Assembly (NCBI GenBank): GCA_900318205.1
Contig: ONJS01000003.1
Coordinates: 1 to 64,000 of the forward strand
Reading direction: 5' to 3'
Length of the DNA stretch: 64,000 bases
From: an uncultured Prevotellaceae bacterium
Lineage (GTDB): Bacteria; Bacteroidota; Bacteroidia; Bacteroidales; Muribaculaceae
Shown: piece after piece, positions 1-64,000 of the stretch
How positions within the stretch are numbered: position 1 is the stretch's first letter
How the letters are laid out: each line of letters begins with the position of its first letter
Program-made: the position numbers and the translations under genes
The notes under the pieces: model-generated
Told to the model about the DNA's origin: nothing
Seen by the model: only the letters and a program-made list of their open reading frames with translations
The model's database searches: none

Positions 1-141
1 TTCCACAAGCAACTTGGCAAAGACGTCGTGCACAACGTCCTTGCTGTCGTCATCGTCGTGCAACAGCAGGTAAGCCAGCCGATGCATCGCGCTGTAATGC
101 TGCCTGAATAGCCGTTCGATATGTCTTTCTCTGTCTGTCAT
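1..141 (-). CDS. RNA polymerase sigma factor, ECF/sigma-70 type (5' part only)
   Basis: The reverse strand from an ATG at 141 reads without a stop to the window edge, giving 47 residues that begin MTDRERHIERLFRQHYSAMH and go on through RLAYLLL and KDVVHDVFAKLL. This is the pattern of sigma-70 region 2.1-2.2 (tyrosine-anchored helix, then a D-V-V-x-D-V-F core-binding helix) found at the N-terminus of ECF sigma factors, where R-x-A-Y-x-L-L is followed by A-x-D-V-V-Q-E-V-F. Region 4 lies outside the window. In Bacteroidales such factors are often paired with an anti-sigma factor or a TonB-dependent receptor; neither is visible here. No clear promoter box was found upstream. Confidence 0.72.
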   Translation of the reverse strand, partial: MTDRERHIERLFRQHYSAMHRLAYLLLHDDDDSKDVVHDVFAKLLVE

Positions 142-195
142 ACACTCTATATACACACAGAAACCGATTTTTTAAACCCCTAAAGTGATTTTTTT

Positions 196-231
196 GTAAA
201 AAAACAACCGCCCGTGGGTGGGGACGGGCGG
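196..231 (-). terminator. Rho-independent terminator of the ABC exporter operon
   Basis: CCGCCCGT at 208-215 pairs with ACGGGCGG at 224-231 across an 8-nt loop. On the reverse strand the hairpin runs into a T-rich tract (complement of 196-204). It lies 25 bases beyond the stop codon of the downstream exporter subunit. Confidence 0.8.
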
Positions 232-255
232 ATTAATGTGAATTTCTGACGACAT

Positions 256-2175
256 TTAACTGGTGATTTCGCCGCCGGTATAGAGTTGATAGTACTTGCC
301 CTTGGCGGCGAGAAGTTCGTCGTGGGTGCCTCGTTCGATGATGCGGCCGCGTTCCAGGACGATAATGCAGTCGCTGTTGCGGACGGTTGAGAGGCGGTGG
401 GCGATGACAAACGTCGTGCGACCTTTCATCAGGGAGTCCATGCCACGTTGCACGAGGGTCTCAGTGCGTGTGTCAATGCTGCTGGTTGCCTCGTCGAGGA
501 TGAGCATGGGCGGGTCGGCTACTGCCGCACGAGCAATGGCAAGCAACTGCCGCTCACCTTGACTGAGGTTGCCGCCATCGGCATTGAGCACAGTGTGATA
601 GCCGTCACTCAGGCGGCGGATGAAACCGTCGGCATTGACCAGTTTAGCCGCCTCGATGCATTCCTGGTCGGTGGCTGTAAGACGTCCATAACGGATGTTA
701 TCCAATACGGTGCCCGTAAACAAGTGGGTCTCCTGCAAGACCATACCCAAGCCATGACGAAGGTCACGCTTTCTGATGTCGTTAACGTCGATACCATCAA
801 GCAGGATTTTGCCGTCCTGTATGTCGTAGAAGCGGTTGATCAGGTTGGTAATCGTTGTCTTACCTGCACCAGTGCCACCGACAAATGCGATCTTCTGGTC
901 GGGCATCGCATCGATATCAATGTCAAAGAGCACCTGTTTTTCCTCATTATAGCCAAAGTCCACATTGTTGAATTTGACTCTACCTGATACCTTGACATAA
1001 CGCAATTTACCTCCTTCCAAAGGAATTTTCCAAGCCCAAATTCCCGTGTGATGGTTGCAGGGATGCAACAGGCCATCTATTCCGCGCTTGGCATTGACCA
1101 GTTTGACCTGACCGGCATCGGCTTCAGGTTGCTCATCCATCAACTTAAAGATACGATCAGCACCGACCGAGGCATTCAGCACGCTGTTGATTTCCTGACT
1201 GATGCTGGCAATGGGACGGGCAAAGCTCTTGTTCAACGTGAGGAATGCCACCAGTGTACCCAGTGTCATGCCGGTGTGGCCATTGAGGATGAGCCATGCA
1301 CCCAGCACGCCCATGAGCACATAACTCAAGTGACCCAGGTTGCCATTGACGGGCATGACAATATTACTGATGCGGTTGGCATCGTAGGTGTTGCTGCGCA
1401 GTTCCTCGTTGATAACCTCAAACTGCTGGATAGCCTTTTCCTCATGGCAGAAGACCTTGACAACCTTTTGCCCTGTCATCATCTCCTCAATAAAGCCGTT
1501 GACCTCGGCGAGTTTCTGCTGTTGTACACGGAAGTGCTTGCGCGACCGCTTGCCCAGCCAAGTTGTGGACCAAGCCATAATGAGCGCCATAACGATGGAC
1601 AAGATAGTCATGGGGACACTCATCACAATCATGCTGGCGAAGGTAATACCCAAGGTAATCAGCGAGTTAAAAGCCTGAGGCAAACTGTTGGAAATCATCT
1701 GGCGCAAGGTGTCCACATCATTGGTATAGTTGGACATCACGTTGCCGTGTGCATGGGTGTCGAAGTACTTGATGGGCAACGACTGCATGTGTTCAAACAT
1801 GCTTTTGCGCAGTTTCAACATCGTGCCTTGGGTCACGTTGATCATCAAGCGGCTGTGCAGATAGGAACACAAGGCACCAAACGCGAGAACAATGCCCAGT
1901 TTAACCAACGTCTCGGCCAATGGGCCGTAATCAGGATGCGCCTGACCGACCAAAGGCGTGATATAGTCATCAATCAGAGTGCGGGTGAATAGGGTAGAGG
2001 CGAGGGTAGTGCACGCTGTCACCACGATACACACTGCTACTGCAAGGAATGAGAACTTATAGTTCTTCATCACGATCTTAAACAGGCGCCACAGGGTGCT
2101 GCGCTTGTTCACACCAGTGGTATCTTCCACCACATGTCGTCCGTGTCCTCCTCCGGGTGCTCCTGGCATTCTCAT
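256..2175 (-). CDS. Heterodimeric ABC exporter, subunit with the canonical catalytic site
   Basis: Type IV ABC exporter half-transporter of 639 residues: six membrane helices over about 40-330 and a nucleotide-binding domain over 400-639. Visible motifs are Walker A GGTGAGKTT near 433-441, a non-standard signature LSQGE near 537-541, Walker B MLILDE with the catalytic glutamate near 562, and the switch histidine in IAHRLS near 593. A linker of about 40 residues (355-395) separates the two parts. Its ATG overlaps the TGA of the upstream subunit (ATGA at 2172-2175), so the two are translationally coupled and probably form a heterodimer of the LmrCD/TM287-288 kind. The substrate cannot be told from sequence; drugs, lipids or peptides are all possible. 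Confidence 0.93.
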   Translation of the reverse strand: MRMPGAPGGGHGRHVVEDTTGVNKRSTLWRLFKIVMKNYKFSFLAVAVCIVVTACTTLASTLFTRTLIDDYITPLVGQAHPDYGPLAETLVKLGIVLAFGALCSYLHSRLMINVTQGTMLKLRKSMFEHMQSLPIKYFDTHAHGNVMSNYTNDVDTLRQMISNSLPQAFNSLITLGITFASMIVMSVPMTILSIVMALIMAWSTTWLGKRSRKHFRVQQQKLAEVNGFIEEMMTGQKVVKVFCHEEKAIQQFEVINEELRSNTYDANRISNIVMPVNGNLGHLSYVLMGVLGAWLILNGHTGMTLGTLVAFLTLNKSFARPIASISQEINSVLNASVGADRIFKLMDEQPEADAGQVKLVNAKRGIDGLLHPCNHHTGIWAWKIPLEGGKLRYVKVSGRVKFNNVDFGYNEEKQVLFDIDIDAMPDQKIAFVGGTGAGKTTITNLINRFYDIQDGKILLDGIDVNDIRKRDLRHGLGMVLQETHLFTGTVLDNIRYGRLTATDQECIEAAKLVNADGFIRRLSDGYHTVLNADGGNLSQGERQLLAIARAAVADPPMLILDEATSSIDTRTETLVQRGMDSLMKGRTTFVIAHRLSTVRNSDCIIVLERGRIIERGTHDELLAAKGKYYQLYTGGEITS

Positions 2176-3938
2176 GATCGGGCCTCCTTTCTGTTGTCTT
2201 GGGGTTTGTCAAAGTCGCCACCGGCTTCTTCCTGGATGGCACAGATTTCCTGATATATCTTGCATGATTTGAGCAAGTTGCTGTGTGTGTCAAAACCGAC
2301 CATCTTACCATTGTCCAGCACAAGGATGCGGTCACAATCCTTGATGCTGCTGATGCGCTGAGCGATAATGATCTTAGTCATTTCGGGAAGATTGTTGCGC
2401 AAGGCAGCACGGATGCGGGCGTCGGTCGTGTTGTCACAGGCGCTGGTGCTGTCATCCAGCACCATCACCTTGGGCTTTTTTAGTAGTGCCCGGGCTATAC
2501 ACAGACGTTGTTTCTGGCCACCAGAGACATTGGCTCCGCCTTGTTCAATACGGGTCTCGTAGCCGTCGGGCATCTCCATGATAAACTCGTCGGCACACGC
2601 AGTGCGGCACGCCTGGCGGCATTGCTCAAGCGTCGCATGCTCGTCGCCCCAACGCAGGTTGTCTAGAATTGTGCCTGTAAATAGCACATTCTTCTGCAGG
2701 ACTACCGAGACATTATTTCGCAGGGTTTCAAGGTCATAGGTGTTGACATTGTTGCCTCCAATAAGCACTTCGCCCTTGGAAGCATCGTAAAGACGGCTCA
2801 CGAGATTAATCAATGACGACTTGCCACTACCTGTACCACCTATCACACCAATGGATTCACCACTGGCAATGTGCAGGTCGATATCGTTCAGGGCATATTC
2901 GCCGCTACCGCCCTTGTAGGCAAAATAAACGTGGTTGAAATCAATGGAACCGTCAGGAATCTCGGTGATGGCATCCTCGGGATTGACAATGTCTGGAATT
3001 TCGTTAATTACCTGAGCGACACGCTGTCCACTTGCAAGACTTTGAGTAATAGTCACAAAAATCATGCTCAACATCATCAGTGACATCAAGATGGTCATGA
3101 CATAGGTGAACAGGGATGTCAACTGGCCCGTGGTAAGGTTGCCGGCAACGATGAATTGGGCGCCATACCACGAGATGGCGATAATGCAGCCATAAACCAC
3201 CATATTCATCAGCGGGCGGTTAAGTGCCATCAGGCTCTCGGCCTTCACATTGAGGTCATAAAGATGCTTGGCAGCTTTCCAGAACTTGGCATTTTCATGA
3301 TCCTCGCGAACAAATGCCTTCACGACACGAATTCCCGAGACATTCTCTTGGACAACACCATTCAAGACATCATATTGCTTGAATACAAGAGCAAACATCT
3401 TGGATACCTTGCTGATAATCAATGCCAATATCACACCAAGCACCACACTAGCGACGATGAAAATCAGGCTCAGTTGCGGACTGATCACAAAACACATCAC
3501 AATGCTTGACAAGAGATTGAACGGTGCTCGTACCGAGGTGCGGATAATCTGTTGATAGGCATTCTGGAGGTTGGTTACATCGGTCGTCATTCGGGTAACC
3601 AGACCCGAAGTGCTGTACTTGTCAATATCACTGAAAGCAAAGCGCTGAATGTTCTTATACATGGCATCACGCAGGTTACAAGCAAAGCCTGATGAGGCGT
3701 AAGAAGCATATCTACCTGCCATGATTGCTGCCATCATACTGAAGAACGCCATGACAAGCATAATGACTCCGTATTTATAGACACTTGGCATGTGACCGGC
3801 ACTGATGCCATTGTCGATGAGTTTGGCAGTAACAAACGGTATAAGAACATCAAGCACGACCTCAAGCATAATAAAGACTGGAGTCAGCAATGATGCCGTT
3901 TTGTACTGTTTGACTTGTTTGAGTAGTGTTTTTAGCAT
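2172..3938 (-). CDS. Heterodimeric ABC exporter, subunit with the degenerate ATP site
   Basis: Partner half-transporter of 588 residues. The nucleotide-binding domain has Walker A GGTGSGKSS near 367 and a standard VSGGQ signature near 471, but the catalytic glutamate is aspartate (VMVLDDSTS, about residue 496) and the switch histidine is glutamine (IIAQRIS, about 527). Those substitutions mark the degenerate ATP site of heterodimeric exporters. The ATG at 3938 is preferred over one at 3986 because a -7 box (TAACTTTG, reverse strand of 3965-3972) lies between them, which puts the upstream codon outside the transcript. First gene of a two-gene operon with the downstream subunit. Confidence 0.92.
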   Translation of the reverse strand: MLKTLLKQVKQYKTASLLTPVFIMLEVVLDVLIPFVTAKLIDNGISAGHMPSVYKYGVIMLVMAFFSMMAAIMAGRYASYASSGFACNLRDAMYKNIQRFAFSDIDKYSTSGLVTRMTTDVTNLQNAYQQIIRTSVRAPFNLLSSIVMCFVISPQLSLIFIVASVVLGVILALIISKVSKMFALVFKQYDVLNGVVQENVSGIRVVKAFVREDHENAKFWKAAKHLYDLNVKAESLMALNRPLMNMVVYGCIIAISWYGAQFIVAGNLTTGQLTSLFTYVMTILMSLMMLSMIFVTITQSLASGQRVAQVINEIPDIVNPEDAITEIPDGSIDFNHVYFAYKGGSGEYALNDIDLHIASGESIGVIGGTGSGKSSLINLVSRLYDASKGEVLIGGNNVNTYDLETLRNNVSVVLQKNVLFTGTILDNLRWGDEHATLEQCRQACRTACADEFIMEMPDGYETRIEQGGANVSGGQKQRLCIARALLKKPKVMVLDDSTSACDNTTDARIRAALRNNLPEMTKIIIAQRISSIKDCDRILVLDNGKMVGFDTHSNLLKSCKIYQEICAIQEEAGGDFDKPQDNRKEARS

Positions 3939-3964
3939 CGTGAATTTGGATATGATTAGACCAA

Positions 3965-3972
3965 CAAAGTTA
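3965..3972 (-). promoter_or_regulatory. Bacteroidetes -7 box for the ABC exporter operon
   Basis: The reverse strand reads TAACTTTG, an exact TAnnTTTG match, 26 bases upstream of the chosen start codon. No clear -33 TTTG was found at the usual 19-21 base spacing. Confidence 0.6.
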
Positions 3973-4859
3973 CAAATAAATCTCATTATTTATAGGCACT
4001 TCTTGCCACGAAATAGCAATAAACTGGCATTTCCAGTAAGAAATAATGCAGAAAGACAAATATAAATTATTAGATTAAATATTATATTATAATATATTTT
4101 AAATCAATGATTTAGCATGATAATATTATATAAAATCGGTAGGGTAGAGGCTCTTATGTGTTGGAAGCCATCATCGAATCGTTATAAACTGAAAGAAAAA
4201 CTGAAAAACCATATTCAATAATCACTTTATATTTAGTTATTTAAACCACAATATACCAATTATTTATATCAATTCTAGTTCAAATTTAAAACATTAAATA
4301 CCATCAATCATTACTTTTCCTGTTCATGATGGTGTGACGAGTAGCAGATAACGAGTTTTTTACTTAGACTATTACTTGAACAACCAGGATTAAAACAATT
4401 ATTACAAATCAATATAGGTACACGCATTTGTCGTTTGGTTCTGTTCCTGGCATTCAGGTGGGATACAAAACTAAACAATGATCATCAAATGGCGCTGAAA
4501 ATTTTTCTCGTTATTGATGAAGTCACAATGTAATGATGACGACATCGGTATTAATACTGGGTTCATGCGCAATTTTTCTGTTGAGTAAACTCTGCGAGAA
4601 TCAAATTTTCTTATGCCATCTTGTATCTCATCAAAATACCACAAAGATTTCAACTCATTTTATATGATAAAAGGGTAATTTCTTTTCTTGTAGTTGCTAT
4701 ATATTTAAACTGAATGAGTTATCTTCAATCCACACGAATTAAAATAAATATTGATATTATGTTAAATAAAATATAGGTATATTAAAAGTGTTATATCCCC
4801 CATCAAAAGGATAAAGGAATCAGGAAGAAGAAAAGAAAGGTGAAAAGAATTATGACAGG
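3973..4859. other. AT-rich intergenic stretch without a supported gene
   Basis: About 890 bases of markedly AT-rich DNA between the exporter operon and the lepA-helicase operon, much poorer in G+C than the genes on either side. The longest reading frame is a 60-codon frame on the reverse strand at 4471-4653. It resembles no family I recognise and lacks a convincing start region. I see no hairpin terminator, tRNA or long repeat. It may be a decayed gene or a leftover of horizontal transfer. Confidence 0.5.
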
Positions 4860-6944
4860 TTATTTCTTTTTTCTTTTGGCAGACTTATAGAGTGCTTTAC
4901 GCAATCGTTCGGCAATTTCCTGCTCATCCTCAGCCAAGTCATCAAGACCGATCTTCTCATAAATGCTTTGAAGGTGGTCATGGGGCTCCGGACGTTTTTT
5001 ATCGGCTTTAGCTGCTTTCTTGTAGGATTTAATTGCTTCGGGGATATCGCGCATCTTCTCCATCAATTCAGCCATTACCATATGAGCCTGATAACAGTTC
5101 TTGTCCAACTCGAGGGCCTTTTTCAACTCATCTTCAGCACTCTCAAGTTGGTCAAGTGTCATCAACAGAGCGGCTTTACCAATCATAGCATCGATACAAT
5201 CTGGCATGATGCGAAGCGCCTTGTTGTAATTGGCCAAAGCGGAACGAATGGCAATATCGTCCAAACGCTTGCCGTAGTGTACACTACCCTCTCCCACTAC
5301 CCCACTCTCGTCAAGAGCCAAAGCCTGGTCACCCATTGCTACATATTCCAAAGCAAGGCTATGTAATGTTTTCTTCTGACTCTCAATGACTTCCTTCAAT
5401 CGCTCAATCGTACGTAATTGTCTCTTGAAAGAGTTTAATTTCTTGGAAATCAGACGTTTTACCGCTTCGTTCTGCAACTCATCCTTGATCTTCATCGCAT
5501 CAGCGAAGTAATTCACACAATCTTCATACTCATGGTGATCAAATGCATGGATTGCTCGCCTATACAACTGATTGGCACGTTCTTGCTCCATCGCCTCATT
5601 AATGAGTTGGCGATTATTGAATTGGCGGCTGAATTCCACTACTGCAGGATTCACAATAATATCCCTCTCACTCAGCGGTTTAAGCAGTGTGATACCCTCC
5701 AATGAGGTGCAACGCGAAAGTGCAACATACGTTTGTCCGCCCGTGAATGCCCCGCCAGCAAAATCAATGACCACTCGACTAAACGTGAGTCCCTGGCTGC
5801 GGTGAACCGTCAGTGCCCATGCAGGTTTGAGAGGTAGCTGTGAGAAAGAACCAAGGACTTTCTCCTCCACCTTCTTTTCTTTCTCATTATAGGAGTACTG
5901 CATGTTCTCCCAGATTTCCCATTCCACCTGCATCTCGGCTCCGTTTTCAAGAGCCACATAGACCGATTGATCGCTTAAACGTGTTATACGACCGATAGTC
6001 CCGTTACACCATCTACCCTGTTTATCGTTTCGGATAAAGATGACCTGTGCACCCTCTTTCAACGCCAGTTGGAAAGCGGTCGGCAAACTGTTCTCAGGGA
6101 AATCGCCCTCAATGACACCTTCATAAACAAATTCAGGTGTCTTTAATGCTTTCATGTGCTCATCGTTGATAGAATCCACCGTATCACGACGAGTAGCCAG
6201 CGTGATGGCAAATTCACCGTTTACCTCTTGATAATCAGGATTGCATCGTTGGTTAAGGCGACTCATATCGGCAGGTGTGGCACGATTGATGCGCACACGA
6301 TCGAGCAAGGCAATGAAGTCACTATCACTCTGGCGGTAGATCTTGCGCAACTCTATAGGAACCAGATTAATCTGTTCAAAGGCACGCGCATTGAAAAAGA
6401 AGAAATTCCTGTAGTATCGCCGCAGGATATCTCGGGTGTCATGAGTGACCACCGGCTCCAACTGGAAGATGTCTCCCACAAACAGCAACTGTTTCCCGCC
6501 AAATGGTTCGCGCATATTGCCCGAATAGACCCGCAGTACTCGGTCCACAAAGTCAATAATATCGGCACGCACCATTGAAATCTCATCAATGATAATGAGT
6601 TCCAGCTGTTGGATAAGTTTAACCTTTTCCTTGGTGTACCGCAACATCTTGCGCATCCTCGCCGGATTGGCATAGTCCGGATCATCAGGCACCATGGGCT
6701 TGAACGGAATCTTGAAGAAAGAGTGCATCGTCTGTCCACCCACGTTGACAGCGGCAATGCCCGTCGGTGCCAGCACCACGGTTTTCTTCTTGGTATTGTC
6801 ACGGATGTATTTCAGGAAAGTGCTCTTACCCGTTCCTGCCTTTCCAGTAAGGAACACCGAACGGTGGGTATGTTGCAGCACATCCCAAGCATCCTGGAAT
6901 TCAGGATTGTTGAGGTCAATATTTTGCAGTTCGTCGTTTGCCAC
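4860..6944 (-). CDS. PIF1-like helicase with C-terminal TPR domain
   Basis: Protein of 694 residues. The N-terminal half is a superfamily 1B helicase of the PIF1/RecD type: Walker A GKAGTGKST at 34-42, the APTGIAA motif near 60, Walker B IIIDEISM at 117-124, the VGDIFQLEPV motif near 156, and late motifs TVHRSQGLTF and ALSRCTS. From about residue 450 the protein is helical with tandem TPR-like units (ALANYNKALRIMPDCIDAMI, SAEDELKKALELD, AIKSYKKAAKADKKRPEPH) and a lysine-rich end. It starts 21 bases after the lepA stop and shares its operon. The helicase half should unwind DNA or RNA-DNA hybrids; the TPR half suggests a protein partner, which cannot be named. Confidence 0.88.
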   Translation of the reverse strand: MANDELQNIDLNNPEFQDAWDVLQHTHRSVFLTGKAGTGKSTFLKYIRDNTKKKTVVLAPTGIAAVNVGGQTMHSFFKIPFKPMVPDDPDYANPARMRKMLRYTKEKVKLIQQLELIIIDEISMVRADIIDFVDRVLRVYSGNMREPFGGKQLLFVGDIFQLEPVVTHDTRDILRRYYRNFFFFNARAFEQINLVPIELRKIYRQSDSDFIALLDRVRINRATPADMSRLNQRCNPDYQEVNGEFAITLATRRDTVDSINDEHMKALKTPEFVYEGVIEGDFPENSLPTAFQLALKEGAQVIFIRNDKQGRWCNGTIGRITRLSDQSVYVALENGAEMQVEWEIWENMQYSYNEKEKKVEEKVLGSFSQLPLKPAWALTVHRSQGLTFSRVVIDFAGGAFTGGQTYVALSRCTSLEGITLLKPLSERDIIVNPAVVEFSRQFNNRQLINEAMEQERANQLYRRAIHAFDHHEYEDCVNYFADAMKIKDELQNEAVKRLISKKLNSFKRQLRTIERLKEVIESQKKTLHSLALEYVAMGDQALALDESGVVGEGSVHYGKRLDDIAIRSALANYNKALRIMPDCIDAMIGKAALLMTLDQLESAEDELKKALELDKNCYQAHMVMAELMEKMRDIPEAIKSYKKAAKADKKRPEPHDHLQSIYEKIGLDDLAEDEQEIAERLRKALYKSAKRKKK

Positions 6945-6965
6945 AAGTTCCCTGCAATAAGGACG

Positions 6966-8753
6966 TTAATCAAGTTTAAGGACGGCAAGGAATGCCTTCT
7001 GAGGCACTTGAACGGTACCGATCTGCTTCATGCGCTTCTTACCGGCTTTCTGCTTCTCAAGCAGTTTGCGCTTACGGCTCACGTCACCACCGTAGCACTT
7101 GGCAGTCACATCCTTGCGCACCTGTTTCACCGTCTCGCGAGCGACAATCTTGGCGCCGATAGCTGCCTGAATGGCAATGTCGTACTGCTGACGCGGAATC
7201 AGTTCCTTAAGTTTTTCGCACATACGACGTCCCAACGATACCGCATTGTCCACATGCGTCAGTGTGCTCAAGGCATCAACGGGCTGACCGTTAAGCAGAA
7301 TATCCAGCTTGATCAGCTTGGACTCGCGGTAGCCATTGATGTAATAATCAAACGAAGCGTAACCCTTGCTGATGCTCTTGAGTTTGTCATAGAAGTCAAT
7401 CACAATCTCGCCCAAGGGTATATCGAATGTCAGTTCCAGACGGTTGCCTGAGATGTATTCCTGTTTCGCCAATTCACCACGCTTGGAAAGACACAGGGTG
7501 ATGATGGGTCCCATGTATTCACTCTGGGTAATGATGGAAGCGCGGATGTAGGGCTCTTCGATATGCTCAATGATAGCGATATCGGGCAAGCCTGCCGGAT
7601 TGTGCACCTCGGTCATGCCACCCTTCTTATCATACACCTTATAAGATACGTTGGGCACGGTGGTTATCACCTCCATGTTGAACTCACGGCTCAAGCGTTC
7701 CTGCACAATTTCCATGTGCAACAAGCCCAGGAAGCCGCAACGGAAACCAAAGCCCAGTGCAACCGATGACTCGGGAGTAAACGTCAAAGCCGCATCGTTG
7801 AGCTGCAGTTTCTCCAATGAGGCGCGCAGGTTCTCAAAATCCTCGGGATCAATAGGATAAACACCGGCAAACACCATCGGCTTCACTTCCTGGAAGCCCT
7901 CAATAGCTTTCTCGCAGGGTCGCTGCACATGGGTAATGGTATCACCCACCCTAACCTCGGTTGAGTTCTTAATACCAGAGATGATATAACCCACATTGCC
8001 AGCGGAGAGGCGATCACACGGCTGCTGGCGCAACTTGAGCACACCCAATTCATCGATATTATACTCCTTCTCAGTATTGACAAACTTCACAAAGTCACCC
8101 TTAGCGATGGAGCCGTTCAATATCTTGAAATAAACGATAATGCCACGGAAAGAATTGAATACCGAGTCAAAGATCAACGCCTGAAGCGGAGCCTCGGGGT
8201 CGCCTTCAGGAGCGGGGATGCGGTCGACGATGGCATCCAGAATAGCGGGCACGCCTTCACCCGTGCGAGCACTGCAACGGATGATGTCACTGGGGTCACA
8301 ACCCAAGAGTTCAACGATCTCGTCCTCCACCTCGTCGGGGTGAGCGCTATCCATGTCAATCTTATTGATGACAGGGATGATTTCCAGGCCATTGTCAATG
8401 GCCATATAAAGGTTGGAAATCGTTTGAGCCTGTACACCCTGGGTAGCATCCACCACCAGGAGAGCACCTTCACAGGCGGCAATCGAGCGTGACACCTCAT
8501 AGGAGAAGTCCACGTGTCCCGGGGTGTCAATCAGGTTAAGGGTATATTTCTGGCCATCCTTCAAGTAATCCATCTGGATGGCGTGGCTCTTAATGGTGAT
8601 GCCGCGCTCGCGCTCAAGGTCCATATCATCAAGCACCTGGGCCTGCATATCCTTGCCGGCGACAGTATTGGTGACCTCAAGCAGGCGGTCGGCTAGTGTA
8701 CTCTTGCCGTGGTCAATGTGAGCCACGATGCAGAAGTTGCGTATTGTCTTCAT
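6966..8753 (-). CDS. lepA: Elongation factor 4 (LepA), back-translocating ribosomal GTPase
   Basis: The 595-residue product matches the usual LepA length. It carries the translational GTPase G1 motif AHIDHGKST near 11-19, G2/G3 with RERGITIK and DTPGHVDF, and G4 NKID. The LepA-specific C-terminal region contains [14 protein letters not shown] and ends with [10 protein letters not shown]. LepA binds ribosomes and helps remodel stalled or mis-assembled complexes. It heads the operon with the TPR helicase and is divergent from the secreted transglutaminase-like gene. Confidence 0.97.
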
Positions 8754-8791
8754 TCCGATAGGTGATGTCGTGTTTTTTTGTTTCTGGGGTG

Positions 8792-8799
8792 CAAAGATA
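8792..8799 (-). promoter_or_regulatory. Bacteroidetes -7 box for lepA
   Basis: The reverse strand reads TATCTTTG (TAnnTTTG), giving a leader of about 35 bases before the lepA ATG. It lies back to back with the promoter of the divergent gene. Confidence 0.6.
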
Positions 8800-8853
8800 G
8801 TGATTTTTTTCTACACATTTATCATTTCATGCTGCAAACCGAAAACTTTGTTT

Positions 8854-8861
8854 TACCTTTG
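8854..8861 (+). promoter_or_regulatory. Bacteroidetes -7 box for the transglutaminase-like gene
   Basis: TACCTTTG fits TAnnTTTG and predicts a start about 24 bases before the ATG at 8889. That rules out in-frame ATG codons further upstream. Confidence 0.55.
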
Positions 8862-8888
8862 CGAGTGAAAATCAATAATCAACACAAG

Positions 8889-11465
8889 ATGAAAAGAATA
8901 TTCGTTTTATATGCCCTTATACTTGCCCTGGCAAGTGGTGCTGCCGCGACTACTGTCGAAGAACTTAGAACACCTGATGTAACGGGACTCAACGTGACTG
9001 CCCAAGAGATGGAGGCACTAAAGTTCCTGTATGCCTACATGCCGCTGGCCGATGTGACAGACTACACGGTCCAATTCCATCTGGAGAATGTTCGTGCCAC
9101 ATTTGAAGCCCGTGAACAGATGCCATGGGGCAAAAAGGTACCCGAATTGCTGTTCAACCACTTCGTCTTGCCCTTGCGCGTCAATAACGAGGCTCTTGAC
9201 ATGTCAAGGCCAGTATTCTTCAAGGAATTGAAAGAACGCGTGGCAGGTATGAGCATGGAAGAAGCCATCCTTGAGGTTAACCACTGGTGCCATGAGCATG
9301 TGACTTATCAGCCCAGCGACCAACGCACGTTGTCACCCTTGGCATGCATGAATACCGCCATCGGACGCTGTGGTGAGGAATCCACTTTTACCGTCGCCGC
9401 CCTGCGTTCCATCGGTATTCCTGCCCGTCAGGTTTATACTCCTCGCTGGGCACATACCGACGACAATCATGCCTGGGTCGAGGCTTGGGCTAATGGTAAA
9501 TGGCATTTTCTGGGCGCTTGTGAGCCCGAAGCCGTGTTGGATCTGGGTTGGTTCAATGCTCCCGCTTCACGGGCTCTGCTGATGCATACCCGTGCCTTTG
9601 GCGACTACAAGGGTCCTGAGGAAGTGATGTCACGCACCCGCAATTTCACTGAAATCAACCTTATCGGCAACTATGCTGCAACCGCTTCCACCCAAGTCCA
9701 GGTACTGGACAAAACAGGTTCTCCTGTCAAGGGTGCGCGTGTGGAATTCCGCATCTATAACTATGGCGAATTTTATCCCGCTGCCACCAAATACTCTGAC
9801 AAGAATGGTAAGGCATCGCTAACGGCCGGTAAGGGCGACATGCTCGTATGGGCTAGCAAGGACGGCTGGTATGGATACCGCAAGGTAACCTTCGGCAAGG
9901 ACAGTGAAGTTGATGTTATTCTTAACAAGAGTAACGCCAAAAAGGCTTCTCCGACTTACGAAACCATCGATATCGTACCTCCTGTAGAGAAAGCGAACTT
10001 GCCTAAGGTCAGCCCTGAAATGGCGGCCAAAAATAAGTTGCGCTTTGCCCGTGAGGATTCTATCCGCAGGGCCTATATGGCAGCTTCATTCATTACACCA
10101 GAAAAGGCTCAAGAGACCTGTCCCCTTGCAGCTGAATATCTCGTCAAAGCACGCAGCAATTGGCGAACCATCCTGGACTTTGTGAACAATCATCCCGATC
10201 ATACCGATCGTGTCATGGGTATTCTCAAGGGGCTTAACGAAAAGGATATGCGAGATGTTCCGATGTCGATTCTCGAAGACGCTTTCAATGCACGCAGCAA
10301 CCAGTTGGGTCAGCGAGTGGAATATGAGATGATTACGTCACCATTCAAGTGTGAATTGCAAAATGCCTTTGATGAAACGACCTCACAACAGATGCGCAAT
10401 GACCCCACTAGGCTTGTGGCCTGGGTTCGGGACAACATCAGTATTCACCCTGAGGAAAATGCCCTTCATATCGCTCAAACTCCCATGGGCGTTTGGCGGT
10501 CAAGAGTTGCTGATGGCAGGGGCCGTGACATCTTCTTTGTAGATTTGGCACGTTCGCTCGACATTGATGCCCGCATGGATCCCATTACCGGCAAGGTGCA
10601 ATACCGCACCGGCGGTGACTGGCAGGACGTGAACTTTGAGGCTGTTGAACAGCAGAATGCCCAAACCGGCATCCTCAAGTTGCGCTATACTCCTACCCGA
10701 ATCCTCGATGACCCGAAGTACTATCACCACTTCACGCTTTCACGCATCCTCGATGACGGTACAACCCAATTGCTGAATTATGACGAGGGAGACTCCGGTC
10801 TTGAGGAGGGTTCCTCTTGGAGCAACACCTTCCAAAACGGGACGACACTCGATGCCGGAACCTATATGCTCACTAGTGGTACCCGTGCCGCCAGCGGCAA
10901 GGTACTAGTTGCCAACCGCATTTTCACGGTCAATCCCGACGAGACCACAACTATCAATCTGACCATGAGACAAAGTGATGATATTGTGGCGGTTATAGGC
11001 AATTTCAATTCAGAGTCAAAATTCCAGTTGCTTGATAACGAGTTGAAACCTGTGGCTGGTGACAACGTCAGCATCCTGTCACAGACCGGTCGCGGTTACT
11101 TCATCGTCGGCATTTTGGGCGTGGGACAAGAGCCTACCAATCATGCCATGCGTGATATTGCCAAGATGAGCGACATGTTCAATCAATGGGGACGACCGAT
11201 GGTGCTGCTGTTTGAAAACGAGGCAGAAGCTCAGAAGTATCGCCAGGAGAACTACGGCACCTTGCCCAAGAACATCATTTACGGCATCGATACCGATGGC
11301 AGTATCCGCCACCATATCGCTCAGGAGATGAAACTGATGAACGAGACCCAGTTACCCATGTTCATTCTTGCCGACACATTTAATCGTGTGATGTTCTGTT
11401 CACAAGGCTACACTATCGGACTGGGTGAACAGTTCAATAAAGTCATCAATAATTTGGGGAATTAG
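8889..11465 (+). CDS. Secreted transglutaminase-like (papain-fold) protein
   Basis: Product of 858 residues with a signal peptide (MKRIFVLYALILALASGAAA). A transglutaminase-core fold lies near residues 130-230: the cysteine in GRCGEES, the histidine in DDNHAWVEAWANGKW and an acidic residue in the following CEPEAVLDLGW form the expected Cys-His-Asp/Glu triad. A carboxypeptidase-regulatory-like beta-sandwich follows (TGSPVKGARVEFRIYNYGEF), and the C-terminal half is beta-rich with a late thioredoxin-like stretch. The start at 8889 was chosen because the -7 box at 8854-8861 lies inside the longer frame. Probably periplasmic or surface-attached; protease, amidase or crosslinking activity cannot be decided. 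hydE follows 22 bases later. Confidence 0.85.
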   Translation: MKRIFVLYALILALASGAAATTVEELRTPDVTGLNVTAQEMEALKFLYAYMPLADVTDYTVQFHLENVRATFEAREQMPWGKKVPELLFNHFVLPLRVNNEALDMSRPVFFKELKERVAGMSMEEAILEVNHWCHEHVTYQPSDQRTLSPLACMNTAIGRCGEESTFTVAALRSIGIPARQVYTPRWAHTDDNHAWVEAWANGKWHFLGACEPEAVLDLGWFNAPASRALLMHTRAFGDYKGPEEVMSRTRNFTEINLIGNYAATASTQVQVLDKTGSPVKGARVEFRIYNYGEFYPAATKYSDKNGKASLTAGKGDMLVWASKDGWYGYRKVTFGKDSEVDVILNKSNAKKASPTYETIDIVPPVEKANLPKVSPEMAAKNKLRFAREDSIRRAYMAASFITPEKAQETCPLAAEYLVKARSNWRTILDFVNNHPDHTDRVMGILKGLNEKDMRDVPMSILEDAFNARSNQLGQRVEYEMITSPFKCELQNAFDETTSQQMRNDPTRLVAWVRDNISIHPEENALHIAQTPMGVWRSRVADGRGRDIFFVDLARSLDIDARMDPITGKVQYRTGGDWQDVNFEAVEQQNAQTGILKLRYTPTRILDDPKYYHHFTLSRILDDGTTQLLNYDEGDSGLEEGSSWSNTFQNGTTLDAGTYMLTSGTRAASGKVLVANRIFTVNPDETTTINLTMRQSDDIVAVIGNFNSESKFQLLDNELKPVAGDNVSILSQTGRGYFIVGILGVGQEPTNHAMRDIAKMSDMFNQWGRPMVLLFENEAEAQKYRQENYGTLPKNIIYGIDTDGSIRHHIAQEMKLMNETQLPMFILADTFNRVMFCSQGYTIGLGEQFNKVINNLGN

Positions 11466-11487
11466 GCTTTAGGGTAAGGAAATTGGA

Positions 11488-12528
11488 ATGAAAGACCTGA
11501 TTGATCAGCTTAGAGCGAAGCATAAGTTGACACCCGAAGGCTATCGTGCATTGCTCACGATGCGTGATTCACAGGACGTAGAGTACCTGATGGAACAGGC
11601 ACGTGAGGTAGCACAAGCTCAATTTGGCAAGGGTATCTTCGTGCGCGGGCTCATCGAGTTGACCAACGTGTGCCGCAACGATTGTTTGTATTGTGGCATT
11701 CGCCGCAGCAACTCCAACGTTTCCCGCTATACCCTCACGCGGGAACAGGTTCTGGACTGTTGTGAACAAGGTTTTGAGATTGGTTTCCGTACCTTTGTGC
11801 TGCAAGGCGGCGAATGGGGCGAGGAACGTTCAACGTGGATTGCCGAGCTCATTCGAGACATCAGGCAACGATGGCCGGAATGTGCCATTACGTTGTCACT
11901 GGGCGAGCACACTCGCGAGACCTATGCCATGTGGCGTGAAGCGGGAGCTGACCGCTATCTGTTGCGCCATGAAACCCACAACAAAAGGCTTTACAGCCTG
12001 TTGCATCCCGAAGGCATGACTATTCAGCATCGACTGCAGTGCCTGGATTGTCTTAAGGAATTAGGATTTCAAGTAGGAGCCGGCATCATGGTGGGATCAC
12101 CGTTCCAAAGCCTGAACAGTATTGTTGAGGACATTATGTATCTGGTGGATTTCAAGCCTCACATGATAGGCATCGGGCCATTTATTCCCCAGCACGATAC
12201 CCCGTTTTCCCGCTTCCCTGCAGGCTCGGTCGACATGACAGCACGTTTGTATGCTATTCTGCGATTAGCGCTTCCCCAAGCACTCATTCCCAGCACAACT
12301 GCCATGGCAACCCTGTCGCCCGATGGCCGATTGCGTGGCATCCTTGCTGGGGCTAATGTTGTCATGCCCAATCTGTCACCTGCCGACAACCGTGCCAAAT
12401 ATGCCCTGTATGACAATAAGGCATCCTTTGGAGCCGAATCGGCTCAGGGCATAAATAAACTGGCTGATGAATTGTCCTTAATCGGGTACCACATCGACTG
12501 GTCTCGAGGCGATTTCCCAAACACATAA
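11488..12528 (+). CDS. hydE: [FeFe]-hydrogenase H-cluster radical SAM maturase HydE
   Basis: Radical SAM enzyme of 346 residues with the cluster motif CRNDCLYC (cysteines 62, 66, 69) and the HydE-type sequences ELTNVCRNDCLYCGIRRSN, LQGGEWGE and RHETHNKRLYSLLHP. It is close in length and pattern to known HydE. HydE acts with HydG and HydF to build the diiron subcluster of [FeFe]-hydrogenase, so the organism probably makes hydrogen. Neither hydF, hydG nor a hydrogenase gene is in the window. BioB and ThiH are relatives, but the motif spacing and C-terminal region favour HydE. A purine-rich AAGGAAATTGGA precedes the ATG. Confidence 0.9.
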   Translation: MKDLIDQLRAKHKLTPEGYRALLTMRDSQDVEYLMEQAREVAQAQFGKGIFVRGLIELTNVCRNDCLYCGIRRSNSNVSRYTLTREQVLDCCEQGFEIGFRTFVLQGGEWGEERSTWIAELIRDIRQRWPECAITLSLGEHTRETYAMWREAGADRYLLRHETHNKRLYSLLHPEGMTIQHRLQCLDCLKELGFQVGAGIMVGSPFQSLNSIVEDIMYLVDFKPHMIGIGPFIPQHDTPFSRFPAGSVDMTARLYAILRLALPQALIPSTTAMATLSPDGRLRGILAGANVVMPNLSPADNRAKYALYDNKASFGAESAQGINKLADELSLIGYHIDWSRGDFPNT

Positions 12529-12534
12529 AACCAA

Positions 12535-12566
12535 GAAACAGGTTCACTGATCAGTGGACCTGTTTC
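12535..12566. terminator. Palindromic bidirectional terminator between hydE and trxA
   Basis: GAAACAGGTTCACTGA at 12535-12550 is followed directly by TCAGTGGACCTGTTTC, giving a nearly perfect hairpin with one G-U wobble and only a few central bases unpaired. It sits between convergent genes. There is no long T-run, so Rho-independent function on either strand is likely but not certain. Confidence 0.6.
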
Positions 12567-12587
12567 CTGTGATAGCCTTGACTGGAA

Positions 12588-12905
12588 TTACAGCAGGGCG
12601 TCAATCTTGGCAGCAAGAGCGTCGCGGGTAATCGTACCCACATGCTTGTCTACCATCTTGCCTTCCTTGTCAAAGAACAGCAAGGTGGGAATGTTGCGGA
12701 TGCCGTATTCAACACCCAGCTCATCACCCTCGTCAACGTCATACTTGCCGATGATAGCACGATCTCCATAGGCGGCTGCCAAATCCTCGATAATAGGAGC
12801 GATGCTGCGGCAGGGACCGCACCAGGGAGCCCAGAAGTCAATCACAACGGGTTTCCCCGATTCCAGAAAACTCTTGTAGTTAGCGTCATTAATTACTGTA
12901 GCCAT
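12588..12905 (-). CDS. trxA: Thioredoxin
   Basis: Product of 105 residues with the thioredoxin active site WCGPC (cysteines 29 and 32), the cis-proline motif RNIPTLLFF, and no signal peptide. It is the cytoplasmic thiol-disulphide reductant for ribonucleotide reductase and many other enzymes. The ATG at 12905 gives the standard thioredoxin start MATVIN; an in-frame extension of 37 codons upstream looks unlike the family and lies before the promoter. A full promoter overlaps the dnaE stop codon, so trxA can be transcribed alone. Confidence 0.95.
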   Translation of the reverse strand: MATVINDANYKSFLESGKPVVIDFWAPWCGPCRSIAPIIEDLAAAYGDRAIIGKYDVDEGDELGVEYGIRNIPTLLFFDKEGKMVDKHVGTITRDALAAKIDALL

Positions 12906-12985
12906 TGCTTTTTCTTGTTGTGTAGCCTCGCCGTGGCGAGGCGTTTGGTTAATGATGATTATTTTATTACTGAATATTCGTTTTG

Positions 12986-13017
12986 CAAATATAGTGCCAA
13001 ATGGCATTATTGTCAAA
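12986..13017 (-). promoter_or_regulatory. Complete Bacteroidetes promoter for trxA, overlapping the end of dnaE
   Basis: The reverse strand has TTTG at 13017-13014, 20 bases, then TATATTTG at 12993-12986, an exact TTTG-N20-TAnnTTTG. The -33 element lies across the last dnaE codons. Confidence 0.75.
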
Positions 13018-16000
13018 CCGGAGCATTGACCTTGAACTTGAGGTCGGCTTCTCTCATGCTTTCCATCAAGTGTTTGTCAACAGCAATCGGCTTTTTGGAG
13101 CGCAACATGACATAATTACCGCTCTTCTCGTCCTTCATGCGGAAATAGAGGTCACAACGGTTGTCACTGGGAATGCCGAGGTACTGTTTCAGGAAGTCAA
13201 CATTACTCAGGTCGCTGTCCCTGAGCGTGATGACAATATTGTTCACCATCTTACCCTTGAGATTCTCAAGCAGGTCAATCGTGTGGACATTGAAGCGCAC
13301 ATTGTCACCATAGCCTCGCTCAAAGGCTCCCTTAACAACGATGGCAAGCCCTTGAACGCCATAGTTCCTAAAGTCGACAAACTTGTTTCCGAACAGCATG
13401 AACTCAAACGATCCGGAATAGTCTTCTATCTTAAGGATGCCGAACTGGTTGCCTTTTTTGCCCATGCGTTCCTGGAAATCCACCACGAGGCCACCCATTG
13501 TGAGTTCTCGGTCCAGCTGGTTGCTGTGGGTATTTACCTCGGCAAGCGGCGTGTCACAGCCGTAGGTCACTTCCATGTAGTAAGGATCGAGGGGATGGGC
13601 CGACAGATACATGCCCACCAGCTCACGCTCGCGGTTGAGCCGCTCCAGCTGTGACCACTGTTCGGCTTTGGGAATTACGGGAGTAGCCACCTCGATAGCG
13701 CCAAAAGCACCAAAGAGTGAATTCTGCATCTCTTGCTGGCTGGCCTGATATCGCTGACCGAAACGCATGAGCGTCTCACTGAAGCTTTCTCCACGGGGAT
13801 TCACCTCAAAGAAGTCTTCGCGCTTGATTTCCTTGAAGTCGTCGAATGCGCCAGCCAGTGCCATTGATTCCAGCGCCTTGCGGTTGCAGGCACGCTGGTC
13901 AATACGCTGTACAAAGTCAAAGATATCTTTATAGGTACCGTTCTTGTCACGTTCCTCGACGATGGAATCCACACAACCACCGCCAACGCCCTTGATGCCT
14001 GCGAGACCGAAACGGATGCGTCCGTCCTTGGTAGCGCTGAAGTTCTTGTAACTCTCGTTAATGTTGGGACCGAGGACCTCGATACCCATCGAGCGGCACT
14101 CATCCATATACTTGGACAGTTTCTCCACATCATTGAGGTTACTGCTCAACACGGCAGCCATGTATTCACTCGGATAGTTGGCCTTGAGATAGGCGGTCTG
14201 ATAGGCCACCCAGCTGTAGCAGGTGGCGTGTGACTTGTTGAATGCGTAGGAAGCAAACTTTTTCCAGTCTTCCCAAATCTTGTTGAGCACCTTCTTGTCA
14301 TGGCCGTTCTTCTCGCCGCCCTCATAGAAGAGTGCCTCGAGCTCGTTCATCTTGTCAATCTGCTTCTTACCCATCGCCTTGCGCAGCGTGTCGCTCTGGC
14401 CACGGGTGAAGTTTGCCAGCTGTCGGGACAATAGCATGACTTGCTCCTGATAGACGGTGATGCCATAAGTCTCTTTCAGGTACTTCTCCATGCAGGGGAT
14501 ATCATACTCGATGGCTTCCCTACCCTGCTTGCGGTTGATGAACTGCGGGATATAGTCCATGGGGCCCGGGCGATAAAGAGCGTTCATCGCAATCAGGTCC
14601 TCAAAACAGGTGGGATGCAACTCAATGAGATACTTCTGCATACCTGCCGACTCAAACTGGAATGTGCCCGCTGTCTTGCCCTTGCAGTACAGTTCATAGG
14701 TCTTGGCATCATCAACGGGGATTTTCTCGATATCGATGTCAATGCCGTGGTTCAGTTTGATGTTAGCCAGCGCCTCCTTGATGATTGAGAGGTTTTTCAG
14801 TCCCAGGAAGTCCATCTTGATCAAGCCGGTACTCTCGATGACACCGCCCTCATACTGTGTCACGATGATACGTTCACCATCGCTATCGGTAGCGGTGCTC
14901 ACAGGTACCCAGTCGGTAATATCGTCACGCCCAATAATTACGCCACAGGCATGGACACCGGTGCTGCGGACGCTGCCCTCCAGCTTCTCGGCAAAACGGA
15001 TGGTCTCGCCCACACGGGGATCCTCATTCTCCAGTTCGGCGCGGAAAGGCTCGAAGCAATTAAGGCAGTTCTTCACCGTAATCTTGTATTTCTTGCCGGG
15101 CTTTTCCTCTGGCATATCGTTAGGTGTCGAGGGGATGAATTTGGCAAGACGGTTGCTCTCGGCTATCGAGAGGTCTTCGACACGTGCCACGTCCTTAATG
15201 GCGCTTTTGGCAGCCATGGTGCCATAGGTAACGATATGTGCCACCTTCTCGGCTCCGTATTTCTCGGTCACATAGTTGAGGACAGCAGCACGGCCGTCGT
15301 CATCAAAGTCGGTATCGATATCGGGCAGGGAGATACGATCGGGATTCAAGAAGCGCTCAAACAGCAGGTCATACTTCATCGGGTCGATCTTGGTGATGCC
15401 CAAGCAATAGGCTACTGCCGAGCCCGCAGCCGAGCCACGGCCGGGTCCCACCGAGCAACCCAGCTTGGGTGCCATCTTGATGTAGTCCTGCACGATGAGG
15501 AAGTAACCAGGAAATCCCATGTTCTTGATGGTCTCCAGCTCAAAGTCGATGCGCTCACGATGCTCATCATCAAGGTCGGGCCAGCGTTCCTTGGCTCCTT
15601 CATAGACCAGATAGCGCAGGTAATCGTCCTCGTTGTCAAAGCCGTCGGGCAAAGGGAAGTCGGGCAAGATGGGTGCATGGTCAATGCTATAGATTTCAAT
15701 CTTGTCGAGAATCTCGCTGGTGTTCTGCAAGGCTTCGGGGATGTCGGCAAACACCTCGTTCATCTCCTCTTGGGTCTTGAACCATTCCTGCTTGCTGTAG
15801 AGCATCACGTTCTCGTCATTGAGTTTGCGGCCTGTCGAAACACAAATCAAGCGCTCGTGGGCATCGGCGTCCTCCTCGTTAACAAAGTGGGAGTCGTTGG
15901 TGCAGATGAGCTTGATATCCAGTTCGCGGGCAAACTCGATCAGGGCATCATTGACCAGACACTGTTTCTCGTAAGTCTCATGATTGGCACGCGCCACGGT

Positions 16001-16558
16001 CGCCCGGTGGCGCTGCAGCTCCAGATAATAGTCGTCGCCAAAGACACGCTTGTACCACTGTATCGTCTCCCGCGCCTGGTTCATCTGGCCGCCCATGATC
16101 AGCTGCGGCACTTCACCACCCAGACACGCCGAGCAGCAGATGATGCCCTCATGGTATTTCTCCAGCTCGCTGTGATCGGTGCGGGGATGGAAATAGAAGC
16201 CCTCGGTCCAGGCATGGGACACGATTTTGATCAGGTTTTTGTAGCCCTGCAGATTCTTGGCAAGCAGGATGAGGTGGTTACCGTTGTCGCGCTTGTCGCT
16301 GCGGTCGTTGCGGTCATGCCAGGCGACATAGACCTCACAGCCGAAGATGGGTTTGAACTTCTCATCATCGCCACGCTTCTTGTTGAGTTTACCGACGTAG
16401 TCGTGAAACTCCTTAATGCCATACATATTGCCGTGGTCGGTAATCGCCATGCCGCGCATGCCGTCGGCTATCGCCTTATCGACCAGAGCCTTGACTGGTG
16501 CCATGCCGTCAAGGATGGAGTATTGTGAGTGTACGTGCAAGTGTACAAAAGGTATCAT
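13013..16558 (-). CDS. dnaE: DNA polymerase III alpha subunit
   Basis: Replicative polymerase of 1181 residues, DnaE1 type. An intact PHP domain starts with HLHVHSQYS near 6-14 and includes ITDHGNMYG. The polymerase core has GPGRGSAAGSAVAYCLGI near 372-389, two catalytic aspartates in LPDIDTDFDD near 411-420, the third in KMDFLGL, and the finger motif SYAFNKSHATCYSWVAYQTA. An OB-fold follows (FQERMGKKGNQFGILKIEDYSG). The preserved PHP histidines suggest a metal-binding, possibly proofreading, site. The gene stands alone apart from trxA just downstream. Confidence 0.97.
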   Translation of the reverse strand: MIPFVHLHVHSQYSILDGMAPVKALVDKAIADGMRGMAITDHGNMYGIKEFHDYVGKLNKKRGDDEKFKPIFGCEVYVAWHDRNDRSDKRDNGNHLILLAKNLQGYKNLIKIVSHAWTEGFYFHPRTDHSELEKYHEGIICCSACLGGEVPQLIMGGQMNQARETIQWYKRVFGDDYYLELQRHRATVARANHETYEKQCLVNDALIEFARELDIKLICTNDSHFVNEEDADAHERLICVSTGRKLNDENVMLYSKQEWFKTQEEMNEVFADIPEALQNTSEILDKIEIYSIDHAPILPDFPLPDGFDNEDDYLRYLVYEGAKERWPDLDDEHRERIDFELETIKNMGFPGYFLIVQDYIKMAPKLGCSVGPGRGSAAGSAVAYCLGITKIDPMKYDLLFERFLNPDRISLPDIDTDFDDDGRAAVLNYVTEKYGAEKVAHIVTYGTMAAKSAIKDVARVEDLSIAESNRLAKFIPSTPNDMPEEKPGKKYKITVKNCLNCFEPFRAELENEDPRVGETIRFAEKLEGSVRSTGVHACGVIIGRDDITDWVPVSTATDSDGERIIVTQYEGGVIESTGLIKMDFLGLKNLSIIKEALANIKLNHGIDIDIEKIPVDDAKTYELYCKGKTAGTFQFESAGMQKYLIELHPTCFEDLIAMNALYRPGPMDYIPQFINRKQGREAIEYDIPCMEKYLKETYGITVYQEQVMLLSRQLANFTRGQSDTLRKAMGKKQIDKMNELEALFYEGGEKNGHDKKVLNKIWEDWKKFASYAFNKSHATCYSWVAYQTAYLKANYPSEYMAAVLSSNLNDVEKLSKYMDECRSMGIEVLGPNINESYKNFSATKDGRIRFGLAGIKGVGGGCVDSIVEERDKNGTYKDIFDFVQRIDQRACNRKALESMALAGAFDDFKEIKREDFFEVNPRGESFSETLMRFGQRYQASQQEMQNSLFGAFGAIEVATPVIPKAEQWSQLERLNRERELVGMYLSAHPLDPYYMEVTYGCDTPLAEVNTHSNQLDRELTMGGLVVDFQERMGKKGNQFGILKIEDYSGSFEFMLFGNKFVDFRNYGVQGLAIVVKGAFERGYGDNVRFNVHTIDLLENLKGKMVNNIVITLRDSDLSNVDFLKQYLGIPSDNRCDLYFRMKDEKSGNYVMLRSKKPIAVDKHLMESMREADLKFKVNAPV

Positions 16559-16887
16559 TGCTATTTTTCTTTGAGTGTTAGGTTTTAACGTCGTGAAAGA
16601 GATTTTCTTTTGCCTAAAACTAGGGATTGTAAAATTACTCCTTTTTTCCCAATCAGCAATAAAAAAGTTATTAACAATGAATCATGACATCTCAATGAGT
16701 ATTTTTGGGACAAACCGTTTACCAGGCGTGAGGGGTCTCAAGATCGGGCACGGGTACTCTACCGTCTCGCTCCCGAGTATCGCGATAGCGATACACATAT
16801 ATAATATTTGAGTAAAAAAAGAAAAAATGAAAATCGCCCCAAGGTTCACGGGATGTGATGAGCCGATAGATGGTAATTATCGTGTGG
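16559..16887. other. Intergenic region between dnaE and the DUF5686 gene
   Basis: It holds the upstream region of dnaE and the downstream region of the DUF5686 gene, both on the reverse strand. The only structured element I see is a perfect 7-bp stem at 16777-16794 (GTATCGC, loop GATA, GCGATAC). It has no T-run in either direction after it, so a terminator role is doubtful. No exact TAnnTTTG box was found for dnaE. Confidence 0.4.
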
Positions 16888-19458
16888 CTAGAAGTTGAAG
16901 TGGAGCTGGATGCGGACGCCGTGGCGGTCGGTGCCGGCATGGTCGCGGTAGTTGAGTCGCCACACATAATCCACTCGCAGAATCGTCAAGATGTTGTCAA
17001 GGCCGACCCCTGCTTCGAGATAGGGCTTGCCAGCCATGGGTTGGCACAGCACATCGCCGGGGAAGAGAAAGATGTCACGATTACCGTGAGCATCCACCCC
17101 TTGCAGTGCCTTGTTAGGGTTGTTCTTATCGCTGAGGCTACCCCACAAGCCGCGCAGGGTCAAAACCTCGCGCAACCGCAATTTCTTGATGAGCGGCAGG
17201 CGGTTCATCAGCACGCCGTTGCCCCAATAGGTCAAGTCCCAAGACAAAGCCTGGTCGTTGATGAACTCCATGGGCTTCATCAGGGCATAGCTCTCGGGCT
17301 GGATTGTGTAGGAAAGGTTGACGTTGGGCAGCAGCAAGTCGGGGTAAGCTACGCGGCTCCACACCTTTTCCCCCTTGACGATGACATCGGCATAACCGAA
17401 GGCCGAGAACCAGAAACGCTTCTGCAGCGCCAACTCGGTCTTGTTGACCTCATAACGGCTGCCCATAAATCCCCGTGGCATATACACCTGGGTGAGCGTG
17501 ATGATGGGGGCATCCATATTGATGGGGATGCGGTAGGAACGCGCCTGATAGAAGGTTTCGCCCGGAGCGAAGCGCAACTGCGCCGTGAAGCCCGCCTGAT
17601 TATAGCGCTTGTGGGAAATGCCATCGAGGTCGGTAAAGGGAACATACTGTGTCGCCTCGTGGATGTTGTGCTCGATGCCCAGGGCGATAGAGAAGTGGTT
17701 GTACCACTCGTGACGGTATTCCAGGCGTGTTGTGCGCAGGTACTGCATCCTCACGTCCTTGTGGCGCTTGAGGGTGAGAAAGACATTGTCCGGGTTGGTA
17801 TAGAGGTAGTGCTGTGCCAACTTATCGACGTCATAGCGGTGAGTGAGCCGCAGGCTGTGGATGGGAAATTCCTGATCCATCGATTTCTTGGGCGTGAAAG
17901 AGTACTCCAGTGACCCCATGTACTTGAACTTCCTGTCCCGGGTGCCGTAAGCCACATAGGTGCGGGCAAACCAGTGTCGGCTCAGATTGACATTGGTCAT
18001 TCCGCCCAAACGCAGGCGCACGCCCTCCAACGAATTGCCGCTGATGGTCGTGTTCAAGGGTCCCAGGTCAAACTTGCTTACCTTAGCCGTTGGGAGATAG
18101 CCGTTGACCAATACTACCACAACCTGCTCTGCCCAATAGAACCACCGCGAACCGCGCAGACGCTGCATGAGATTCTTCATCGTTGTCGTAGTGGTGCGCA
18201 CGCCAGCAGGACGATATTCCTGCCAGAACTCATCAGGCATGAAAGCTGCGCTCGCCTCGACCGTCTGCTCGGCCTTATTGCTGAAGACGCCCCCCTCGGG
18301 CCGCTCAAAGTTGTGGTCACGGTAAGTAGTCTCACGACAGGCAAACATGACGGGAAGGCTTGAGAGCAGTTTGAGGCTTACCTCGACATTGTCCCTCACT
18401 TTGAGACGCGACCCGTTTAGGGCTCGTTCAAAGTCCTGCTCGATGCTCATGCTCTCCACGTAGTTGAGGTTGATGTCGTAAGGCACGCCCATCGACACGC
18501 GCTTGATGAACATGGTTGTATCCTCGAGCGAGACATAGAGACGCCCCAGGAAGCCGAAAGTCTGTGGCGTGAACGGCACGAAACTCAAGACGGCACAACG
18601 TTCGCCATCAACCATCACCGTGTCATTGAGGTAGAACTTGTAGAAATCCACAGCAATGCGTGACAAGGGGCTGACAAAACGGTTGCTCAGCAGCGTCACA
18701 TCGTTCTGGAAAATATCCACCTCACCCATGAAGTCGTCAAGAATCTTCTTGACGTTCTCCTGGTCGATGTGCTCGTCGATGCCGGCACTTCTGGTGCCAA
18801 GGATGACCTGACGATGAGCATCAGGATTTTGGCTATAGTAATCACGGGCAACCGTCTCCTTGATGGAGAACGGCAAGACACGCTTGCCAGTGAGTAGCGA
18901 GGTGTCGGCATATTCGTCAACCCACCGTTGCTCATCAGGTGTATGAATCAGGTTGTCCAGGTCTCCAAAGCCCACCATCATGCGCTCATACTGCGTGTAG
19001 CCATAGTGCTGGAAACGGCGCGGGTCATTGTCGTCACGGCGGGCACGCAGCTTCTTGATCATATCCACGGCAGGATTGTTCTTCTTGGAATACTTCTCCT
19101 TGCCCTTGCGCACTACCACCTCACCGAGTTCCACACCAGTGGGGACAAGGTCAATGACAATGACATTGCCCTGCCCGGGCTTGATGGTCACCTCCTTGGA
19201 ACTGTAACCCATGGCCGTAATGCGCAGTTTGTTGAACGAGGCACGGGTGTTGACGGTGAAGCCGCCATTGTTGGTAGCCAGTGTTCCCTCACTGGTTCCC
19301 ACCAGGGCAATCGAGGCATAAGGAACACCATCGCGAGACAGCGAGTCCCGCACAAATCCCGTAATCTGTGTCACTGCCGCCTGCTGCCCCACAGCCGTCA
19401 GAGCCACAGTCAGCAACAGCACCAGTACACAAACGATATGTCTCAACAAATCCCTCAT
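16888..19458 (-). CDS. Outer membrane protein, carboxypeptidase-regulatory-like domain plus DUF5686
   Basis: Product of 856 residues. A signal peptide runs to about residue 24. A CarboxypepD_reg-like beta-sandwich covers 30-115 (ITGFVRDSLSRDGVPYASIA, NNGGFTVNTRASFNKLRITA, GYSSKEV). The long remainder matches the DUF5686 pattern (NPAVDMIKKLRARRDDNDP, YTQYERM), and the C-terminus is beta-barrel-like, ending in RIQLHFNF with a terminal phenylalanine as in many outer membrane proteins. The first part resembles the TonB-receptor accessory domain, but no TonB plug is present. Function is unknown. The -7 box lies only about 9 bases before the ATG, so the leader is very short. Confidence 0.85.
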   Translation of the reverse strand: MRDLLRHIVCVLVLLLTVALTAVGQQAAVTQITGFVRDSLSRDGVPYASIALVGTSEGTLATNNGGFTVNTRASFNKLRITAMGYSSKEVTIKPGQGNVIVIDLVPTGVELGEVVVRKGKEKYSKKNNPAVDMIKKLRARRDDNDPRRFQHYGYTQYERMMVGFGDLDNLIHTPDEQRWVDEYADTSLLTGKRVLPFSIKETVARDYYSQNPDAHRQVILGTRSAGIDEHIDQENVKKILDDFMGEVDIFQNDVTLLSNRFVSPLSRIAVDFYKFYLNDTVMVDGERCAVLSFVPFTPQTFGFLGRLYVSLEDTTMFIKRVSMGVPYDINLNYVESMSIEQDFERALNGSRLKVRDNVEVSLKLLSSLPVMFACRETTYRDHNFERPEGGVFSNKAEQTVEASAAFMPDEFWQEYRPAGVRTTTTTMKNLMQRLRGSRWFYWAEQVVVVLVNGYLPTAKVSKFDLGPLNTTISGNSLEGVRLRLGGMTNVNLSRHWFARTYVAYGTRDRKFKYMGSLEYSFTPKKSMDQEFPIHSLRLTHRYDVDKLAQHYLYTNPDNVFLTLKRHKDVRMQYLRTTRLEYRHEWYNHFSIALGIEHNIHEATQYVPFTDLDGISHKRYNQAGFTAQLRFAPGETFYQARSYRIPINMDAPIITLTQVYMPRGFMGSRYEVNKTELALQKRFWFSAFGYADVIVKGEKVWSRVAYPDLLLPNVNLSYTIQPESYALMKPMEFINDQALSWDLTYWGNGVLMNRLPLIKKLRLREVLTLRGLWGSLSDKNNPNKALQGVDAHGNRDIFLFPGDVLCQPMAGKPYLEAGVGLDNILTILRVDYVWRLNYRDHAGTDRHGVRIQLHFNF

Positions 19459-19466
19459 TGACCCCG

Positions 19467-19474
19467 CAAAATTA
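19467..19474 (-). promoter_or_regulatory. Bacteroidetes -7 box for the DUF5686 gene (near-leaderless)
   Basis: The reverse strand reads TAATTTTG (TAnnTTTG), ending 8 bases before the ATG at 19458. The predicted 5' leader is about 5 bases. Confidence 0.55.
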
Positions 19475-19559
19475 GATATTTTTTAATTGCCAAGGGTACA
19501 CGACAGCCTAAAATCACCCTTATTTAAAATAAAAGTGTACAAAAATCGTTTTGATAAAT

Positions 19560-20012
19560 ATGGGAATTGAGATAGAACACAAGTATTTAGTGAAGGGCGA
19601 TGACTACAGGCTGATGGCCTGTGGAACCCATGAAATTAAACAGGGGTTCCTGTCAAGGGTGCCCGAACGTGTCGTACGCGTGAGAGTGCGTGACGACAAG
19701 GGATTTATCACCATCAAAGGGAAAGGCACGGCAGCGGCCCATCCCGAGTTTGAATATGAAGTGCCCCTGGAGGATGCCTTGCAGATGATGGAAATGTGTG
19801 AACCGCCCATTATTGAGAAAACCCGTTATATCGTCATGCATGAGGGTAACTGTTGGGAGGTGGATGAGTTCCACGGTGACCTTCAGGGACTTGTGATTGC
19901 CGAGTTGGAAGTGCCCAGCGAGGATTACCGATACCAGCTGCCGCCGTTCGTTGGCGAGGAAGTGACCGGTGACCCACGCTACTACAATGCTCAGTTGGGA
20001 GTGAGGAGTTAG
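19560..20012 (+). CDS. CYTH-domain protein (triphosphate tunnel metalloenzyme family)
   Basis: Product of 150 residues beginning MGIEIEHKYLV, which holds the family signature E-x-E-x-K. Alternating acidic and basic residues of the tunnel follow (RVRVRDDKGFITIKGKG, FEYEVPLEDA, IEKTRYIV, WEVDEFHGDLQGLVIAELEV). The family hydrolyses or cyclises triphosphates; small bacterial forms are mostly inorganic triphosphatases, and the natural substrate is open. The ATG at 19560 is preferred over a TTG nine bases earlier because the E-x-E-x-K motif normally begins within a few residues of the start. The last six sense codons and the TAG stop lie within an array of 7-bp repeats. Confidence 0.88.
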   Translation: MGIEIEHKYLVKGDDYRLMACGTHEIKQGFLSRVPERVVRVRVRDDKGFITIKGKGTAAAHPEFEYEVPLEDALQMMEMCEPPIIEKTRYIVMHEGNCWEVDEFHGDLQGLVIAELEVPSEDYRYQLPPFVGEEVTGDPRYYNAQLGVRS

Positions 20013-20034
20013 AAGTGAGGAGTTAGGAGTGTTG
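19993..20034 (+). repeat. Heptamer array (AGTKRGR type) across the CYTH gene stop codon
   Basis: Six in-phase 7-bp units: AGTTGGG, AGTGAGG, AGTTAGA, AGTGAGG, AGTTAGG, AGTGTTG. The first units encode the C-terminal residues of the CYTH protein and the third supplies its TAG stop. Confidence 0.85.
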
Positions 20035-20142
20035 GGGCTTGCCTTGGGGTGAGCGGCACAGATGGACCTTGAAGGGAAGGTGATATTATGAGTCATCTTG
20101 TAAAAAACTTAATGGCATAGCGGCTTAGCGAGAGTTTTTTTG

Positions 20143-20150
20143 TACTTTTG
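20143..20150 (+). promoter_or_regulatory. Bacteroidetes -7 box for the LptF/G permease gene
   Basis: TACTTTTG fits TAnnTTTG and implies a 27-base leader before the ATG at 20181. An upstream in-frame start at 20148 overlaps the box and is therefore rejected. Confidence 0.6.
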
Positions 20151-20180
20151 CAGCCGTTATTTTCCTTAATACGGCTAGTC

Positions 20181-22115
20181 ATGAAGATAAAGAGGCTATA
20201 TACATTCATGTTATCAAGATTCTTGCCACGATTCTTGATGACTTTTTGTATCTGTCTGTTTATCGTTATCATGCAGTTCCTGTGGCGTTACATCGACGAA
20301 TTGGTGGGCAAGGGACTGAGCATCGACCTCATTGCCGAACTGTTCTTCCATGCCGCCCTGTCACTGCTGCCGTTGGCTTTGCCCTTGAGTATCCTGCTGG
20401 CGGCGCTGATGACCTTTGGCGACCTGGGTGAACACGTGGAACTGACGGCCCTCAAGTCGTCGGGCATCTCGTTGACGACCATCATGAAGCCTATCGCAAT
20501 CCTGATGGTTTTTGTCGCTATAGGTGCCTTTTTCTTCATGAACAACGCCCTGCCAAAGTCCCAGGTCAAGATGTGGACCCTACTGTTTTCGATGCGCCAG
20601 ACCTCCCCCACCCTCGACATCCCCGAGGGTGCAGTATATAGCCAGATTCCCGGCTATAACATCTATGTCAAGCGCAAGGACAAAGAGCGCGACATGCTTT
20701 ACAATATGCTCATTTATGACGTTTCCAACGGCATGATGTATCCCCGCATCGTCGCTGCCGACTCGGGCCGCCTGAGCATGACCGAGGACAAGCAGCACCT
20801 GGTGCTCACGCTCTACAAGGGATCGTGGTATGAGGAAATGAAGGGCGGAGGCGGTGTGAGTGGTATGAGTGGCGAACTGTACCGTCGCGAGTCGTTCCAT
20901 GACAAGGAAATCCTCATCCCCTATGATGCCAACTTCACCCGCATGGATGACGAGACGATGAAATCGCAGTATGTGGGTAAGGATATCTCCGAATTGCGCC
21001 AAACCATCGATTCGGTGAGGCTGAAAGTCGATTCAGCGGCAACGCTCATCGTGTCAAAGCTGCGCACCCAGCCCGTCTGTGGCGTTCCCACCCAACGTGT
21101 CATCTACAAGGATGGAAAGCCCAGCTATGAGAAAGTAAAAGAGGTGAAAATGGACAAGCCTGTTGACATCAACAAGATGATCAAGGAGTTGCCCGTCAAC
21201 GATCAACAGCAGATTGTCAATCAAGCGTTGATGCGCACGACCAATATCATGCAGGACCTCCAGTTCCAAGGCTATACCGTCAACGACGACAATTTCATCA
21301 TCCGTCGTCATCAGATAGAGCTGATGAAAAAATTCACCCTCTCGCTGGCTTGCCTCATCTTCTTCTTTATCGGAGCGCCATTGGGAGCCATTATACGCAA
21401 GGGTGGACTGGGTATGCCTATCGTCGTGTCGGTAATCCTGTTCATTATTTACTACATCATCGACAACATGGGGTATAAACTGGCGCGTGACGGCCGCTGG
21501 GAAGTGTGGCAAGGCATGTGGCTCAGTTCGGCAGTATTGCTACCATTAGGCATTTTCCTGACCAAGAAAGCCGTCAACGACTCGGCAGTGTTCAATCCCG
21601 ATGCCTGGCTCAACTTCCTGCGCCGCTTCACCGGTCTGCACCAGACGCGCAAACTCGAGGCCAAAGAAGTCATCATCAACGAGGTGGTCGCCGAGGAAGC
21701 CGTTTCCCAAATTGCCGCCCTCAAGGATTCCTGTCAGCAATTCCTCGACAAATATCCCGGTCGCCAGCGATATATCGACTATTGGCAACAGGGTTATGAC
21801 AAAGCAACCATCAAGGCTTTGTCCGAACAAGTCGATCATGTTGTGGATTACCTCTCCAATTCCCGTGACCAGATGGTTCTCAACAAGGCGATGGATTATC
21901 CCGTCATCCGCCAGCTGCTCACCTATTGCCCCGTAGGCAACAAGACAGTGGGAACGGTATTCGCTGCCCTATTCCCCATTGGCCTGCCTGTATGGCTCAT
22001 TGGATTAAGACACCAGAAGAACCTGAAGCGTGATGTGAACCTCACCATCAAGACCTGTGACCAATTGGTTGCCATCATCAACGGCGAGTATAACCGCGAG
22101 ATGGAGTACAATTAA
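20181..22115 (+). CDS. LptF/LptG-family permease (YjgP/YjgQ)
   Basis: Product of 644 residues beginning MKIKRLYTFMLSRFLPRFL. The N-terminal helices carry the family pattern (FLWRYIDELVGKGLS, ALPLSILLAALMTFGDLGEH, ELTALKSSGISL). A large periplasmic beta-jellyroll runs over about 130-300 and three further helices close the family core (KFTLSLACLIFFFIGAPLGAIIRKGGLGMP). LptF and LptG form the inner membrane part of the LPS export machine with the ATPase LptB. The form here is longer than proteobacterial versions because of a C-terminal extension of about 200 residues with one more hydrophobic segment (FAALFPIGLPVWLIGL). Confidence 0.92.
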   Translation: MKIKRLYTFMLSRFLPRFLMTFCICLFIVIMQFLWRYIDELVGKGLSIDLIAELFFHAALSLLPLALPLSILLAALMTFGDLGEHVELTALKSSGISLTTIMKPIAILMVFVAIGAFFFMNNALPKSQVKMWTLLFSMRQTSPTLDIPEGAVYSQIPGYNIYVKRKDKERDMLYNMLIYDVSNGMMYPRIVAADSGRLSMTEDKQHLVLTLYKGSWYEEMKGGGGVSGMSGELYRRESFHDKEILIPYDANFTRMDDETMKSQYVGKDISELRQTIDSVRLKVDSAATLIVSKLRTQPVCGVPTQRVIYKDGKPSYEKVKEVKMDKPVDINKMIKELPVNDQQQIVNQALMRTTNIMQDLQFQGYTVNDDNFIIRRHQIELMKKFTLSLACLIFFFIGAPLGAIIRKGGLGMPIVVSVILFIIYYIIDNMGYKLARDGRWEVWQGMWLSSAVLLPLGIFLTKKAVNDSAVFNPDAWLNFLRRFTGLHQTRKLEAKEVIINEVVAEEAVSQIAALKDSCQQFLDKYPGRQRYIDYWQQGYDKATIKALSEQVDHVVDYLSNSRDQMVLNKAMDYPVIRQLLTYCPVGNKTVGTVFAALFPIGLPVWLIGLRHQKNLKRDVNLTIKTCDQLVAIINGEYNREMEYN

Positions 22116-22121
22116 TTAAAA

Positions 22122-22146
22122 GGTTAAAGGTTAGGGGTTAGAGGGG
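22122..22146 (+). repeat. Short heptamer array (GGTTARR) upstream of ribBA
   Basis: Three units GGTTAAA, GGTTAGG, GGTTAGA, then GGGG. It directly follows the LptF/G stop codon and precedes a small GC hairpin (CCGC, 6-nt loop, GCGG). Confidence 0.65.
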
Positions 22147-22194
22147 AGCCGCGTACTTGCGGAAAAAACTGAAAAAATCAAAAACTATATATAA

Positions 22195-23409
22195 ATGGAA
22201 GAAATCAAACTGAATACCATTGACGAAGCCGTGGAGCAGTTGCGACGCGGCGAATTTGTTATCGTGGTTGACGATGAAGACCGCGAGAACGAAGGCGATT
22301 TTATCATCGCCGCCGAAAAGATTACCGAAGAGAAAGTCAACTTCATGCTGCGTGAGGGACGCGGTGTACTTTGTGCGCCGATTACTGCCGAGCGTTGCCA
22401 TGAGTTGGAACTGAATATGCAAGTCGATGACAACACCTCGATGCTGGGCACTCCATTCACGGTAACCATCGACCTGCTTGACGGTTGCACCACCGGCGTG
22501 TCGATGCACGACCGAGCCATGACCATCCGTGCCCTTGCCAATCCCAACAGTAAGCCGCAGGACTTTGGTCGTCCCGGACACATCAACCCCTTGAGAGCCG
22601 TCGATAAAGGCGTGCTCAAGCGTGCCGGACACACCGAGGCTTCTATCGACCTGATGCGCATTGCCGGGCTCTACCCTGCCGCAGCCCTGATTGAGATCAT
22701 CAATCCCGACGGAACGATGGCCCGCCTGCCGCAGCTGATGAAAGTGGCTGAGAAATTCAATATGCCTATCATCACCATCAAGGACCTGATTGCCTACCGC
22801 CTGCGCACCGAGAAGGTCGTTGAAGTCGGTGACGAAGTGGACCTGCCCACCCAATATGGCCACTTCAAGCTCATCCCCTTTCGCCAGATCAATAACGGGC
22901 GTGAGCACATTGCCCTCATCAAGGGTGAATGGGGTCCCAATGAGCCGTTGCTGGTGCGCGTGCACTCGTCATGTGCTACGGGCGACATCTTCGGGTCGAT
23001 GCGATGCGAGTGTGGCGAGCAACTCCACATGGCGATGCAGATGATCGAGAAAGAAGGCAAGGGCGTGCTTGTCTATATGAATCAGGAAGGTCGCGGCATC
23101 GGATTGATGAACAAGATCAAAGCCTATAAACTGCAAGAGAACGGCTATGACACCGTTGACGCCAACGTACATCTGGGCTTCAAGCCCGATGAGCGAGACT
23201 ACGGTGTGGGTGCCAATATCCTGCGCATCCTGGGTGTGACCAAAATGCGCCTGATGACCAACAATCCCGTCAAGCGCGTCGGTCTTGAGAGTTACGGCCT
23301 TGAGGTGGTAGAGAATGTGCCTCTTGAAGTGACCCCGAACCGCTACAACGAGTTCTACATGCACACCAAGAAGACCCGCATGGGCCATGACCTCCACAAG
23401 GTTGACTGA
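22195..23409 (+). CDS. ribBA: Bifunctional 3,4-dihydroxy-2-butanone 4-phosphate synthase / GTP cyclohydrolase II
   Basis: Fusion of 404 residues. RibB is the N-terminal half, with the acidic metal loop [12 protein letters not shown] near 24-36 and the [14 protein letters not shown] motif. RibA is the C-terminal half, with the zinc cysteines in [19 protein letters not shown] and the RGIGL motif. Together they commit ribulose 5-phosphate and GTP to riboflavin synthesis. The upstream 79 bases do not contain the conserved FMN riboswitch core, so FMN control of this kind is unlikely here. Confidence 0.97.
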
Positions 23410-23411
23410 CT

Positions 23412-23453
23412 TGTTAGAAGTGAGGAGTGAGGAGTTAGAAGTTAGGAGTTATT
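23412..23453 (+). repeat. Heptamer array (AGTKAGR) between ribBA and the HD hydrolase
   Basis: Six in-phase units TGTTAGA, AGTGAGG, AGTGAGG, AGTTAGA, AGTTAGG, AGTTATT fill nearly the whole gap. The same heptamer set is seen after the CYTH and TsaC-family genes. Confidence 0.85.
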
Positions 23454-23462
23454 CTATTCAGC

Positions 23463-24092
23463 ATGAGGGATTTTAATGAGATAATGCAATTTGTGGAACG
23501 TGAGATCGTGCCTCGCTATGACAGTTTTGACGCCGGGCACAATCGCGACCATGTCCACACGGTCATTTCCCAGGCAATGACTCTGTCGCAGTATTATCCC
23601 GAGGTGGATCGCTGCCTGTTGCTGGTAGCGGCTGCCTATCATGACCTGGGACTCATCAACGGGCGGGAACATCACCACACCGACAGCGCCCGTATCATTC
23701 GCGAGGACACTCGTCTGCGCCAGTGGTTCAGCGAAGACGAAATCAACACGATTGCCGATGCCGCCGAGGATCATCGTGCCTCGAGCAATCACGAGCCCCG
23801 CACAATCTATGGCCGCATCGTCGCCGAGGCGGACCGCATTATTGACACCAACACCATCGTGCGCCGCGCCTTGCAATATGGCATGAAGCACCAGCCAGGT
23901 CTAGACCGTGAGGCTCAGTACAATCGCCTGATGGACCACATGCGAGAGAAATATGACTATGGCGGTTACCTCAAACTGTGGATTCCACAGAGCGACAATG
24001 CCAAGCGATTGGAAGAATTCCGCAAGACATTAGCCGATGAAACGGCCTTCAGACGTCTATTTGATACTATTTATGACCAATTAACCTCATAA
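23463..24092 (+). CDS. HD-domain phosphohydrolase
   Basis: Product of 209 residues with the HD-superfamily metal site: a histidine in HNRDHVHTV near 26-34, the HD pair in AAAYHDLGL (His60-Asp61), the HH-T-D-SA segment (HHHTDSARI), and a late aspartate in AEADRIIDTN. The family cleaves phosphate esters of nucleotides or related compounds; the substrate cannot be told. It follows ribBA across a 53-base gap filled with heptamers, so it may be in the same transcript, and a dephosphorylation role in flavin metabolism would be speculation. Confidence 0.85.
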   Translation: MRDFNEIMQFVEREIVPRYDSFDAGHNRDHVHTVISQAMTLSQYYPEVDRCLLLVAAAYHDLGLINGREHHHTDSARIIREDTRLRQWFSEDEINTIADAAEDHRASSNHEPRTIYGRIVAEADRIIDTNTIVRRALQYGMKHQPGLDREAQYNRLMDHMREKYDYGGYLKLWIPQSDNAKRLEEFRKTLADETAFRRLFDTIYDQLTS

Positions 24093-24107
24093 AACCATAA
24101 TAAGAAA

Positions 24108-25919
24108 ATGAAAAAGACGACTACACTATTATTGGCCCTGATGCTGGGCATGACAGCGTGGGCCGACATTCCCAACGGTTATTACACCAATGCCGTCGGC
24201 AAACAGGATGAGTCGTTGATGACCGCACTCGAAGGCATCATCTACACTCATGACTTATTATCTTACAACTACATGTGGAAAGCCTTCAACTTCACCGACA
24301 TGGGTGACGACGGTTACTACATCGACATGTACTCCACCTGTAAGTATGACTACTATTCCACTCATGTGGGCAATGCAACCTATGTGGGACAAGGACTTAA
24401 CCGTGAGCACTCGTTCCCCAAGAGTTGGTTTGGCGGCGAGGTTGATCCCATGTTTACCGACCTGACTATGCTCATCCCCACCGATGCCTATGTGAACCAG
24501 CGCCGCAGCAACAACCCTTACGGTGTTTGTGTCGGTGGATACACTTATGTAAACGACTCCTTGGGAGTAAGCATGAAGGGCAGGCTTGGCAAAAGCACCT
24601 ACAACGGTTACACATCGACCGTATTTGAACCCGACGATGAATACAAGGGTGACTTTGCACGCATCTATTTCTATATGGTGACTTGCTACAAGAGCGACGT
24701 GGCCAATTGGCCAGGCTGCGACCAGCTTGACTATGCTAAAAACAAATACAAGGCATTCTCAGACTGGTCGATACAGCTGCTCATGGAGTGGCACCGTGCC
24801 GACCCCGTCAGCACAAAGGAAATCAGCCGCAATGATTCAGTCTATAGCCGTCAAGGCAACCGCAACCCCTTTGTTGATCACCCCGTACTTGCCGAGCACA
24901 TCTGGGGCACAAAGCAGCATGTTGCATGGACAGGTGAAGATATCCCGGTTGACCCCTTTGAGAAAGAAGTGCCCATTATGCTCTCGGTTGACGAGACAGC
25001 CGTGCAGCAAGCAGCCTTCCGCGCCGACTGGACCGCAGTGGACAACATTTCGAGCTATACCCTCAAGGTAAATCGCATTGCAGCGCCAGGTGAAGAGATT
25101 GCCACCCTGCTCATGACAGAAAATTTCTCAAATGTTGTGGCCAACGAAGATGGCACCTATGACATCGGCACCAACTTAGACAATTACTCCGATAACCTCG
25201 GATGGAGCGGATACAAAGTCTTTACTGCTGCCAACAATAGCGTGAAAGTGGGAACCGGCTCAGTGGCAGGTTATCTTACCAGTCCCGAACTGGAACTCGA
25301 TAGCACCGTCACTGTGGTGGTCAATGCCAAGAGCTGGGTCAACGGCAAGGGAGTTAGTGACGGCAGTTCGGTGATTGTCTCTTGTGGCGACGTCAGCGAG
25401 ACGGTTGAACTGAGCACAGAGCCTACCGACTATACCGTTGTTCTCAAGGGCTGCGAAGCCGATAACGTCAAGTTTGCCATGACAGCTCCAGCCAAGCGTT
25501 TCTACATTTCCCACGTGGATATCTATAACGGTGATCTCACTGCCGTAGCACCTCGTCGTGCTATTGTTGAGGAGGGAGATTCCACTTGGCGCCAGGTGAG
25601 CGGCATTGTTGACACCTGCTACACGGTTCAGTCTCTGGCTGGCGGTATCTATGAGTACTTTGTCAAAGCGGTTTATACCGACGGCACCGAGAGCGTCTGG
25701 TCCAACATCCAGCATGTGACGCTCACCGGCAATGGCGATGAACCGCTCGTTGGCGATGTCAATGGTGACGGCGAGGTTAGCATCGGTGATGTTACTGCTC
25801 TCATCAGCTACCTGCTTGACAACAGCATGTCAATGGAGGGCAATCCCGATGTCGATAACGATGGAGAAGCCGATATCAACGATGTCTCAGCCCTGATTGA
25901 TCTCCTGTTAAAGCATTAA
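24108..25919 (+). CDS. Secreted endonuclease I-family nuclease with dockerin-like C-terminus
   Basis: Product of 603 residues with a signal peptide (MKKTTTLLLALMLGMTAWA). The endonuclease I domain (EndA/NucM family) covers about 20-285: LNREHSFPKSWFGG with the general-base histidine, then DLTMLIPTDAYVNQRRSNNP. The middle, about 295-540, is beta-sandwich-like. The end holds a pair of dockerin-like calcium loops (GDVNGDGEVSIGDVTALI, then DVDNDGEADINDVSALI). Likely an extracellular or surface nuclease that scavenges DNA or RNA. In non-cellulosomal Bacteroidales such dockerin-like tails are common and their partner is unknown. Confidence 0.9.
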   Translation: MKKTTTLLLALMLGMTAWADIPNGYYTNAVGKQDESLMTALEGIIYTHDLLSYNYMWKAFNFTDMGDDGYYIDMYSTCKYDYYSTHVGNATYVGQGLNREHSFPKSWFGGEVDPMFTDLTMLIPTDAYVNQRRSNNPYGVCVGGYTYVNDSLGVSMKGRLGKSTYNGYTSTVFEPDDEYKGDFARIYFYMVTCYKSDVANWPGCDQLDYAKNKYKAFSDWSIQLLMEWHRADPVSTKEISRNDSVYSRQGNRNPFVDHPVLAEHIWGTKQHVAWTGEDIPVDPFEKEVPIMLSVDETAVQQAAFRADWTAVDNISSYTLKVNRIAAPGEEIATLLMTENFSNVVANEDGTYDIGTNLDNYSDNLGWSGYKVFTAANNSVKVGTGSVAGYLTSPELELDSTVTVVVNAKSWVNGKGVSDGSSVIVSCGDVSETVELSTEPTDYTVVLKGCEADNVKFAMTAPAKRFYISHVDIYNGDLTAVAPRRAIVEEGDSTWRQVSGIVDTCYTVQSLAGGIYEYFVKAVYTDGTESVWSNIQHVTLTGNGDEPLVGDVNGDGEVSIGDVTALISYLLDNSMSMEGNPDVDNDGEADINDVSALIDLLLKH

Positions 25920-25951
25920 GAAAACTAACTCACGCCTTGGCGTGACCGAGT

Positions 25952-25997
25952 AAAGGGTTAGGAGCAAGCCCAATATGACGGGCTACTCCTAACCTTT
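25952..25997 (+). terminator. Hairpin terminator after the endonuclease I gene
   Basis: AAAGGGTTAGGAG pairs with CTCCTAACCTTT around an inner AGCCC/GGGCT stem. The arms use the same GTTAGGAG word as the heptamer arrays, so this may be an inverted member of that repeat family serving as a terminator. Confidence 0.6.
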
Positions 25998-26023
25998 AGT
26001 TTCTCGTTATAAACTTTTTGACA

Positions 26024-26040
26024 TTGGCACGGTGCTTGCT
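26024..26040 (+). promoter_or_regulatory. Sigma-54 (RpoN) -24/-12 promoter for the clpC-like gene
   Basis: TTGGCACGGTGCTTGCT matches the sigma-54 consensus YTGGCACGNNNNTTGCW at every defined position. The predicted start lies about 45 bases before the ATG at 26095. It needs an NtrC-type activator, which is not in the window. No TAnnTTTG box was seen in this gap. Confidence 0.72.
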
Positions 26041-26094
26041 GATTGAAGATGTGATAATCAATTAATGACTACAAAACAAAGAAGCTGATACAAT

Positions 26095-28275
26095 ATGATT
26101 CATAAACAATACCAACTCCAGCAAAACCACTGGAGACAGGACATTACGCTACCCGTGGCGGGTGCCGACTTCCCCGACGAAGAAGACGAGGATGAGGACG
26201 ACCTGCCTGGTGGCAGTAATCCCGGTGAGGGCGACAATCCCTCCTATCGGGAGACGAGACAGCGACGAAATGTCAGTCGAGGTGACAACTCGTCTGCCAC
26301 TCCCGTCATTGACAAGTATGGCAAGGACATTACCCGCGAGGCTGCCGAAGGAAGGCTGGACCCCGTCGTGGGTCGTGAGACCGAAATCGAGCGATTGGCA
26401 CAGATCCTGAGCCGTCGCAAGAAGAATAACCCCGTGATGATCGGTGAGCCCGGTGTGGGCAAGAGTGCCATCATTGAGGGGCTTGCCAAGCGTATTGTTG
26501 AGCGCAAGGTCGCCCGTACCCTGCTCGACAAACGCATCATCTCGCTTGACATGGCAGCAATAGTGGCTGGTACCAAGTATCGTGGCCAGTTTGAGGAACG
26601 CCTCAAGGCTGTCATCGATGAGGTGAGCCAGAACAAGAACGTCATCATGTTCATCGACGAGATACACAACATCGTGGGTGCAGGCAATGCCAGCGGCTCG
26701 ATGGACGCTGCCAACCTGTTGAAACCTGCGTTGGCGCGCGGCGAGTTCCAGTGCATTGGAGCCACCACGCTCGACGAGTACCGCAAGAGCATCGAGAAAG
26801 ACGGTGCTCTGGAACGCCGTTTCCAGAAAGTGCTTGTTGAACCCACCACGCCCGAACAGACACTCGAAATCCTTCACAACATCAAGGAAATGTACGAGAA
26901 ACATCACGGCGTGAACTATACCGACGAGGCTCTCAAGGCTTGCGTTACACTCACTGACCGTTACATCAGCGACCGCTTCTTCCCCGACAAGGCCATCGAC
27001 GCCATGGACGAGGCAGGCTCACGCGTGCATATCACCAAGGTGGAAACGCCCAAGGAGATTGAAGAACTGGAACAACGCATCGCCGAAGCCCAGGAAAACA
27101 AGTTCAAAGCCGTGCAAGCCCAGAACTTTGAGAGCGCAGCAGGCTACCGCGACCAGCAAGAGAAGCTCAAAGCCGAACTGCAGGAAGCCAAAGACAAGTG
27201 GGAGGCCGAATTGGACAGCCGCCGTGTGACCGTCAATGAGGGCCACATCGCCGAGGTTGTTGCCATGATGACTGGTGTGCCTGCTCAACGTATTGCTCAG
27301 AGTGAAGGCATCCGTCTGCTGGGTATGACCGACGAACTGAAGAAACAGGTCATTGGCCAGGACGAGGCCATCGACAAGATTGCCCGCAGCATCCGTCGCA
27401 ACCGTGCCGGATTGCGTGATCCCAAACGTCCCATCGGCTCGTTCATGTTCCTGGGACCCACTGGCGTTGGTAAGACCTTACTTGCCAAGAAACTCGCCCA
27501 ATTCCTGTTCAACAGCGACGAGGCCCTGATACGTGTCGATATGAGCGAATATATGGAGAAGTTCAATGTCTCCAGGCTCGTCGGTGCACCTCCGGGCTAT
27601 GTGGGTTATGAAGAGGGTGGCCAGTTGACCGAAAAGGTGCGCCGTCATCCTTACAGCGTCGTGCTGCTCGACGAGATCGAGAAAGCGCATCCTGACGTGT
27701 TCAACATGCTGCTGCAAGTGCTTGATGAGGGTAACCTGACCGACGGTCTGGGCCGTAAGGTGGACTTCAAGAACACCATTATCATCATGACCAGCAACAT
27801 CGGCACAAGAGAGCTGAAGGACTTTGGCGCCGGCGTGGGATTCAACACCCAGGAATTGACCAAAGAGCGTAGCGACTCAGTCATTCGCAAGGCGTTGAAC
27901 CGCCAGTTCTCGCCCGAGTTCCTGAACCGTGTTGACGACATTGTCACCTTCGGGTCATTGAACCACGATTGCATCCTCAAGATTGTCGATATTGAGTTGG
28001 CATCGTTCTTCAAGCGTGTTGAGGAAAATGGCATGAAACTGGAAATCACCGATGCTGCCAAGAATCTGGTTGCTGACCGCGGATTTGACATCCAGTACGG
28101 TGCCCGACCCTTGAAACGCGCCATCCAGAGCGAAATCGAGGATCCGTTGAGCGAAATGCTGTTGCGCGAGGAAGCCAAGGCGGGCGACACGATCGTCATT
28201 GATGCCGTGGATGATAAAATCACTACGAGCATCCGCACTGCCAAAAAACCGAAACGAGAGCAAGCAACAAGCTGA
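26095..28275 (+). CDS. ClpC-type AAA+ unfoldase lacking the Clp N-domain
   Basis: Product of 726 residues with two AAA+ modules: Walker A GEPGVGKS at 117-124 and GPTGVGKT near 453-460, with Walker B pairs IMFIDEIHN and [12 protein letters not shown]. The short coiled middle domain near 320-385 has the UVR-like sequence [18 protein letters not shown] that marks ClpC, not ClpB. A GVGF loop near 580 could dock ClpP. ClpC proteins of this order are usually about 840 residues with a tandem-repeat N-domain that binds adaptors. Here the canonical linker ([20 protein letters not shown]) is preceded only by about 68 residues, acidic and glycine/proline-rich. Upstream sequence is non-coding, so this is not a mis-set start. 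Role: protein unfolding for ClpP or disaggregation. Confidence 0.9.
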
Positions 28276-28353
28276 TCCAAGCATTCCAACTACAAATAAC
28301 AAAAATTATGCGTAGTTTCTAGAGTGACCTAAGTCAGAATACCAATACAAATG

Positions 28354-28390
28354 AAATCAGGGAGGCATCCAAAAAGGGCTTCCCTGATTT
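28354..28390 (+). terminator. Rho-independent terminator after the clpC-like gene
   Basis: AAATCAGGGAGGC pairs with GCTTCCCTGATTT with a single mismatch, followed by CTTC. It lies about 80 bases after the stop codon. Confidence 0.7.
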
Positions 28391-28458
28391 CTTCATTAAA
28401 CATCACTAATTTTATTATGGATTCATGGCATCGGTGGTTTCTGTTATATAGACACATG

Positions 28459-28492
28459 AAAACGCCGCTTTGCAACATCAAAACGGCGTTTT
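28459..28492. terminator. Bidirectional hairpin terminator between clpC-like gene and prfA
   Basis: A perfect 9-bp stem, AAAACGCCG with CGGCGTTTT, and a 16-nt loop. A T-run ends the stem on either strand, so it can serve both converging transcripts. Confidence 0.75.
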
Positions 28493-28541
28493 AACAATAC
28501 TTTAACTTTTCCCCCGCAAACTACATAGTGCGGCTCCCTCA

Positions 28542-28569
28542 CTAATCACTAATCTCTAATCACTAATCA
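28542..28569 (-). repeat. Heptamer array (CTAATCW) downstream of prfA
   Basis: Four in-phase units CTAATCA, CTAATCT, CTAATCA, CTAATCA, lying 18 bases beyond the prfA stop codon. A CCGC...GCGG pair precedes the array, as at other array sites. Confidence 0.8.
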
Positions 28570-28587
28570 GCGAGCGCAGCGAGCATC

Positions 28588-29697
28588 CTACAACTCTGCT
28601 TCCTTGAGTTTCTCGGCGTTCTCGGCAACAATGAGGTGGTCGATGCAATCCTGGATGTCACCGTCCATAAAGGCGGGCAGGTTGTAGATCGTGTAGCCGA
28701 TGCGGTGGTCGGTAATACGGCCTTGTGGATAGTTGTAGGTACGGATCTTGGCAGAGCGGTCACCAGTCGAGACGAGGGTCTTGCGACGCGAAGCAATGTC
28801 GTCCATATACTTCTGGTGCTCGTGGTCATAGATGAAGGTACGCAGGCGAGCCAATGCCCTTTCCTTGTTCTTGGGCTGATCGCGGGTTTCGGTACACTCG
28901 ATGAGGATTTCCTGCTGCTCTCCTGTGTTGGGATTGGTCCACATGTAACGCAGACGCACACCACTGTTCACCTTGTTCACGTTCTGGCCACCGGCACCGC
29001 CACTGCGGAAGGTATCCCACTTGATTTCGCCTTCATTGATATGAACGTCAAACGGCTCGGCCTCAGGCAGTACAGCCACGCTGGCAGCAGATGTATGTAC
29101 CCTACCCTGGGTCTCGGTCACAGGCACGCGCTGGACGCGGTGCACGCCCGACTCATACTTCAATGTGCCATAGACGTTATCGCCCGTGATACTGAATACC
29201 ACTTCCTTGAAACCGCCCACAGCACCCTCACTGCAACTGGACATCTGCACGTTCCAGCCCTTGGTCTCACAGTAGCGGGTGTACATACGCGCCAAGTCTC
29301 CGGCAAACAGTGCTGCCTCGTCACCGCCCGTTCCTCCACGTATCTCGAGCACCACATTCTTGCTGTCTTCAGGATCCTCGGGGATGAGAAGGAGCTTGAT
29401 TTCCTCTTCCATCTTAGGTACCTCGGCAAGATTGGCGTCAATTTCCTCTCGCGCCATCGAGCGCAACTCCTCGTCGCTCTCGGTCTCCAGAACCAACTTG
29501 GCCTGTTCAATATCCTCCAGCATTTTGCGATAACGATGGGTTGCATTGAGCAAGGTTTCCAGGCTCTTGTATTCCTTGGTCAGCTTGACATAGCGACGCT
29601 GGTCAGCAATGACGTTGGGGTCAGTAATCAGGGTACCGATCTCTTCAAAGCGGGCATCCAGGCCGTCAAGACGTTGTAATAATGCGTTTTCTGCCAT
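28588..29697 (-). CDS. prfA: Peptide chain release factor 1
   Basis: Product of 369 residues with the catalytic GGQ motif in RSGGAGGQNVNK near 228-239 and the RF1-type stop-codon recognition region (HRVQRVPVTETQGRVHTS). It releases peptides at UAA and UAG. The ATG at 29697 is chosen because it follows the -7 box and begins the usual MAENALLQRLDGL. Glutamine in GGQ is normally methylated by PrmC, not seen here. RF1 reads UAG, the stop supplied by several of the heptamer arrays in this window. Confidence 0.97.
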   Translation of the reverse strand: MAENALLQRLDGLDARFEEIGTLITDPNVIADQRRYVKLTKEYKSLETLLNATHRYRKMLEDIEQAKLVLETESDEELRSMAREEIDANLAEVPKMEEEIKLLLIPEDPEDSKNVVLEIRGGTGGDEAALFAGDLARMYTRYCETKGWNVQMSSCSEGAVGGFKEVVFSITGDNVYGTLKYESGVHRVQRVPVTETQGRVHTSAASVAVLPEAEPFDVHINEGEIKWDTFRSGGAGGQNVNKVNSGVRLRYMWTNPNTGEQQEILIECTETRDQPKNKERALARLRTFIYDHEHQKYMDDIASRRKTLVSTGDRSAKIRTYNYPQGRITDHRIGYTIYNLPAFMDGDIQDCIDHLIVAENAEKLKEAEL

Positions 29698-29718
29698 AGT
29701 GTTTTCTAAATTTGGCTG

Positions 29719-29726
29719 CAAAGGTA
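29719..29726 (-). promoter_or_regulatory. Bacteroidetes -7 box for prfA
   Basis: The reverse strand reads TACCTTTG (TAnnTTTG), about 22 bases upstream of the prfA ATG. It is directly next to a heptamer array. Confidence 0.6.
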
Positions 29727-29735
29727 GTAAAAAAG

Positions 29736-29770
29736 CCTTTAGCTTTTAGCTATCAGGCTTTAGTTTTTAG
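29736..29770 (-). repeat. Heptamer array (CTAAARN) across the metallophosphoesterase stop codon
   Basis: On the forward strand the in-phase units are CCTTTAG, CTTTTAG, CTATCAG, GCTTTAG, TTTTTAG. On the reverse strand they give CTAAARN words; one of them supplies the TAA stop of the gene whose 3' end is at 29760. Confidence 0.75.
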
Positions 29771-31142
29771 TTTTCTTTCTTTCAGGGTGGCTTTTGACGT
29801 ATTCCTGAATGCGTTTGGCAAACTTCAAATCCTTTTTATTGTTCGGGTCGGGAGTGAATTCCATGTATTCTGGGATGTCCTTACCCAGGTCGCGCACCAA
29901 ATGCACTTTATTTGGCGACACGAGAACCATTAGCGAGTCATAGAGCGCATGGGTATTGGCATCATAGGTCGCCATCGACAAGGTGTCGCCACTGACATTT
30001 ACCGTCTGGTAATAGCGGCTGGATATGCCGAATTTGTCAAAACTCTCATCAAATCGTATGCGGTAATTCTTTGGAGAGCAGTGGCTGATCGTGTAAACAG
30101 GTATCGCCGGAGCATCATTCTTGTAAACACCGCCAATTCGCCGTGCATAGGCATGTTCGTGACCCTGCATCACCAAGTCAACACCATATTGACGGACGAG
30201 GTCATCAAACATCCAGCGTTGAATCAGGTTGTTGTTTTTCTTCTTGATGGAATAGAGCGGATGATGAAGGACAAGAATCTTCCATTTGGCCTCGCTGTTC
30301 TTCAATTTCTCTTCCAGCCACTTGCGCTGTGTCCACAGATGGAAAAACTCACGGTTGCTGTCAAGCACAAAAATCTGGGCATCGCCATAATTCAAGGTAT
30401 AGACCATATTGTCGCCGTCCTTTGAATCCAGAAAATAGGAAAACACGAGCGGGAAGCGGCGTTCCAGACGACGGATAATGCCCTTGAAATAGTCGTGGTT
30501 GCCCGTTACGTTGAGCACTGGCATTGATTGGCCGATGCTGTCAAGATCACGGAAAGTCTCGTCCCAATACTGATTTGCTGGACGCTCGATCAAGTCACCG
30601 CCGCACACGAGGAACTCGACCTCGGGATGTTGTGCCCAAGCCTCCATCAGCAACTTGTTGGCTATGCCACCGATGGTGTCCTGCACATCGCCCACAAAGA
30701 GGAACGAGAACTTGTCACGCCCCGTGGCATAGGTTTTGAATGAATACCACTGCGAAGCCTGTTCTCCACTCATCACACGGTAGCGGTAATGGGAATCAGG
30801 TTGCAGCTGACGAAGGCGAGCAACGTAGTAAGCCGCCTTGCCCTTGCGGGACTCAAACACCTCACCCACGGCATCAATACAGGTAGTGTCATCCGTTTCA
30901 AGGCAGACCAACTCCAGCCGTGAAGGCTGCAACATGGTGTCGCACTGCCAGCTCACGTTACGAGACATCTCATTGTCGTCACCGAAAGTCAGCAACACAT
31001 GCCCTGGAGTTTCCAGCGGCTTGACTGCCAATTCCTCAGGATTACTGAACCACACCTGCCATCTTGTTGCAACCCATACTGCCAGAGCAAGCATGAGTAA
31101 CAACAGGACTATTCGCTTGATATTTTTAGACCTTGTTTTCAT
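29760..31142 (-). CDS. Membrane-anchored metallophosphoesterase (purple acid phosphatase-like)
   Basis: Product of 460 residues. An N-terminal helix (IVLLLLMLALAVWVATRW) anchors it and a fibronectin-III-like domain spans roughly 40-140. A calcineurin-type phosphoesterase core follows: FVGDVQD, GGDLIERP, TGNHDYF, LHHPLYS and MQGHEHAYAR supply the metal ligands D, D, N-H, H and H-x-H. Probably faces the periplasm; the substrate is unknown. The ATG at 31142 is just after the -7 box (31152-31159) and starts with MKTRSKNIKR, a typical basic pre-membrane stretch. The last codons lie in a heptamer array. Confidence 0.87.
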   Translation of the reverse strand: MKTRSKNIKRIVLLLLMLALAVWVATRWQVWFSNPEELAVKPLETPGHVLLTFGDDNEMSRNVSWQCDTMLQPSRLELVCLETDDTTCIDAVGEVFESRKGKAAYYVARLRQLQPDSHYRYRVMSGEQASQWYSFKTYATGRDKFSFLFVGDVQDTIGGIANKLLMEAWAQHPEVEFLVCGGDLIERPANQYWDETFRDLDSIGQSMPVLNVTGNHDYFKGIIRRLERRFPLVFSYFLDSKDGDNMVYTLNYGDAQIFVLDSNREFFHLWTQRKWLEEKLKNSEAKWKILVLHHPLYSIKKKNNNLIQRWMFDDLVRQYGVDLVMQGHEHAYARRIGGVYKNDAPAIPVYTISHCSPKNYRIRFDESFDKFGISSRYYQTVNVSGDTLSMATYDANTHALYDSLMVLVSPNKVHLVRDLGKDIPEYMEFTPDPNNKKDLKFAKRIQEYVKSHPERKKTKN

Positions 31143-31151
31143 TTTGTGGTG

Positions 31152-31159
31152 CAAAAATA
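31152..31159 (-). promoter_or_regulatory. Bacteroidetes -7 box for the metallophosphoesterase gene
   Basis: The reverse strand reads TATTTTTG (TAnnTTTG). Only about six bases remain between the predicted start of transcription and the ATG at 31142. Confidence 0.55.
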
Positions 31160-31160
31160 G

Positions 31161-31168
31161 TACTTTTG
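31161..31168 (+). promoter_or_regulatory. Bacteroidetes -7 box for the LtaS-like sulfatase gene
   Basis: TACTTTTG (TAnnTTTG) stands one base from the opposite -7 box of the divergent gene, so the two promoters must exclude each other. Confidence 0.6.
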
Positions 31169-31194
31169 TGCAACATTTCATGCAGTTGAACATA

Positions 31195-33222
31195 ATGAAA
31201 CGTCATTTTACCATATTCAATATCCCTCTCGTCGCCGTGTTGTGGGACCTGCTGGTGGTCTATTGCGCCTATACCCTGTGTCGTGGTATTTTTCTGGCGC
31301 TCAACTGGTCGCTGTACGCCGGCACATTGACTTGGGGGCATGGCCTGGGACTATTTAGTGCCGGACTTCTTTTTGACACGCCGGCCATTCTTTATACTAA
31401 CGCTGTCATCCTGCTGATGCTCCTGCTGCCCTTGCACTGGAAAGAGCAGCCAGGTTATTATCGGGTGGCAAGATGGATCTATACCATTGTAAACAGCATC
31501 GCGGTGTATATCAACCTGATGGACTGTGTCTATTTCCCGTTCACAGGCAAACGCACCACGGCTTCTGTTTTCGCTGAGTTCAGCAACGAGAGCACTGGAG
31601 AAATGCTGAAGATTTTCGGCGGTCAATTCCTGAGTCACTGGTATCTTGTGCTACTCGCAGGATTGGTCACCTGGCTTTTCTGGAAACTGTTCAGGCCTTC
31701 TGGGGACGGAATTAACGGATTTAACGGAGAAAACGGATTTAACGGAGGGGACGAGAGATCTTATCGATCGTTGACTCATTATTATATTTTCCAGGTTGCA
31801 TCACTTCTACTGGCCGTGCCGTTGTGCATCGGTGCCATCCGCGGCGGCTTCACCAAGGCTACGCGTCCCATCACTATCAGCAACGCTAACCAGTACGTCA
31901 ACCGTCCTGCCGAGACTGGCATCGTGTTAAACACGCCGTTCTCCATCTTCCGCACATTAAAGAAAACGCCCTTTGTCGTTCCTAACTACATGAGTGACGC
32001 GGAGGCTTTGGCTCTCTACAGCCCACTCCACCAGCCCAATGATAGCGTAGCTTTCACACCACGCAACGTCGTTGTGCTCATTCTGGAAAGTTTCAGCAAA
32101 CAGCACATCGGTTTCTACAACAAGACCTTGAGGAACGGCACCTATAAGGGCTTCACCCCTTTCCTGGATTCGCTCATAACCCAAGATGCAATGACCTACC
32201 GCTATTCCTACGCCAACGGGCGAAAGAGCATCGAGGGAATGCCGTCGGTACTGTCATCGTTGCCCAACTTTGTCGAGCCGCTCTTCCTCACACCCGCTTC
32301 ATTGAACAGCATGTCGGGCCTGGCCCGTGAACTGGGCGAAAACAAGGGCTACACCACAGCCTTCTTCCACGGTGCTCAGAACAGTTCGATGGGTTTCCAT
32401 GCCTTTGCCCGCGCGACCGGTTTCCAACAATACTTTGGACGCGACGAATACAAAGCCGACCCCAATTTCCATGGCGATAAAGATTTTGACGGCACTTGGG
32501 CCATTTGGGATGAGGAGTTCTTCCAATTCTATGCCCAAGAGATGGGCAAGATGCAGGAGCCATTCATGACCGCTTTGTTCAGCGCATCAAGTCATGACCC
32601 GTTTGTTGTTCCCAAGAAGTACAAGGGCCGATTCCCGCAGGGCGAAAGTCCCTTGCAGGAGTGTGTTGCCTATACCGACTATGCCTTAAAACGCTTCTTT
32701 GAGACCGCCAGCCGCCAGCCGTGGTTCAAGAATACACTGTTTGTCATCACTGCCGACCACGTGAGCCAGCAGATTGACCCGTTCTATTGCACCACACTGG
32801 GCAACTATTGCGTGCCCATCATTCTTTATGCCCCTGGCGACCCGTCGCTGCACGGCTATGATGAGGAGCAAGTGGTAGAACAAATCGACATCATGCCCAC
32901 AGTACTCAGTTACCTGCATTATGACCAACCCTATATCGCCTTCGGCCGTAACATAATGGGCGGTGTAGCCGAGGATGGTTTTGCACTGCATTGGCTGCCC
33001 GAATCCAGCAGTTACGAGTATGTCTGGGGAGACTACGCCCTGCAATTTGACGGCAAACAGGTAAACAGTGCCTACAAGTTCCGCACCGATTCTACCTTCT
33101 CCAACAACGTGTTGGGCACCATGCCGTCCGATACCCGCAACCGCATGGAGCGCCACATGAAGTCCATCATCCAGCAATACATGCAACGCATGAATGGGGA
33201 CCGACTGACGGTTAAGCATTAG
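31195..33222 (+). CDS. LtaS/MdoB-like membrane sulfatase-fold transferase
   Basis: Product of 675 residues: five N-terminal membrane helices, then an alkaline phosphatase-fold domain facing the periplasm from about 280. Motifs: VVVLILESFSKQHIGF with the metal-binding glutamate, the nucleophile region GRKSIEGMPSVLSSLP, FFHGAQNSSMGF, and the histidine loops SASSHDPF and VITADHVSQQ. The family transfers phosphoglycerol or phosphoethanolamine groups to lipids or glycans, or hydrolyses such esters. The start is 31195, with 31180 as an alternative five codons upstream. A 9-bp repeat in frame near residues 170-186 codes for G-x-N triplets between the last helix and the catalytic domain. Confidence 0.87.
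   Translation: MKRHFTIFNIPLVAVLWDLLVVYCAYTLCRGIFLALNWSLYAGTLTWGHGLGLFSAGLLFDTPAILYTNAVILLMLLLPLHWKEQPGYYRVARWIYTIVNSIAVYINLMDCVYFPFTGKRTTASVFAEFSNESTGEMLKIFGGQFLSHWYLVLLAGLVTWLFWKLFRPSGDGINGFNGENGFNGGDERSYRSLTHYYIFQVASLLLAVPLCIGAIRGGFTKATRPITISNANQYVNRPAETGIVLNTPFSIFRTLKKTPFVVPNYMSDAEALALYSPLHQPNDSVAFTPRNVVVLILESFSKQHIGFYNKTLRNGTYKGFTPFLDSLITQDAMTYRYSYANGRKSIEGMPSVLSSLPNFVEPLFLTPASLNSMSGLARELGENKGYTTAFFHGAQNSSMGFHAFARATGFQQYFGRDEYKADPNFHGDKDFDGTWAIWDEEFFQFYAQEMGKMQEPFMTALFSASSHDPFVVPKKYKGRFPQGESPLQECVAYTDYALKRFFETASRQPWFKNTLFVITADHVSQQIDPFYCTTLGNYCVPIILYAPGDPSLHGYDEEQVVEQIDIMPTVLSYLHYDQPYIAFGRNIMGGVAEDGFALHWLPESSSYEYVWGDYALQFDGKQVNSAYKFRTDSTFSNNVLGTMPSDTRNRMERHMKSIIQQYMQRMNGDRLTVKH
31702..31752 (+). 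repeat. In-frame 9-bp repeat (GGANNNAAC) inside the LtaS-like gene
   Basis: Units GGAATTAAC, GGATTTAAC, GGAGAAAAC, GGATTTAAC, GGAGGGGAC, with GGGGAC ahead, give a run of G-x-N triplets. A period of 9 keeps the frame whatever the copy number. Confidence 0.8.
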
Positions 33223-33254
33223 AAATAAGAACGTTAATACCAAAATCAAGAGAT

Positions 33255-35615
33255 ATGAAGTACCTGACAGGAGTGAACATTATGTTGATGGTATTACCCA
33301 TCATGTGCATCGCTGTATTATTGGCAGGCTGCAAAAAGTCGGTCAATATCGAGCAGCGCGTTGATGAACTGTACAATAAGATGTCGCAAGAAGAACGCAT
33401 CGCCCAGTTGAAAAGCATGTACATGGACGAGTTGTTCAATGAGCAAGGACAACTGGATACGATTAAATGCCGTCAGTTGATTCCAAACGGTATCGGACAC
33501 TTTTCACAGTTTGCCATGCAGGCACCACGCGATCCCAACGAGCTGCGCGACCGAGTAGCCGCTGTCCAAGACTGGCTGATTCATCACACCCCCAATGGAA
33601 TACCGGCACTATGTCATGAGGAAGCCCTGACGGGCATTAACACCATGGGTGCAACAATCTATCCGCAACAGATAGGACAAGCTTGCTCGTTCAACACGCA
33701 ATTGGCCGAGCTCAAAACTCGTCAAACCGGTACTGCCATGAGAAAAATGGGTGCTATTCTGGTCCTCTCGCCAATGGTCGATGTGTGCCGTATTCCCAGT
33801 TTCAATCGTCTTGAGGAATCCTATGGTGAAGACGCTTATCTGTCGGCTGCGATGGGAACGGCTTTTGTCAAGGGGATGCAGCAAGGCGACCTCAAGAAAG
33901 GTGTAGGAGCTTGTACCAAGCATTATCTGGGATATGGCGGTGGTGGCGATGCCGACGAGAAAGAACTAATGGAAGAAATACTGTTACCTCATGAGGCTAT
34001 CATCCGACTCGCAGGCAGCCACGTGATCATGCCGGGCTATCATGCCGTTCATGGAACCAATTGTGTGGCTAATGCCGAGATTTTGCAGGATATCCTGCAT
34101 GGTTATCTCGATTTTGATGGCATGGTGGTGAGCGATTATGGCTCTATCGATCAGATTCCAGAACTCACCGACCCCGTCCAAAAAGCCGCTGCAGCCATTA
34201 ATGCGGGCAATGATGTGGACTTCCCTACCGGCAACTGCTACCAGCACTTGCAGCAAGCTATCAATCAAGGTCTTGTGAGTCCCGATACCCTTGAACGGGC
34301 TGTAAAAAACGTGTTGCGCCACAAGATGCGTGCAGGGCTGTTTGATAAGGCCCCATACCTTTACAGCAAAGAGCAGATTACCCTCGATACGCCAGAGGAG
34401 CGACAAACCGCCTATGATATCGCTACCCAGTCGGTGGTTCTGCTGGAGAATAACGGCATCCTGCCGCTCAAGGACGCCAAGAACATACTCTTGACAGGTC
34501 CGAATGCCAACACCATGTGGGCCATGTGTGGCGATTACTCCTTCCCGGCCATGTCCTATTTCTGGAAAAGGATGGAAAGCGGTTACGAGCATCCTCATAT
34601 TGTGACCTTGCTTGAAGGTATGCAGGACCACAAGGCAGAGGACGTGAATATCCTTTATTCGCGCGGCTGCGACTGGACCGAGGAAATCGAAACCAAATAT
34701 GATAAGAATGGGGACCCGCGTTCATGGGAATACGGACTGCTGCACCGCAAGGTGGACGCTGGAGAAACCGCCGACAAGGCTGAAGCGTTGGATATGGCGC
34801 GACGTAGTGATGTCATCGTGGCTGCCGTCGGCGAGAACGTGATGCTTTGTGGCGAGAATCGCGACCGTCAAGGCCTGAGATTACCTGGTCGCCAGCAACA
34901 ATTTGTCGAAGAACTGCTAGCTACAGGAAAGCCTGTCGTGCTTGTAGTGTTCGGTGGCCGCGCTCAGGTCATCTCGGACATCGCTGACCGCTGCGCTGCC
35001 GTCATTCAAGCATGGTATCCGGGTGAAGAAGGCGGGCATGCTGTGGCCGACATCCTGTACGGGAAAGTTTCTCCCTCAGGCAAGTTGTCTGTCAGCTATC
35101 CCAAAACAGAGGTCTATGAGCCATTGTGCTACAACTATAGTGCTGAACCCGATCCTCGCGTACAGTGGCCCTTCGGCTACGGTTTGAGCTATACCACATT
35201 TGAATACAGCGACCTGAAAGTCGAAGGAGATTTCTCAACGGCCTCTCAGAGCGTCAACCTTTCGTTTGTGGTTAAGAACACGGGAAAGATGGCTGCAGAT
35301 GAAATCGCACAGGTCTATCTATCCCCCACCAGCAGCAATCAGCCTCTTCGCCCGATTCAGTTACAGGGTTTTGGTCGTGTGTCGCTCAATCCCGGCGAGA
35401 GCAAGACTGTCAAAATAAAGCTCTATACCGAACAGTTCGGCTACTACAGCCACGAAGGCAAGCGCCAGTGGAATATTGTCCCAGGCTCATACATCGTGAA
35501 AGTGGGAGCTTCGTCGGCCGATATCAAGCTGCAACAAACAGTTGCCCTGAATGGCGATCCCGTCACCAAATCGCTAAGAGAGTATTACTTCTCGGAAACG
35601 ATCATTGATCAATAA
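33255..35615 (+). CDS. Glycoside hydrolase family 3 lipoprotein (beta-glucosidase/xylosidase type)
   Basis: Product of 786 residues with a lipoprotein signal ending LLAGC (cysteine about 26). The GH3 N-terminal barrel shows GIPALCHEEALTGI, the conserved KHYLGYGGG and the nucleophile aspartate in DGMVVSDYGSI near 294. The alpha/beta-sandwich domain follows (VVLLENNGILPL, AWYPGEEGGHAVADILYG), then a C-terminal fibronectin-III-like domain (PFGYGLSYTTFEYS). GH3 enzymes remove terminal beta-linked glucose, xylose or similar units. It lies 32 bases after the LtaS-like gene and may share its transcript. A strong terminator follows. Confidence 0.94.
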   Translation: MKYLTGVNIMLMVLPIMCIAVLLAGCKKSVNIEQRVDELYNKMSQEERIAQLKSMYMDELFNEQGQLDTIKCRQLIPNGIGHFSQFAMQAPRDPNELRDRVAAVQDWLIHHTPNGIPALCHEEALTGINTMGATIYPQQIGQACSFNTQLAELKTRQTGTAMRKMGAILVLSPMVDVCRIPSFNRLEESYGEDAYLSAAMGTAFVKGMQQGDLKKGVGACTKHYLGYGGGGDADEKELMEEILLPHEAIIRLAGSHVIMPGYHAVHGTNCVANAEILQDILHGYLDFDGMVVSDYGSIDQIPELTDPVQKAAAAINAGNDVDFPTGNCYQHLQQAINQGLVSPDTLERAVKNVLRHKMRAGLFDKAPYLYSKEQITLDTPEERQTAYDIATQSVVLLENNGILPLKDAKNILLTGPNANTMWAMCGDYSFPAMSYFWKRMESGYEHPHIVTLLEGMQDHKAEDVNILYSRGCDWTEEIETKYDKNGDPRSWEYGLLHRKVDAGETADKAEALDMARRSDVIVAAVGENVMLCGENRDRQGLRLPGRQQQFVEELLATGKPVVLVVFGGRAQVISDIADRCAAVIQAWYPGEEGGHAVADILYGKVSPSGKLSVSYPKTEVYEPLCYNYSAEPDPRVQWPFGYGLSYTTFEYSDLKVEGDFSTASQSVNLSFVVKNTGKMAADEIAQVYLSPTSSNQPLRPIQLQGFGRVSLNPGESKTVKIKLYTEQFGYYSHEGKRQWNIVPGSYIVKVGASSADIKLQQTVALNGDPVTKSLREYYFSETIIDQ

Positions 35616-35714
35616 CCATCAAGGTAAGACATCATTGCAACGGTTGTAATCATTACTGCGCTAAAAACTGCAGAACGATCAATCAATCAGACCAACATAT
35701 ATACTCATATAACA

Positions 35715-35750
35715 ACAAGAAACACAATGATTTGTGTTTCTTGTGTTTTT
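35715..35750 (+). terminator. Rho-independent terminator after the GH3 gene
   Basis: A perfect 13-bp stem, ACAAGAAACACAA with TTGTGTTTCTTGT and a 4-nt loop, followed by GTTTTTTG. Confidence 0.9.
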
Positions 35751-35779
35751 TGTACTGATTGCTGTTCCGGTTGCTTTAT

Positions 35780-36892
35780 TTATTGGAATCCCAAAATGTG
35801 GTAAACCTTGTTGACCATACCCAGGCGGTCGATGTCGGGGCGTGTCGAGAAGAAGAGGAAAATCAGGTCGCGCTCGGGAATCTTGCCGGCATAGATGGTG
35901 AAGCCGCCGTTATCGCCTAAATGATAGACATGGGTGGGCTGACCGGGATAATCCTGAATGAAGAAGCCGTAGCCATAGCCCGTGTAAGGCTGATAACCAT
36001 ACTCGGCATCAGCAGGAATCTGTACCCATGGATGATAGGCCAGACGCTTGCTGGATGCACTCCACACGCTATTGTCACGCAGGGCGCGTTCCCAACGCAC
36101 GAAGTCATTGATGGAGCAATAGAGAGCACCATCGGCTTTGGTACCGAAGAAACTCTCCTCACCGTAGTCATATTCCTGCCAAACACCCTTGCTATCACAC
36201 TCGTAGCCGTGTGCCATGTCAGCAATCTTGCGGTCAGGCTCAAAGTAACGGCAGGTCTTCATCCCAGCACGCCCGAAGACATTGTCGTGCATATAGGTCT
36301 CAAAGGGGATTCCTGTGGTCCGTTCTACAATCTGATAAATCAGCTGGAACGTGGGATTAATGTACTCGTATTGGGTACCAGGTTGGAAATTCAAGTGATT
36401 AAGGGTGCGCATATACTGCACCGACGTGACATCGTTGCTGTAGAGCACGAAGTTGCGGTCGTCGTGAGGTCGCGCATCGGGAATACCCGACGTGTGGCTC
36501 ATGATGTGATGCAAGGTGATATCACTGAAGAAAGGAGCCTGGAACTCGGGGAAGAACTTCGATAGCGGATCGTTGAGCGAGAGTTTGCCTTCCTCGGCCA
36601 GTTGCAATAAAGCCACCGCCGAGAACTGTTTAGATACCGAGGCGATGCAGAAGTTGGTCGCAAATGTTACTGGAGCCTTGGTCACCCTATCAGCCACGCC
36701 AAAGCAGCGGCTGTAGATCGTATCATTGCCCTGCATAATGAGCACGGCAGCGCCAGGTTCTGCAGGGTTATTGTACACTGCACTGAAAACCTCATCAATA
36801 CGCTGAGTCAATTCTTGATCACTCATGTTTCTTGCCTGTACAGCGGAGGAAAGTACCATCAACGCTGCAATTATCAATAATCTGTTTTTCAT
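35780..36892 (-). CDS. Secreted serine hydrolase, class C beta-lactamase fold
   Basis: Product of about 370 residues with a signal peptide (KNRLLIIAALMVLSSAVQA). Class C motifs: SxxK in IASVSKQFSAV (nucleophile serine near 85), the tyrosine motif in YEYINP, and the third-motif HLGDNGGF. Members act as D-amino acid peptidases, esterases or beta-lactamases; nothing here points to antibiotic resistance. Two adjacent ATG codons (36895 and 36892) are possible. The -7 box ends five bases before the first, so transcription starts at or next to the start codon. Confidence 0.9.
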   Translation of the reverse strand: MKNRLLIIAALMVLSSAVQARNMSDQELTQRIDEVFSAVYNNPAEPGAAVLIMQGNDTIYSRCFGVADRVTKAPVTFATNFCIASVSKQFSAVALLQLAEEGKLSLNDPLSKFFPEFQAPFFSDITLHHIMSHTSGIPDARPHDDRNFVLYSNDVTSVQYMRTLNHLNFQPGTQYEYINPTFQLIYQIVERTTGIPFETYMHDNVFGRAGMKTCRYFEPDRKIADMAHGYECDSKGVWQEYDYGEESFFGTKADGALYCSINDFVRWERALRDNSVWSASSKRLAYHPWVQIPADAEYGYQPYTGYGYGFFIQDYPGQPTHVYHLGDNGGFTIYAGKIPERDLIFLFFSTRPDIDRLGMVNKVYHILGFQ

Positions 36893-36899
36893 CATGGGG

Positions 36900-36930
36900 C
36901 AAAATTAGGCATTTTCTTCTTTAGGACAAA
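36900..36930 (-). promoter_or_regulatory. Complete Bacteroidetes promoter for the serine hydrolase, leaderless geometry
   Basis: On the reverse strand TTTG (36930-36927), 19 bases, TAATTTTG (36907-36900). The predicted start of transcription falls within a few bases of ATG at 36895 or 36892. Confidence 0.65.
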
Positions 36931-36941
36931 GAAGTGCACAT

Positions 36942-36975
36942 AAAAAAGATTCGCGGCGCTCCCGCGTCACGAATC
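36942..36975 (-). terminator. Rho-independent terminator on the reverse strand
   Basis: GATTCG at 36948-36953 pairs with CGAATC at 36970-36975, with GC-rich inner sequence. On the reverse strand the hairpin is followed by TTTTTT (complement of 36942-36947). It ends the alcohol dehydrogenase transcript or the candidate small RNA. Confidence 0.65.
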
Positions 36976-37094
36976 CTTCTGCAAATAACATTTCTCCAAA
37001 TTTATTAACTTTTAACTTGAATAGAATTGATGAAAAGTTGGAATTTAAATATATCCATATCTTAAACAGATAAAAAATATTTATCTCTAAGACA
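36942..37094 (-). ncRNA. Candidate small RNA between terminator and orphan promoter
   Basis: A -7 box TAACTTTG (reverse strand of 37098-37105), with TTTG words 18 or 22 bases further upstream, faces a terminator about 150 bases away. No open reading frame with a credible start lies between them. If transcribed it would make an RNA of roughly 150 nt with an AU-rich 5' part and a GC-rich 3' hairpin. This is inference from signals only; the box could instead be chance in AT-rich DNA. Confidence 0.35.
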
Positions 37095-37231
37095 TTGCAA
37101 AGTTACAACTATTTTTTTTAAAACAAACAAAAATACTAGAAAAAATCAATGAAAAAATGATTTTTTAGAGCAAAAATGTATTTTCACTTGTTGAAAAGGG
37201 ATTTTTGAGGACAAATTTATCCTAAATCTTC

Positions 37232-38404
37232 TTACAAGCAATTGCGGAAGATCACCTCAATGTCCTCTTGTTTGAGTGGTACAAATCCGGGCAGTACCCC
37301 ACCGGCGCATGACTTGCGTGCCATCACAGGGATGTGCTCATCATTGATACCAAGGGCAGTGAAAGTGCTGGTCAAGCCCAACGTGCCGAAGAGGAACTCC
37401 TTGGTCTTCTCAATGGCCTCACGGGCAATGTCCATAGCAGGCAATTTAGCATCAATGCCAAAGACATTTACACCATATTGCATATATTTGCTGACGGTCT
37501 TCTCACTCAAGCAATACTCCATCCATCTCGGTGTGATGATGGCCAGTCCCAGACCATGGGTGATGTCATAGTAGGCCGAAACCTCGTGCTCCATCGGGTG
37601 GCAGCTCCAAGCCTGACGCTTGCCGCCATCGACAAAGCCATTGATAGCCCATGACGAAGTCCACATCAGGTTTGCACGTGCCTCGTAGTTCTCAGGCTCC
37701 TTCATGGCGATAGGGGCATACTTGATGATGGTCTTCATCATACCCTCCATGAAGCAATCGAGCATGTAGAGGTCCTGATTCATATTGAAATAGACCTCAA
37801 AGATGTGGGACATCATATCGGCTGCACCACAGGCTGTCTGGTAGGGACTAACGGTATAGGTGACCGTCGGGTCAAGGAAGGACACCTTGGGTAACAACGT
37901 GGGATGCTCCACGCGACCAATCTTGTCGTTGGTCTCGGGGTTGCTGATGACACCTCCGGCATCCATTTCACTACCCGTTGCCGAGAGTGTGAGCACACTG
38001 ATGATAGGCAACGCCTCGGTAATGGGAGCCCATTTCTCATTGAAGAAGTCCCACGGGTCGTGATCCACCTTGGCACCTGCCGCCATAAACTTGGTGGCAT
38101 CAATTGTCGAGCCGCCACCTACAGCCAGCAACACATCGATATTGTGTTCCTTACACATCTGGGCACCGCGGCGCACGCTGTCGATGCGAGGATTAGGCTC
38201 AATACCTGAGAGTTCAAACAGTTCCATGCCGGCTTTCTTCACCTCGGCAACCACACTGTCATAGAGACCTGTGCGCTTGATGGAACCCCCACCATAGGTA
38301 AGCAGCACGCGCTTGCCATATTTACTGAGCTCTTCACTGAGGTGATGCAACTGATTCTCACCAAAATAAACCTTTACAGGAATGTTATAGACAAAATTAT
38401 TCAT
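37232..38404 (-). CDS. Iron-containing alcohol dehydrogenase (BDH/YqhD type)
   Basis: Product of 390 residues of the group III alcohol dehydrogenase family, butanol dehydrogenase/YqhD branch. Visible are the nucleotide-binding loops LLTYGGGSIKRTG and AVGGGSTIDATKF, the ATGSEMDAGGVI segment, and metal-ligand positions in AADMMSHIFEVYF (D and H) and HPMEHEVSAYYDITHGLG (two histidines). The enzyme reduces aldehydes to alcohols with NAD(P)H; YqhD-like forms prefer NADPH and clear reactive aldehydes. No signal peptide, so it is cytoplasmic. It starts 26 bases after the DUF362 gene and is likely cotranscribed with it. Confidence 0.94.
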   Translation of the reverse strand: MNNFVYNIPVKVYFGENQLHHLSEELSKYGKRVLLTYGGGSIKRTGLYDSVVAEVKKAGMELFELSGIEPNPRIDSVRRGAQMCKEHNIDVLLAVGGGSTIDATKFMAAGAKVDHDPWDFFNEKWAPITEALPIISVLTLSATGSEMDAGGVISNPETNDKIGRVEHPTLLPKVSFLDPTVTYTVSPYQTACGAADMMSHIFEVYFNMNQDLYMLDCFMEGMMKTIIKYAPIAMKEPENYEARANLMWTSSWAINGFVDGGKRQAWSCHPMEHEVSAYYDITHGLGLAIITPRWMEYCLSEKTVSKYMQYGVNVFGIDAKLPAMDIAREAIEKTKEFLFGTLGLTSTFTALGINDEHIPVMARKSCAGGVLPGFVPLKQEDIEVIFRNCL

Positions 38405-38430
38405 TGTTTCTGGGTAGTTTAACTATTGAT

Positions 38431-39375
38431 TTAGAGTTTAACGATTACATAGTTTTTGGAACCGAGGCCAATATGCTCGGCCCAGTCGATGGTGTGGGTG
38501 CCATGACGGCTGTTGATGCGTTCAATAAGGGGTGCATTGTCGTCACCAGTCTTAGCCTTGTGGTTCATCACCATCTGAACACAAGCCCAGTCAAGCGCCA
38601 CGGGATCGAGACTAGCCATGATACCCATATCCTTGAGCATGGGCTTCTCGGGGGTACCGTCACAATCGCAGTCAACCGACATGTTGTTCATCACATTAAT
38701 ATAAATGACACGACCACCCATATAGTTGTGAACGGCTTGGGCTGCTGCAGCCATCGACTCCAGGAATCCATCCTGGTTCTCAATGTGGTTCCACGCGTCA
38801 CCCGCATCGTCGGTGTAACCTGCTGAGTGGATATAGGCCTTACCAGCAGTGCTGGCGACACCGATTGAGGCGTTCTTCAAGACACCACCATAGCCACCCA
38901 TGGCATGACCCTTGAAATGAGCCAGGTTGATCATCCAATCATAGTTAGCCAGATGGTCACCAACAATGTCATACTTGATGTGGGTGCGATCCTTAACGGG
39001 AATACGCATCTGGCCGAACTCATCCATAATATCCACGGCAAAGATAGAGTCAAAGCCATGTTCATGGATCGTTTGCCAATGCTTGCTCACATCCTGGCGC
39101 GAACCGCCATAGGCCGTACAGCACTCAACGATGGTGCCGTTCACTTCATCCACCAGGTTGCGGATAAGTGTTGGCTTCAAGTAATGGTTATTGCCAGCCT
39201 CGCCTGTACTGATTTTCACAGCGACACGTCCTGTGGGCTCCACACCGAGCGCCTTATAAATCTTGACCAGTGACTCGGGCGATATTTCGGTCGTGTAATA
39301 CACCTTGCTTTGAGCATTAGCCGTGAAAGCCAACAAAGCAGCCATTAAAACAGTTAAAAATGTTGCTTTTTTCAT
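38431..39375 (-). CDS. Exported DUF362 protein
   Basis: Product of 314 residues with a signal peptide (MKKATFLTVLMAALLAFTANA). DUF362 features include VAVKISTGEAGNNHYLKP, NLAHFKGHAMGGYGGVLKNASIG and the late INVMNNMSVDCDCDG followed by MGIMASLDPVALDWACV. Many DUF362 proteins have a ferredoxin domain in addition; none is visible, but cysteines remain in CDCDG and in ECCTAYGG. Function is unknown; iron-sulphur or metal binding is possible. It is the first gene of an operon with the alcohol dehydrogenase. Confidence 0.87.
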   Translation of the reverse strand: MKKATFLTVLMAALLAFTANAQSKVYYTTEISPESLVKIYKALGVEPTGRVAVKISTGEAGNNHYLKPTLIRNLVDEVNGTIVECCTAYGGSRQDVSKHWQTIHEHGFDSIFAVDIMDEFGQMRIPVKDRTHIKYDIVGDHLANYDWMINLAHFKGHAMGGYGGVLKNASIGVASTAGKAYIHSAGYTDDAGDAWNHIENQDGFLESMAAAAQAVHNYMGGRVIYINVMNNMSVDCDCDGTPEKPMLKDMGIMASLDPVALDWACVQMVMNHKAKTGDDNAPLIERINSRHGTHTIDWAEHIGLGSKNYVIVKL

Positions 39376-39410
39376 TGCTCTTGTTGTTTATTCATCATTA
39401 TTTTTCAGCG

Positions 39411-39442
39411 CAAATATACGACATTTTCATGACACATCACAA
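39411..39442 (-). promoter_or_regulatory. Bacteroidetes promoter for the DUF362-alcohol dehydrogenase operon
   Basis: The reverse strand has TTG (39442-39440), 21 bases, TATATTTG (39418-39411). The leader is about 30 bases. Confidence 0.65.
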
Positions 39443-39510
39443 CCTCACGACCGCGCAAGGTTAGTTTTTGCCACAAAATTCAGACAAGCAGTGCGCTAAA
39501 TGAATGAATC

Positions 39511-40089
39511 CTATTTTAATGAATTTGTCCAAGTGATGATATCACTTTCACTCATATAGTTGAAATTCTTGGGTTCAACCCAGTTGGCACCAGGAGCCGA
39601 AGGCTTGAGATATCTCAAGGTCTCGCCAGCACCACTACCGCCTGAAGTAAAGAAGGGAACAATGGTCTTTCCTGTCATGTCATACTGCTCCAGGAACGTG
39701 TTGATAATCGTTGGAGCGATATACCACCAGATGGGGAATCCGACAAAAACGGTATTGTACTGAGCCATGTTCTCCACCTTGCTAGCAACTGCAGGGCGAC
39801 TTGACTTATCGGCCATTTCAACGCTGCTGCGGCTGTTCTTGTTGTTCCAGTTCAAGTCAGCAGATGTATAGGGGACTTCAGGAACAATTTCATGCAGGTC
39901 AGCATGAATAGCCTTGGCGAGGCGAGTAGCCGCTTCCATTGTCGTACCGGTCGCGCTGAAGTAAGCCACCAGTGTTTTGTTTCCATCGTTGTTCATATAC
40001 TCATTTCGGTTTAGGTCATCATTTGCAGCCATCACGCTCATTGTCATGGCGCAAGTAATGATAAAAGTGATTAAACGTTTGATTTTCAT
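39511..40089 (-). CDS. Exported flavodoxin
   Basis: Product of 192 residues with a signal peptide (KRLITFIITCAMTMSVMA). The flavodoxin fold begins KTLVAYFSATGTT, the phosphate-binding loop S-x-T-G-T-T, and continues with FVGFPIWWYIAPTIINTFLEQYD and IVPFFTSGGSGAGET, which bind the FMN ring. Flavodoxins are normally cytoplasmic; an exported one suggests periplasmic electron transfer or thiol/flavin chemistry. Its ATG overlaps the TGA of the upstream flavodoxin gene (ATGA at 40086-40089), so both are translated together. Confidence 0.9.
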   Translation of the reverse strand: MKIKRLITFIITCAMTMSVMAANDDLNRNEYMNNDGNKTLVAYFSATGTTMEAATRLAKAIHADLHEIVPEVPYTSADLNWNNKNSRSSVEMADKSSRPAVASKVENMAQYNTVFVGFPIWWYIAPTIINTFLEQYDMTGKTIVPFFTSGGSGAGETLRYLKPSAPGANWVEPKNFNYMSESDIITWTNSLK

Positions 40090-41204
40090 TTTTCTAATAT
40101 CAAATTAATTAATGCAGTAACATCGCCAATACTTACTTCGCCGTCAGTGTTAACATCTGCTGCATCATTCATTGATGCATTGTCCGATAAGATCACATCA
40201 ATCAGGTCAGTCACGTCACCGATGGTTACTTCGCCGTCACCATTCACATCACCGGGAATGACTTCATATAATGTAAAAGTAACCGTTGCGTCACCTGTAC
40301 CCACGGCCTCGGCCAATCCTGTCGGGTCATCTATCCAAGCAATGCGGGTATAGGAATAGCTGGTATTGAAAGTTTTATAGAACAATACTACACACGACGA
40401 GCCATAAAGCATGATGTCGCCTGTATGGATTGTTCCAGGATTGGATGCGTTTTTAGGCAGATTGTCGCTCAAATAATAATACTTCTCATTACCGTTGAGC
40501 TCAGTCATAGAAATTGTCATCGGCAACAGATTCTTAAATGCTTCACCTGTGGCACTATTGTCTATCGTAGCAAGGAAGGTCTTACCACCCACAATGACGC
40601 GCATCTTGTTGCTATTGGGAAGCTCTATTTCGGGCAGGATGGTTTCTACCCATTCGCTGGCAAGCTCAGCTATTCTTGAACGACCATTATAATTCACATG
40701 AAGGGGATTGCCCAAAAAGACGCAATCAGGTAAAGTGTTGTGGGCATCAACAACTACATTTGAGATACCGCTACTCCAGCTGGTTACGGCCAAGGCGACT
40801 TGCTTATTACTGAGTTTGGCAGCATGATTGTGCAGGAAAGTCAACATAGGGTTGGCCATCTTCCCGTTCCACAAGGGTGTGCAGATAAAGATAGCGTCCC
40901 ACTGGTCAAAGCTATCAACAGAGGTATTAATCTCGGGCCAGATACCATTATCAATCTGGCTGCGCTCATTGTTGGCATATGTGTAAGTCGTCTGACTTTC
41001 AGGGCGCGGATAATTGCCATGGTCAACAACCTCAAGTAAGGTACCACCGCAATTTTCAGCAATATTCTCGGCCAACGTCTTGGTCACGCCACTATAGCTA
41101 TAATACAGGACAAGGCATTTCGCCTGATTTTCAGAAACCACTTCGGCATGAGAGAAATGATTAAACATCATCATGACGAATATAAACAAGAAAAATCTTT
41201 TCAT
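40086..41204 (-). CDS. Exported flavodoxin / cyclophilin-like / dockerin-like fusion protein
   Basis: Product of 372 residues. A signal peptide runs to about residue 20. A flavodoxin domain covers 28-190 (CLVLYYSYSGVTKTLAENIA, FICTPLWNGKMANPMLTFL, VTSWSSGISN). A cyclophilin-like beta-barrel covers 200-313 (MRVIVGGKTFLATIDNSATG, FKNLLPMTISMTELNGNEKY, TGDIMLYGSSCVVLFY). Two dockerin-like calcium repeats close the protein, 317-372 (GDVNGDGEVTIGDV, DVNTDGEVSIGDVTALI). Flavodoxin-cyclophilin pairs are known from gut bacteria; the added dockerin-like tail matches that of the endonuclease in this window and suggests a shared attachment or assembly mode. First gene of the flavodoxin pair. Confidence 0.88.
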   Translation of the reverse strand: MKRFFLFIFVMMMFNHFSHAEVVSENQAKCLVLYYSYSGVTKTLAENIAENCGGTLLEVVDHGNYPRPESQTTYTYANNERSQIDNGIWPEINTSVDSFDQWDAIFICTPLWNGKMANPMLTFLHNHAAKLSNKQVALAVTSWSSGISNVVVDAHNTLPDCVFLGNPLHVNYNGRSRIAELASEWVETILPEIELPNSNKMRVIVGGKTFLATIDNSATGEAFKNLLPMTISMTELNGNEKYYYLSDNLPKNASNPGTIHTGDIMLYGSSCVVLFYKTFNTSYSYTRIAWIDDPTGLAEAVGTGDATVTFTLYEVIPGDVNGDGEVTIGDVTDLIDVILSDNASMNDAADVNTDGEVSIGDVTALINLILEK

Positions 41205-41232
41205 AACAAGTAATTAATTGATTAACACGCTG

Positions 41233-41240
41233 CAAAATTA
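41233..41240 (-). promoter_or_regulatory. Bacteroidetes -7 box for the flavodoxin pair
   Basis: The reverse strand reads TAATTTTG (TAnnTTTG), 28 bases ahead of the ATG at 41204. No matching -33 element was found. Confidence 0.5.
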
Positions 41241-41332
41241 TGAACAAACACAATTAGAGCTGATACCTTTTTTACTGAACTAATTACCAAAAATTCAGTT
41301 TCTTGATAAAGTCAGAAAGCATGCAGTTACAA

Positions 41333-41464
41333 CGGCGGCTCGGATTTGCTCAAATAAATTTGGCAAATCTCTCGCCTTGCACTACGTTGGGGACTCTGTC
41401 CCCGAAATTAGGCGGCGGCTCGGATTTGCTCAAATAAATTTGGCAAATCTCTCGCCTTGCACTA
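41333..41464 (+). repeat. Direct repeat of a 52-bp hairpin/promoter unit, 80 bp apart
   Basis: Positions 41333-41384 and 41413-41464 are identical. Each copy has GATTTGC...GCAAATC arms around CAAAT-AA-ATTTG, a 12-bp hairpin that contains TTTG. Between the copies lies a second hairpin, GGGGAC-TCT-GTCCCC (41389-41403). The second copy runs into a perfect promoter; the first is broken at the -7 position (TACGTTGG). Confidence 0.9.
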
Positions 41465-41470
41465 ATTTTG
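41439..41470 (+). promoter_or_regulatory. Complete Bacteroidetes promoter formed by the second repeat copy
   Basis: TTTG at 41439-41442, 20 bases, TAATTTTG at 41463-41470. The -33 element is in the hairpin stem, so folding and promoter use overlap. It drives the B3/B4 gene with a leader of about 23 bases. Confidence 0.75.
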
Positions 41471-41496
41471 CAGTCAAAAATCGGAGAACGATAGCA

Positions 41497-42174
41497 ATGA
41501 TCAACATTCATATAGACCACAGGATACTGGAAGCCTGTCCCGAAACACGCATAGGGCTCATCAGTGCAACGGTAGTGAACGACCCGACGTGCGATGAATT
41601 ATGGGCCGAGATAGAAGCTGCTGCCGAGGACATCAAACAGCGATATGAACTGCTGGAAATCAACCAACGTCCAGCCATTGCCGGGACACGACATCTGTAT
41701 AAAGCATTGGGCAAGGATCCAAGCCGTTACCGTGTATCCAGTGAGGCATTGTGCCGACGCATCATCCGCGGACTCGGCATTTATCGTCTGACGACACTTA
41801 TCGACGTGGTTAATCTGGTGTCTATCAAGAGCGGATATGCCATCAGCGGGCTTGACGGAGACCGCATCGAGGGCGACACGCTGACGATGAGTGTGGGCAC
41901 TGCCGAAGATGTCTATCACGGCATCGGGCGCGGCGTGCTCAACATCGAGGGGATGCCTGTATATCGTGACGCGGCAGGTCCCATCGCTACACCGACCAGT
42001 GACGAGGAGCGCACCAAGTTCATCGAACAGACCGTCAGGGCGCAAATCAACATCAATGCCTTTGCCCCCGAGATGCCGCTTGAAGATGCCGTCAACTGGA
42101 TGGCTGCATTATTGACGAAATATGCCCACGCCACTAATGTAGAAACATCGATTTATAACCCAAAACAACAATAA
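41497..42174 (+). CDS. B3/B4 domain protein (PheT-like tRNA-editing fold)
   Basis: Product of 225 residues covering a stand-alone B3/B4 domain, as in the beta subunit of phenylalanyl-tRNA synthetase, where it edits misacylated tRNA. Typical segments are TRHLYKALGKDPSRYRVSSEAL, RLTTLIDVVNLVSIKSGYAIS and GLDGDRIEGDTLTMSVG. The domain alone could act on aminoacyl-tRNA or a small amino-acid substrate; this is inference. The ATG at 41497 lies behind the promoter, and a longer frame starting earlier overlaps it. A TsaC-family gene follows after 4 bases. Confidence 0.85.
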   Translation: MINIHIDHRILEACPETRIGLISATVVNDPTCDELWAEIEAAAEDIKQRYELLEINQRPAIAGTRHLYKALGKDPSRYRVSSEALCRRIIRGLGIYRLTTLIDVVNLVSIKSGYAISGLDGDRIEGDTLTMSVGTAEDVYHGIGRGVLNIEGMPVYRDAAGPIATPTSDEERTKFIEQTVRAQININAFAPEMPLEDAVNWMAALLTKYAHATNVETSIYNPKQQ

Positions 42175-42178
42175 ACAA

Positions 42179-42784
42179 ATGGAAATTTTAGAAATCATTG
42201 AAAAGAATGTCAACCAGCGCCACATCGACCATATCGTCGAGACGCTCAAGGACGGTGGTCTCATCATCTACCCCACCGATACCGTCTATGCACTGGGTTG
42301 TGACGCGCTCAACAACCAAGCCATTGAGCGCATCTGCTCGATCAAGGAAATGAAATCGGCCAAGACCAACCTGTCCATTATCTGTGATGATATCTCACAG
42401 GTGGCTCAGTACGCCAAATTTGACAATACACAGTTCCGACTGATGAAGTCCAACCTGCCGGGACCGTTTACCTTCATCTTCCCTGCCCTTTCCAAGTTGC
42501 CCAAAGCCTTTAAGGGCCGTCGCACGGTGGGCATCCGTATTCCCGATAACGAAATCGCCTTGTCCATCGTTCGCACGCTGGGAGGTCCTATCCTGACCAC
42601 CTCGGTGCCTGGCGATGACGAGGACTATCGTTGCGAGCCCGGACTGATGGCCGAAGCCTTTGAGTCACAGGTTGATATCGTCATTGACGCTGGTCGTGGT
42701 CAGCTCATGCCATCCACCATCGTGGATTGCACCGGTAGCGATCCCGAAATCACCCGTCAAGGCAAGGGAGAACTGATAAGTTAG
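42179..42784 (+). CDS. L-threonylcarbamoyladenylate synthase family protein (TsaC/Sua5/YciO)
   Basis: Product of 201 residues of the YrdC fold, with the N-terminal KDGGLIIYPTDTVYALGCDA, the lysine/arginine pocket residues in SIKEMKSAKTNLSIIC, the LPGPFTFIFPA segment and GRRTVGIRIPDNEIALSIV. It should make threonylcarbamoyl-AMP for the t6A modification of tRNAs reading ANN codons. The related YciO branch, of unclear function, is a second choice. It is tightly linked to the B3/B4 gene, giving two tRNA-associated folds in one operon. The TAG stop (42782-42784) lies in the first unit of a heptamer array. Confidence 0.86.
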   Translation: MEILEIIEKNVNQRHIDHIVETLKDGGLIIYPTDTVYALGCDALNNQAIERICSIKEMKSAKTNLSIICDDISQVAQYAKFDNTQFRLMKSNLPGPFTFIFPALSKLPKAFKGRRTVGIRIPDNEIALSIVRTLGGPILTTSVPGDDEDYRCEPGLMAEAFESQVDIVIDAGRGQLMPSTIVDCTGSDPEITRQGKGELIS

Positions 42785-42820
42785 GAGTTAGAAGTTAGAA
42801 GTTAGGAGTTAGAAGTTGAT
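42779..42820 (+). repeat. Heptamer array (AGTTAGR) across the TsaC-family stop codon
   Basis: Six in-phase units AGTTAGG, AGTTAGA, AGTTAGA, AGTTAGG, AGTTAGA, AGTTGAT. The first one supplies the TAG stop. A GC core (CATCCGC) follows, as in other arrays. Confidence 0.9.
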
Positions 42821-42866
42821 AGCATCCGCACTCGGAGTGCTGAAGATCAATATAACAATGACAAAT

Positions 42867-43331
42867 ATGAAAAAGATAATCTTTTGCTTGATGGCAGTGC
42901 TCTTGCTTGCCGCATGCAACAAAAAGACTGAGAATCAAAAGAGTAGCGAAGCAGCTGGCGGTAATCAGGCGACCCAAAGTGAGATGTCTGTCGCCAGTCC
43001 TGATGATGAAGGCCAGACCGAATGGATCAAGCAGACCACTATCATGAGTTCCAAACCGATGGTGATTGACTTCTTTGCCACATGGTGTGGCCCATGCAAG
43101 CAGTTGGCCCCCATCCTCGACGAGATTGAGCAAAATCACAAGGGTGAAGTCATCTTCAGACGTATCGACGTTGACCAGGAACCCGAGATGGCCATGGAAT
43201 TTGGTGTAGAATCCATTCCCATGCTGATGTTTGTCACTCCCAAGGGAGATTATCAGACAATTGTGGGAGTTCAACCAGCCGAAGTCATCGAAGCTAAAAT
43301 TGCTGAACTGCTCAAACGCAGTGCCAAATAA
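42867..43331 (+). CDS. Thioredoxin-fold lipoprotein
   Basis: Product of 154 residues with a lipoprotein signal (MKKIIFCLMAVLLLAAC) and a low-complexity linker to about residue 50. The thioredoxin domain has FFATWCGPCKQLAP with the CGPC pair and the cis-proline motif ESIPMLMF. It is anchored in a membrane facing the periplasm and probably reduces or exchanges disulphides there. An ATG nine bases earlier (42858) is possible; 42867 gives the usual short basic n-region. It follows the TsaC-family gene across a heptamer array, and a strong terminator follows. Confidence 0.9.
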   Translation: MKKIIFCLMAVLLLAACNKKTENQKSSEAAGGNQATQSEMSVASPDDEGQTEWIKQTTIMSSKPMVIDFFATWCGPCKQLAPILDEIEQNHKGEVIFRRIDVDQEPEMAMEFGVESIPMLMFVTPKGDYQTIVGVQPAEVIEAKIAELLKRSAK

Positions 43332-43365
43332 CAATTAACATTGGGCATAAAACTGCTCTTCAAGG

Positions 43366-43399
43366 TGCTAAAAGGACAAAATATTGTCCTTTTTGGCAT
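43366..43399 (+). terminator. Rho-independent terminator before lpxD
   Basis: AAAAGGACAA pairs with TTGTCCTTTT and the stem extends through TGC/GCA, with TTTTT on the descending arm. It separates the thioredoxin lipoprotein gene from the lpx operon. Confidence 0.8.
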
Positions 43400-43502
43400 C
43401 TTTAGGTTTAATGTGTGGGCTATAAAGTTGTGATATTGTGTTTTTTTTGCGAACTTTGCGCCCGATTTTGAAATAACAGATTAGTCAATACATAACTACA
43501 TC

Positions 43503-44525
43503 ATGGAGATTACTGCACAACAACTTGCAGCGATGGTTAACGGTACGGTGGACGGAGACCCCTCAACCGTGATTAACAACTATGCTAAAATAGAAGAAGC
43601 CACGCCAGGTTGCCTGACGTTTCTGGCCAATCCCAAATATACCCATTTCGTCTATACGACCCAAGCCTCGGCCGTGCTCGTGCGCAAGGATTTCGTCCCT
43701 GAGCAGGAAGTAAAGGCAGCGCTCATCCGTGTTGACGATCCTTACAAGACCCTTGCCGACCTGCTGAACTTTGTCAGCAGCCAGCGTCCTGAAAAGCGCG
43801 GCATTGAGCAGCCTATCCACGTGGGTGAAGGCACTACCCTGCCCGATGACGTGTATGTAGGCGCCTTTGCCTATATCGGTAATGGGGTGACCATTGGCAA
43901 GAACGTGAAGATCTACCCGCAGGTGTATGTGGGTGACGGCGTGACGCTGGGCGATAACGTTATCCTGTACCCTGGTGTTAAGATTTACCATGGTTGCCGC
44001 ATCGGCAACCGTTGCATCATCCAGGGCGGAGCGATTATCGGCGGTGACGGCTTCGGCTTTGCTCCCAAGGAAGACGGCACCTATGAGAAAATTGCTCAGG
44101 TGGGAATCGTTATCCTGGAAGACGACGTGGAAATCGGTGCCAACACTACCATTGACCGAGCTACCATGGGCGCTACGGTAGTCAAGAAGGGTGCAAAACT
44201 CGATAACCTTGTACAGATTGCCCACAACGTTGAGGTGGGTGAAAGCACTGTCATGGCAGCCCAAGTGGGTGTTGCCGGCTCTACCAAGATCGGTAAGTAC
44301 AATATGGTCGGCGGCCAGGTGGGCTTTGCCGGACACATTACCGTTGGCGACAAGAACGGCATCGGTGCTCAGACCGGTGTGGACAACAGCATCGGCAGCG
44401 GCGGCAAGTGGCTGGGTGCTCCCGTGCAGCCTGCTATGGAATTTGCCCGCCAAGTCGTTTACCTGAAACGCATTGGCGAGATGTATAGCGACATCAAGGA
44501 CCTGAAAAAGAAAATCAACCAATAA
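43503..44525 (+). CDS. lpxD: UDP-3-O-acylglucosamine N-acyltransferase
   Basis: Product of 340 residues. The N-terminal uridine-binding domain ([40 protein letters not shown]) is followed by left-handed beta-helix hexapeptide repeats from about 100 ([20 protein letters not shown]) and the catalytic histidine in [13 protein letters not shown]. It adds the second hydroxyacyl chain in lipid A synthesis (third step of the pathway). First gene of the operon lpxD, lpxC-fabZ, lpxA. Confidence 0.97.
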
Positions 44526-44566
44526 TCAGTTGTTAACTGAATAAAGCCAATAGGCAGAACAAGATA

Positions 44567-45961
44567 ATGAAACAGACGACACTGAAAAATGCCTTTACCG
44601 TAACCGGTAAAGGCCTCCACACAGGACAACTGTCAACCGCAACGTTCAAGCCTGCTGAAGTGAACACGGGCTATGTGTTCAAGCGCATGGACATGGAGGG
44701 ACAACCCACCATCCAGGCACTTGCCGAGCACGTCATTGAGACAACTCGCGGCACCGTCATCGCCAGCAAGAGCAACAAGGAAGCACGTGTGAGCACTATC
44801 GAGCACGCTATGGCTGCCCTGTATGCCGCCGGCATCGACAACTGCCTTATCGAGGTGAATTGCGGTGAGGTGCCCATCCTTGACGGCAGCGCCATCATCT
44901 GGTGCAAGGAAATCGAGAAAGCCGGTATTGTCGAGCAGGAGGCCGAGAAGGAGTTCTATGTCGTTAAGCAGCGCATCAAGGTTGTGGACAAGGAAACTGG
45001 CTCGTCGCTCATCGTCCTGCCCGATGATGACCTTTCCATCGACTGCATGATTGAGTTTGACTCGCCCGTACTGGGTAACCAGTTTGCCTCGTTGACCGAC
45101 ATCCGCCAATTTAAGGATCAGATTGCCGGCAGCCGCACCTTTGTGTTCGTTCGCGAGGTGTTGCCGCTCATCCAGTTGGGACTCATCAAGGGCGGTGACC
45201 TGGACAACGCCATCGTCATCTATGATTCACCCATGAAGCAGGAAGACCTGGACCACATGGCTGACGTCATGAAAGTGCCGCGCAAGCCTGCCGACGAACT
45301 GGGCTACCTGAACAACAAGCCATTGGTATTCAAGAATGAACCTGCACGCCACAAACTGCTCGACGTGCTGGGCGACTTGGCACTGATTGGTCGTCCCTTG
45401 AAGGGCCGCATCGTTGCAACCCGACCGGGACACACCATCAACACCCAGCTGTCTAAAAAAATCCGTCAAGAGTTGCGTTACCAGAACGTTCAGGCTCCCA
45501 TCTATGACCCGAACAAGGAACCGCTCTATGACATCAACCAGATACGCTCCATGTTGCCCCACCGCTATCCCATGCTTCTCGTTGACAAGATCATCGAGAA
45601 AGGCAGGAAACACATTGTGGGCATCAAGAATGTGACGGTCAATGAGCCGTTCTTCCAGGGTCACTTCCCCCACGAGCCCATCATGCCTGGCGTACTTCAA
45701 GTCGAGGCAATGGCCCAGGTGGGCGGCATCCTCGTACTCAGCGGTGTCGATGATCCTGAAAAATACTCCACTTATTTCCTCAAGATCGACAACGTGAAGT
45801 TCCGCAGCAAGGTGGTTCCTGGCGACACGCTCATTTTCCACCTGTCGCTTATGACTCCCATCCGTCGCGGCACTGCGATCATGAAGGGATATGCCTTTGT
45901 CGGAGAGAAAATCGTCACCGAGGCCGAGTTTATGGCTCAAATCGTCAAGAATCCAGAATAA
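44567..45961 (+). CDS. lpxC/fabZ: Bifunctional UDP-3-O-acyl-GlcNAc deacetylase / 3-hydroxyacyl-ACP dehydratase
   Basis: Fusion of 464 residues, a known Bacteroidetes arrangement. LpxC spans about 1-300: GKGLHTGQ, the zinc histidine in STIEHAMAAL, PILDGSA, the second zinc site RHKLLDVLGDLALIG and the catalytic histidine of RPGHTINT. FabZ spans about 320-464: LPHRYPMLLVDKII and the catalytic pair in FFQGHFPHEPIMPGVLQVEA. It couples the committed step of lipid A synthesis to the dehydration step of fatty acid elongation, both drawing on 3-hydroxyacyl-ACP. It follows lpxD by 41 bases. Confidence 0.97.
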   Translation: MKQTTLKNAFTVTGKGLHTGQLSTATFKPAEVNTGYVFKRMDMEGQPTIQALAEHVIETTRGTVIASKSNKEARVSTIEHAMAALYAAGIDNCLIEVNCGEVPILDGSAIIWCKEIEKAGIVEQEAEKEFYVVKQRIKVVDKETGSSLIVLPDDDLSIDCMIEFDSPVLGNQFASLTDIRQFKDQIAGSRTFVFVREVLPLIQLGLIKGGDLDNAIVIYDSPMKQEDLDHMADVMKVPRKPADELGYLNNKPLVFKNEPARHKLLDVLGDLALIGRPLKGRIVATRPGHTINTQLSKKIRQELRYQNVQAPIYDPNKEPLYDINQIRSMLPHRYPMLLVDKIIEKGRKHIVGIKNVTVNEPFFQGHFPHEPIMPGVLQVEAMAQVGGILVLSGVDDPEKYSTYFLKIDNVKFRSKVVPGDTLIFHLSLMTPIRRGTAIMKGYAFVGEKIVTEAEFMAQIVKNPE

Positions 45962-45971
45962 CAGAGTTTTA

Positions 45972-46034
45972 CAGTTATCGGTTGACAGCGACTTCCGCAT
46001 CCAACTGAAAACTGAGAACTAAAAACTGAAAACC
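45972..46034 (+). repeat. Inverted heptamer array before lpxA
   Basis: The left part carries CAGTTAT-CGGTTGA-type words, the middle a GC core (TTCCGCATCC), and the right part AACTGAA, AACTGAG, AACTAAA, AACTGAA in phase. The two parts are roughly complementary, so the RNA can fold into a hairpin ending just before the lpxA start. Confidence 0.75.
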
Positions 46035-46038
46035 AAAT

Positions 46039-46812
46039 ATGAACATCCATCAGTTCGCCGTCGTCCACCCTGACGCTAAAATTGGGGAAAATGTAATCAT
46101 CGGTCCCTTTGTGACCATCGACGCCAATGTTGAAATTGGGGACGGCACTATCATTGATAGCGGAGCCGTCGTGCGCAGTGGTGCGCGCATCGGCAAGAAT
46201 TGCCACATCCATGCTAACGCTGTAGTGAGTGACGTGCCTCAAGACCTTAAGTTCCAGGGCGAGGACACCGTGGCTATCATCGGTGACAATACCGTCATCC
46301 GTGAGTTTGTTACTATCCACCGTGGTACTGCCTCCAAGGGCAAGACCGTCGTGGGTAACAACTGCCTGATCATGGCCTACTGCCATGTGGCACACGACTG
46401 TGTTGTGGGCAATCACGTGATTATGTCTAACGCCTCGCAGCTGGCTGGCGAGGTGGTCGCAGGAGATTGGGCCATCATCGGTGGCGGCGCACTGGTTCAC
46501 CAGTTCACCCAGATTGGTTGCCACGTGATGATCCAGGGCGGTGCACTGGTTAATAAGGACATTCCTCCCTATTGTATGGCTGCACGCTACCCCATTGCCT
46601 ATGAGGGCGTTAACAAGGTGGGGCTGCATCGCCGCGGCTACACCAGCGAGCAGATTGATGCCATTGCCGACGTTTACCGCACCATCTATGACTCGGGCTT
46701 GAATATCACCCAGTCGCTGGAAGAGGCCGTAAAACTGCCTGCAAGCCCGGAACGCGATGTGATCATCGACTTCGTACGTGCCAGCAAGCGCGGTATCGTA
46801 CGCAAGCCATAA
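46039..46812 (+). CDS. lpxA: UDP-N-acetylglucosamine acyltransferase
   Basis: Product of 257 residues. It is a beta-helix of hexapeptide repeats from the N-terminus (VHPDAKIGENVIIGPFVTID) with the catalytic histidine in MAYCHVAHDCVVGNH and the C-terminal helical region (RRGYTSEQIDAIADVYRTIY). It acylates UDP-GlcNAc in the first step of lipid A synthesis. Last gene of the operon; a strong terminator follows. Confidence 0.97.
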   Translation: MNIHQFAVVHPDAKIGENVIIGPFVTIDANVEIGDGTIIDSGAVVRSGARIGKNCHIHANAVVSDVPQDLKFQGEDTVAIIGDNTVIREFVTIHRGTASKGKTVVGNNCLIMAYCHVAHDCVVGNHVIMSNASQLAGEVVAGDWAIIGGGALVHQFTQIGCHVMIQGGALVNKDIPPYCMAARYPIAYEGVNKVGLHRRGYTSEQIDAIADVYRTIYDSGLNITQSLEEAVKLPASPERDVIIDFVRASKRGIVRKP

Positions 46813-46835
46813 CAGCCACTACAACAAGACCATTA

Positions 46836-46880
46836 AACGACTTGGACCGCCTTTAATAATAAAGACGGTCCAAGTTGTTT
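46836..46880 (+). terminator. Rho-independent terminator of the lpx operon
   Basis: ACTTGGACCG at 46840-46849 pairs with CGGTCCAAGT at 46866-46875, extended by AAC/GTT, then TGTTTTT. Confidence 0.9.
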
Positions 46881-46902
46881 TTACGGAATCAATAAAACGC
46901 TC

Positions 46903-48147
46903 TTAACGGGATTTCTCGAGGGCTTGAAGTTTATCGGCCTCTCCGAGTTTGTAATAGATGTCGCGCAAGGCATTGCGAACGTCATCGTTGTAGGGATTGA
47001 TGACATATGATCTCTCAAGATAAGGCAAAGCCTCACGATAGATGGGATTGACCAGATCAGCAAGACGCTTGCCATAAAGAGTGCTGTTTTGGCGGGTCTC
47101 CATGGCCTTGTTGTAGAAGTAGCGTCCCACGTTGAAGAGTCCTTGGGCATTGTTGTCGTTGAGTTCAATGCAGCGCTGGTAATAAGGGAAGGCCTCATAG
47201 ATGCTTTGCTGGTTCTCAATCACCAAGCCCTTGAGGTTCTGCAATTCATCGTCATCGGGATTGGCAGCGATGGCCTTGTCAAGCAAGTCGTTAGCTCCGC
47301 TGTAGTCTTCCCGGCTAACGAAGTCATTGATCAGGATGCGGACATACTGCGGGTCGGTAGTGCCAAATCTCCTGAATGCTTCTCTTGCAACTCTCACAAC
47401 TCCGATTTCGTCGCCCATATCATTGAGGCAGACCAATGTATAGTCATAAACCTCCTTGTGGTCATAACCTGTGCGGCGCGCGATATTGAACAAACGTACG
47501 GCATCAAGGGTGTCAGCCCTCTGCCATGCTGTGATACCCTGATAATAACGCACCTCGGCCACCATGCTGTCGGGTTTGAGCCATCGCAGATCACCAGTGC
47601 GTGCCGCCATCTCGCAATAATCGTCCCAAGCCTTATAGGCACCGTCCCAATCTTTAATGTTGTAGAGTTCACTGCCTACCATTCGGTAACTTTCGTGATG
47701 TTGCAACAGACGGTCAACGACCTCCTTGCTGAATTTTATCTTGTACTTGGGACGCTTAGTCTTCTTATCGATTACCTGCTGTCCTTTCTTATCAAGGGTG
47801 AATACAGTATCGAGTTTGAGGGCCTGCATACTATAGTCATAGGCATCGATGAGTGTATGGCCCATCGCCTGCACATCGATTTTCTTGCCCACGCGACGGT
47901 TATCCATGTATTTGTCATACTGTTCCACCTTGATGCGACTGGCAAGTGCCCAAGTCTCGGCACGGTCCTTGGTCATATCATTGGTGAGTGCAGGTTTCAA
48001 CTTATTGAACGCCTTGTTGTAACTGTCAACGGTCATCGTCAGGCCCGAAATGGCCTTTTTTGCCTCGTCGATGGCCAGTTGCTGCCCAGCGACCCGCATC
48101 GAGAGGGACAAGACAAAACATACTATTATAATCGCAAACTTCTTCAC
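46903..48147 (-). CDS. Exported tetratricopeptide repeat protein
   Basis: Product of 414 residues with a signal peptide (KKFAIIIVCFVLSLSMRVAG). TPR-like helix pairs occupy most of the rest (AYKAWDDYCEMAARTGDLRW, NDLLDKAIAANPDDDELQNL, EAFPYYQRCIELNDNNAQGL, ALPYLERSYVINPYNDDVRN). Such periplasmic TPR proteins serve as scaffolds; no catalytic motif is seen and the partner is unknown. It ends convergently to the lpx operon and has its own complete promoter. Confidence 0.85.
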   Translation of the reverse strand: MKKFAIIIVCFVLSLSMRVAGQQLAIDEAKKAISGLTMTVDSYNKAFNKLKPALTNDMTKDRAETWALASRIKVEQYDKYMDNRRVGKKIDVQAMGHTLIDAYDYSMQALKLDTVFTLDKKGQQVIDKKTKRPKYKIKFSKEVVDRLLQHHESYRMVGSELYNIKDWDGAYKAWDDYCEMAARTGDLRWLKPDSMVAEVRYYQGITAWQRADTLDAVRLFNIARRTGYDHKEVYDYTLVCLNDMGDEIGVVRVAREAFRRFGTTDPQYVRILINDFVSREDYSGANDLLDKAIAANPDDDELQNLKGLVIENQQSIYEAFPYYQRCIELNDNNAQGLFNVGRYFYNKAMETRQNSTLYGKRLADLVNPIYREALPYLERSYVINPYNDDVRNALRDIYYKLGEADKLQALEKSR

Positions 48148-48177
48148 TATCGTATATATACTTAAGAATTGAGGCTA

Positions 48178-48209
48178 CAAAATTACTCTTTTTTCCTTTA
48201 TGCTGCAAA
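48178..48209 (-). promoter_or_regulatory. Complete Bacteroidetes promoter for the TPR gene
   Basis: Reverse strand TTTG (48209-48206), 20 bases, TAATTTTG (48185-48178). Leader about 27 bases. Confidence 0.75.
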
Positions 48210-48241
48210 TGTTTCTAAGGTGTTAGTCATGGCAAACAACA

Positions 48242-48322
48242 ACCTGTGTCAAAACCCACTGCTGAATCTGGAATCGCGCTAAGTGCCGATTTCAAACACG
48301 AGCACAGGGTTTTGGCACAGGT
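48242..48322. repeat. 81-bp inverted repeat with 16-bp arms and a structured loop
   Basis: ACCTGTGTCAAAACCC (48242-48257) pairs with GGGTTTTGGCACAGGT (48307-48322) with one wobble. The 49-nt loop contains a smaller GAATCG/CGATT pair. It lies 20 bases past the stop codon of the EEP-family gene and upstream of the TPR promoter. No T-run follows, so it is not a standard terminator. Confidence 0.7.
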
Positions 48323-48341
48323 CGTTTGATAGGAATGCTGC

Positions 48342-49316
48342 CTAAATTCTGAAGTTAGCCCACAGAGGATAGTGGTCTGAAATCATGAAAGAGAGTTTCT
48401 GCTTGGTCAAGTCACGGTTTTTCAATGCGGTCTGGACAAAGTCATAATTGCCTGCTCCCATAAATTCAAGTGAGAGTTTGGGACGATTCTTGTCGGGACT
48501 GTTGAACCAAGCAATCTGGTCATAATACTTGGTCTCATCAAAGATGGAACGCGACAGCGTCTGCAACTCTTCAGGCACATACAAGCCTTCACTCAAGAAC
48601 GTCTGATCCAATATATCGCCACGGGCGTCGATATTGAAGTCACCCAGTACAATCAGGTTCTGGTCATAGGCGTTGATATCACTTGCCCAATCATTCAACC
48701 AGCGAGCAATACCGTGAATCTCTTTAATGCGATCTTTAGACTTCTTGCCGTAGATGATATGCACAGTGACAAGAATAAACGTCTTGTCACCAGAGCGGAA
48801 ACTAACTGCATAAGGAGAACGCACAAACTGTTCACGCAACACCTTATCAGGATCGTTGACCCACTCGTTGGGGATAACAATCTCACCAGCCAGACCAGAG
48901 AGGTTAACCCTTCGGGTATCAAACAGGTAAGCCATACGCTCATCGTTGCCCGAGTCACTCTTATTGGTGTCGGTCAATACCATTGACCAATTCTCGCCCA
49001 GCAACTTGAGCGTGTCACGCAAGGCCCTCAAGTTACCTTTCACCTCCTGGACAGCAATCACATCAAAGCGGCTCAAAATCTCGGCAATGCAGTAAACAGA
49101 ATGTAAGTCACGACGAGGCGAATCTTTTTCCTCGCTCATCCATTTTCTCGTGAAATTACCAAAGCCACGGATATTCCATGTGGCAATCAACAGGTTGCGG
49201 TCAAGTTCCTTGAACGGCACCTTCTGGTCCAAATCTTCCCTGAGTTCAGCCAAATTCTCAGCGACCTCAATAGGTAGCGGATCGTAAATCGTGTTTTCGT
49301 CTTTTACTTTTTTCAT
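48342..49316 (-). CDS. Endonuclease/exonuclease/phosphatase (EEP) family protein
   Basis: Product of 324 residues without a signal peptide. DNase I-like fold motifs: the asparagine in IATWNIRGFG, the metal-binding glutamate in IAVQEVKGN, the histidine in LVTVHIIYGK, the D-x-N pair in LGDFNIDARGD and the closing SDHYPLW. Members cut DNA, RNA or phospho-lipids; a cytoplasmic nuclease or phosphatase is likely but the substrate is not evident. Monocistronic with its own promoter. Confidence 0.88.
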   Translation of the reverse strand: MKKVKDENTIYDPLPIEVAENLAELREDLDQKVPFKELDRNLLIATWNIRGFGNFTRKWMSEEKDSPRRDLHSVYCIAEILSRFDVIAVQEVKGNLRALRDTLKLLGENWSMVLTDTNKSDSGNDERMAYLFDTRRVNLSGLAGEIVIPNEWVNDPDKVLREQFVRSPYAVSFRSGDKTFILVTVHIIYGKKSKDRIKEIHGIARWLNDWASDINAYDQNLIVLGDFNIDARGDILDQTFLSEGLYVPEELQTLSRSIFDETKYYDQIAWFNSPDKNRPKLSLEFMGAGNYDFVQTALKNRDLTKQKLSFMISDHYPLWANFRI

Positions 49317-49360
49317 CAGATAGATCAGTTATAGTTAATAAACATTGATTGTTATTGCTG

Positions 49361-49391
49361 CAAAGATACGAATTTTTCTTTAATATGCAAA
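49361..49391 (-). promoter_or_regulatory. Complete Bacteroidetes promoter for the EEP-family gene
   Basis: Reverse strand TTTG (49391-49388), 19 bases, TATCTTTG (49368-49361). Leader about 40 bases. Confidence 0.75.
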
Positions 49392-49410
49392 AAAAGTATT
49401 GTTTTTTAAA

Positions 49411-49444
49411 CAAAAAAAAGGTGGAAGCTTATTGTCTTCCACCT
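49411..49444 (-). terminator. Rho-independent terminator after the DUF3784 gene
   Basis: AGGTGGAAG pairs with CTTCCACCT across an 8-nt loop. On the reverse strand it is followed by TTTTTTTTG. It lies about 30 bases beyond the stop codon. Confidence 0.85.
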
Positions 49445-49475
49445 GAAGATGTCTAAATGAGAGACTTGCAAAAAC

Positions 49476-49814
49476 TTATCGGCGACCCCACTTGTCTTTT
49501 TTCTTTGCCCAGAAATGAGCCATCGTAAAAGTGCCTGTGACAAGAACAAAGGCAGTAACCGGCAATGCCACCAGCACGATCTCCTTATAACCGTACACCA
49601 GCAATATGCCAAAAATCGGCAGCGCCAGCGCAACAAGGATAAGCAGGACACCGACAACGATGCGCACCCGTCGCTTGTCATAGACCTGCTGCGCCTCGCG
49701 CGAGGCCGTGTTATAACCGGCAATCAGGGAGTCTCCCCTGCCGATTAAGATAAGCACAGCCATGACGATCAATATCACTGAGATGATGCTCAATATAACA
49801 AAGGCTTCAAACAT
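49476..49814 (-). CDS. DUF3784 membrane protein
   Basis: Product of 112 residues with three hydrophobic helices (ILSIISVILIVMAVLILIG, IVVGVLLILVALALPIFGIL, IVLVALPVTAFVLVTGTF) and the DUF3784 signature GRGDSLIAGYNTASREAQQVYDKRR between the first two. Function is unknown. Monocistronic with its own -7 box and terminator. Confidence 0.82.
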   Translation of the reverse strand: MFEAFVILSIISVILIVMAVLILIGRGDSLIAGYNTASREAQQVYDKRRVRIVVGVLLILVALALPIFGILLVYGYKEIVLVALPVTAFVLVTGTFTMAHFWAKKKDKWGRR

Positions 49815-49847
49815 AAGAAATCAATGTTAAAAAAATGTTATTTTCGG

Positions 49848-49855
49848 CAAAGATA
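49848..49855 (-). promoter_or_regulatory. Bacteroidetes -7 box for the DUF3784 gene
   Basis: The reverse strand reads TATCTTTG (TAnnTTTG), about 30 bases before the ATG. The divergent promoter of the decarboxylase operon is nearby. Confidence 0.55.
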
Positions 49856-49902
49856 GTCAATGTTTTCAGTAGATTGCTACATTATATAAAATATATTTTT
49901 TG

Positions 49903-49910
49903 TAATTTTG
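49903..49910 (+). promoter_or_regulatory. Bacteroidetes -7 box for the methylmalonyl-CoA decarboxylase operon
   Basis: TAATTTTG (TAnnTTTG) about 60 bases before the ATG of the epimerase gene. The leader is AT-rich. No convincing -33 box at the usual distance. Confidence 0.55.
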
Positions 49911-49969
49911 TGCGATATTTTGAAAATTCACTTAATTTAATTAAATAATCGTCTAAAAAACAGAAAGTT

Positions 49970-50389
49970 ATGAAGATTTCACACATCGAACACGTGGGAA
50001 TCGCCGTTACCTCTCTTGAGGAGGCTATTCCTTTCTACGAGAACATGCTGGGCATCAAGTGCTTTGCCATTGAAGAAGTAGCAGACCAGAAGGTAAAGAC
50101 CGCCTTCTTCCAGGTAGGTCAGACCAAGATTGAGCTCCTGGAGGCAACCGCCCCCGAGAGCGCTATCGCCAAGTTCATCGAGAAGAACGGTGGCCGTGGT
50201 GGCATCCAGCACGTTGCCTTCGCTATTGAGGATGGCGTTGCCAACGCATTGAACGAGGTACAGGAGAAGGGCGGCCGCGTTATCGACGCACAGCCCCGTA
50301 AGGGTGCTGAGGGCCTGAACATCGCCTTCCTGCATCCCAAGACCACTTGTGGCGCTCTGCTGGAACTCTGCGAGAAGCCTTGTGAGTAA
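49970..50389 (+). CDS. mce: Methylmalonyl-CoA epimerase
   Basis: Product of 139 residues of the glyoxalase/VOC fold: ISHIEHVGIAVTSLEEAIPF with a metal histidine, the second half GGIQHVAFAIEDG and the C-terminal glutamate motif CGALLELCEK. It converts (R)- to (S)-methylmalonyl-CoA, the form used by the following carboxyltransferase. It heads the operon mce, mmdA, oadG-like, biotin carrier, mmdB. Confidence 0.96.
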   Translation: MKISHIEHVGIAVTSLEEAIPFYENMLGIKCFAIEEVADQKVKTAFFQVGQTKIELLEATAPESAIAKFIEKNGGRGGIQHVAFAIEDGVANALNEVQEKGGRVIDAQPRKGAEGLNIAFLHPKTTCGALLELCEKPCE

Positions 50390-50400
50390 ATGAATAGTCT

Positions 50401-50475
50401 CAGTTCTCGGTTGTCAGTTTCCTGCGGCATCAGCCAGCAATAATCTGACAACTGAGAACTGTAAAACTGAAAACT
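50401..50475 (+). repeat. Inverted heptamer array before mmdA, hairpin with 17-bp stem
   Basis: CAGTTCTCGGTTGTCAG (50401-50417) pairs with CTGACAACTGAGAACTG (50445-50461) with one wobble. The 27-nt loop contains the GC core CTGCGGCATC. AACTGNN words continue to 50475, ending 11 bases before the start codon. Confidence 0.85.
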
Positions 50476-50485
50476 TATTATAAAA

Positions 50486-52099
50486 ATGGGAAAACAACTT
50501 GATAAGATTCAAGAGCTGATCGAGCGTCGCGAGAAGGCACGCCTGGGTGGTGGCGAGAAGGCTATTGCCAAGCAGCACGAGAAGGGCAAATTCACTGCCC
50601 GTGAGCGCATCAATATGCTCCTTGACGAGGGCAGCTTTGAGGAACTGGACATGTTTGTTCAGCACCGCTGCACCAACTTCGGCATGGAGAAGAAGACCTA
50701 TGACGGCGACGGCGTGGTAACCGGTTTCGGTACCGTCGGCGGTCGTCTCGTTTACGTCTTTGCTCAGGACGCTACCGTTATCGGTGGCTCTCTGGGTGAG
50801 ACCATGGCACTGAAGATGTGTAAGGTGATGGACCTCGCCATGAAGCAGGGTGCTCCTGTTGTCGGCCTTAACGACTCGGGCGGTGCCCGCATCCAGGAGA
50901 GCGTTAACGCTCTGGCTGGCTATGCCGAGATTTTCCAGCGCAACATCAACGCATCGGGTGTCATTCCTCAGATCAGTGCCATCCTTGGCCCCTGTGCCGG
51001 TGGTGCCGTTTACTCCCCTGCCCTGACCGACTTCATCATCATGGCCAAGGGTATCTCCTTCATGTTCCTGACCGGTCCCAAGGTCGTTAAGACCGTGACT
51101 GGTGAGAACGTGACCCAGGAGCAGCTGGGTGGTGCAAGTGTTCATGCCAGCAAGAGTGGTGTGGCTCACTTTGCCGCCGAGACCGAGGAAGAGGCTATTG
51201 CCATCATTCGCCAGCTGTTGAGCTACATGCCCAGCAACAATATGGAAGAGACTCCCCGCGTGGAGTGCACCGATCCCATCGACCGCGTGGAGGATGCCCT
51301 GAACAACATCATTCCCGAGAGCGCCAATGATCCCTACGACATGTATCAGGTGATCAGCGCCATCGTCGATAACGGTGAGTTCCTCGAGGTTCACAAGGAC
51401 TTCGCCAAGAACATCATTGTCGGCTTTGCCCGCTTCAATGGCCAGGCTGTCGGCGTAGTTGCCAACCAGCCCAACTGCATGGCAGGTGTACTCGACGTGA
51501 ACGCATCGAAGAAGGGCGGCCGCTTCGTCCGCTTCTGCGACGCCTTCAACATTCCTCTGGTAACCCTCGTTGACGTGCCCGGCTTCCTGCCCGGTACCGG
51601 ACAAGAGTACAATGCCGTGATCATGAACGGCGCCAAGTTGCTGTACGCCTATGGCGAGGCTACCGTGCCCAAGGTAACCGTTACCCTGCGCAAGAGCTAC
51701 GGTGGTTCACACATCGTGATGAGCTGCAAGCAGCTGCGCGGTGACTTGAACTACGCATGGCCCAGTGCCGAAATCGCCGTTATGGGTGCTGCCGGTGCTG
51801 CCGAGATCCTCTATGCCAAGGATAGCAAGAACTTCAAGACCCAGGCCGAGGAGGCTAAGGCTGCCGGTGACGAAGCCAAGGCTAAGGAATTGCTCGAGCA
51901 GGGCAAGAAGTTCATCCAGGAGAAGGAGGACGAGTACAACAACCTCTTCTGCACGCCTTACAATGCAGCCCGTTATGGCTACATCGATGACGTGATTGAG
52001 CCGAGGAACACCCGCTTCCGCGTGATCCGCGCTCTGGAGGTACTGCGTACCAAGAAATTGACCAATCCTATCAAGAAGCACGGTAATATCCCCTTGTAA
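50486..52099 (+). CDS. mmdA: Methylmalonyl/propionyl-CoA carboxyltransferase (decarboxylase alpha) subunit
   Basis: Product of 537 residues in the acyl-CoA carboxylase beta family, with two crotonase-like halves. The first holds GGSLGETMALKMCKVMDLAM, LNDSGGARIQES and ILGPCAGGAVYSPALTDF; the second holds PLVTLVDVPGFLPGTGQE, RKSYGGSHIVMS and WPSAEIAVMGAAGAAEI. With the biotin protein and the beta subunit it removes the carboxyl group of (S)-methylmalonyl-CoA to make propionyl-CoA. The neighbourhood favours the decarboxylase over a biotin-dependent carboxylase. Confidence 0.94.
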   Translation: MGKQLDKIQELIERREKARLGGGEKAIAKQHEKGKFTARERINMLLDEGSFEELDMFVQHRCTNFGMEKKTYDGDGVVTGFGTVGGRLVYVFAQDATVIGGSLGETMALKMCKVMDLAMKQGAPVVGLNDSGGARIQESVNALAGYAEIFQRNINASGVIPQISAILGPCAGGAVYSPALTDFIIMAKGISFMFLTGPKVVKTVTGENVTQEQLGGASVHASKSGVAHFAAETEEEAIAIIRQLLSYMPSNNMEETPRVECTDPIDRVEDALNNIIPESANDPYDMYQVISAIVDNGEFLEVHKDFAKNIIVGFARFNGQAVGVVANQPNCMAGVLDVNASKKGGRFVRFCDAFNIPLVTLVDVPGFLPGTGQEYNAVIMNGAKLLYAYGEATVPKVTVTLRKSYGGSHIVMSCKQLRGDLNYAWPSAEIAVMGAAGAAEILYAKDSKNFKTQAEEAKAAGDEAKAKELLEQGKKFIQEKEDEYNNLFCTPYNAARYGYIDDVIEPRNTRFRVIRALEVLRTKKLTNPIKKHGNIPL

Positions 52100-52101
52100 T
52101 C

Positions 52102-53106
52102 ATGAGTAAAAGAACATTGATACTCGTTCTGCTGTGCGCCATCCTCGCACTGCCCACGTTGGCCCAAGGCCGTAAAAACGTGCGCATCAATGAGGTGATG
52201 GTGCAGCAGGACAGCACGGGCGGCAACGGCTGGGTCGAGTTCTATAACTCGTCCTACAGCTCTACTGCCGTCGAGCAGATGTTCATCACGACCCTGAGCC
52301 GTGAGGAAATCCAAAGCGTCTTTGACAAGAATAAGGGCAACAAGAAGAAACCCAAACAGATTCTTGTCGAGCTTTGTGAGGCCCAGCCTATGGACATCTA
52401 CGAGATTCCCCGTGGTGACGAGCGCCACACCAAGATTGCTCCTCGCACCCACTTTGTGATGGAAGCCGATGGTGACCCCAAGTCGGGTACATTCCACATG
52501 CCGTTTGTCTTCACGCTGGGCAAGGACAATTATATCGCCCTGTATGACGTCAACGGAGACCTGGTTGATGACGTGACGGTTCCCGCCACGCTGAAACCTG
52601 GTGAAACCTATGCTATCAAAGCCGAAGGACGCCTTCCGAGCATTCTTGATGACGGACAGACCGAATGGACTGTCAAGGATGGTAAGGCTATCGAGACTGC
52701 AATCACCAAGGGTAACTACAACGTACGCGAGGTGAACGAGAACATCGAGGCCTTCCATGTCAAGGATCCCCATGGCTTCTGGATTGCCATACTCGCCATG
52801 TCGGTAGTATTCAGCGCTCTGGCACTGCTCTACATCTGCTTCAAGTTGTTCGGTAAATTTGCCAGTAGGAATCTGCAGTCCGAGGAGAAGACGCAGGCTG
52901 CTGCTCTCGAAGCTGCTAAGGCTGCTGCCGTTCCCGCCACCGGCGACCTCGATGGCGAGAAGATGGCTGCTATCTGCTTCGCGTTGTATCAGCATCTGAA
53001 TGCCCACGACAACGAGAGCGGCGTTTTGACACTCGCTCCGCGTGACAATTCGACATGGGCCAACAAGGCTGGCCTGATGCGTGAAATACCCGTTATCAAG
53101 AAATAA
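52102..53106 (+). CDS. OadG-like gamma subunit with N-terminal lamin-tail domain
   Basis: Product of 334 residues. A signal sequence (KRTLILVLLCAILALPTLA) precedes a lamin-tail-type domain (VRINEVMVQQDSTGGNGWVE, FYNSSYSSTAVEQMFITT) over about 27-185. A single membrane helix follows near 230-252 (FWIAILAMSVVFSALALLYI) and a cytoplasmic tail rich in alanine. The helix plus tail is the OadG pattern of sodium-pumping decarboxylases, in which gamma holds the complex together. The lamin-tail part would lie in the periplasm. It starts two bases after the mmdA stop codon. Confidence 0.85.
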   Translation: MSKRTLILVLLCAILALPTLAQGRKNVRINEVMVQQDSTGGNGWVEFYNSSYSSTAVEQMFITTLSREEIQSVFDKNKGNKKKPKQILVELCEAQPMDIYEIPRGDERHTKIAPRTHFVMEADGDPKSGTFHMPFVFTLGKDNYIALYDVNGDLVDDVTVPATLKPGETYAIKAEGRLPSILDDGQTEWTVKDGKAIETAITKGNYNVREVNENIEAFHVKDPHGFWIAILAMSVVFSALALLYICFKLFGKFASRNLQSEEKTQAAALEAAKAAAVPATGDLDGEKMAAICFALYQHLNAHDNESGVLTLAPRDNSTWANKAGLMREIPVIKK

Positions 53107-53131
53107 TCACCATTAAAAATCATTCACTCAA

Positions 53132-53563
53132 ATGAAGGAATACAAATATAAGATCAATGGTAACGAGTATAATGTTGCCATCGATAACATTGAAGGCAAC
53201 ATTGCACACATCCAGTTGAACGGTGTGGCCTATGATGTTGAACTGCCCGAACAGCCCAAGGCTGCTCCCGCCGTGAAACGTGTTGCCGTGAGCGACGCTC
53301 CAGCGGCTGCTCCCAAACCCGCTGCCCGCAAGGCTGCTCCCGCTGCCGGCGGTCACGTGATCGAGTCTCCGCTTCCCGGCGTTATCAAGGACATCTTTGT
53401 AAAGGTTGGCCAGCAGGTTAAGGCCGACGACGTGGTTTGCATCCTCGAGGCCATGAAGATGGGCAACGAGATTCATGCTGGCGTTGACGGCACCGTCAAG
53501 AGCATCGAGGTATCGAAGGAGGATTCGGTACTCGAGGGTAACACAATCATGGTAATCGGATAA
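53132..53563 (+). CDS. Biotin carboxyl carrier subunit of methylmalonyl-CoA decarboxylase
   Basis: Product of 143 residues. A short N-terminal domain, an alanine/proline linker (about 43-72) and a biotinyl domain with the site EAMKM (lysine 109) are visible. The carboxyl group from MmdA is carried here to the membrane subunit. It lies between the OadG-like and beta subunit genes; a hairpin-forming heptamer array separates it from the latter. Confidence 0.94.
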   Translation: MKEYKYKINGNEYNVAIDNIEGNIAHIQLNGVAYDVELPEQPKAAPAVKRVAVSDAPAAAPKPAARKAAPAAGGHVIESPLPGVIKDIFVKVGQQVKADDVVCILEAMKMGNEIHAGVDGTVKSIEVSKEDSVLEGNTIMVIG

Positions 53564-53566
53564 ATC

Positions 53567-53642
53567 CAGTTGTCAGTTAACAGTTGACAGTTGTCGGCGG
53601 CATCCGCACACAACTGAAGACTGAAAACTGAGGATTGAAAAC
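53567..53642 (+). repeat. Inverted heptamer array before mmdB
   Basis: The left part has CAGTTGT, CAGTTAA, CAGTTGA, CAGTTGT in phase. The core GGCGGCATCCGC follows, then AACTGAA, GACTGAA, AACTGAG, GATTGAA on the right. The two sides can pair over about 28 bases with mismatches. Confidence 0.85.
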
Positions 53643-53651
53643 AAGAAAGCT

Positions 53652-54806
53652 ATGGTACTGCTTGACAATTTCCTGTTTACCAAGTTGTTGGATTTCTGGC
53701 ATTTCACCGGATTCTACAACTTTGATTGGACTAACCTGATCATGATTTTGGTGGGTTTGTTCTTCATCTATCTCGCCATCAAGCATGATTTTGAGCCCAT
53801 GCTGCTCGTGCCCATCGGATTCGGTATCCTGATTGGTAACATTCCCTTCCAGCCGGGCAACGAGATTGGCATCTATGAAGACGGATCGGTGCTTAACATC
53901 TTGTATCAAGGTGTTCGCAACGGATGGTATCCACCACTCATCTTCCTAGGCATCGGAGCGATGACCGACTTCAGCGCATTGTTGGCCAACCCCAAGCTGA
54001 TGCTTGTCGGTGCAGCAGCGCAGTTCGGTATCTTCGGAGCCTACATGATTGCCCTGGCTCTGGGCTTTATGCCTGACCAAGCCGGCGCTATCGCCATCAT
54101 CGGTGGTGCCGATGGTCCTACTGCCATCTTCCTGTCGTCCAAACTGGCACCTAACTTGATGGGAGCCATTGCCGTGAGTGCCTACAGTTATATGGCGCTC
54201 GTGCCTGTGATCCAGCCGCCCATCATGCGTCTGTTGACGACCGAAAAGGAGCGCAAGATGCGCATGAAACCCGCCCGCAAGGTGAGCCAGCTGGAGAAGA
54301 TTATCTTCCCCATCTTCGGTCTTATCCTCACTTGCTTCGTGGTGCCTTCGGCAATTCCCCTGCTGGGTATGCTGTTCTTCGGCAACCTGCTGCGTGAGAG
54401 CGGTGTGACCAAGCGTCTTGCCCACACGGCCAGCAACGCCATGACCGACATCGTGACCATTCTGCTGGGTATGACCGTGGGTGCTTCGACCCAGGCCTCG
54501 CAGTTCCTGACCAAGGAGACGATCTTCATCTTCTTCCTCGGTTTCTGCGCCTTCATCATCGCCACCTGCTCGGGTGTGCTGTTCGTGAAGATCTTCAACC
54601 TTATCTTGCCGAAGAGCAAGAAGTTGAACCCGCTGATCGGTAATGCTGGTGTATCAGCTGTTCCTATGGCTGCACGTATCAGCAACGATCAGGGTCTGAA
54701 GGCTGACCCCAGCAACTACCTGTTGATGCACGCCATGGGCCCCAACGTGGCTGGCGTGATCGGTTCGGCAGTTGCCGCTGGTGTCCTCCTGGGCTTCCTG
54801 GGATAA
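53652..54806 (+). CDS. mmdB: Sodium-translocating decarboxylase beta subunit
   Basis: Product of 384 residues with about nine to eleven membrane helices and the family signature IIGGADGPTAIFLSSKLAP near 150-168, which holds the aspartate needed for decarboxylation-driven sodium transport. Further conserved parts are NAGVSAVPMAARISN and HAMGPNVAGVIGSAVAAG. It decarboxylates carboxybiotin and exports sodium, storing energy from the succinate-propionate pathway. Last gene of the operon; the stop codon is followed by ten TAG-starting heptamers and a strong terminator. Confidence 0.95.
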   Translation: MVLLDNFLFTKLLDFWHFTGFYNFDWTNLIMILVGLFFIYLAIKHDFEPMLLVPIGFGILIGNIPFQPGNEIGIYEDGSVLNILYQGVRNGWYPPLIFLGIGAMTDFSALLANPKLMLVGAAAQFGIFGAYMIALALGFMPDQAGAIAIIGGADGPTAIFLSSKLAPNLMGAIAVSAYSYMALVPVIQPPIMRLLTTEKERKMRMKPARKVSQLEKIIFPIFGLILTCFVVPSAIPLLGMLFFGNLLRESGVTKRLAHTASNAMTDIVTILLGMTVGASTQASQFLTKETIFIFFLGFCAFIIATCSGVLFVKIFNLILPKSKKLNPLIGNAGVSAVPMAARISNDQGLKADPSNYLLMHAMGPNVAGVIGSAVAAGVLLGFLG

Positions 54807-54876
54807 TAGATGTTAGACTATAGACTTTAGTCTTTAGACTTTAGACTCTAGACATTAGATTTTAGACGTTAGATAG
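54807..54876 (+). repeat. Ten-unit TAGAYNN heptamer array directly after the mmdB stop
   Basis: TAGATGT, TAGACTA, TAGACTT, TAGTCTT, TAGACTT, TAGACTC, TAGACAT, TAGATTT, TAGACGT, TAGATAG in unbroken 7-bp phase. TAG recurs in all three reading frames. Confidence 0.95.
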
Positions 54877-54890
54877 TCTGATAAGAATCT

Positions 54891-54943
54891 GAGAATAGTT
54901 AATAGTTGTGGCTCAGCGCCCGCTATTAACTATTCTCTTTTTT
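54891..54943 (+). terminator. Rho-independent terminator of the decarboxylase operon
   Basis: A perfect 15-bp stem, GAGAATAGTTAATAG with CTATTAACTATTCTC and a 17-nt loop, followed by TTTTTT. Confidence 0.95.
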
Positions 54944-55038
54944 GTGAAATAAGCATCAGTTCTTGGCGGCAAGATGTCAAAAAATTAGACAGTTTTTGCC
55001 AAAATTCCCGATTATCGATAATTTTATGGTAACATAAC

Positions 55039-55069
55039 TTGTACCTCTTGTTGATTAGCCATATCTTTG
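55039..55069 (+). promoter_or_regulatory. Bacteroidetes promoter for the paralogous lipoprotein pair
   Basis: TTG (55039-55041), 20 bases, TATCTTTG (55062-55069). Leader about 21 bases. Confidence 0.7.
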
Positions 55070-55093
55070 TTGCAAACGAAAACTTGAGATATT

Positions 55094-55777
55094 ATGATGA
55101 AGAAGATACTTTTGTTCATGACTGTTGTATTGCCTTTCTTCCTCATTTCATGCGGTGACGATAAGGACGAGCCAGTGGTTCCAGATAATCACGAGTATGT
55201 TGACTTGGGCCTGCCCAGTGGCACGTTGTGGGCAACATGCAACATCGGTGCCAACAGTCCCGAGGAATACGGCGACTACTTCGCCTGGGGCGAGACATCT
55301 CCCAAAGAGGATTATGATTGGAGTAACTATAAGTGGTGCAAGTGGGACTCTTCCTTGACATTGACAAAGTACAACTACAATAGCGAATCCGGTAAAGTTG
55401 ACAGCAAGACTGAACTGGATCCTAAGGACGATGCCGCATATGTCAATTGGGGACCATCGTGGCGAATGCCATCAAAAGAACAGCAGTATGAATTGTACAA
55501 GAATTGCACCAGTAAATGGACTTCACAGAAGGGTGTGTACGGTTACTTGTTCACCGGTCCGAATGGAAACACGTTATTCTTGCCTGCAGCAGGCCGATGG
55601 TACTTCTCTTATGGCTATGATGGCATGGGCGCTTTGTATTGGTCACGCACGCTTTTCCCGCAGTCTTCCACATTATCTTACATGATGACCTTCTCTTACT
55701 GGTCTTCGGTTGAACTCCAATATTGTGAGCGAGCCGGCGGGTTTAGTGTCCGTGCTGTGCGTGCATCTAAGAAGTAG
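55094..55777 (+). CDS. Lipoprotein, FISUMP-like domain (paralogue 1)
   Basis: Product of 227 residues with a lipoprotein signal (MKKILLFMTVVLPFFLISC) and the repeated Bacteroidales surface-protein sequence YVDLGLPSGTLWATCNIGA, EYGDYFAWGET, WRMPSKEQQYEL and LFLPAAGRW. The fold resembles the Fibrobacter succinogenes major paralogous domain. Function unknown; probably exposed on the cell surface. An almost identical domain is encoded next door. Confidence 0.78.
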   Translation: MMKKILLFMTVVLPFFLISCGDDKDEPVVPDNHEYVDLGLPSGTLWATCNIGANSPEEYGDYFAWGETSPKEDYDWSNYKWCKWDSSLTLTKYNYNSESGKVDSKTELDPKDDAAYVNWGPSWRMPSKEQQYELYKNCTSKWTSQKGVYGYLFTGPNGNTLFLPAAGRWYFSYGYDGMGALYWSRTLFPQSSTLSYMMTFSYWSSVELQYCERAGGFSVRAVRASKK

Positions 55778-55836
55778 TATCCTTCACCAAAAAACAAGAA
55801 TGAACGATGACAAATCATAGGATATTGGATATGATA

Positions 55837-56538
55837 ATGAAAAAGATACTTTTGTTAATGGCTATAGTGGCTGTGCCTTTAGTCTTTATTTCATGCGGTG
55901 ACGATAAGGATGAGCCGGCAGCTCCCGATGGTCACCAGTATGTTGATCTGGGTCTGCCCAGTGGAACGCTGTGGGCAACATGCAACATCGGTGCCAATAG
56001 CCCCGAGGAATACGGTGACTACTTTGCCTGGGGCGAGACTGTTCCCAAGGCTGCCTATGAGTGGTGTACCTACAAGTGGTGCGAAGGAAATCACAACTCA
56101 ATGACCAAGTACTGCAACAACAACGATTTCGGTACGTTTGACAACAAGACCGAACTGGAGTTAGAGGACGATGCAGCCTATGTGAACTGGGGTGCCTCGT
56201 GGAGAATGCCAACCAATGAACAGTTGGAAGAACTGAGGCTGAATTGTACTTGGCTATGGACGACGAAGAATGGCGTGAATGGCTGTAAGGTAATAGGTCC
56301 CAATGGAGCATCGTTGTTCTTGCCTGCCGCAGGTCGGCACACTGGCAGTTCGCTAGAGTATGCAGATAAGGATGGCTTCTACTGGTCGCGCACACTCACT
56401 ATCTTCTATAACGATGGTTACGGTCCCATTCCCACCTCAGCCTCCATCCTTGGCTTCGATCAGTGGACTCTGGAATGGAACACCATTTCCCGCTCCGTCG
56501 GAATTACTGTACGTGCTGTATTTATGCCGCATAATTAG
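55837..56538 (+). CDS. Lipoprotein, FISUMP-like domain (paralogue 2)
   Basis: Product of 233 residues, tandem copy of the previous gene: lipoprotein signal (MKKILLLMAIVAVPLVFISC), then YVDLGLPSGTLWATCNIGA, EYGDYFAWGET, WRMPTNEQLEEL and LFLPAAGRH. DNA similarity is high over the first 60 domain residues, while the last third differs more. The ATG at 55837 is preferred over one ten codons earlier because it gives a normal lipoprotein n-region. Function unknown. Confidence 0.76.
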   Translation: MKKILLLMAIVAVPLVFISCGDDKDEPAAPDGHQYVDLGLPSGTLWATCNIGANSPEEYGDYFAWGETVPKAAYEWCTYKWCEGNHNSMTKYCNNNDFGTFDNKTELELEDDAAYVNWGASWRMPTNEQLEELRLNCTWLWTTKNGVNGCKVIGPNGASLFLPAAGRHTGSSLEYADKDGFYWSRTLTIFYNDGYGPIPTSASILGFDQWTLEWNTISRSVGITVRAVFMPHN

Positions 56539-56561
56539 TGCCATCTCGTCTTGTGAGATCT

Positions 56562-56597
56562 ACTTATTCCAGATTTTTAAAACTCTGGAGTAGTGTC
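56562..56597 (+). terminator. Weak hairpin after the lipoprotein pair
   Basis: CTACT-CCAGA and TCTGG-AGTAG arms surround an A/T-rich loop. No T-run follows, so terminator function is uncertain. Confidence 0.35.
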
Positions 56598-56654
56598 TGC
56601 ACCTCATAAAGATGAATTTCCTCAAAAAGAAGGAAAGAATAGAGAAAGTTTGTT

Positions 56655-56662
56655 TACCTTTG
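56655..56662 (+). promoter_or_regulatory. Bacteroidetes -7 box for the SH3-like gene
   Basis: TACCTTTG (TAnnTTTG), leader about 26 bases. Confidence 0.55.
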
Positions 56663-56691
56663 TCTTTTGATAACCTGAAAGTGCTGATGAT

Positions 56692-57234
56692 ATGAGAAGT
56701 ATTTTCTTTTTTGCAATCATGCTAGTCACATCGCTCGTGACTGTAGCTCAAGACACAACTGAGGCCACCAATGTATCAACTGGCGAGCCGTTCATTGCAT
56801 TTCTCGCAGACGAAGGCCAAGGCACCAACATTCTCAACAAGGCCCGTGGAGCGACAGTCATGATGCTGTCGTCAGATTTTGATTATATCTTCAACCTCAC
56901 TGCTCCACAAGACGGATGGTGGAAGGTTCTTGAAATCTGGAGAGTCGGTGATGATGATTCCGAAGTGGTCCTCGAGGGCTCAGATACGGGCGAATATTGG
57001 ATTCATCATTCAGCCCTGGGCTTGGCAACCCGCAACTACGGACAAGAGGAACTTTACTTGCGTGAAGCCCCCGATGAGGAAGCCAACGTCATCTACACAT
57101 TTAACAAAGAGCTGTTGCTCATGCCACTGGATGTCCAGGGCGACTGGGTGAAAGTCAAGGTGGACGGTTTTGACATCATCGGCTGGATTGAGGCCGAGTG
57201 GCTCTGCAGCAATCCGTTGACCAACTGCTGCTAA
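56692..57234 (+). CDS. Exported protein with bacterial SH3-like domain
   Basis: Product of 180 residues with a signal peptide (RSIFFFAIMLVTSLVTVAQ). The C-terminal part reads as an SH3b-type domain: EELYLREAPDEEANVIYTFN, LLLMPLDVQGDWVKVKV, IIGWIEAEWLCSN. Such domains bind cell-wall peptides or other ligands. The protein ends in paired cysteines (TNCC). A similar exported protein of unknown type follows. Confidence 0.72.
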   Translation: MRSIFFFAIMLVTSLVTVAQDTTEATNVSTGEPFIAFLADEGQGTNILNKARGATVMMLSSDFDYIFNLTAPQDGWWKVLEIWRVGDDDSEVVLEGSDTGEYWIHHSALGLATRNYGQEELYLREAPDEEANVIYTFNKELLLMPLDVQGDWVKVKVDGFDIIGWIEAEWLCSNPLTNCC

Positions 57235-57298
57235 CGAGTGCACACTCATTTACCCGTTTTATGTTTTAAGCGTATATCATTTTTTAAAAATAGAAATC

Positions 57299-57859
57299 AT
57301 GAAATCTCTTCGACTCATCCTTCTTGCTACTTGCATGATCACTGTACTTACAGTAGCAGCCGAGCAACCCGACCCTGTCATCTCATCGATTCAGACCGCC
57401 TACCAAAAAGCAAAAGAGTCCATGAAGAATAACAAGGGCATAGGCAACGAAATGGTTACCACACTCGACTATACCGTACGCGGTAACGGTAAGACCACCG
57501 AGAAGCTTCATTTCTTCTACAACACTGTCCAGGGCACTTATTGGCTGGCCGAAGGTGATGACCGTGATCCTCATTTCAACTATTATCCTCTCTATTTCGT
57601 CACCCGCAATTACAATATCGGGAAAAAGAAATACTATGAGGAATTCCTTTACGACGTCAACCAGAGGCTAATATTTGCCTTAACACAAGATTATGATGAA
57701 AATGGCAAACGATTTGACCGCCGCTTCTATTTCCAGGACGGAAGCCTCTACCACATCATCGGTCCTGAACCCACAGCCTTCATGGTAGATAATGTCATCT
57801 ATCAAGCCAATGAACTGAGACTCGCCTTTGACTGGATCATCAGGAATCCAAAGGAATGA
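57299..57859 (+). CDS. Exported protein of unknown function
   Basis: Product of 186 residues with a signal peptide (KSLRLILLATCMITVLTVAA) and a beta-rich body (TTLDYTVRGNGKTTEKLHFF, QGTYWLAEGDDRD, RRFYFQDGSLYHIIG). I do not recognise the family. It lies 64 bases after the SH3-like gene, so both may be transcribed together. A hairpin terminator follows. Confidence 0.65.
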   Translation: MKSLRLILLATCMITVLTVAAEQPDPVISSIQTAYQKAKESMKNNKGIGNEMVTTLDYTVRGNGKTTEKLHFFYNTVQGTYWLAEGDDRDPHFNYYPLYFVTRNYNIGKKKYYEEFLYDVNQRLIFALTQDYDENGKRFDRRFYFQDGSLYHIIGPEPTAFMVDNVIYQANELRLAFDWIIRNPKE

Positions 57860-57883
57860 AATAATCACATGGTTATATAGAAT

Positions 57884-57917
57884 AAGCGGTTGATTGCAGG
57901 TAGCAAATCAACCGCTT
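57884..57917. terminator. Bidirectional hairpin terminator before smpB
   Basis: AAGCGGTTGATT pairs with AATCAACCGCTT across a 10-nt loop. It lies between convergent genes and is followed by short T-rich runs on both sides. Confidence 0.8.
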
Positions 57918-57936
57918 TACTTTATAAATAACAGGG

Positions 57937-58401
57937 TTAATGCTTGAACATGCGATCGATGGTGCGCTTGTCCTCGCGTTCCTTGATGGACTGACGTTTG
58001 TCGTACTGTCGTTTACCACGACCCAGAGCGATAACGATCTTGGCGAGTCCCCGCTCATTGATAAACAGGCGCAGTGGCACAATGGCAATACCCGGCTGCT
58101 GGGTGTCACGGGCGATGCGACGGATCTCCTTGCGGTTAAGGAGCAGCTTGCGGTCGCGGTGGGTGGAATGGTTGTTATAGGACCCGTAACTGTATTCAGC
58201 AATGTACATGTTCTTGACCCAGACCTCACCATTGACGACCATGCCATAGGTATCGGTCAAGCCGCATTTGCCTTGACGGATGGACTTGATTTCGGTACCA
58301 GTGAGCACGATACCAGCGGTGAACGTCTCGATAATCTCGTAGTCGAACGTCGCCTTACGGTTCTTGATATTGATAGTATTGTGGTTATTGCCAGCTGCCA
58401 T
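57937..58401 (-). CDS. smpB: SsrA-binding protein SmpB
   Basis: Product of 154 residues with the SmpB patterns [54 protein letters not shown] and the basic C-terminal tail ([18 protein letters not shown]). It brings tmRNA to stalled ribosomes. The ssrA gene is not in the window. It starts 19 bases after the Yip1 gene, likely the same transcript. Confidence 0.97.
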
Positions 58402-58420
58402 AAGTCACTCTTCATCTTGA

Positions 58421-58966
58421 TTAAATCACAAACAAACCCAGAACGAACTCCAGCAAGAGAGGCAGTCCCAGCAACAATACTGAGGAGATGACAGCAAACC
58501 TGTTCACCTTGTCCTTCCTGACAAAGAGATTGCCCGTGCCACGGAAAGCCATCCAGGGCAGATAGAGCATGAGGAAAAGCACCGGCGTGAAATCACTGGG
58601 CAACAAATTGCGCAGGATCATCAACATTACCAGGAAGATGAGGTTATAGAGGATATAGTCATTTAAGCGCGCTCTCCCACCCTCGGTCTTCACCAATTCG
58701 GGATAAGCCCCACCCAGCAGATACACAATCATGTAATAGCTGATGAAGTAGGTAGAGAACATCACGATACCCGTCATCAAGGACTTGGAGAACGGAATCG
58801 TGCTGTCATAGATCATAGGCACAAAGCATGAAAAGCCCAACACCACCAATAGCGGCAGGTAGGCGCTACGCATCACCTTTCCTACCGGAATGTTGGACTC
58901 ATTAATCAGTTCCCAACCATATCGAGGGGACGTGATTACACAGAATATGTTATGCCAAATGCTCAT
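58421..58966 (-). CDS. Yip1-family membrane protein
   Basis: Product of 181 residues with about five membrane helices. The N-terminus MSIWHNIFCVITSPRYGWELI and overall plan match the Yip1 domain family of bacteria. Function unknown. It heads a likely operon with smpB. A Bacteroidetes promoter lies upstream, and a near-consensus sigma-54 site further on. Confidence 0.75.
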   Translation of the reverse strand: MSIWHNIFCVITSPRYGWELINESNIPVGKVMRSAYLPLLVVLGFSCFVPMIYDSTIPFSKSLMTGIVMFSTYFISYYMIVYLLGGAYPELVKTEGGRARLNDYILYNLIFLVMLMILRNLLPSDFTPVLFLMLYLPWMAFRGTGNLFVRKDKVNRFAVISSVLLLGLPLLLEFVLGLFVI

Positions 58967-58985
58967 TTTTCAATTTTTGCGGCTG

Positions 58986-59001
58986 CAAAGTTACAAAATT
59001 A
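58986..59001 (-). promoter_or_regulatory. Two overlapping-phase -7 boxes for the Yip1-smpB operon
   Basis: The reverse strand carries TAATTTTG (59001-58994) and TAACTTTG (58993-58986). TTTG at 59015-59012 stands 18 bases from the second. The leader is about 16 bases. Confidence 0.6.
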
Positions 59002-59042
59002 TTTACAAATACAAACTCTAGAGCGTCAATAAAATTTACACA

Positions 59043-59059
59043 TGCAAAAACCGTGCCCA
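59043..59059 (-). promoter_or_regulatory. Near-consensus sigma-54 site upstream of the Yip1-smpB operon
   Basis: The reverse strand reads TGGGCACGGTTTTTGCA, one mismatch to YTGGCACGNNNNTTGCW. It would start transcription about 65 bases before the Yip1 ATG. The match could be chance. Confidence 0.35.
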
Positions 59060-59063
59060 TTTC

Positions 59064-59094
59064 TTGCTGTTTATCAGAAAAAACGATATCTTTG
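59064..59094 (+). promoter_or_regulatory. Complete Bacteroidetes promoter for the nitroreductase gene
   Basis: TTG (59064-59066), 20 bases, TATCTTTG (59087-59094). Leader about 42 bases. Confidence 0.7.
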
Positions 59095-59139
59095 CCCCTC
59101 GAAGTATTCATTTACCGTATAACCCAAAACATTATCGAC

Positions 59140-59774
59140 ATGAAGAAATTAGTAATTGCAATGGCTACTGCTCTCCTAACCCTTGGTGCTTGCTCAACCC
59201 AAGATGGTGAAAAACAGGAAGCCGCAACCTCTGACATCAACCAAGCAGCGATTGAGAACATCATGACCCGCACGAGCATCCGCAAGTACAAGGACCAGCC
59301 CGTTGAACAGGAGAAAATCGACATCATGCTCAAAGCAGCCATGGCTGCCCCGACAGCTGTCAACCTGCAGCCCTGGCACTTCATTGTCATCGATGACAAA
59401 AAGACCATTGATTTGCTTTCTAGCAGACAACCGACCAACGCCCCGCTGCTGATTGCCGTGTGTGTGGCGACACCGACAAGACGACAATGCCTGACGGCAA
59501 AGGCAAACTGCCCGACTTCTGGGTTCAGGATGTATCGGCTGCTACCGAGAACCTGCTGCTCGCTGCTCATGCCCTGGGCCTGGGTGCCGTTTGGACTGGC
59601 GTATATCCCGTTATGGAACGCACCGCCGAAGTCGCCAATGTGCTGAACTGTCCGCCGAACATTGTTCCCGTTGTCGTGGTACGAGTCGGCTATCCCGATG
59701 AGTCACCCACGCCCAAGGACAAGTTCAAAGAGGAGAACATCAGCTACAACAAGTTTGGTCAAAAGAAGGAGTAA
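59140..59774 (+). pseudogene. Nitroreductase-family lipoprotein gene interrupted by a 2-bp frameshift
   Basis: The first frame starts with a lipoprotein signal (MKKLVIAMATALLTLGAC) and the FMN-binding region (IMTRTSIRKYKDQPVEQEKI, AMAAPTAVNLQPWHFIVID) up to PLLIAVC. The second frame continues with GDTDKTTMPDGKGKLPDFWV, QDVSAATENLLLAAHALGLG, AVWTGVYP to a normal C-terminus. The break is in GTGTGTGTGG at 59458-59467; removing one GT joins both parts. The intact gene would code for about 210 residues, an FMN-dependent NAD(P)H oxidoreductase. It may be a true pseudogene, a phase-variable gene, a site of programmed frameshift or an assembly error. Confidence 0.82.
59458..59466 (+). repeat. GT dinucleotide tract at the nitroreductase frameshift
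   Basis: Four GT units and a G. Three units would keep the reading frame. Confidence 0.85.
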
Positions 59775-59801
59775 CCCTTCACGGTTTATTGGAGTATCAA
59801 G

Positions 59802-59834
59802 AAAAGGCTCGCTCTCATGAAGGGCGAGTCTTTA
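59802..59834. terminator. Hairpin terminator between nitroreductase and EpsG genes
   Basis: AAGGCTCGCTC pairs with GGGCGAGTCTT with two mismatches, followed by TTATCTTG. It lies between convergent genes. Confidence 0.65.
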
Positions 59835-59861
59835 TCTTGATGTGTTCTCTTGATGCTCTTA

Positions 59862-61019
59862 TCAGAATAGGAAGGTGTGATAGAGCTCAGGAGTATAGAT
59901 GCTGTTGGGATTAAAATAGGCTTTGGCCAACTCGTAATAGACATAGTAGAAGTTGCAGAAAGCCACGGCGGCAAAAGGCAACCACTTGCGCTGGCGCCAC
60001 AAATAGCACAGGAGGAAGCAAGTCATCACCAGGAAGCAGCTACGCATCAACTCTCCAGGACGAGTCAGATACTGCGTCGTGTTGGCAAACAGGTTGATGT
60101 ATGCCATATATACCACAGAGAACCGGAACAATGCCGGCAGGTATCTGTCACTGGAGAACATCTGCCTGATGGCAGGATAGTACCAGATAGTGAACAGGCA
60201 GGTGATGAGCGGGCACAAGCGAGCTGGACCATAAACCATCCTGAAGGCATACTCCAGATTATTGCTCGTGAACAGACGGTAATAATGTCCATAACCCAAG
60301 ACTTGGGCTATATAGCCAATACGGTCAAATGTCCATTGAATCCAATGCGGAAATGAGCCCAACACTACACACAACGCCACCAGGGCAAACGGCATCCATC
60401 GCTTGGCATTCGGCACGCGGATGAGCGGCACAAAATATAGCGGGATAAAGAGGACACACATCTTGTGGATGCTGATCGACAACAGCGACAGCAACAGGTA
60501 GTACCACCACTTGCGACGGACGATGAGCTCAACCATGAGGACAAAGAGGCACTCCACAACCGATTGGCGCACAAAGCCCATCCAGAAGATGTAATACGGT
60601 CCTAAAAAGATGCACAAAGCCAGCCAGGGAAGCAACGCCTTGCGATGCCTCAACGCATAATAGAGCAGCGTGATTTGAGTCACAGCCCAAAACGCGAAGT
60701 AGATCGAGAAATGGCACCCGGCACGAGCCATGGCATTGGTAATCAAAGCAAATCCCGGCTCAAAATTTTCACGCGAATAGTCACCCAAGGACTGCATGCT
60801 GACGAAATAGCCATAATACATGTTGTAGTCCCATGACGTCAGCCACCTCACTGACGAGACTGCGACATAGATAAGTATTGCCGCCAAAATCTCCCATGAG
60901 GTAAAGGGCAGTTCACCTCCCCCACCCGTCTTTAACCGCTGCTCACGTCTGTTCACATGCCAACCGAGCCATGCCATGGCAGCTCCGGTTCCTGTATAGA
61001 CTATGAGGCTTAAAATCAT
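59862..61019 (-). CDS. EpsG-family polysaccharide polymerase-like membrane protein
   Basis: Product of 385 residues with about ten membrane helices and the EpsG pattern: DYNMYYGYFVSMQSLGDYSR, EPGFALITNAMARAG, GFVRQSVVECLFVLMVEL, ISIHKMCVLFIPLYF. EpsG proteins act in making exopolysaccharide, capsule or O-antigen, probably as polymerases. No glycosyltransferase is in the window. It starts 12 bases after sprA and is probably in its transcript. Confidence 0.86.
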   Translation of the reverse strand: MILSLIVYTGTGAAMAWLGWHVNRREQRLKTGGGGELPFTSWEILAAILIYVAVSSVRWLTSWDYNMYYGYFVSMQSLGDYSRENFEPGFALITNAMARAGCHFSIYFAFWAVTQITLLYYALRHRKALLPWLALCIFLGPYYIFWMGFVRQSVVECLFVLMVELIVRRKWWYYLLLSLLSISIHKMCVLFIPLYFVPLIRVPNAKRWMPFALVALCVVLGSFPHWIQWTFDRIGYIAQVLGYGHYYRLFTSNNLEYAFRMVYGPARLCPLITCLFTIWYYPAIRQMFSSDRYLPALFRFSVVYMAYINLFANTTQYLTRPGELMRSCFLVMTCFLLCYLWRQRKWLPFAAVAFCNFYYVYYELAKAYFNPNSIYTPELYHTFLF

Positions 61020-61030
61020 TGCAGCGATTA

Positions 61031-64000
61031 TTACTTCACAAGAGACATGTTGATAGACAAGCCGTAGTTACTGCTCGTGGTGGGATAAGATGTCGTTGAA
61101 ACAAGCGGCATGTTGGACTGATAGTCAAAGTATGCACCCATCGTGATGCGCTTGCTCACCACATAATTGGCAGTGAAATTAATGTTCCATACACGCGTGC
61201 CGTTGGTAGGCTGAGCAGTAGGCAGAGCGTCGTCGTTCTCAAACTTGCGAATCAGTGAAGTGTTGTTAGACATCTTCACATTGAGATTGAAGGTGAGGTC
61301 ATTGTTCACATTCTGCTGCTTGTTCTTAATCTTCAGCACCTGGTTAAAGTTGGCAATCTTGTAGCTGCCACCGATGGTGAATGCCGATGACGAAGCTTCA
61401 ACCAATTGACGTGCCGAGGAATTGAGCGTCAGCGTACGCTGATTGTCATATTGCAGATTCAATGAGATGTCATTGAGGAACGTAGCCGTAAATCCAATCA
61501 CCGGTGCAAACTTCTCGGTCAGAGTGACAGACGCGATGTTGTAGGGCGAAGACGGGATGGGACCCAAGGTTTGCACATTCTGAGTAAAACCAAGTCCTTC
61601 GCCAATGGAAACCCAGTCACTGAAGGAGTTGAATGAACCAACAGTATAAGTACACTGATAAGCATGGTTAAGATTGAACGTCTTGAACACCTTCTTGAAG
61701 AACGGGATGCGCATCAATCCATCATAGGTTACACGCCAGTTGGGAAGGATGGATTTCAAACCCGGGAACGGATTAAGATCAATCTTAGAAGCATCCTTTC
61801 CAGAGTAGGCTGCCATGAAGGCCGGGATGAGCACATCGCTACTGGCCCTATTGATGGCACCATCCTCTATACTATAGGTTTTTCCAGCATACTTCTCTTT
61901 CAAGAAGCCTTTATCAGGATAAGTCACACCCATGTACATCTCTTGCAAACGGTCAGCGACAATCGGGATATTCTCCATAAACTTATCGAATGTCTCACTG
62001 CGATAATTGTCATCGGCCTTAAACGTCTTGAAGGCAGAAGCAATAGCCACATGAGTCTTGGTGTAACTACCACCGAAGATGATTGTCGGGTCATCAAACA
62101 TGAACTGAATCTGGTTAGTTCGGTTATCAGTTCGGTTACCCGTCAAAGTGATCTTAAGACCAGCAATGGGCTCAATCTGCACCTCGGCATTAAACTCGTT
62201 GGTTTTTGCATACAAAGCGGGGGTTGTCTGAGTTCGGTCTCCCATGAGCCATCCACGGTCCAAAGCCTTATCGATATAGGACTGGCCTGCAAAACCAAAT
62301 GCGAAATCCAGACCAGGCGCCATGACATCATAGTGCGTCGATTGGCCAAATATATCACCGATTTCAGGAATGTACTGCGGGATCGTCAGTGAAGAGGTAT
62401 TCTTCAAACGAATATTCACGCTGCGAAGGCTCATCAGCAAACGGCTGGTATATGCTGCCGCCTCGGTAAAGAAGTTATTCCTCTCTTCCTTCTGCACCTC
62501 AAGAATCGAGAACTTGAGATTCTCGGTGCCGAGGGTCTTGATCTCCACATTATCCTTATCCTTTACCTTATATTCAACCTTGAACGGTTTGTCATCGGTA
62601 GTAGTGGCTGTGACCTTGATATTCTTGGTTCCCAGCTTGTGGTTGATGACTGTTGCCGAGTCAGGATTGAGTTTGATCGTACGGTTGAACTTCTTGGGTT
62701 TTTCCCTCTTAGCCGTAGGTTTCTTGCGGTTGGTGTTCTTGCTGGAGAAACGCTCATCCACTTTCTTCAGATACGGAATCTTGCCATAGAACTGTTCCAG
62801 ATTGAAGCGACCGTCAAGCATGCGCGTTGTCTGGTTGGCAATCGTATTACCTGATGAAACGTCACCTACAATTGTTCCACGGTCCCACTTATAAATAGAG
62901 TTATAGGATGCGGTAGCGGTAATCCAACTCAGGATAGGAATCTGATTAAACGGAGCCTTGTAAGTCAGCGAGAACGTCTGATTATAGGCCCAAGGTGTAC
63001 CCAAGCTCCGGATGGACGACATGACAGAGTCACGCCAATCACGGTATTCATCGGGGAACAATTTGCGATTGACCTGCCCGACAGGCTCCATGATGTGAGC
63101 TGTTGTGTTACTGTTAAACGTGGCAGTGATCGATTTGATAAAGTTCCATGACAGAGCGAACTGCCTATCCCAAAGGAAGTTCTTGCTGACAGCAACAGGC
63201 AATTCGACATCAAGTCCAGTCTCGTTGCGCGTCTGCTGTTCATAATAATACCTTGAGATATTGGTGCCGAAAGACACATTGTTAGGCAGCCAATGCAACT
63301 CCCAATCACGGAAGAACTTCATGTTCTTGTTTTTCTCGTCAATGAAGTGAGAGAAGGGCTTGAACGGCTTGGCGTATGGCGTCCAGCTGTACTGCATCGA
63401 TCCGCGATAGTCATTGGTGTTCTCATAAACATTATCAGGATCATTGAGATGCTGCTTGTTGAACGAGTAACTGAAAGAGAAGTTGGCAGGATCCCAAGGC
63501 ATGGGATTCTTCATCGTCTTGACGTCAAACTTAAGTCCAGAGATGGAGAAGTTCTTAGCGGTACGCTGGGTGACCGCATACTCCATGATACTGTCCTTCT
63601 GATGCTTTGTCTCGCAGATATCCACAGCCTCCTTCAACCTGACATCCTGATCAAGAGGATTATACTTGGGCGTGGTCTTCTCGTTGCTGTAGGAATAATA
63701 GATGGGAGCATGCAGCTTGACCTTCTCGGGGATAAAGCGTCCCAAATCGGTCTGAACTGCGATATTGTACTGGTCATAGTTGTCCAGCCTGCGGTTCGTC
63801 AGACTCTGATCCACAGAACCAAAGCCCTCGGTTTCCTTATGGAAGCCCACATTAAGTGTAGCGATATCACTCATGTTGAGTGTCATCGAGGCCTTGGCAG
63901 CCCAACCGCCATCGGCATCAAAGTCAGTAACACGCAATTCATCGACCCAAACGACACAACTCTTGGTCGTCGGTGAGTTGTTGCGCACACCGATCAACAT
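61031..64000 (-). CDS. sprA: Type IX secretion outer membrane translocon SprA/Sov (3' part only)
   Basis: 989 residues open at the right window edge; the full protein is usually over 2,000. Identified by RNNSPTTKSCVVWVDELRVT, TLNMSDIATLNVGFHKETEG, FGSVDQSLTNRRLDNYDQYN and the barrel-like C-terminus (GAYFDYQSNMPLVSTTSYPT). SprA forms the very large beta-barrel through which T9SS cargo passes. The methionine codon at the edge is internal, not a start. A repeat-like lysine-rich stretch (SSKNTNRKKPTAKREKPKKF) occurs near residue 425. The gene indicates that the organism has a T9SS or a relic of one; no cargo with a T9SS C-terminal domain is visible here. Confidence 0.92.
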   Translation of the reverse strand: MLIGVRNNSPTTKSCVVWVDELRVTDFDADGGWAAKASMTLNMSDIATLNVGFHKETEGFGSVDQSLTNRRLDNYDQYNIAVQTDLGRFIPEKVKLHAPIYYSYSNEKTTPKYNPLDQDVRLKEAVDICETKHQKDSIMEYAVTQRTAKNFSISGLKFDVKTMKNPMPWDPANFSFSYSFNKQHLNDPDNVYENTNDYRGSMQYSWTPYAKPFKPFSHFIDEKNKNMKFFRDWELHWLPNNVSFGTNISRYYYEQQTRNETGLDVELPVAVSKNFLWDRQFALSWNFIKSITATFNSNTTAHIMEPVGQVNRKLFPDEYRDWRDSVMSSIRSLGTPWAYNQTFSLTYKAPFNQIPILSWITATASYNSIYKWDRGTIVGDVSSGNTIANQTTRMLDGRFNLEQFYGKIPYLKKVDERFSSKNTNRKKPTAKREKPKKFNRTIKLNPDSATVINHKLGTKNIKVTATTTDDKPFKVEYKVKDKDNVEIKTLGTENLKFSILEVQKEERNNFFTEAAAYTSRLLMSLRSVNIRLKNTSSLTIPQYIPEIGDIFGQSTHYDVMAPGLDFAFGFAGQSYIDKALDRGWLMGDRTQTTPALYAKTNEFNAEVQIEPIAGLKITLTGNRTDNRTNQIQFMFDDPTIIFGGSYTKTHVAIASAFKTFKADDNYRSETFDKFMENIPIVADRLQEMYMGVTYPDKGFLKEKYAGKTYSIEDGAINRASSDVLIPAFMAAYSGKDASKIDLNPFPGLKSILPNWRVTYDGLMRIPFFKKVFKTFNLNHAYQCTYTVGSFNSFSDWVSIGEGLGFTQNVQTLGPIPSSPYNIASVTLTEKFAPVIGFTATFLNDISLNLQYDNQRTLTLNSSARQLVEASSSAFTIGGSYKIANFNQVLKIKNKQQNVNNDLTFNLNVKMSNNTSLIRKFENDDALPTAQPTNGTRVWNINFTANYVVSKRITMGAYFDYQSNMPLVSTTSYPTTSSNYGLSINMSLVK

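Follow-up and report, generated by a model that had tools for sequence, protein, structure and literature searches.

The window analyzed here, a 64,000-nt stretch of contig ONJS01000003.1 (assembly GCA_900318205.1) from an uncultured Prevotellaceae bacterium, carries rows of 7-bp repeats in the gaps beside genes that include LptF/LptG, RibBA, HD, Sua5/YrdC, LpxC and LpxA, a release factor, and the biotin-carrier and decarboxylase-beta (OAD beta) genes. The ten arrays listed by a first-pass annotation are all present: Tandem Repeats Finder (minimum score 30) returned a period-7 row for 10/10 of the named places, either there or no more than about 45 bp downstream, the rows for 45972 and 50401 being right arms at 46003 and 50445. 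On a strict period score, nine of the ten reached at least 11 and seven at least 12; 50401, with an indel in its right arm, fell below 11. Shuffled gaps of the window gave 0.12 arrays of score at least 10 per replicate (50 replicates). A GC core often lies near the arrays, as the annotation had noticed, and the 64-kb window gave no match to Rfam families at gathering score.

Table 1. Heptamer arrays, arms and cores in the window
Feature	Position	Strand	Context
AGTTAGR/AGTGAGR left-type array	19993..20031	+	overlaps end of ORF stopping at 20012
GGTTARR left-type array	22119..22144	+	after LptF/LptG stop (22115), LptF→RibBA gap
CCGC...GCGG core stem	22149..22162	+	3' of the 22119..22144 array; from sequence
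GTTAGRA/GTGAGGA left-type array	23413..23451	+	occupies most of RibBA→HD gap; 20 congeners compared
Left-type array, TTAGTGA on release-factor gene's strand	28539..28569	-	that gene ends at 28588
Weaker array, CTAAAAG on coding strand	29734..29774	-	purple acid phosphatase/release-factor gap; 73% matches, score 11.5
AGTTAGR left-type array	42779..42817	+	includes Sua5/YrdC stop codon (42782-42784)
CAGTTNN left arm, two-armed element	45972..45990	+	LpxC→LpxA gap
AACTGAA right arm	46003..46033	+	precedes LpxA start (46039)
CAGTTNN left arm	50401..50421	+	glyoxalase→carboxyltransferase gap; gap fold z -7.7
AACTGNN right arm, with indel	50445..50475	+	precedes start at 50486
CAGTTNN left arm	53567..53593	+	biotin carrier→OAD beta gap
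Core GCGGCATCCGC, sense	53597..53607	+	biotin carrier→OAD beta gap
ACTGAAG/AACTGAA right arm	53612..53642	+	precedes start at 53652
TTAGACN left-type array	54813..54873	+	after OAD beta stop (54806)

Period 7 and its genomic setting

A sample of 851,187 bp of the same genome, window included (629 intergenic regions, each with 15 bp of gene end per side; genes from our own ORF caller rather than a standard annotator), held 66 intergenic period-7 segments of score at least 14. No segment of that score occurred in dinucleotide-shuffled intergenic copies (mean of three) or in the coding DNA of the sample after about 20 bp had been trimmed from gene ends. Among the remaining periods between 4 and 15, counts ranged from 0 to 12 segments, except for the harmonic 14 (54); period 9 ranked second, with 12 intergenic and 9 coding segments. 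Across the whole genome we found 100 matches to GTTAGNN x3 and 112 to AACTGNN x3, with none for either reversed pattern, and 341 to TTAGNNN x4 against 21 for the reversed pattern; the TTAGNNN word set at period 8 had no match. The period of 7 and the position of the arrays beside genes therefore hold as first noted, and the signal is stronger than in shuffled intergenic DNA and extends beyond the window.

Arrays of score at least 12 lay in 57/333 co-directional gaps (of 30-400 bp), 6/80 convergent gaps and 1/72 divergent gaps. TANNTTTG occurred in 4/51 array gaps vs 79/199 others (p 4.5e-6) and a T6 run in 2/51 vs 42/199; none of the 14 CAGTT gaps under 115 nt (of 21 loci) held a T6 run. Being poor in promoters and T-runs, the array gaps look intra-operonic and not like terminators. 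Structure does follow the stop codon in about half of the array gaps, as might be expected of transcription terminators or attenuators, but T6 runs are as rare as just described, unlike the stem plus T-run of an intrinsic terminator, promoters are few, and one element sits between the biotin-carrier and decarboxylase-beta genes. We therefore rejected termination and consider this class of explanation extremely unlikely.

Arm layout and folding

The first-pass annotation had assigned the heptamers to individual loci. We reject one private heptamer per locus, because the words form recurring families: eleven arm words (about six complementary pairs), with patterns set by us and not clustered, cover 64/67 arrays in co-directional gaps. 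The arrays at 45972, 50401 and 53567 are two-armed, which makes the CAGTTNN and AACTGNN arrays a pair of arms belonging to a single element. The arrays form the arms of spacers that are dispersed among gaps between co-directional genes; the earlier description had their period and setting right but missed the two-armed, stop-to-start, sense-oriented layout. A T/G-rich arm (TTAGNNN, AGTTAGR, CAGTTNN) starts at the stop codon, and an arm rich in A (AACTGAA, CTAANNN) ends ahead of the next gene's start. Both arms, mutually complementary, are present in some gaps and many elements are one-armed; the core GCGGCATCCGC is common to one family of the spacers.

TTAG was found at least twice in 33/40 near-stop and 1/27 near-start arrays, CTAA in 3/40 and 17/27, and AACTG in 3/40 and 13/27, respectively. 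Within 10 nt of a stop or start lay 81% of the 67 arrays, compared with 63% under random placement (highest of 2000: 79%); near-start arrays ended -1 to 46 nt from the start, 20/27 of them within 10 nt. The first 28 nt held stops in all three frames in 33/40 near-stop and 24/27 near-start arrays (shuffled copies, 10.1 and 6.1). Most units contain TAA, TAG or TGA, and since 7 is a multiple of 3 plus one, all three frames are closed within a few units. The antisense strand likewise closes three frames in 26/40 near-stop and 13/27 near-start arrays. Selection to keep stop codons in the units is unsupported, as changes at stop-codon positions near stops kept a stop in 38/45 cases, no excess over the null (37.8); near starts the excess was only slight, at 22/33 (null 18.8, highest 24).

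In 15 two-armed gaps the arms matched within their own gap at 4.80 vs 4.28 when permuted (p 0.0009), with z 1.1 for the direct-orientation control. A recognizable core, judged by our own patterns, was present in 18/20 fetched copies of the CAGTT family, and all 18 cored copies lay in a co-directional gap with the core in sense. When the arms were scored as duplexes, own arms had only a slight pairing advantage over foreign ones (z -2.6, 48 gaps), and the effect was stronger in gaps lacking arrays (z -8.3, 184 gaps).

A significant fold (z < -2) was obtained for 26/51 array gaps and for 81/199 co-directional gaps without arrays. Structure directly after the stop, with a gap above 25 nt, was found in 26/51 array gaps of the sample and in 16/16 filled biotin carrier→OAD beta gaps of relatives, which span four heptamer classes and all fold better than shuffled sequences (z -2.1 to -6.9). 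The sense strand folded slightly better than the antisense over the 51 array gaps (28 vs 23, p 0.03), with no difference in the 26 well-folding array gaps or in the 16 biotin carrier→OAD beta gaps; well-folding gaps without arrays favored sense more (51/81, p 0.005). In the CAGTT copies the antisense was the more stable in 17/18 (mean 2.5 kcal), the opposite of the prediction from selection on an mRNA stem, and optimization of the sense-strand stem is thus unsupported. Compensatory changes within orthologous classes were few: five alignments, of which one combines two of the rest, showed 1, 0, 1, 1 and 4.

We also considered that the stem might fold out to keep the stop-start distance of the empty gap. 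The unpaired exterior of filled biotin carrier→OAD beta gaps (median 19 nt vs 16 nt for the empty gap) fits, but shuffled sequences leave a similar unpaired length, so the fit is not diagnostic and the idea was dropped. A left arm starting at the stop and a right arm ending close to the start would also suit translational coupling by unfolding, in which the hairpin hides the initiation region of the second gene until a ribosome at the first stop opens it. However, 12/16 folded orthologues leave a 3' unpaired leader of 15-22 nt outside the stem, and coupling of this kind is impossible for one-armed arrays, which makes it very unlikely.

Turnover among relatives and spread

The elements are gained and lost quickly between related species. 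The biotin carrier→OAD beta gap was compared over 25 of 26 same-genus loci (L029 is missing) plus the window, with states assigned to the gene tree by eye. In close relatives the gap is 12-23 nt long or else filled by an 81-121-nt spacer of one of four heptamer classes; the element is absent in 9/25. Non-sister pairs of the same class, with alignment gaps left out, were more alike than third codon positions (0.735) in 26/36 cases, eight of them at 0.90-0.96, and less alike in 10/36 (down to 0.62). That gap alleles were recently transferred together with their flanks by homologous exchange is unsupported: in same-class pairs the nearest 100 bp upstream show no greater likeness (0.927 vs 0.925), and eight comparisons showed no clear mosaic pattern around the alleles. 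Arm counts were judged by eye, as were heptads in the comparison of congeners. There the RibBA→HD gap is nearly equal in length in the window and L188 (53 and 54 nt), and the HD→EndA gap measures 4-32 nt in 19/20, 15 nt in the window and 117 nt in L207 only. A 14-nt unit duplication distinguishes L056 from L031.

One 117-nt cassette of the dispersed CAGTT family has 84 matches in genome G000 and 104 in G009 (both orientations, arm-only matches included); among the matches listed none was near-identical, the best others being at 82-93%. The window cassette is as similar to its three best paralogous copies (83-86%) as to its closest orthologous one (0.84). Three paralogous gaps follow genes that share a C-terminus; one is short and two carry different heptamer classes between the same flanking words. 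Much the same 80-nt sequence is repeated, core included, at numerous loci of two species. For one cassette, a BLAST search of plasmid and phage records with the low-complexity filter on returned no match; viral contigs contain GTTAGNN x4 in at least 120 stretches. Mobilization by a REP/RAYT system has no clear support: array copies and Y1_Tnp counts gave rho 0.32 (p 0.051, 37 genomes), and one of the genome's own three Y1 matches (C31:369674-370123) is flanked by other palindromes, with a heptad array further upstream.

Within this genus arrays are frequent, though variable; outside it their distribution is patchy. We reject order-wide ubiquity, having found one period-7 array of score at least 13 in 20 genomes of other Bacteroidales families (each sampled from the beginning of contig 1, in some cases very short, for a total of 315 kb); seven genomes chosen for high pattern counts held only 9 period-7 arrays in 301 kb. 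TTAGNNN x4 matched in 104/295 genomes of the order, across which the reversed GATTNNN x4 is not a neutral control because it is itself frequent in other genomes. A version with 8-nt units, seen in one two-armed example (L183), occurs in a different family of Bacteroidota.

Possible roles and known systems

From the observed anatomy, periodicity, orientation, promoter-poor and T-run-poor setting and turnover of these elements, we tentatively propose, as the most likely of the readings considered, a superfamily of short dispersed intercistronic elements that may work in the mRNA as a translational spacer or insulator and spread by copying. Heptamers rich in T/G, beginning at the stop or a few bases away from it, make up the first arm, and A-rich heptamers that end shortly ahead of the start make up the second where there is one; the two can then pair, giving a hairpin whose base lies a few nucleotides past the stop. 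Such an element would halt ribosomes that read through or re-initiate beyond the first gene, separate the translation of the flanking genes and leave an A-rich leader for the second. Copying from other loci, together with 7-nt slippage, may generate families that recur throughout a genome and in a related species. Translation as the target, copying as the mechanism and a benefit rather than mere tolerance as the role are what we infer.

Selfish or neutral dispersed repeats are possible, if somewhat doubtful: copied by transposition or conversion, they would persist between cistrons alone, insertions elsewhere being harmful, with no more than incidental effects on translation. The dispersed CAGTT family, the clean gain in the HD→EndA gap of L207, the three paralogous gaps with the same upstream C-terminus and the paralogues as similar as the closest orthologue all favor such copying, which alone nevertheless fails to explain the sense orientation of 18/18 cores, the strand polarity of the arms or spacers kept better than third positions (26/36 pairs). 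Also against it stand the lack of a near-identical copy among the matches listed, the lack of a plasmid or phage match for one cassette and the lack of a clear link to Y1_Tnp counts. Replication slippage with quasi-palindrome correction seems unlikely. A 7-nt step would expand the words, template switching would generate one arm from the other and the hairpins would be by-products that intergenic sites tolerate, consistent with the exact period, the lack of arrays inside coding DNA, the 14-nt duplication and a survey in which heptanucleotides were the commonest long simple repeats in most repeat-rich genomes (Mrazek 2007, as cited in PMC4679880); but independent slippage would not yield a similar 80-nt sequence and core at many loci in two species, and the RibBA→HD length is nearly constant.

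It is also improbable that the spacers represent a hitherto undescribed type of mobile intercistronic element with a fixed direction: heptad-built hairpin cassettes whose copies enter stop-to-start gaps alone and always in sense, possibly via an RNA or transcription-linked intermediate, and re-setting operon translation ratios. If they were, related species would swap whole gap cassettes at conserved gene pairs, and the constant 7-nt period and the 8-nt version would reflect the copying enzyme. If the spacer or insulator reading is right, a few dispersed families of one design would account for much of the gap sequence within operons of these rumen bacteria. Gaps between the same gene pair, empty or filled with any of several cassettes, would be natural experiments, and the function of 7-bp intergenic repeats, a long-standing question, would become directly testable by swapping gap alleles.

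Literature searches found no published description of a two-armed, oriented heptamer architecture. Mycobacterial interspersed repetitive units are oriented intercistronic elements whose ends meet the stop and start codons of operon genes; they are not known to have a heptad periodicity or a two-arm design. The likeness to Nostoc-type heptamers drawn in the first-pass annotation was apt, since a passage of PMC2670836 describes cyanobacterial short tandem repeats (STRR) as usually 7-bp units, intergenic and hairpin-capable, with suggested roles in transcript stabilization or translation coupling. The tandem 7-bp units here are intergenic too (66 intergenic, 0 coding, 0 shuffled) but, going by that description, differ in having heptad-built, complementary, transcription-oriented arms anchored at stop and start codons, in gaps with few promoters.

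The annotation knew of no counterpart in Bacteroidales, but one for Bacteroidetes is in print. MacGregor (2015; PMC4679880) describes TAACTGA direct repeats in five Bacteroidetes, with two sets in Paludibacter propionicigenes, and mentions other heptamer repeats for Gramella and Elizabethkingia. According to the same paper, the TAACTGA repeats of Beggiatoaceae, Cyanobacteria and a few Bacteroidetes are intergenic, lie mostly just upstream of starts and carry three-frame stops, with no particular predicted structure, and related heptamers are rare as repeats in the main genome of that study. The AACTGAA/AACTGAC words here are almost identical, and AACTG (13/27), a position within 10 nt of the start (20/27) and forward three-frame stops (24/27) recur among our near-start arrays. 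TAACTGA doublets (TAACTGATAACTGA) numbered 0 in the 851-kb sample vs 14 of AACTGAAAACTGAA, and the elements here differ further in drawing on about six families of words, in having arms near stops in addition to those near starts and, for some of them, in forming a hairpin.

In E. coli, structure just after stop codons controls re-initiation, and RTS, stable mRNA structures right after the stop where the gap exceeds 25 nt, have been proposed as re-initiation insulators (PMC7518266). The account there gives RTS no common sequence motif and has them depleted after non-terminal operon genes, whereas the elements described here are dispersed periodic repeats in promoter-poor gaps. REP elements, reported in PMC3733652 as GTAG- or CGTC-tagged palindromes, are also dispersed palindromic intergenic repeats in many copies; in contrast, the elements reported here have periodic arms, several unrelated words in one layout and, in the CAGTT family, a single orientation relative to the genes.

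Heptamer periodicity within the genome and beyond

The first-pass annotation had named ten intergenic 7-bp arrays in the window, and all were borne out by the sequence and by period-7 rows of Tandem Repeats Finder, which lay at each place or at most ~45 bp downstream. The period score exceeds 11 in nine of the ten, and the array at 50401 stays below this value because of an indel; shuffled window gaps scored ≥10 only 0.12 times per replicate. The draft genome containing the window (G000, 3.62 Mb) has as its nearest named relatives metagenome genomes, mostly from rumen or gut, labeled Muribaculaceae, Prevotellaceae, Porphyromonadaceae or Bacteroidales. We sampled 787 kb of this genome in addition to the window (851,187 bp, 629 intergenic regions) and found 66 intergenic segments of period 7 at a score ≥14, versus 0 in shuffled DNA (mean of 3 copies); coding DNA trimmed at the gene ends likewise gave 0. 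Together with whole-genome pattern matches, these segments show that the signal exceeds that of shuffled intergenic DNA and extends beyond the window. GTTAGNN x3 gave 100 matches (0 with the pattern reversed), AACTGNN x3 112 (0) and TTAGNNN x4 341 (21), and the TTAGNNN word placed at period 8 gave none in the whole genome. At a score of 12 the sample holds 78 arrays. Each remaining period in the range 4 to 15 yielded 0 to 12 segments, excepting period 14, the harmonic of period 7; period 9 was the runner-up with 12, and coding DNA also has 9. Separately, palindromic hexamers (TCTAGA, CTATAG) form intergenic arrays of period ~9 bp at seven places, and an apparently 9-periodic palindromic element recurs in intercistronic gaps of several species (see table).

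Named loci held 26 period-7 arrays in 491 kb within the genus, 32 in 620 kb of farther rumen genomes and 15 in 260 kb of Bacteroides-like genomes, although these loci are not independent because one locus was sampled in related genomes. Period 7 dominates in all three groups, and shuffled copies gave 0. GTTAGNN x3 was matched in 24 of 61 relatives (21 of 37 within the genus, with counts of 0 to 109). Beyond, the distribution is patchy: 315 kb from 20 genomes of other families contained a single array, and 301 kb from seven genomes chosen for high pattern counts contained nine. Among 17 other-family loci, chosen because they matched, six show the two-arm plan by eye (L168, L169, L170, L172, L173 and L180, with L172 in a convergent gap) and the remainder have one arm or different layouts; no array reached threshold in L187. 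G355, which belongs to a different family within the class, gave 24 matches at period 8; of its three sampled loci, one carries a two-armed hairpin that follows a stop codon and lies between co-directional genes, and two have no array at threshold. GTTAGNN x4 arrays also occur in at least 120 stretches of public viral contigs.

Coordinates of individual features (C31 and C25 are contigs of G000)
Feature	Location	Remarks
CAGTT cassette	window 53560-53655	
Endonuclease I domain protein	window 24108-25919	C-terminal dockerin type I domain
Y1 transposase gene (149 residues) with its flanks	G000 C31:369312-370363	flanked by palindromes ACCCGTGGTAATGCTG..., GCCCGAAGGGC
Palindromic hexamer array	G000 C31:233306-233400	
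Palindromic hexamer array	G000 C31:147379-147437	
Palindromic hexamer array	G000 C31:267327-267397	
Palindromic hexamer array	G000 C25:114742-114798	
Palindromic hexamer array	G000 C25:137609-137695	
Palindromic hexamer array	G000 C25:144640-144740	
Palindromic hexamer array	G000 C25:159204-159304	
Palindromic element ACTACGAATTACACGAATT...	G000 C31:250268-250383	also LptF-RibBA gap of L190 and L207
Period-8 hairpin CTAAGNNN / CTTAGNNN	G355 C2:5300-8400	coordinates of the whole locus L183

Orientation and probable operon setting of the arrays

Read on the coding strand, the 67 arrays of co-directional gaps comprise 40 near-stop arms, mostly of TTAGNNN, AGTTAGR/AGTGAGR, GTTTARR or CAGTTNN words, and 27 near-start arms, mostly of AACTGAM, CTAANNN or CCTAANN. 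Measured from the end of the stop codon, near-stop arrays begin between 16 nt before and 64 nt after it (≤10 nt in 34/40), and near-start arrays end ≤10 nt from the start codon in 20/27. TTAG occurs at least twice in 33/40 near-stop and 1/27 near-start arrays, CTAA in 3/40 and 17/27, and AACTG in 3/40 and 13/27, respectively; near-stop arms are C-poor (7%) and near-start arms A-rich (46%). Among gaps of 30 to 400 bp, arrays occupy 57/333 co-directional, 6/80 convergent and 1/72 divergent ones.

The word TANNTTTG, the promoter word of Bacteroidetes, is present in 4/51 array gaps versus 79/199 other gaps (p 4.5e-6); T6 runs occur in 2/51 versus 42/199. The scarcity of both indicates that the elements mostly sit within operons and are not terminators. 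Gaps with elements in the window include LpxC-LpxA and biotin carrier-decarboxylase beta (OAD beta). The window also encodes an endonuclease I domain protein with a dockerin.

Dispersal and turnover

The cassette of the CAGTT family in the window, two arms (CAGTTNN and AACTGNN) around a core, has ~16 more copies in its own genome at 74 to 86% identity, counting those that span ≥57 nt of it. A cassette from a congener (L207) gave 104 matches in its own genome and 84 in G000, both orientations and arm-only matches included; among the matches listed, the best other copies have 82 to 93% identity over 73 to 105 nt and none is near-identical. The core GCGGCATCCGC gave 16 matches in G000 versus 3 reversed. 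Twenty copies were fetched with flanks, and our patterns recognized a core in 18. Each of these 18 lies in a co-directional gap and carries GCGGCATCCGC, or a sequence close to it, on the coding strand, never the complement. Across all families, the core word GCATCCGC occurs in co-directional gaps of the 851-kb sample 13 times in sense and 5 times in antisense. Three paralogous G000 gaps follow large genes ending in NRVSICEIIVK, presumably TonB-receptor/SusD-like from their layout: one is short, one holds CAGTT and one GTTTA, and the latter two have identical flanking words. A Y1 transposase gene elsewhere in the genome is flanked by its own REP-like palindromes, which are unrelated to the heptads; an AGTGAGG/AGTTAGA array lies further upstream in the same gap.

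The biotin carrier→OAD beta gap was compared in 25 relatives (protein identity ≥95%). It is 12 to 23 nt in nine and holds a heptad spacer of 81 to 121 nt in 16, in four classes assigned by eye (CAGTT 6, AGTTGTA 5, TAGTCC 4, TAGCNAT 1). All 16 filled gaps outfold shuffled copies (z -2.1 to -6.9), and in 14 the stem begins 3 to 5 nt past the stop codon. On a poorly resolved gene tree of the 25 loci and the window, the five gap states cost 15 changes; those of the neighboring glyoxalase→carboxyltransferase gap cost 11. Spacer likeness exceeds that of third codon positions (0.735) in 26/36 non-sister same-class pairs, eight of them at 0.90 to 0.96, and is lower in the other ten, down to 0.62; gene likeness is ~0.89. 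The flanks of same-class pairs show no extra likeness relative to other pairs, and no clear recombination mosaic was seen in eight comparisons. In a second block, compared in 20 congeners with heptads called by eye, the RibBA→HD gap is 0 to 10 nt in six, holds heptads of mostly differing words in nine and other sequence in five. The HD→EndA gap is 4 to 32 nt in 19, and the 117-nt two-armed CAGTT cassette in the remaining one is a clean gain.

Possible roles and known counterparts

The layout suggests the stop-to-start junction of the mRNA as the site of action. Stops in all three frames fall within the first 28 nt of 33/40 near-stop and 24/27 near-start arrays, versus 10.1 and 6.1 in shuffled and 26 and 13 in antisense controls. 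Two papers describe re-initiation controlled by structure directly behind the stop codon (PMC7518266) and coupling that fades once gaps reach ~20 to 38 nt (PMC10666635). In 15 gaps with an array at both ends at low threshold, left-arm heptamers match the reverse complement of the right arm in the same gap better than that of right arms elsewhere (4.80 vs 4.28; p 0.0009, 20,000 permutations; direct-orientation control z 1.1). A cruder duplex-energy test gave z -2.6 for 48 array gaps and -8.3 for 184 array-free gaps, so pairing between the stop and start ends is not restricted to gaps with arrays. Mean fold z is -2.84 in 51 co-directional array gaps (below -2 in 26) and -1.78 in 199 array-free ones (below -2 in 81); array-free convergent (n=57) and divergent (n=45) gaps average -5.05 and -0.83.

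Several observations count against a role in RNA: antisense folds better than sense in 17/18 CAGTT copies, compensatory changes are few, unit changes show no clear retention of stop codons, and the element is missing from some close relatives at the same gap. The 51 array gaps overall lean slightly to sense (28 vs 23, p 0.03). We therefore give low to moderate confidence to the reading of the element as an mRNA spacer or insulator, and nearly as much to that of a selfish or neutral dispersed repeat; the two readings are compatible rather than exclusive.

Searches of a library of open-access papers turned up no account of such an architecture for Bacteroidales. According to PMC4679880, TAACTGA repeats precede start codons in one genome of the Beggiatoaceae, and five Bacteroidetes have them as well; our 851-kb sample contains 0 TAACTGA doublets. 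The STRR repeats of cyanobacteria usually have 7-bp units, lie between genes and form hairpins (PMC2670836).
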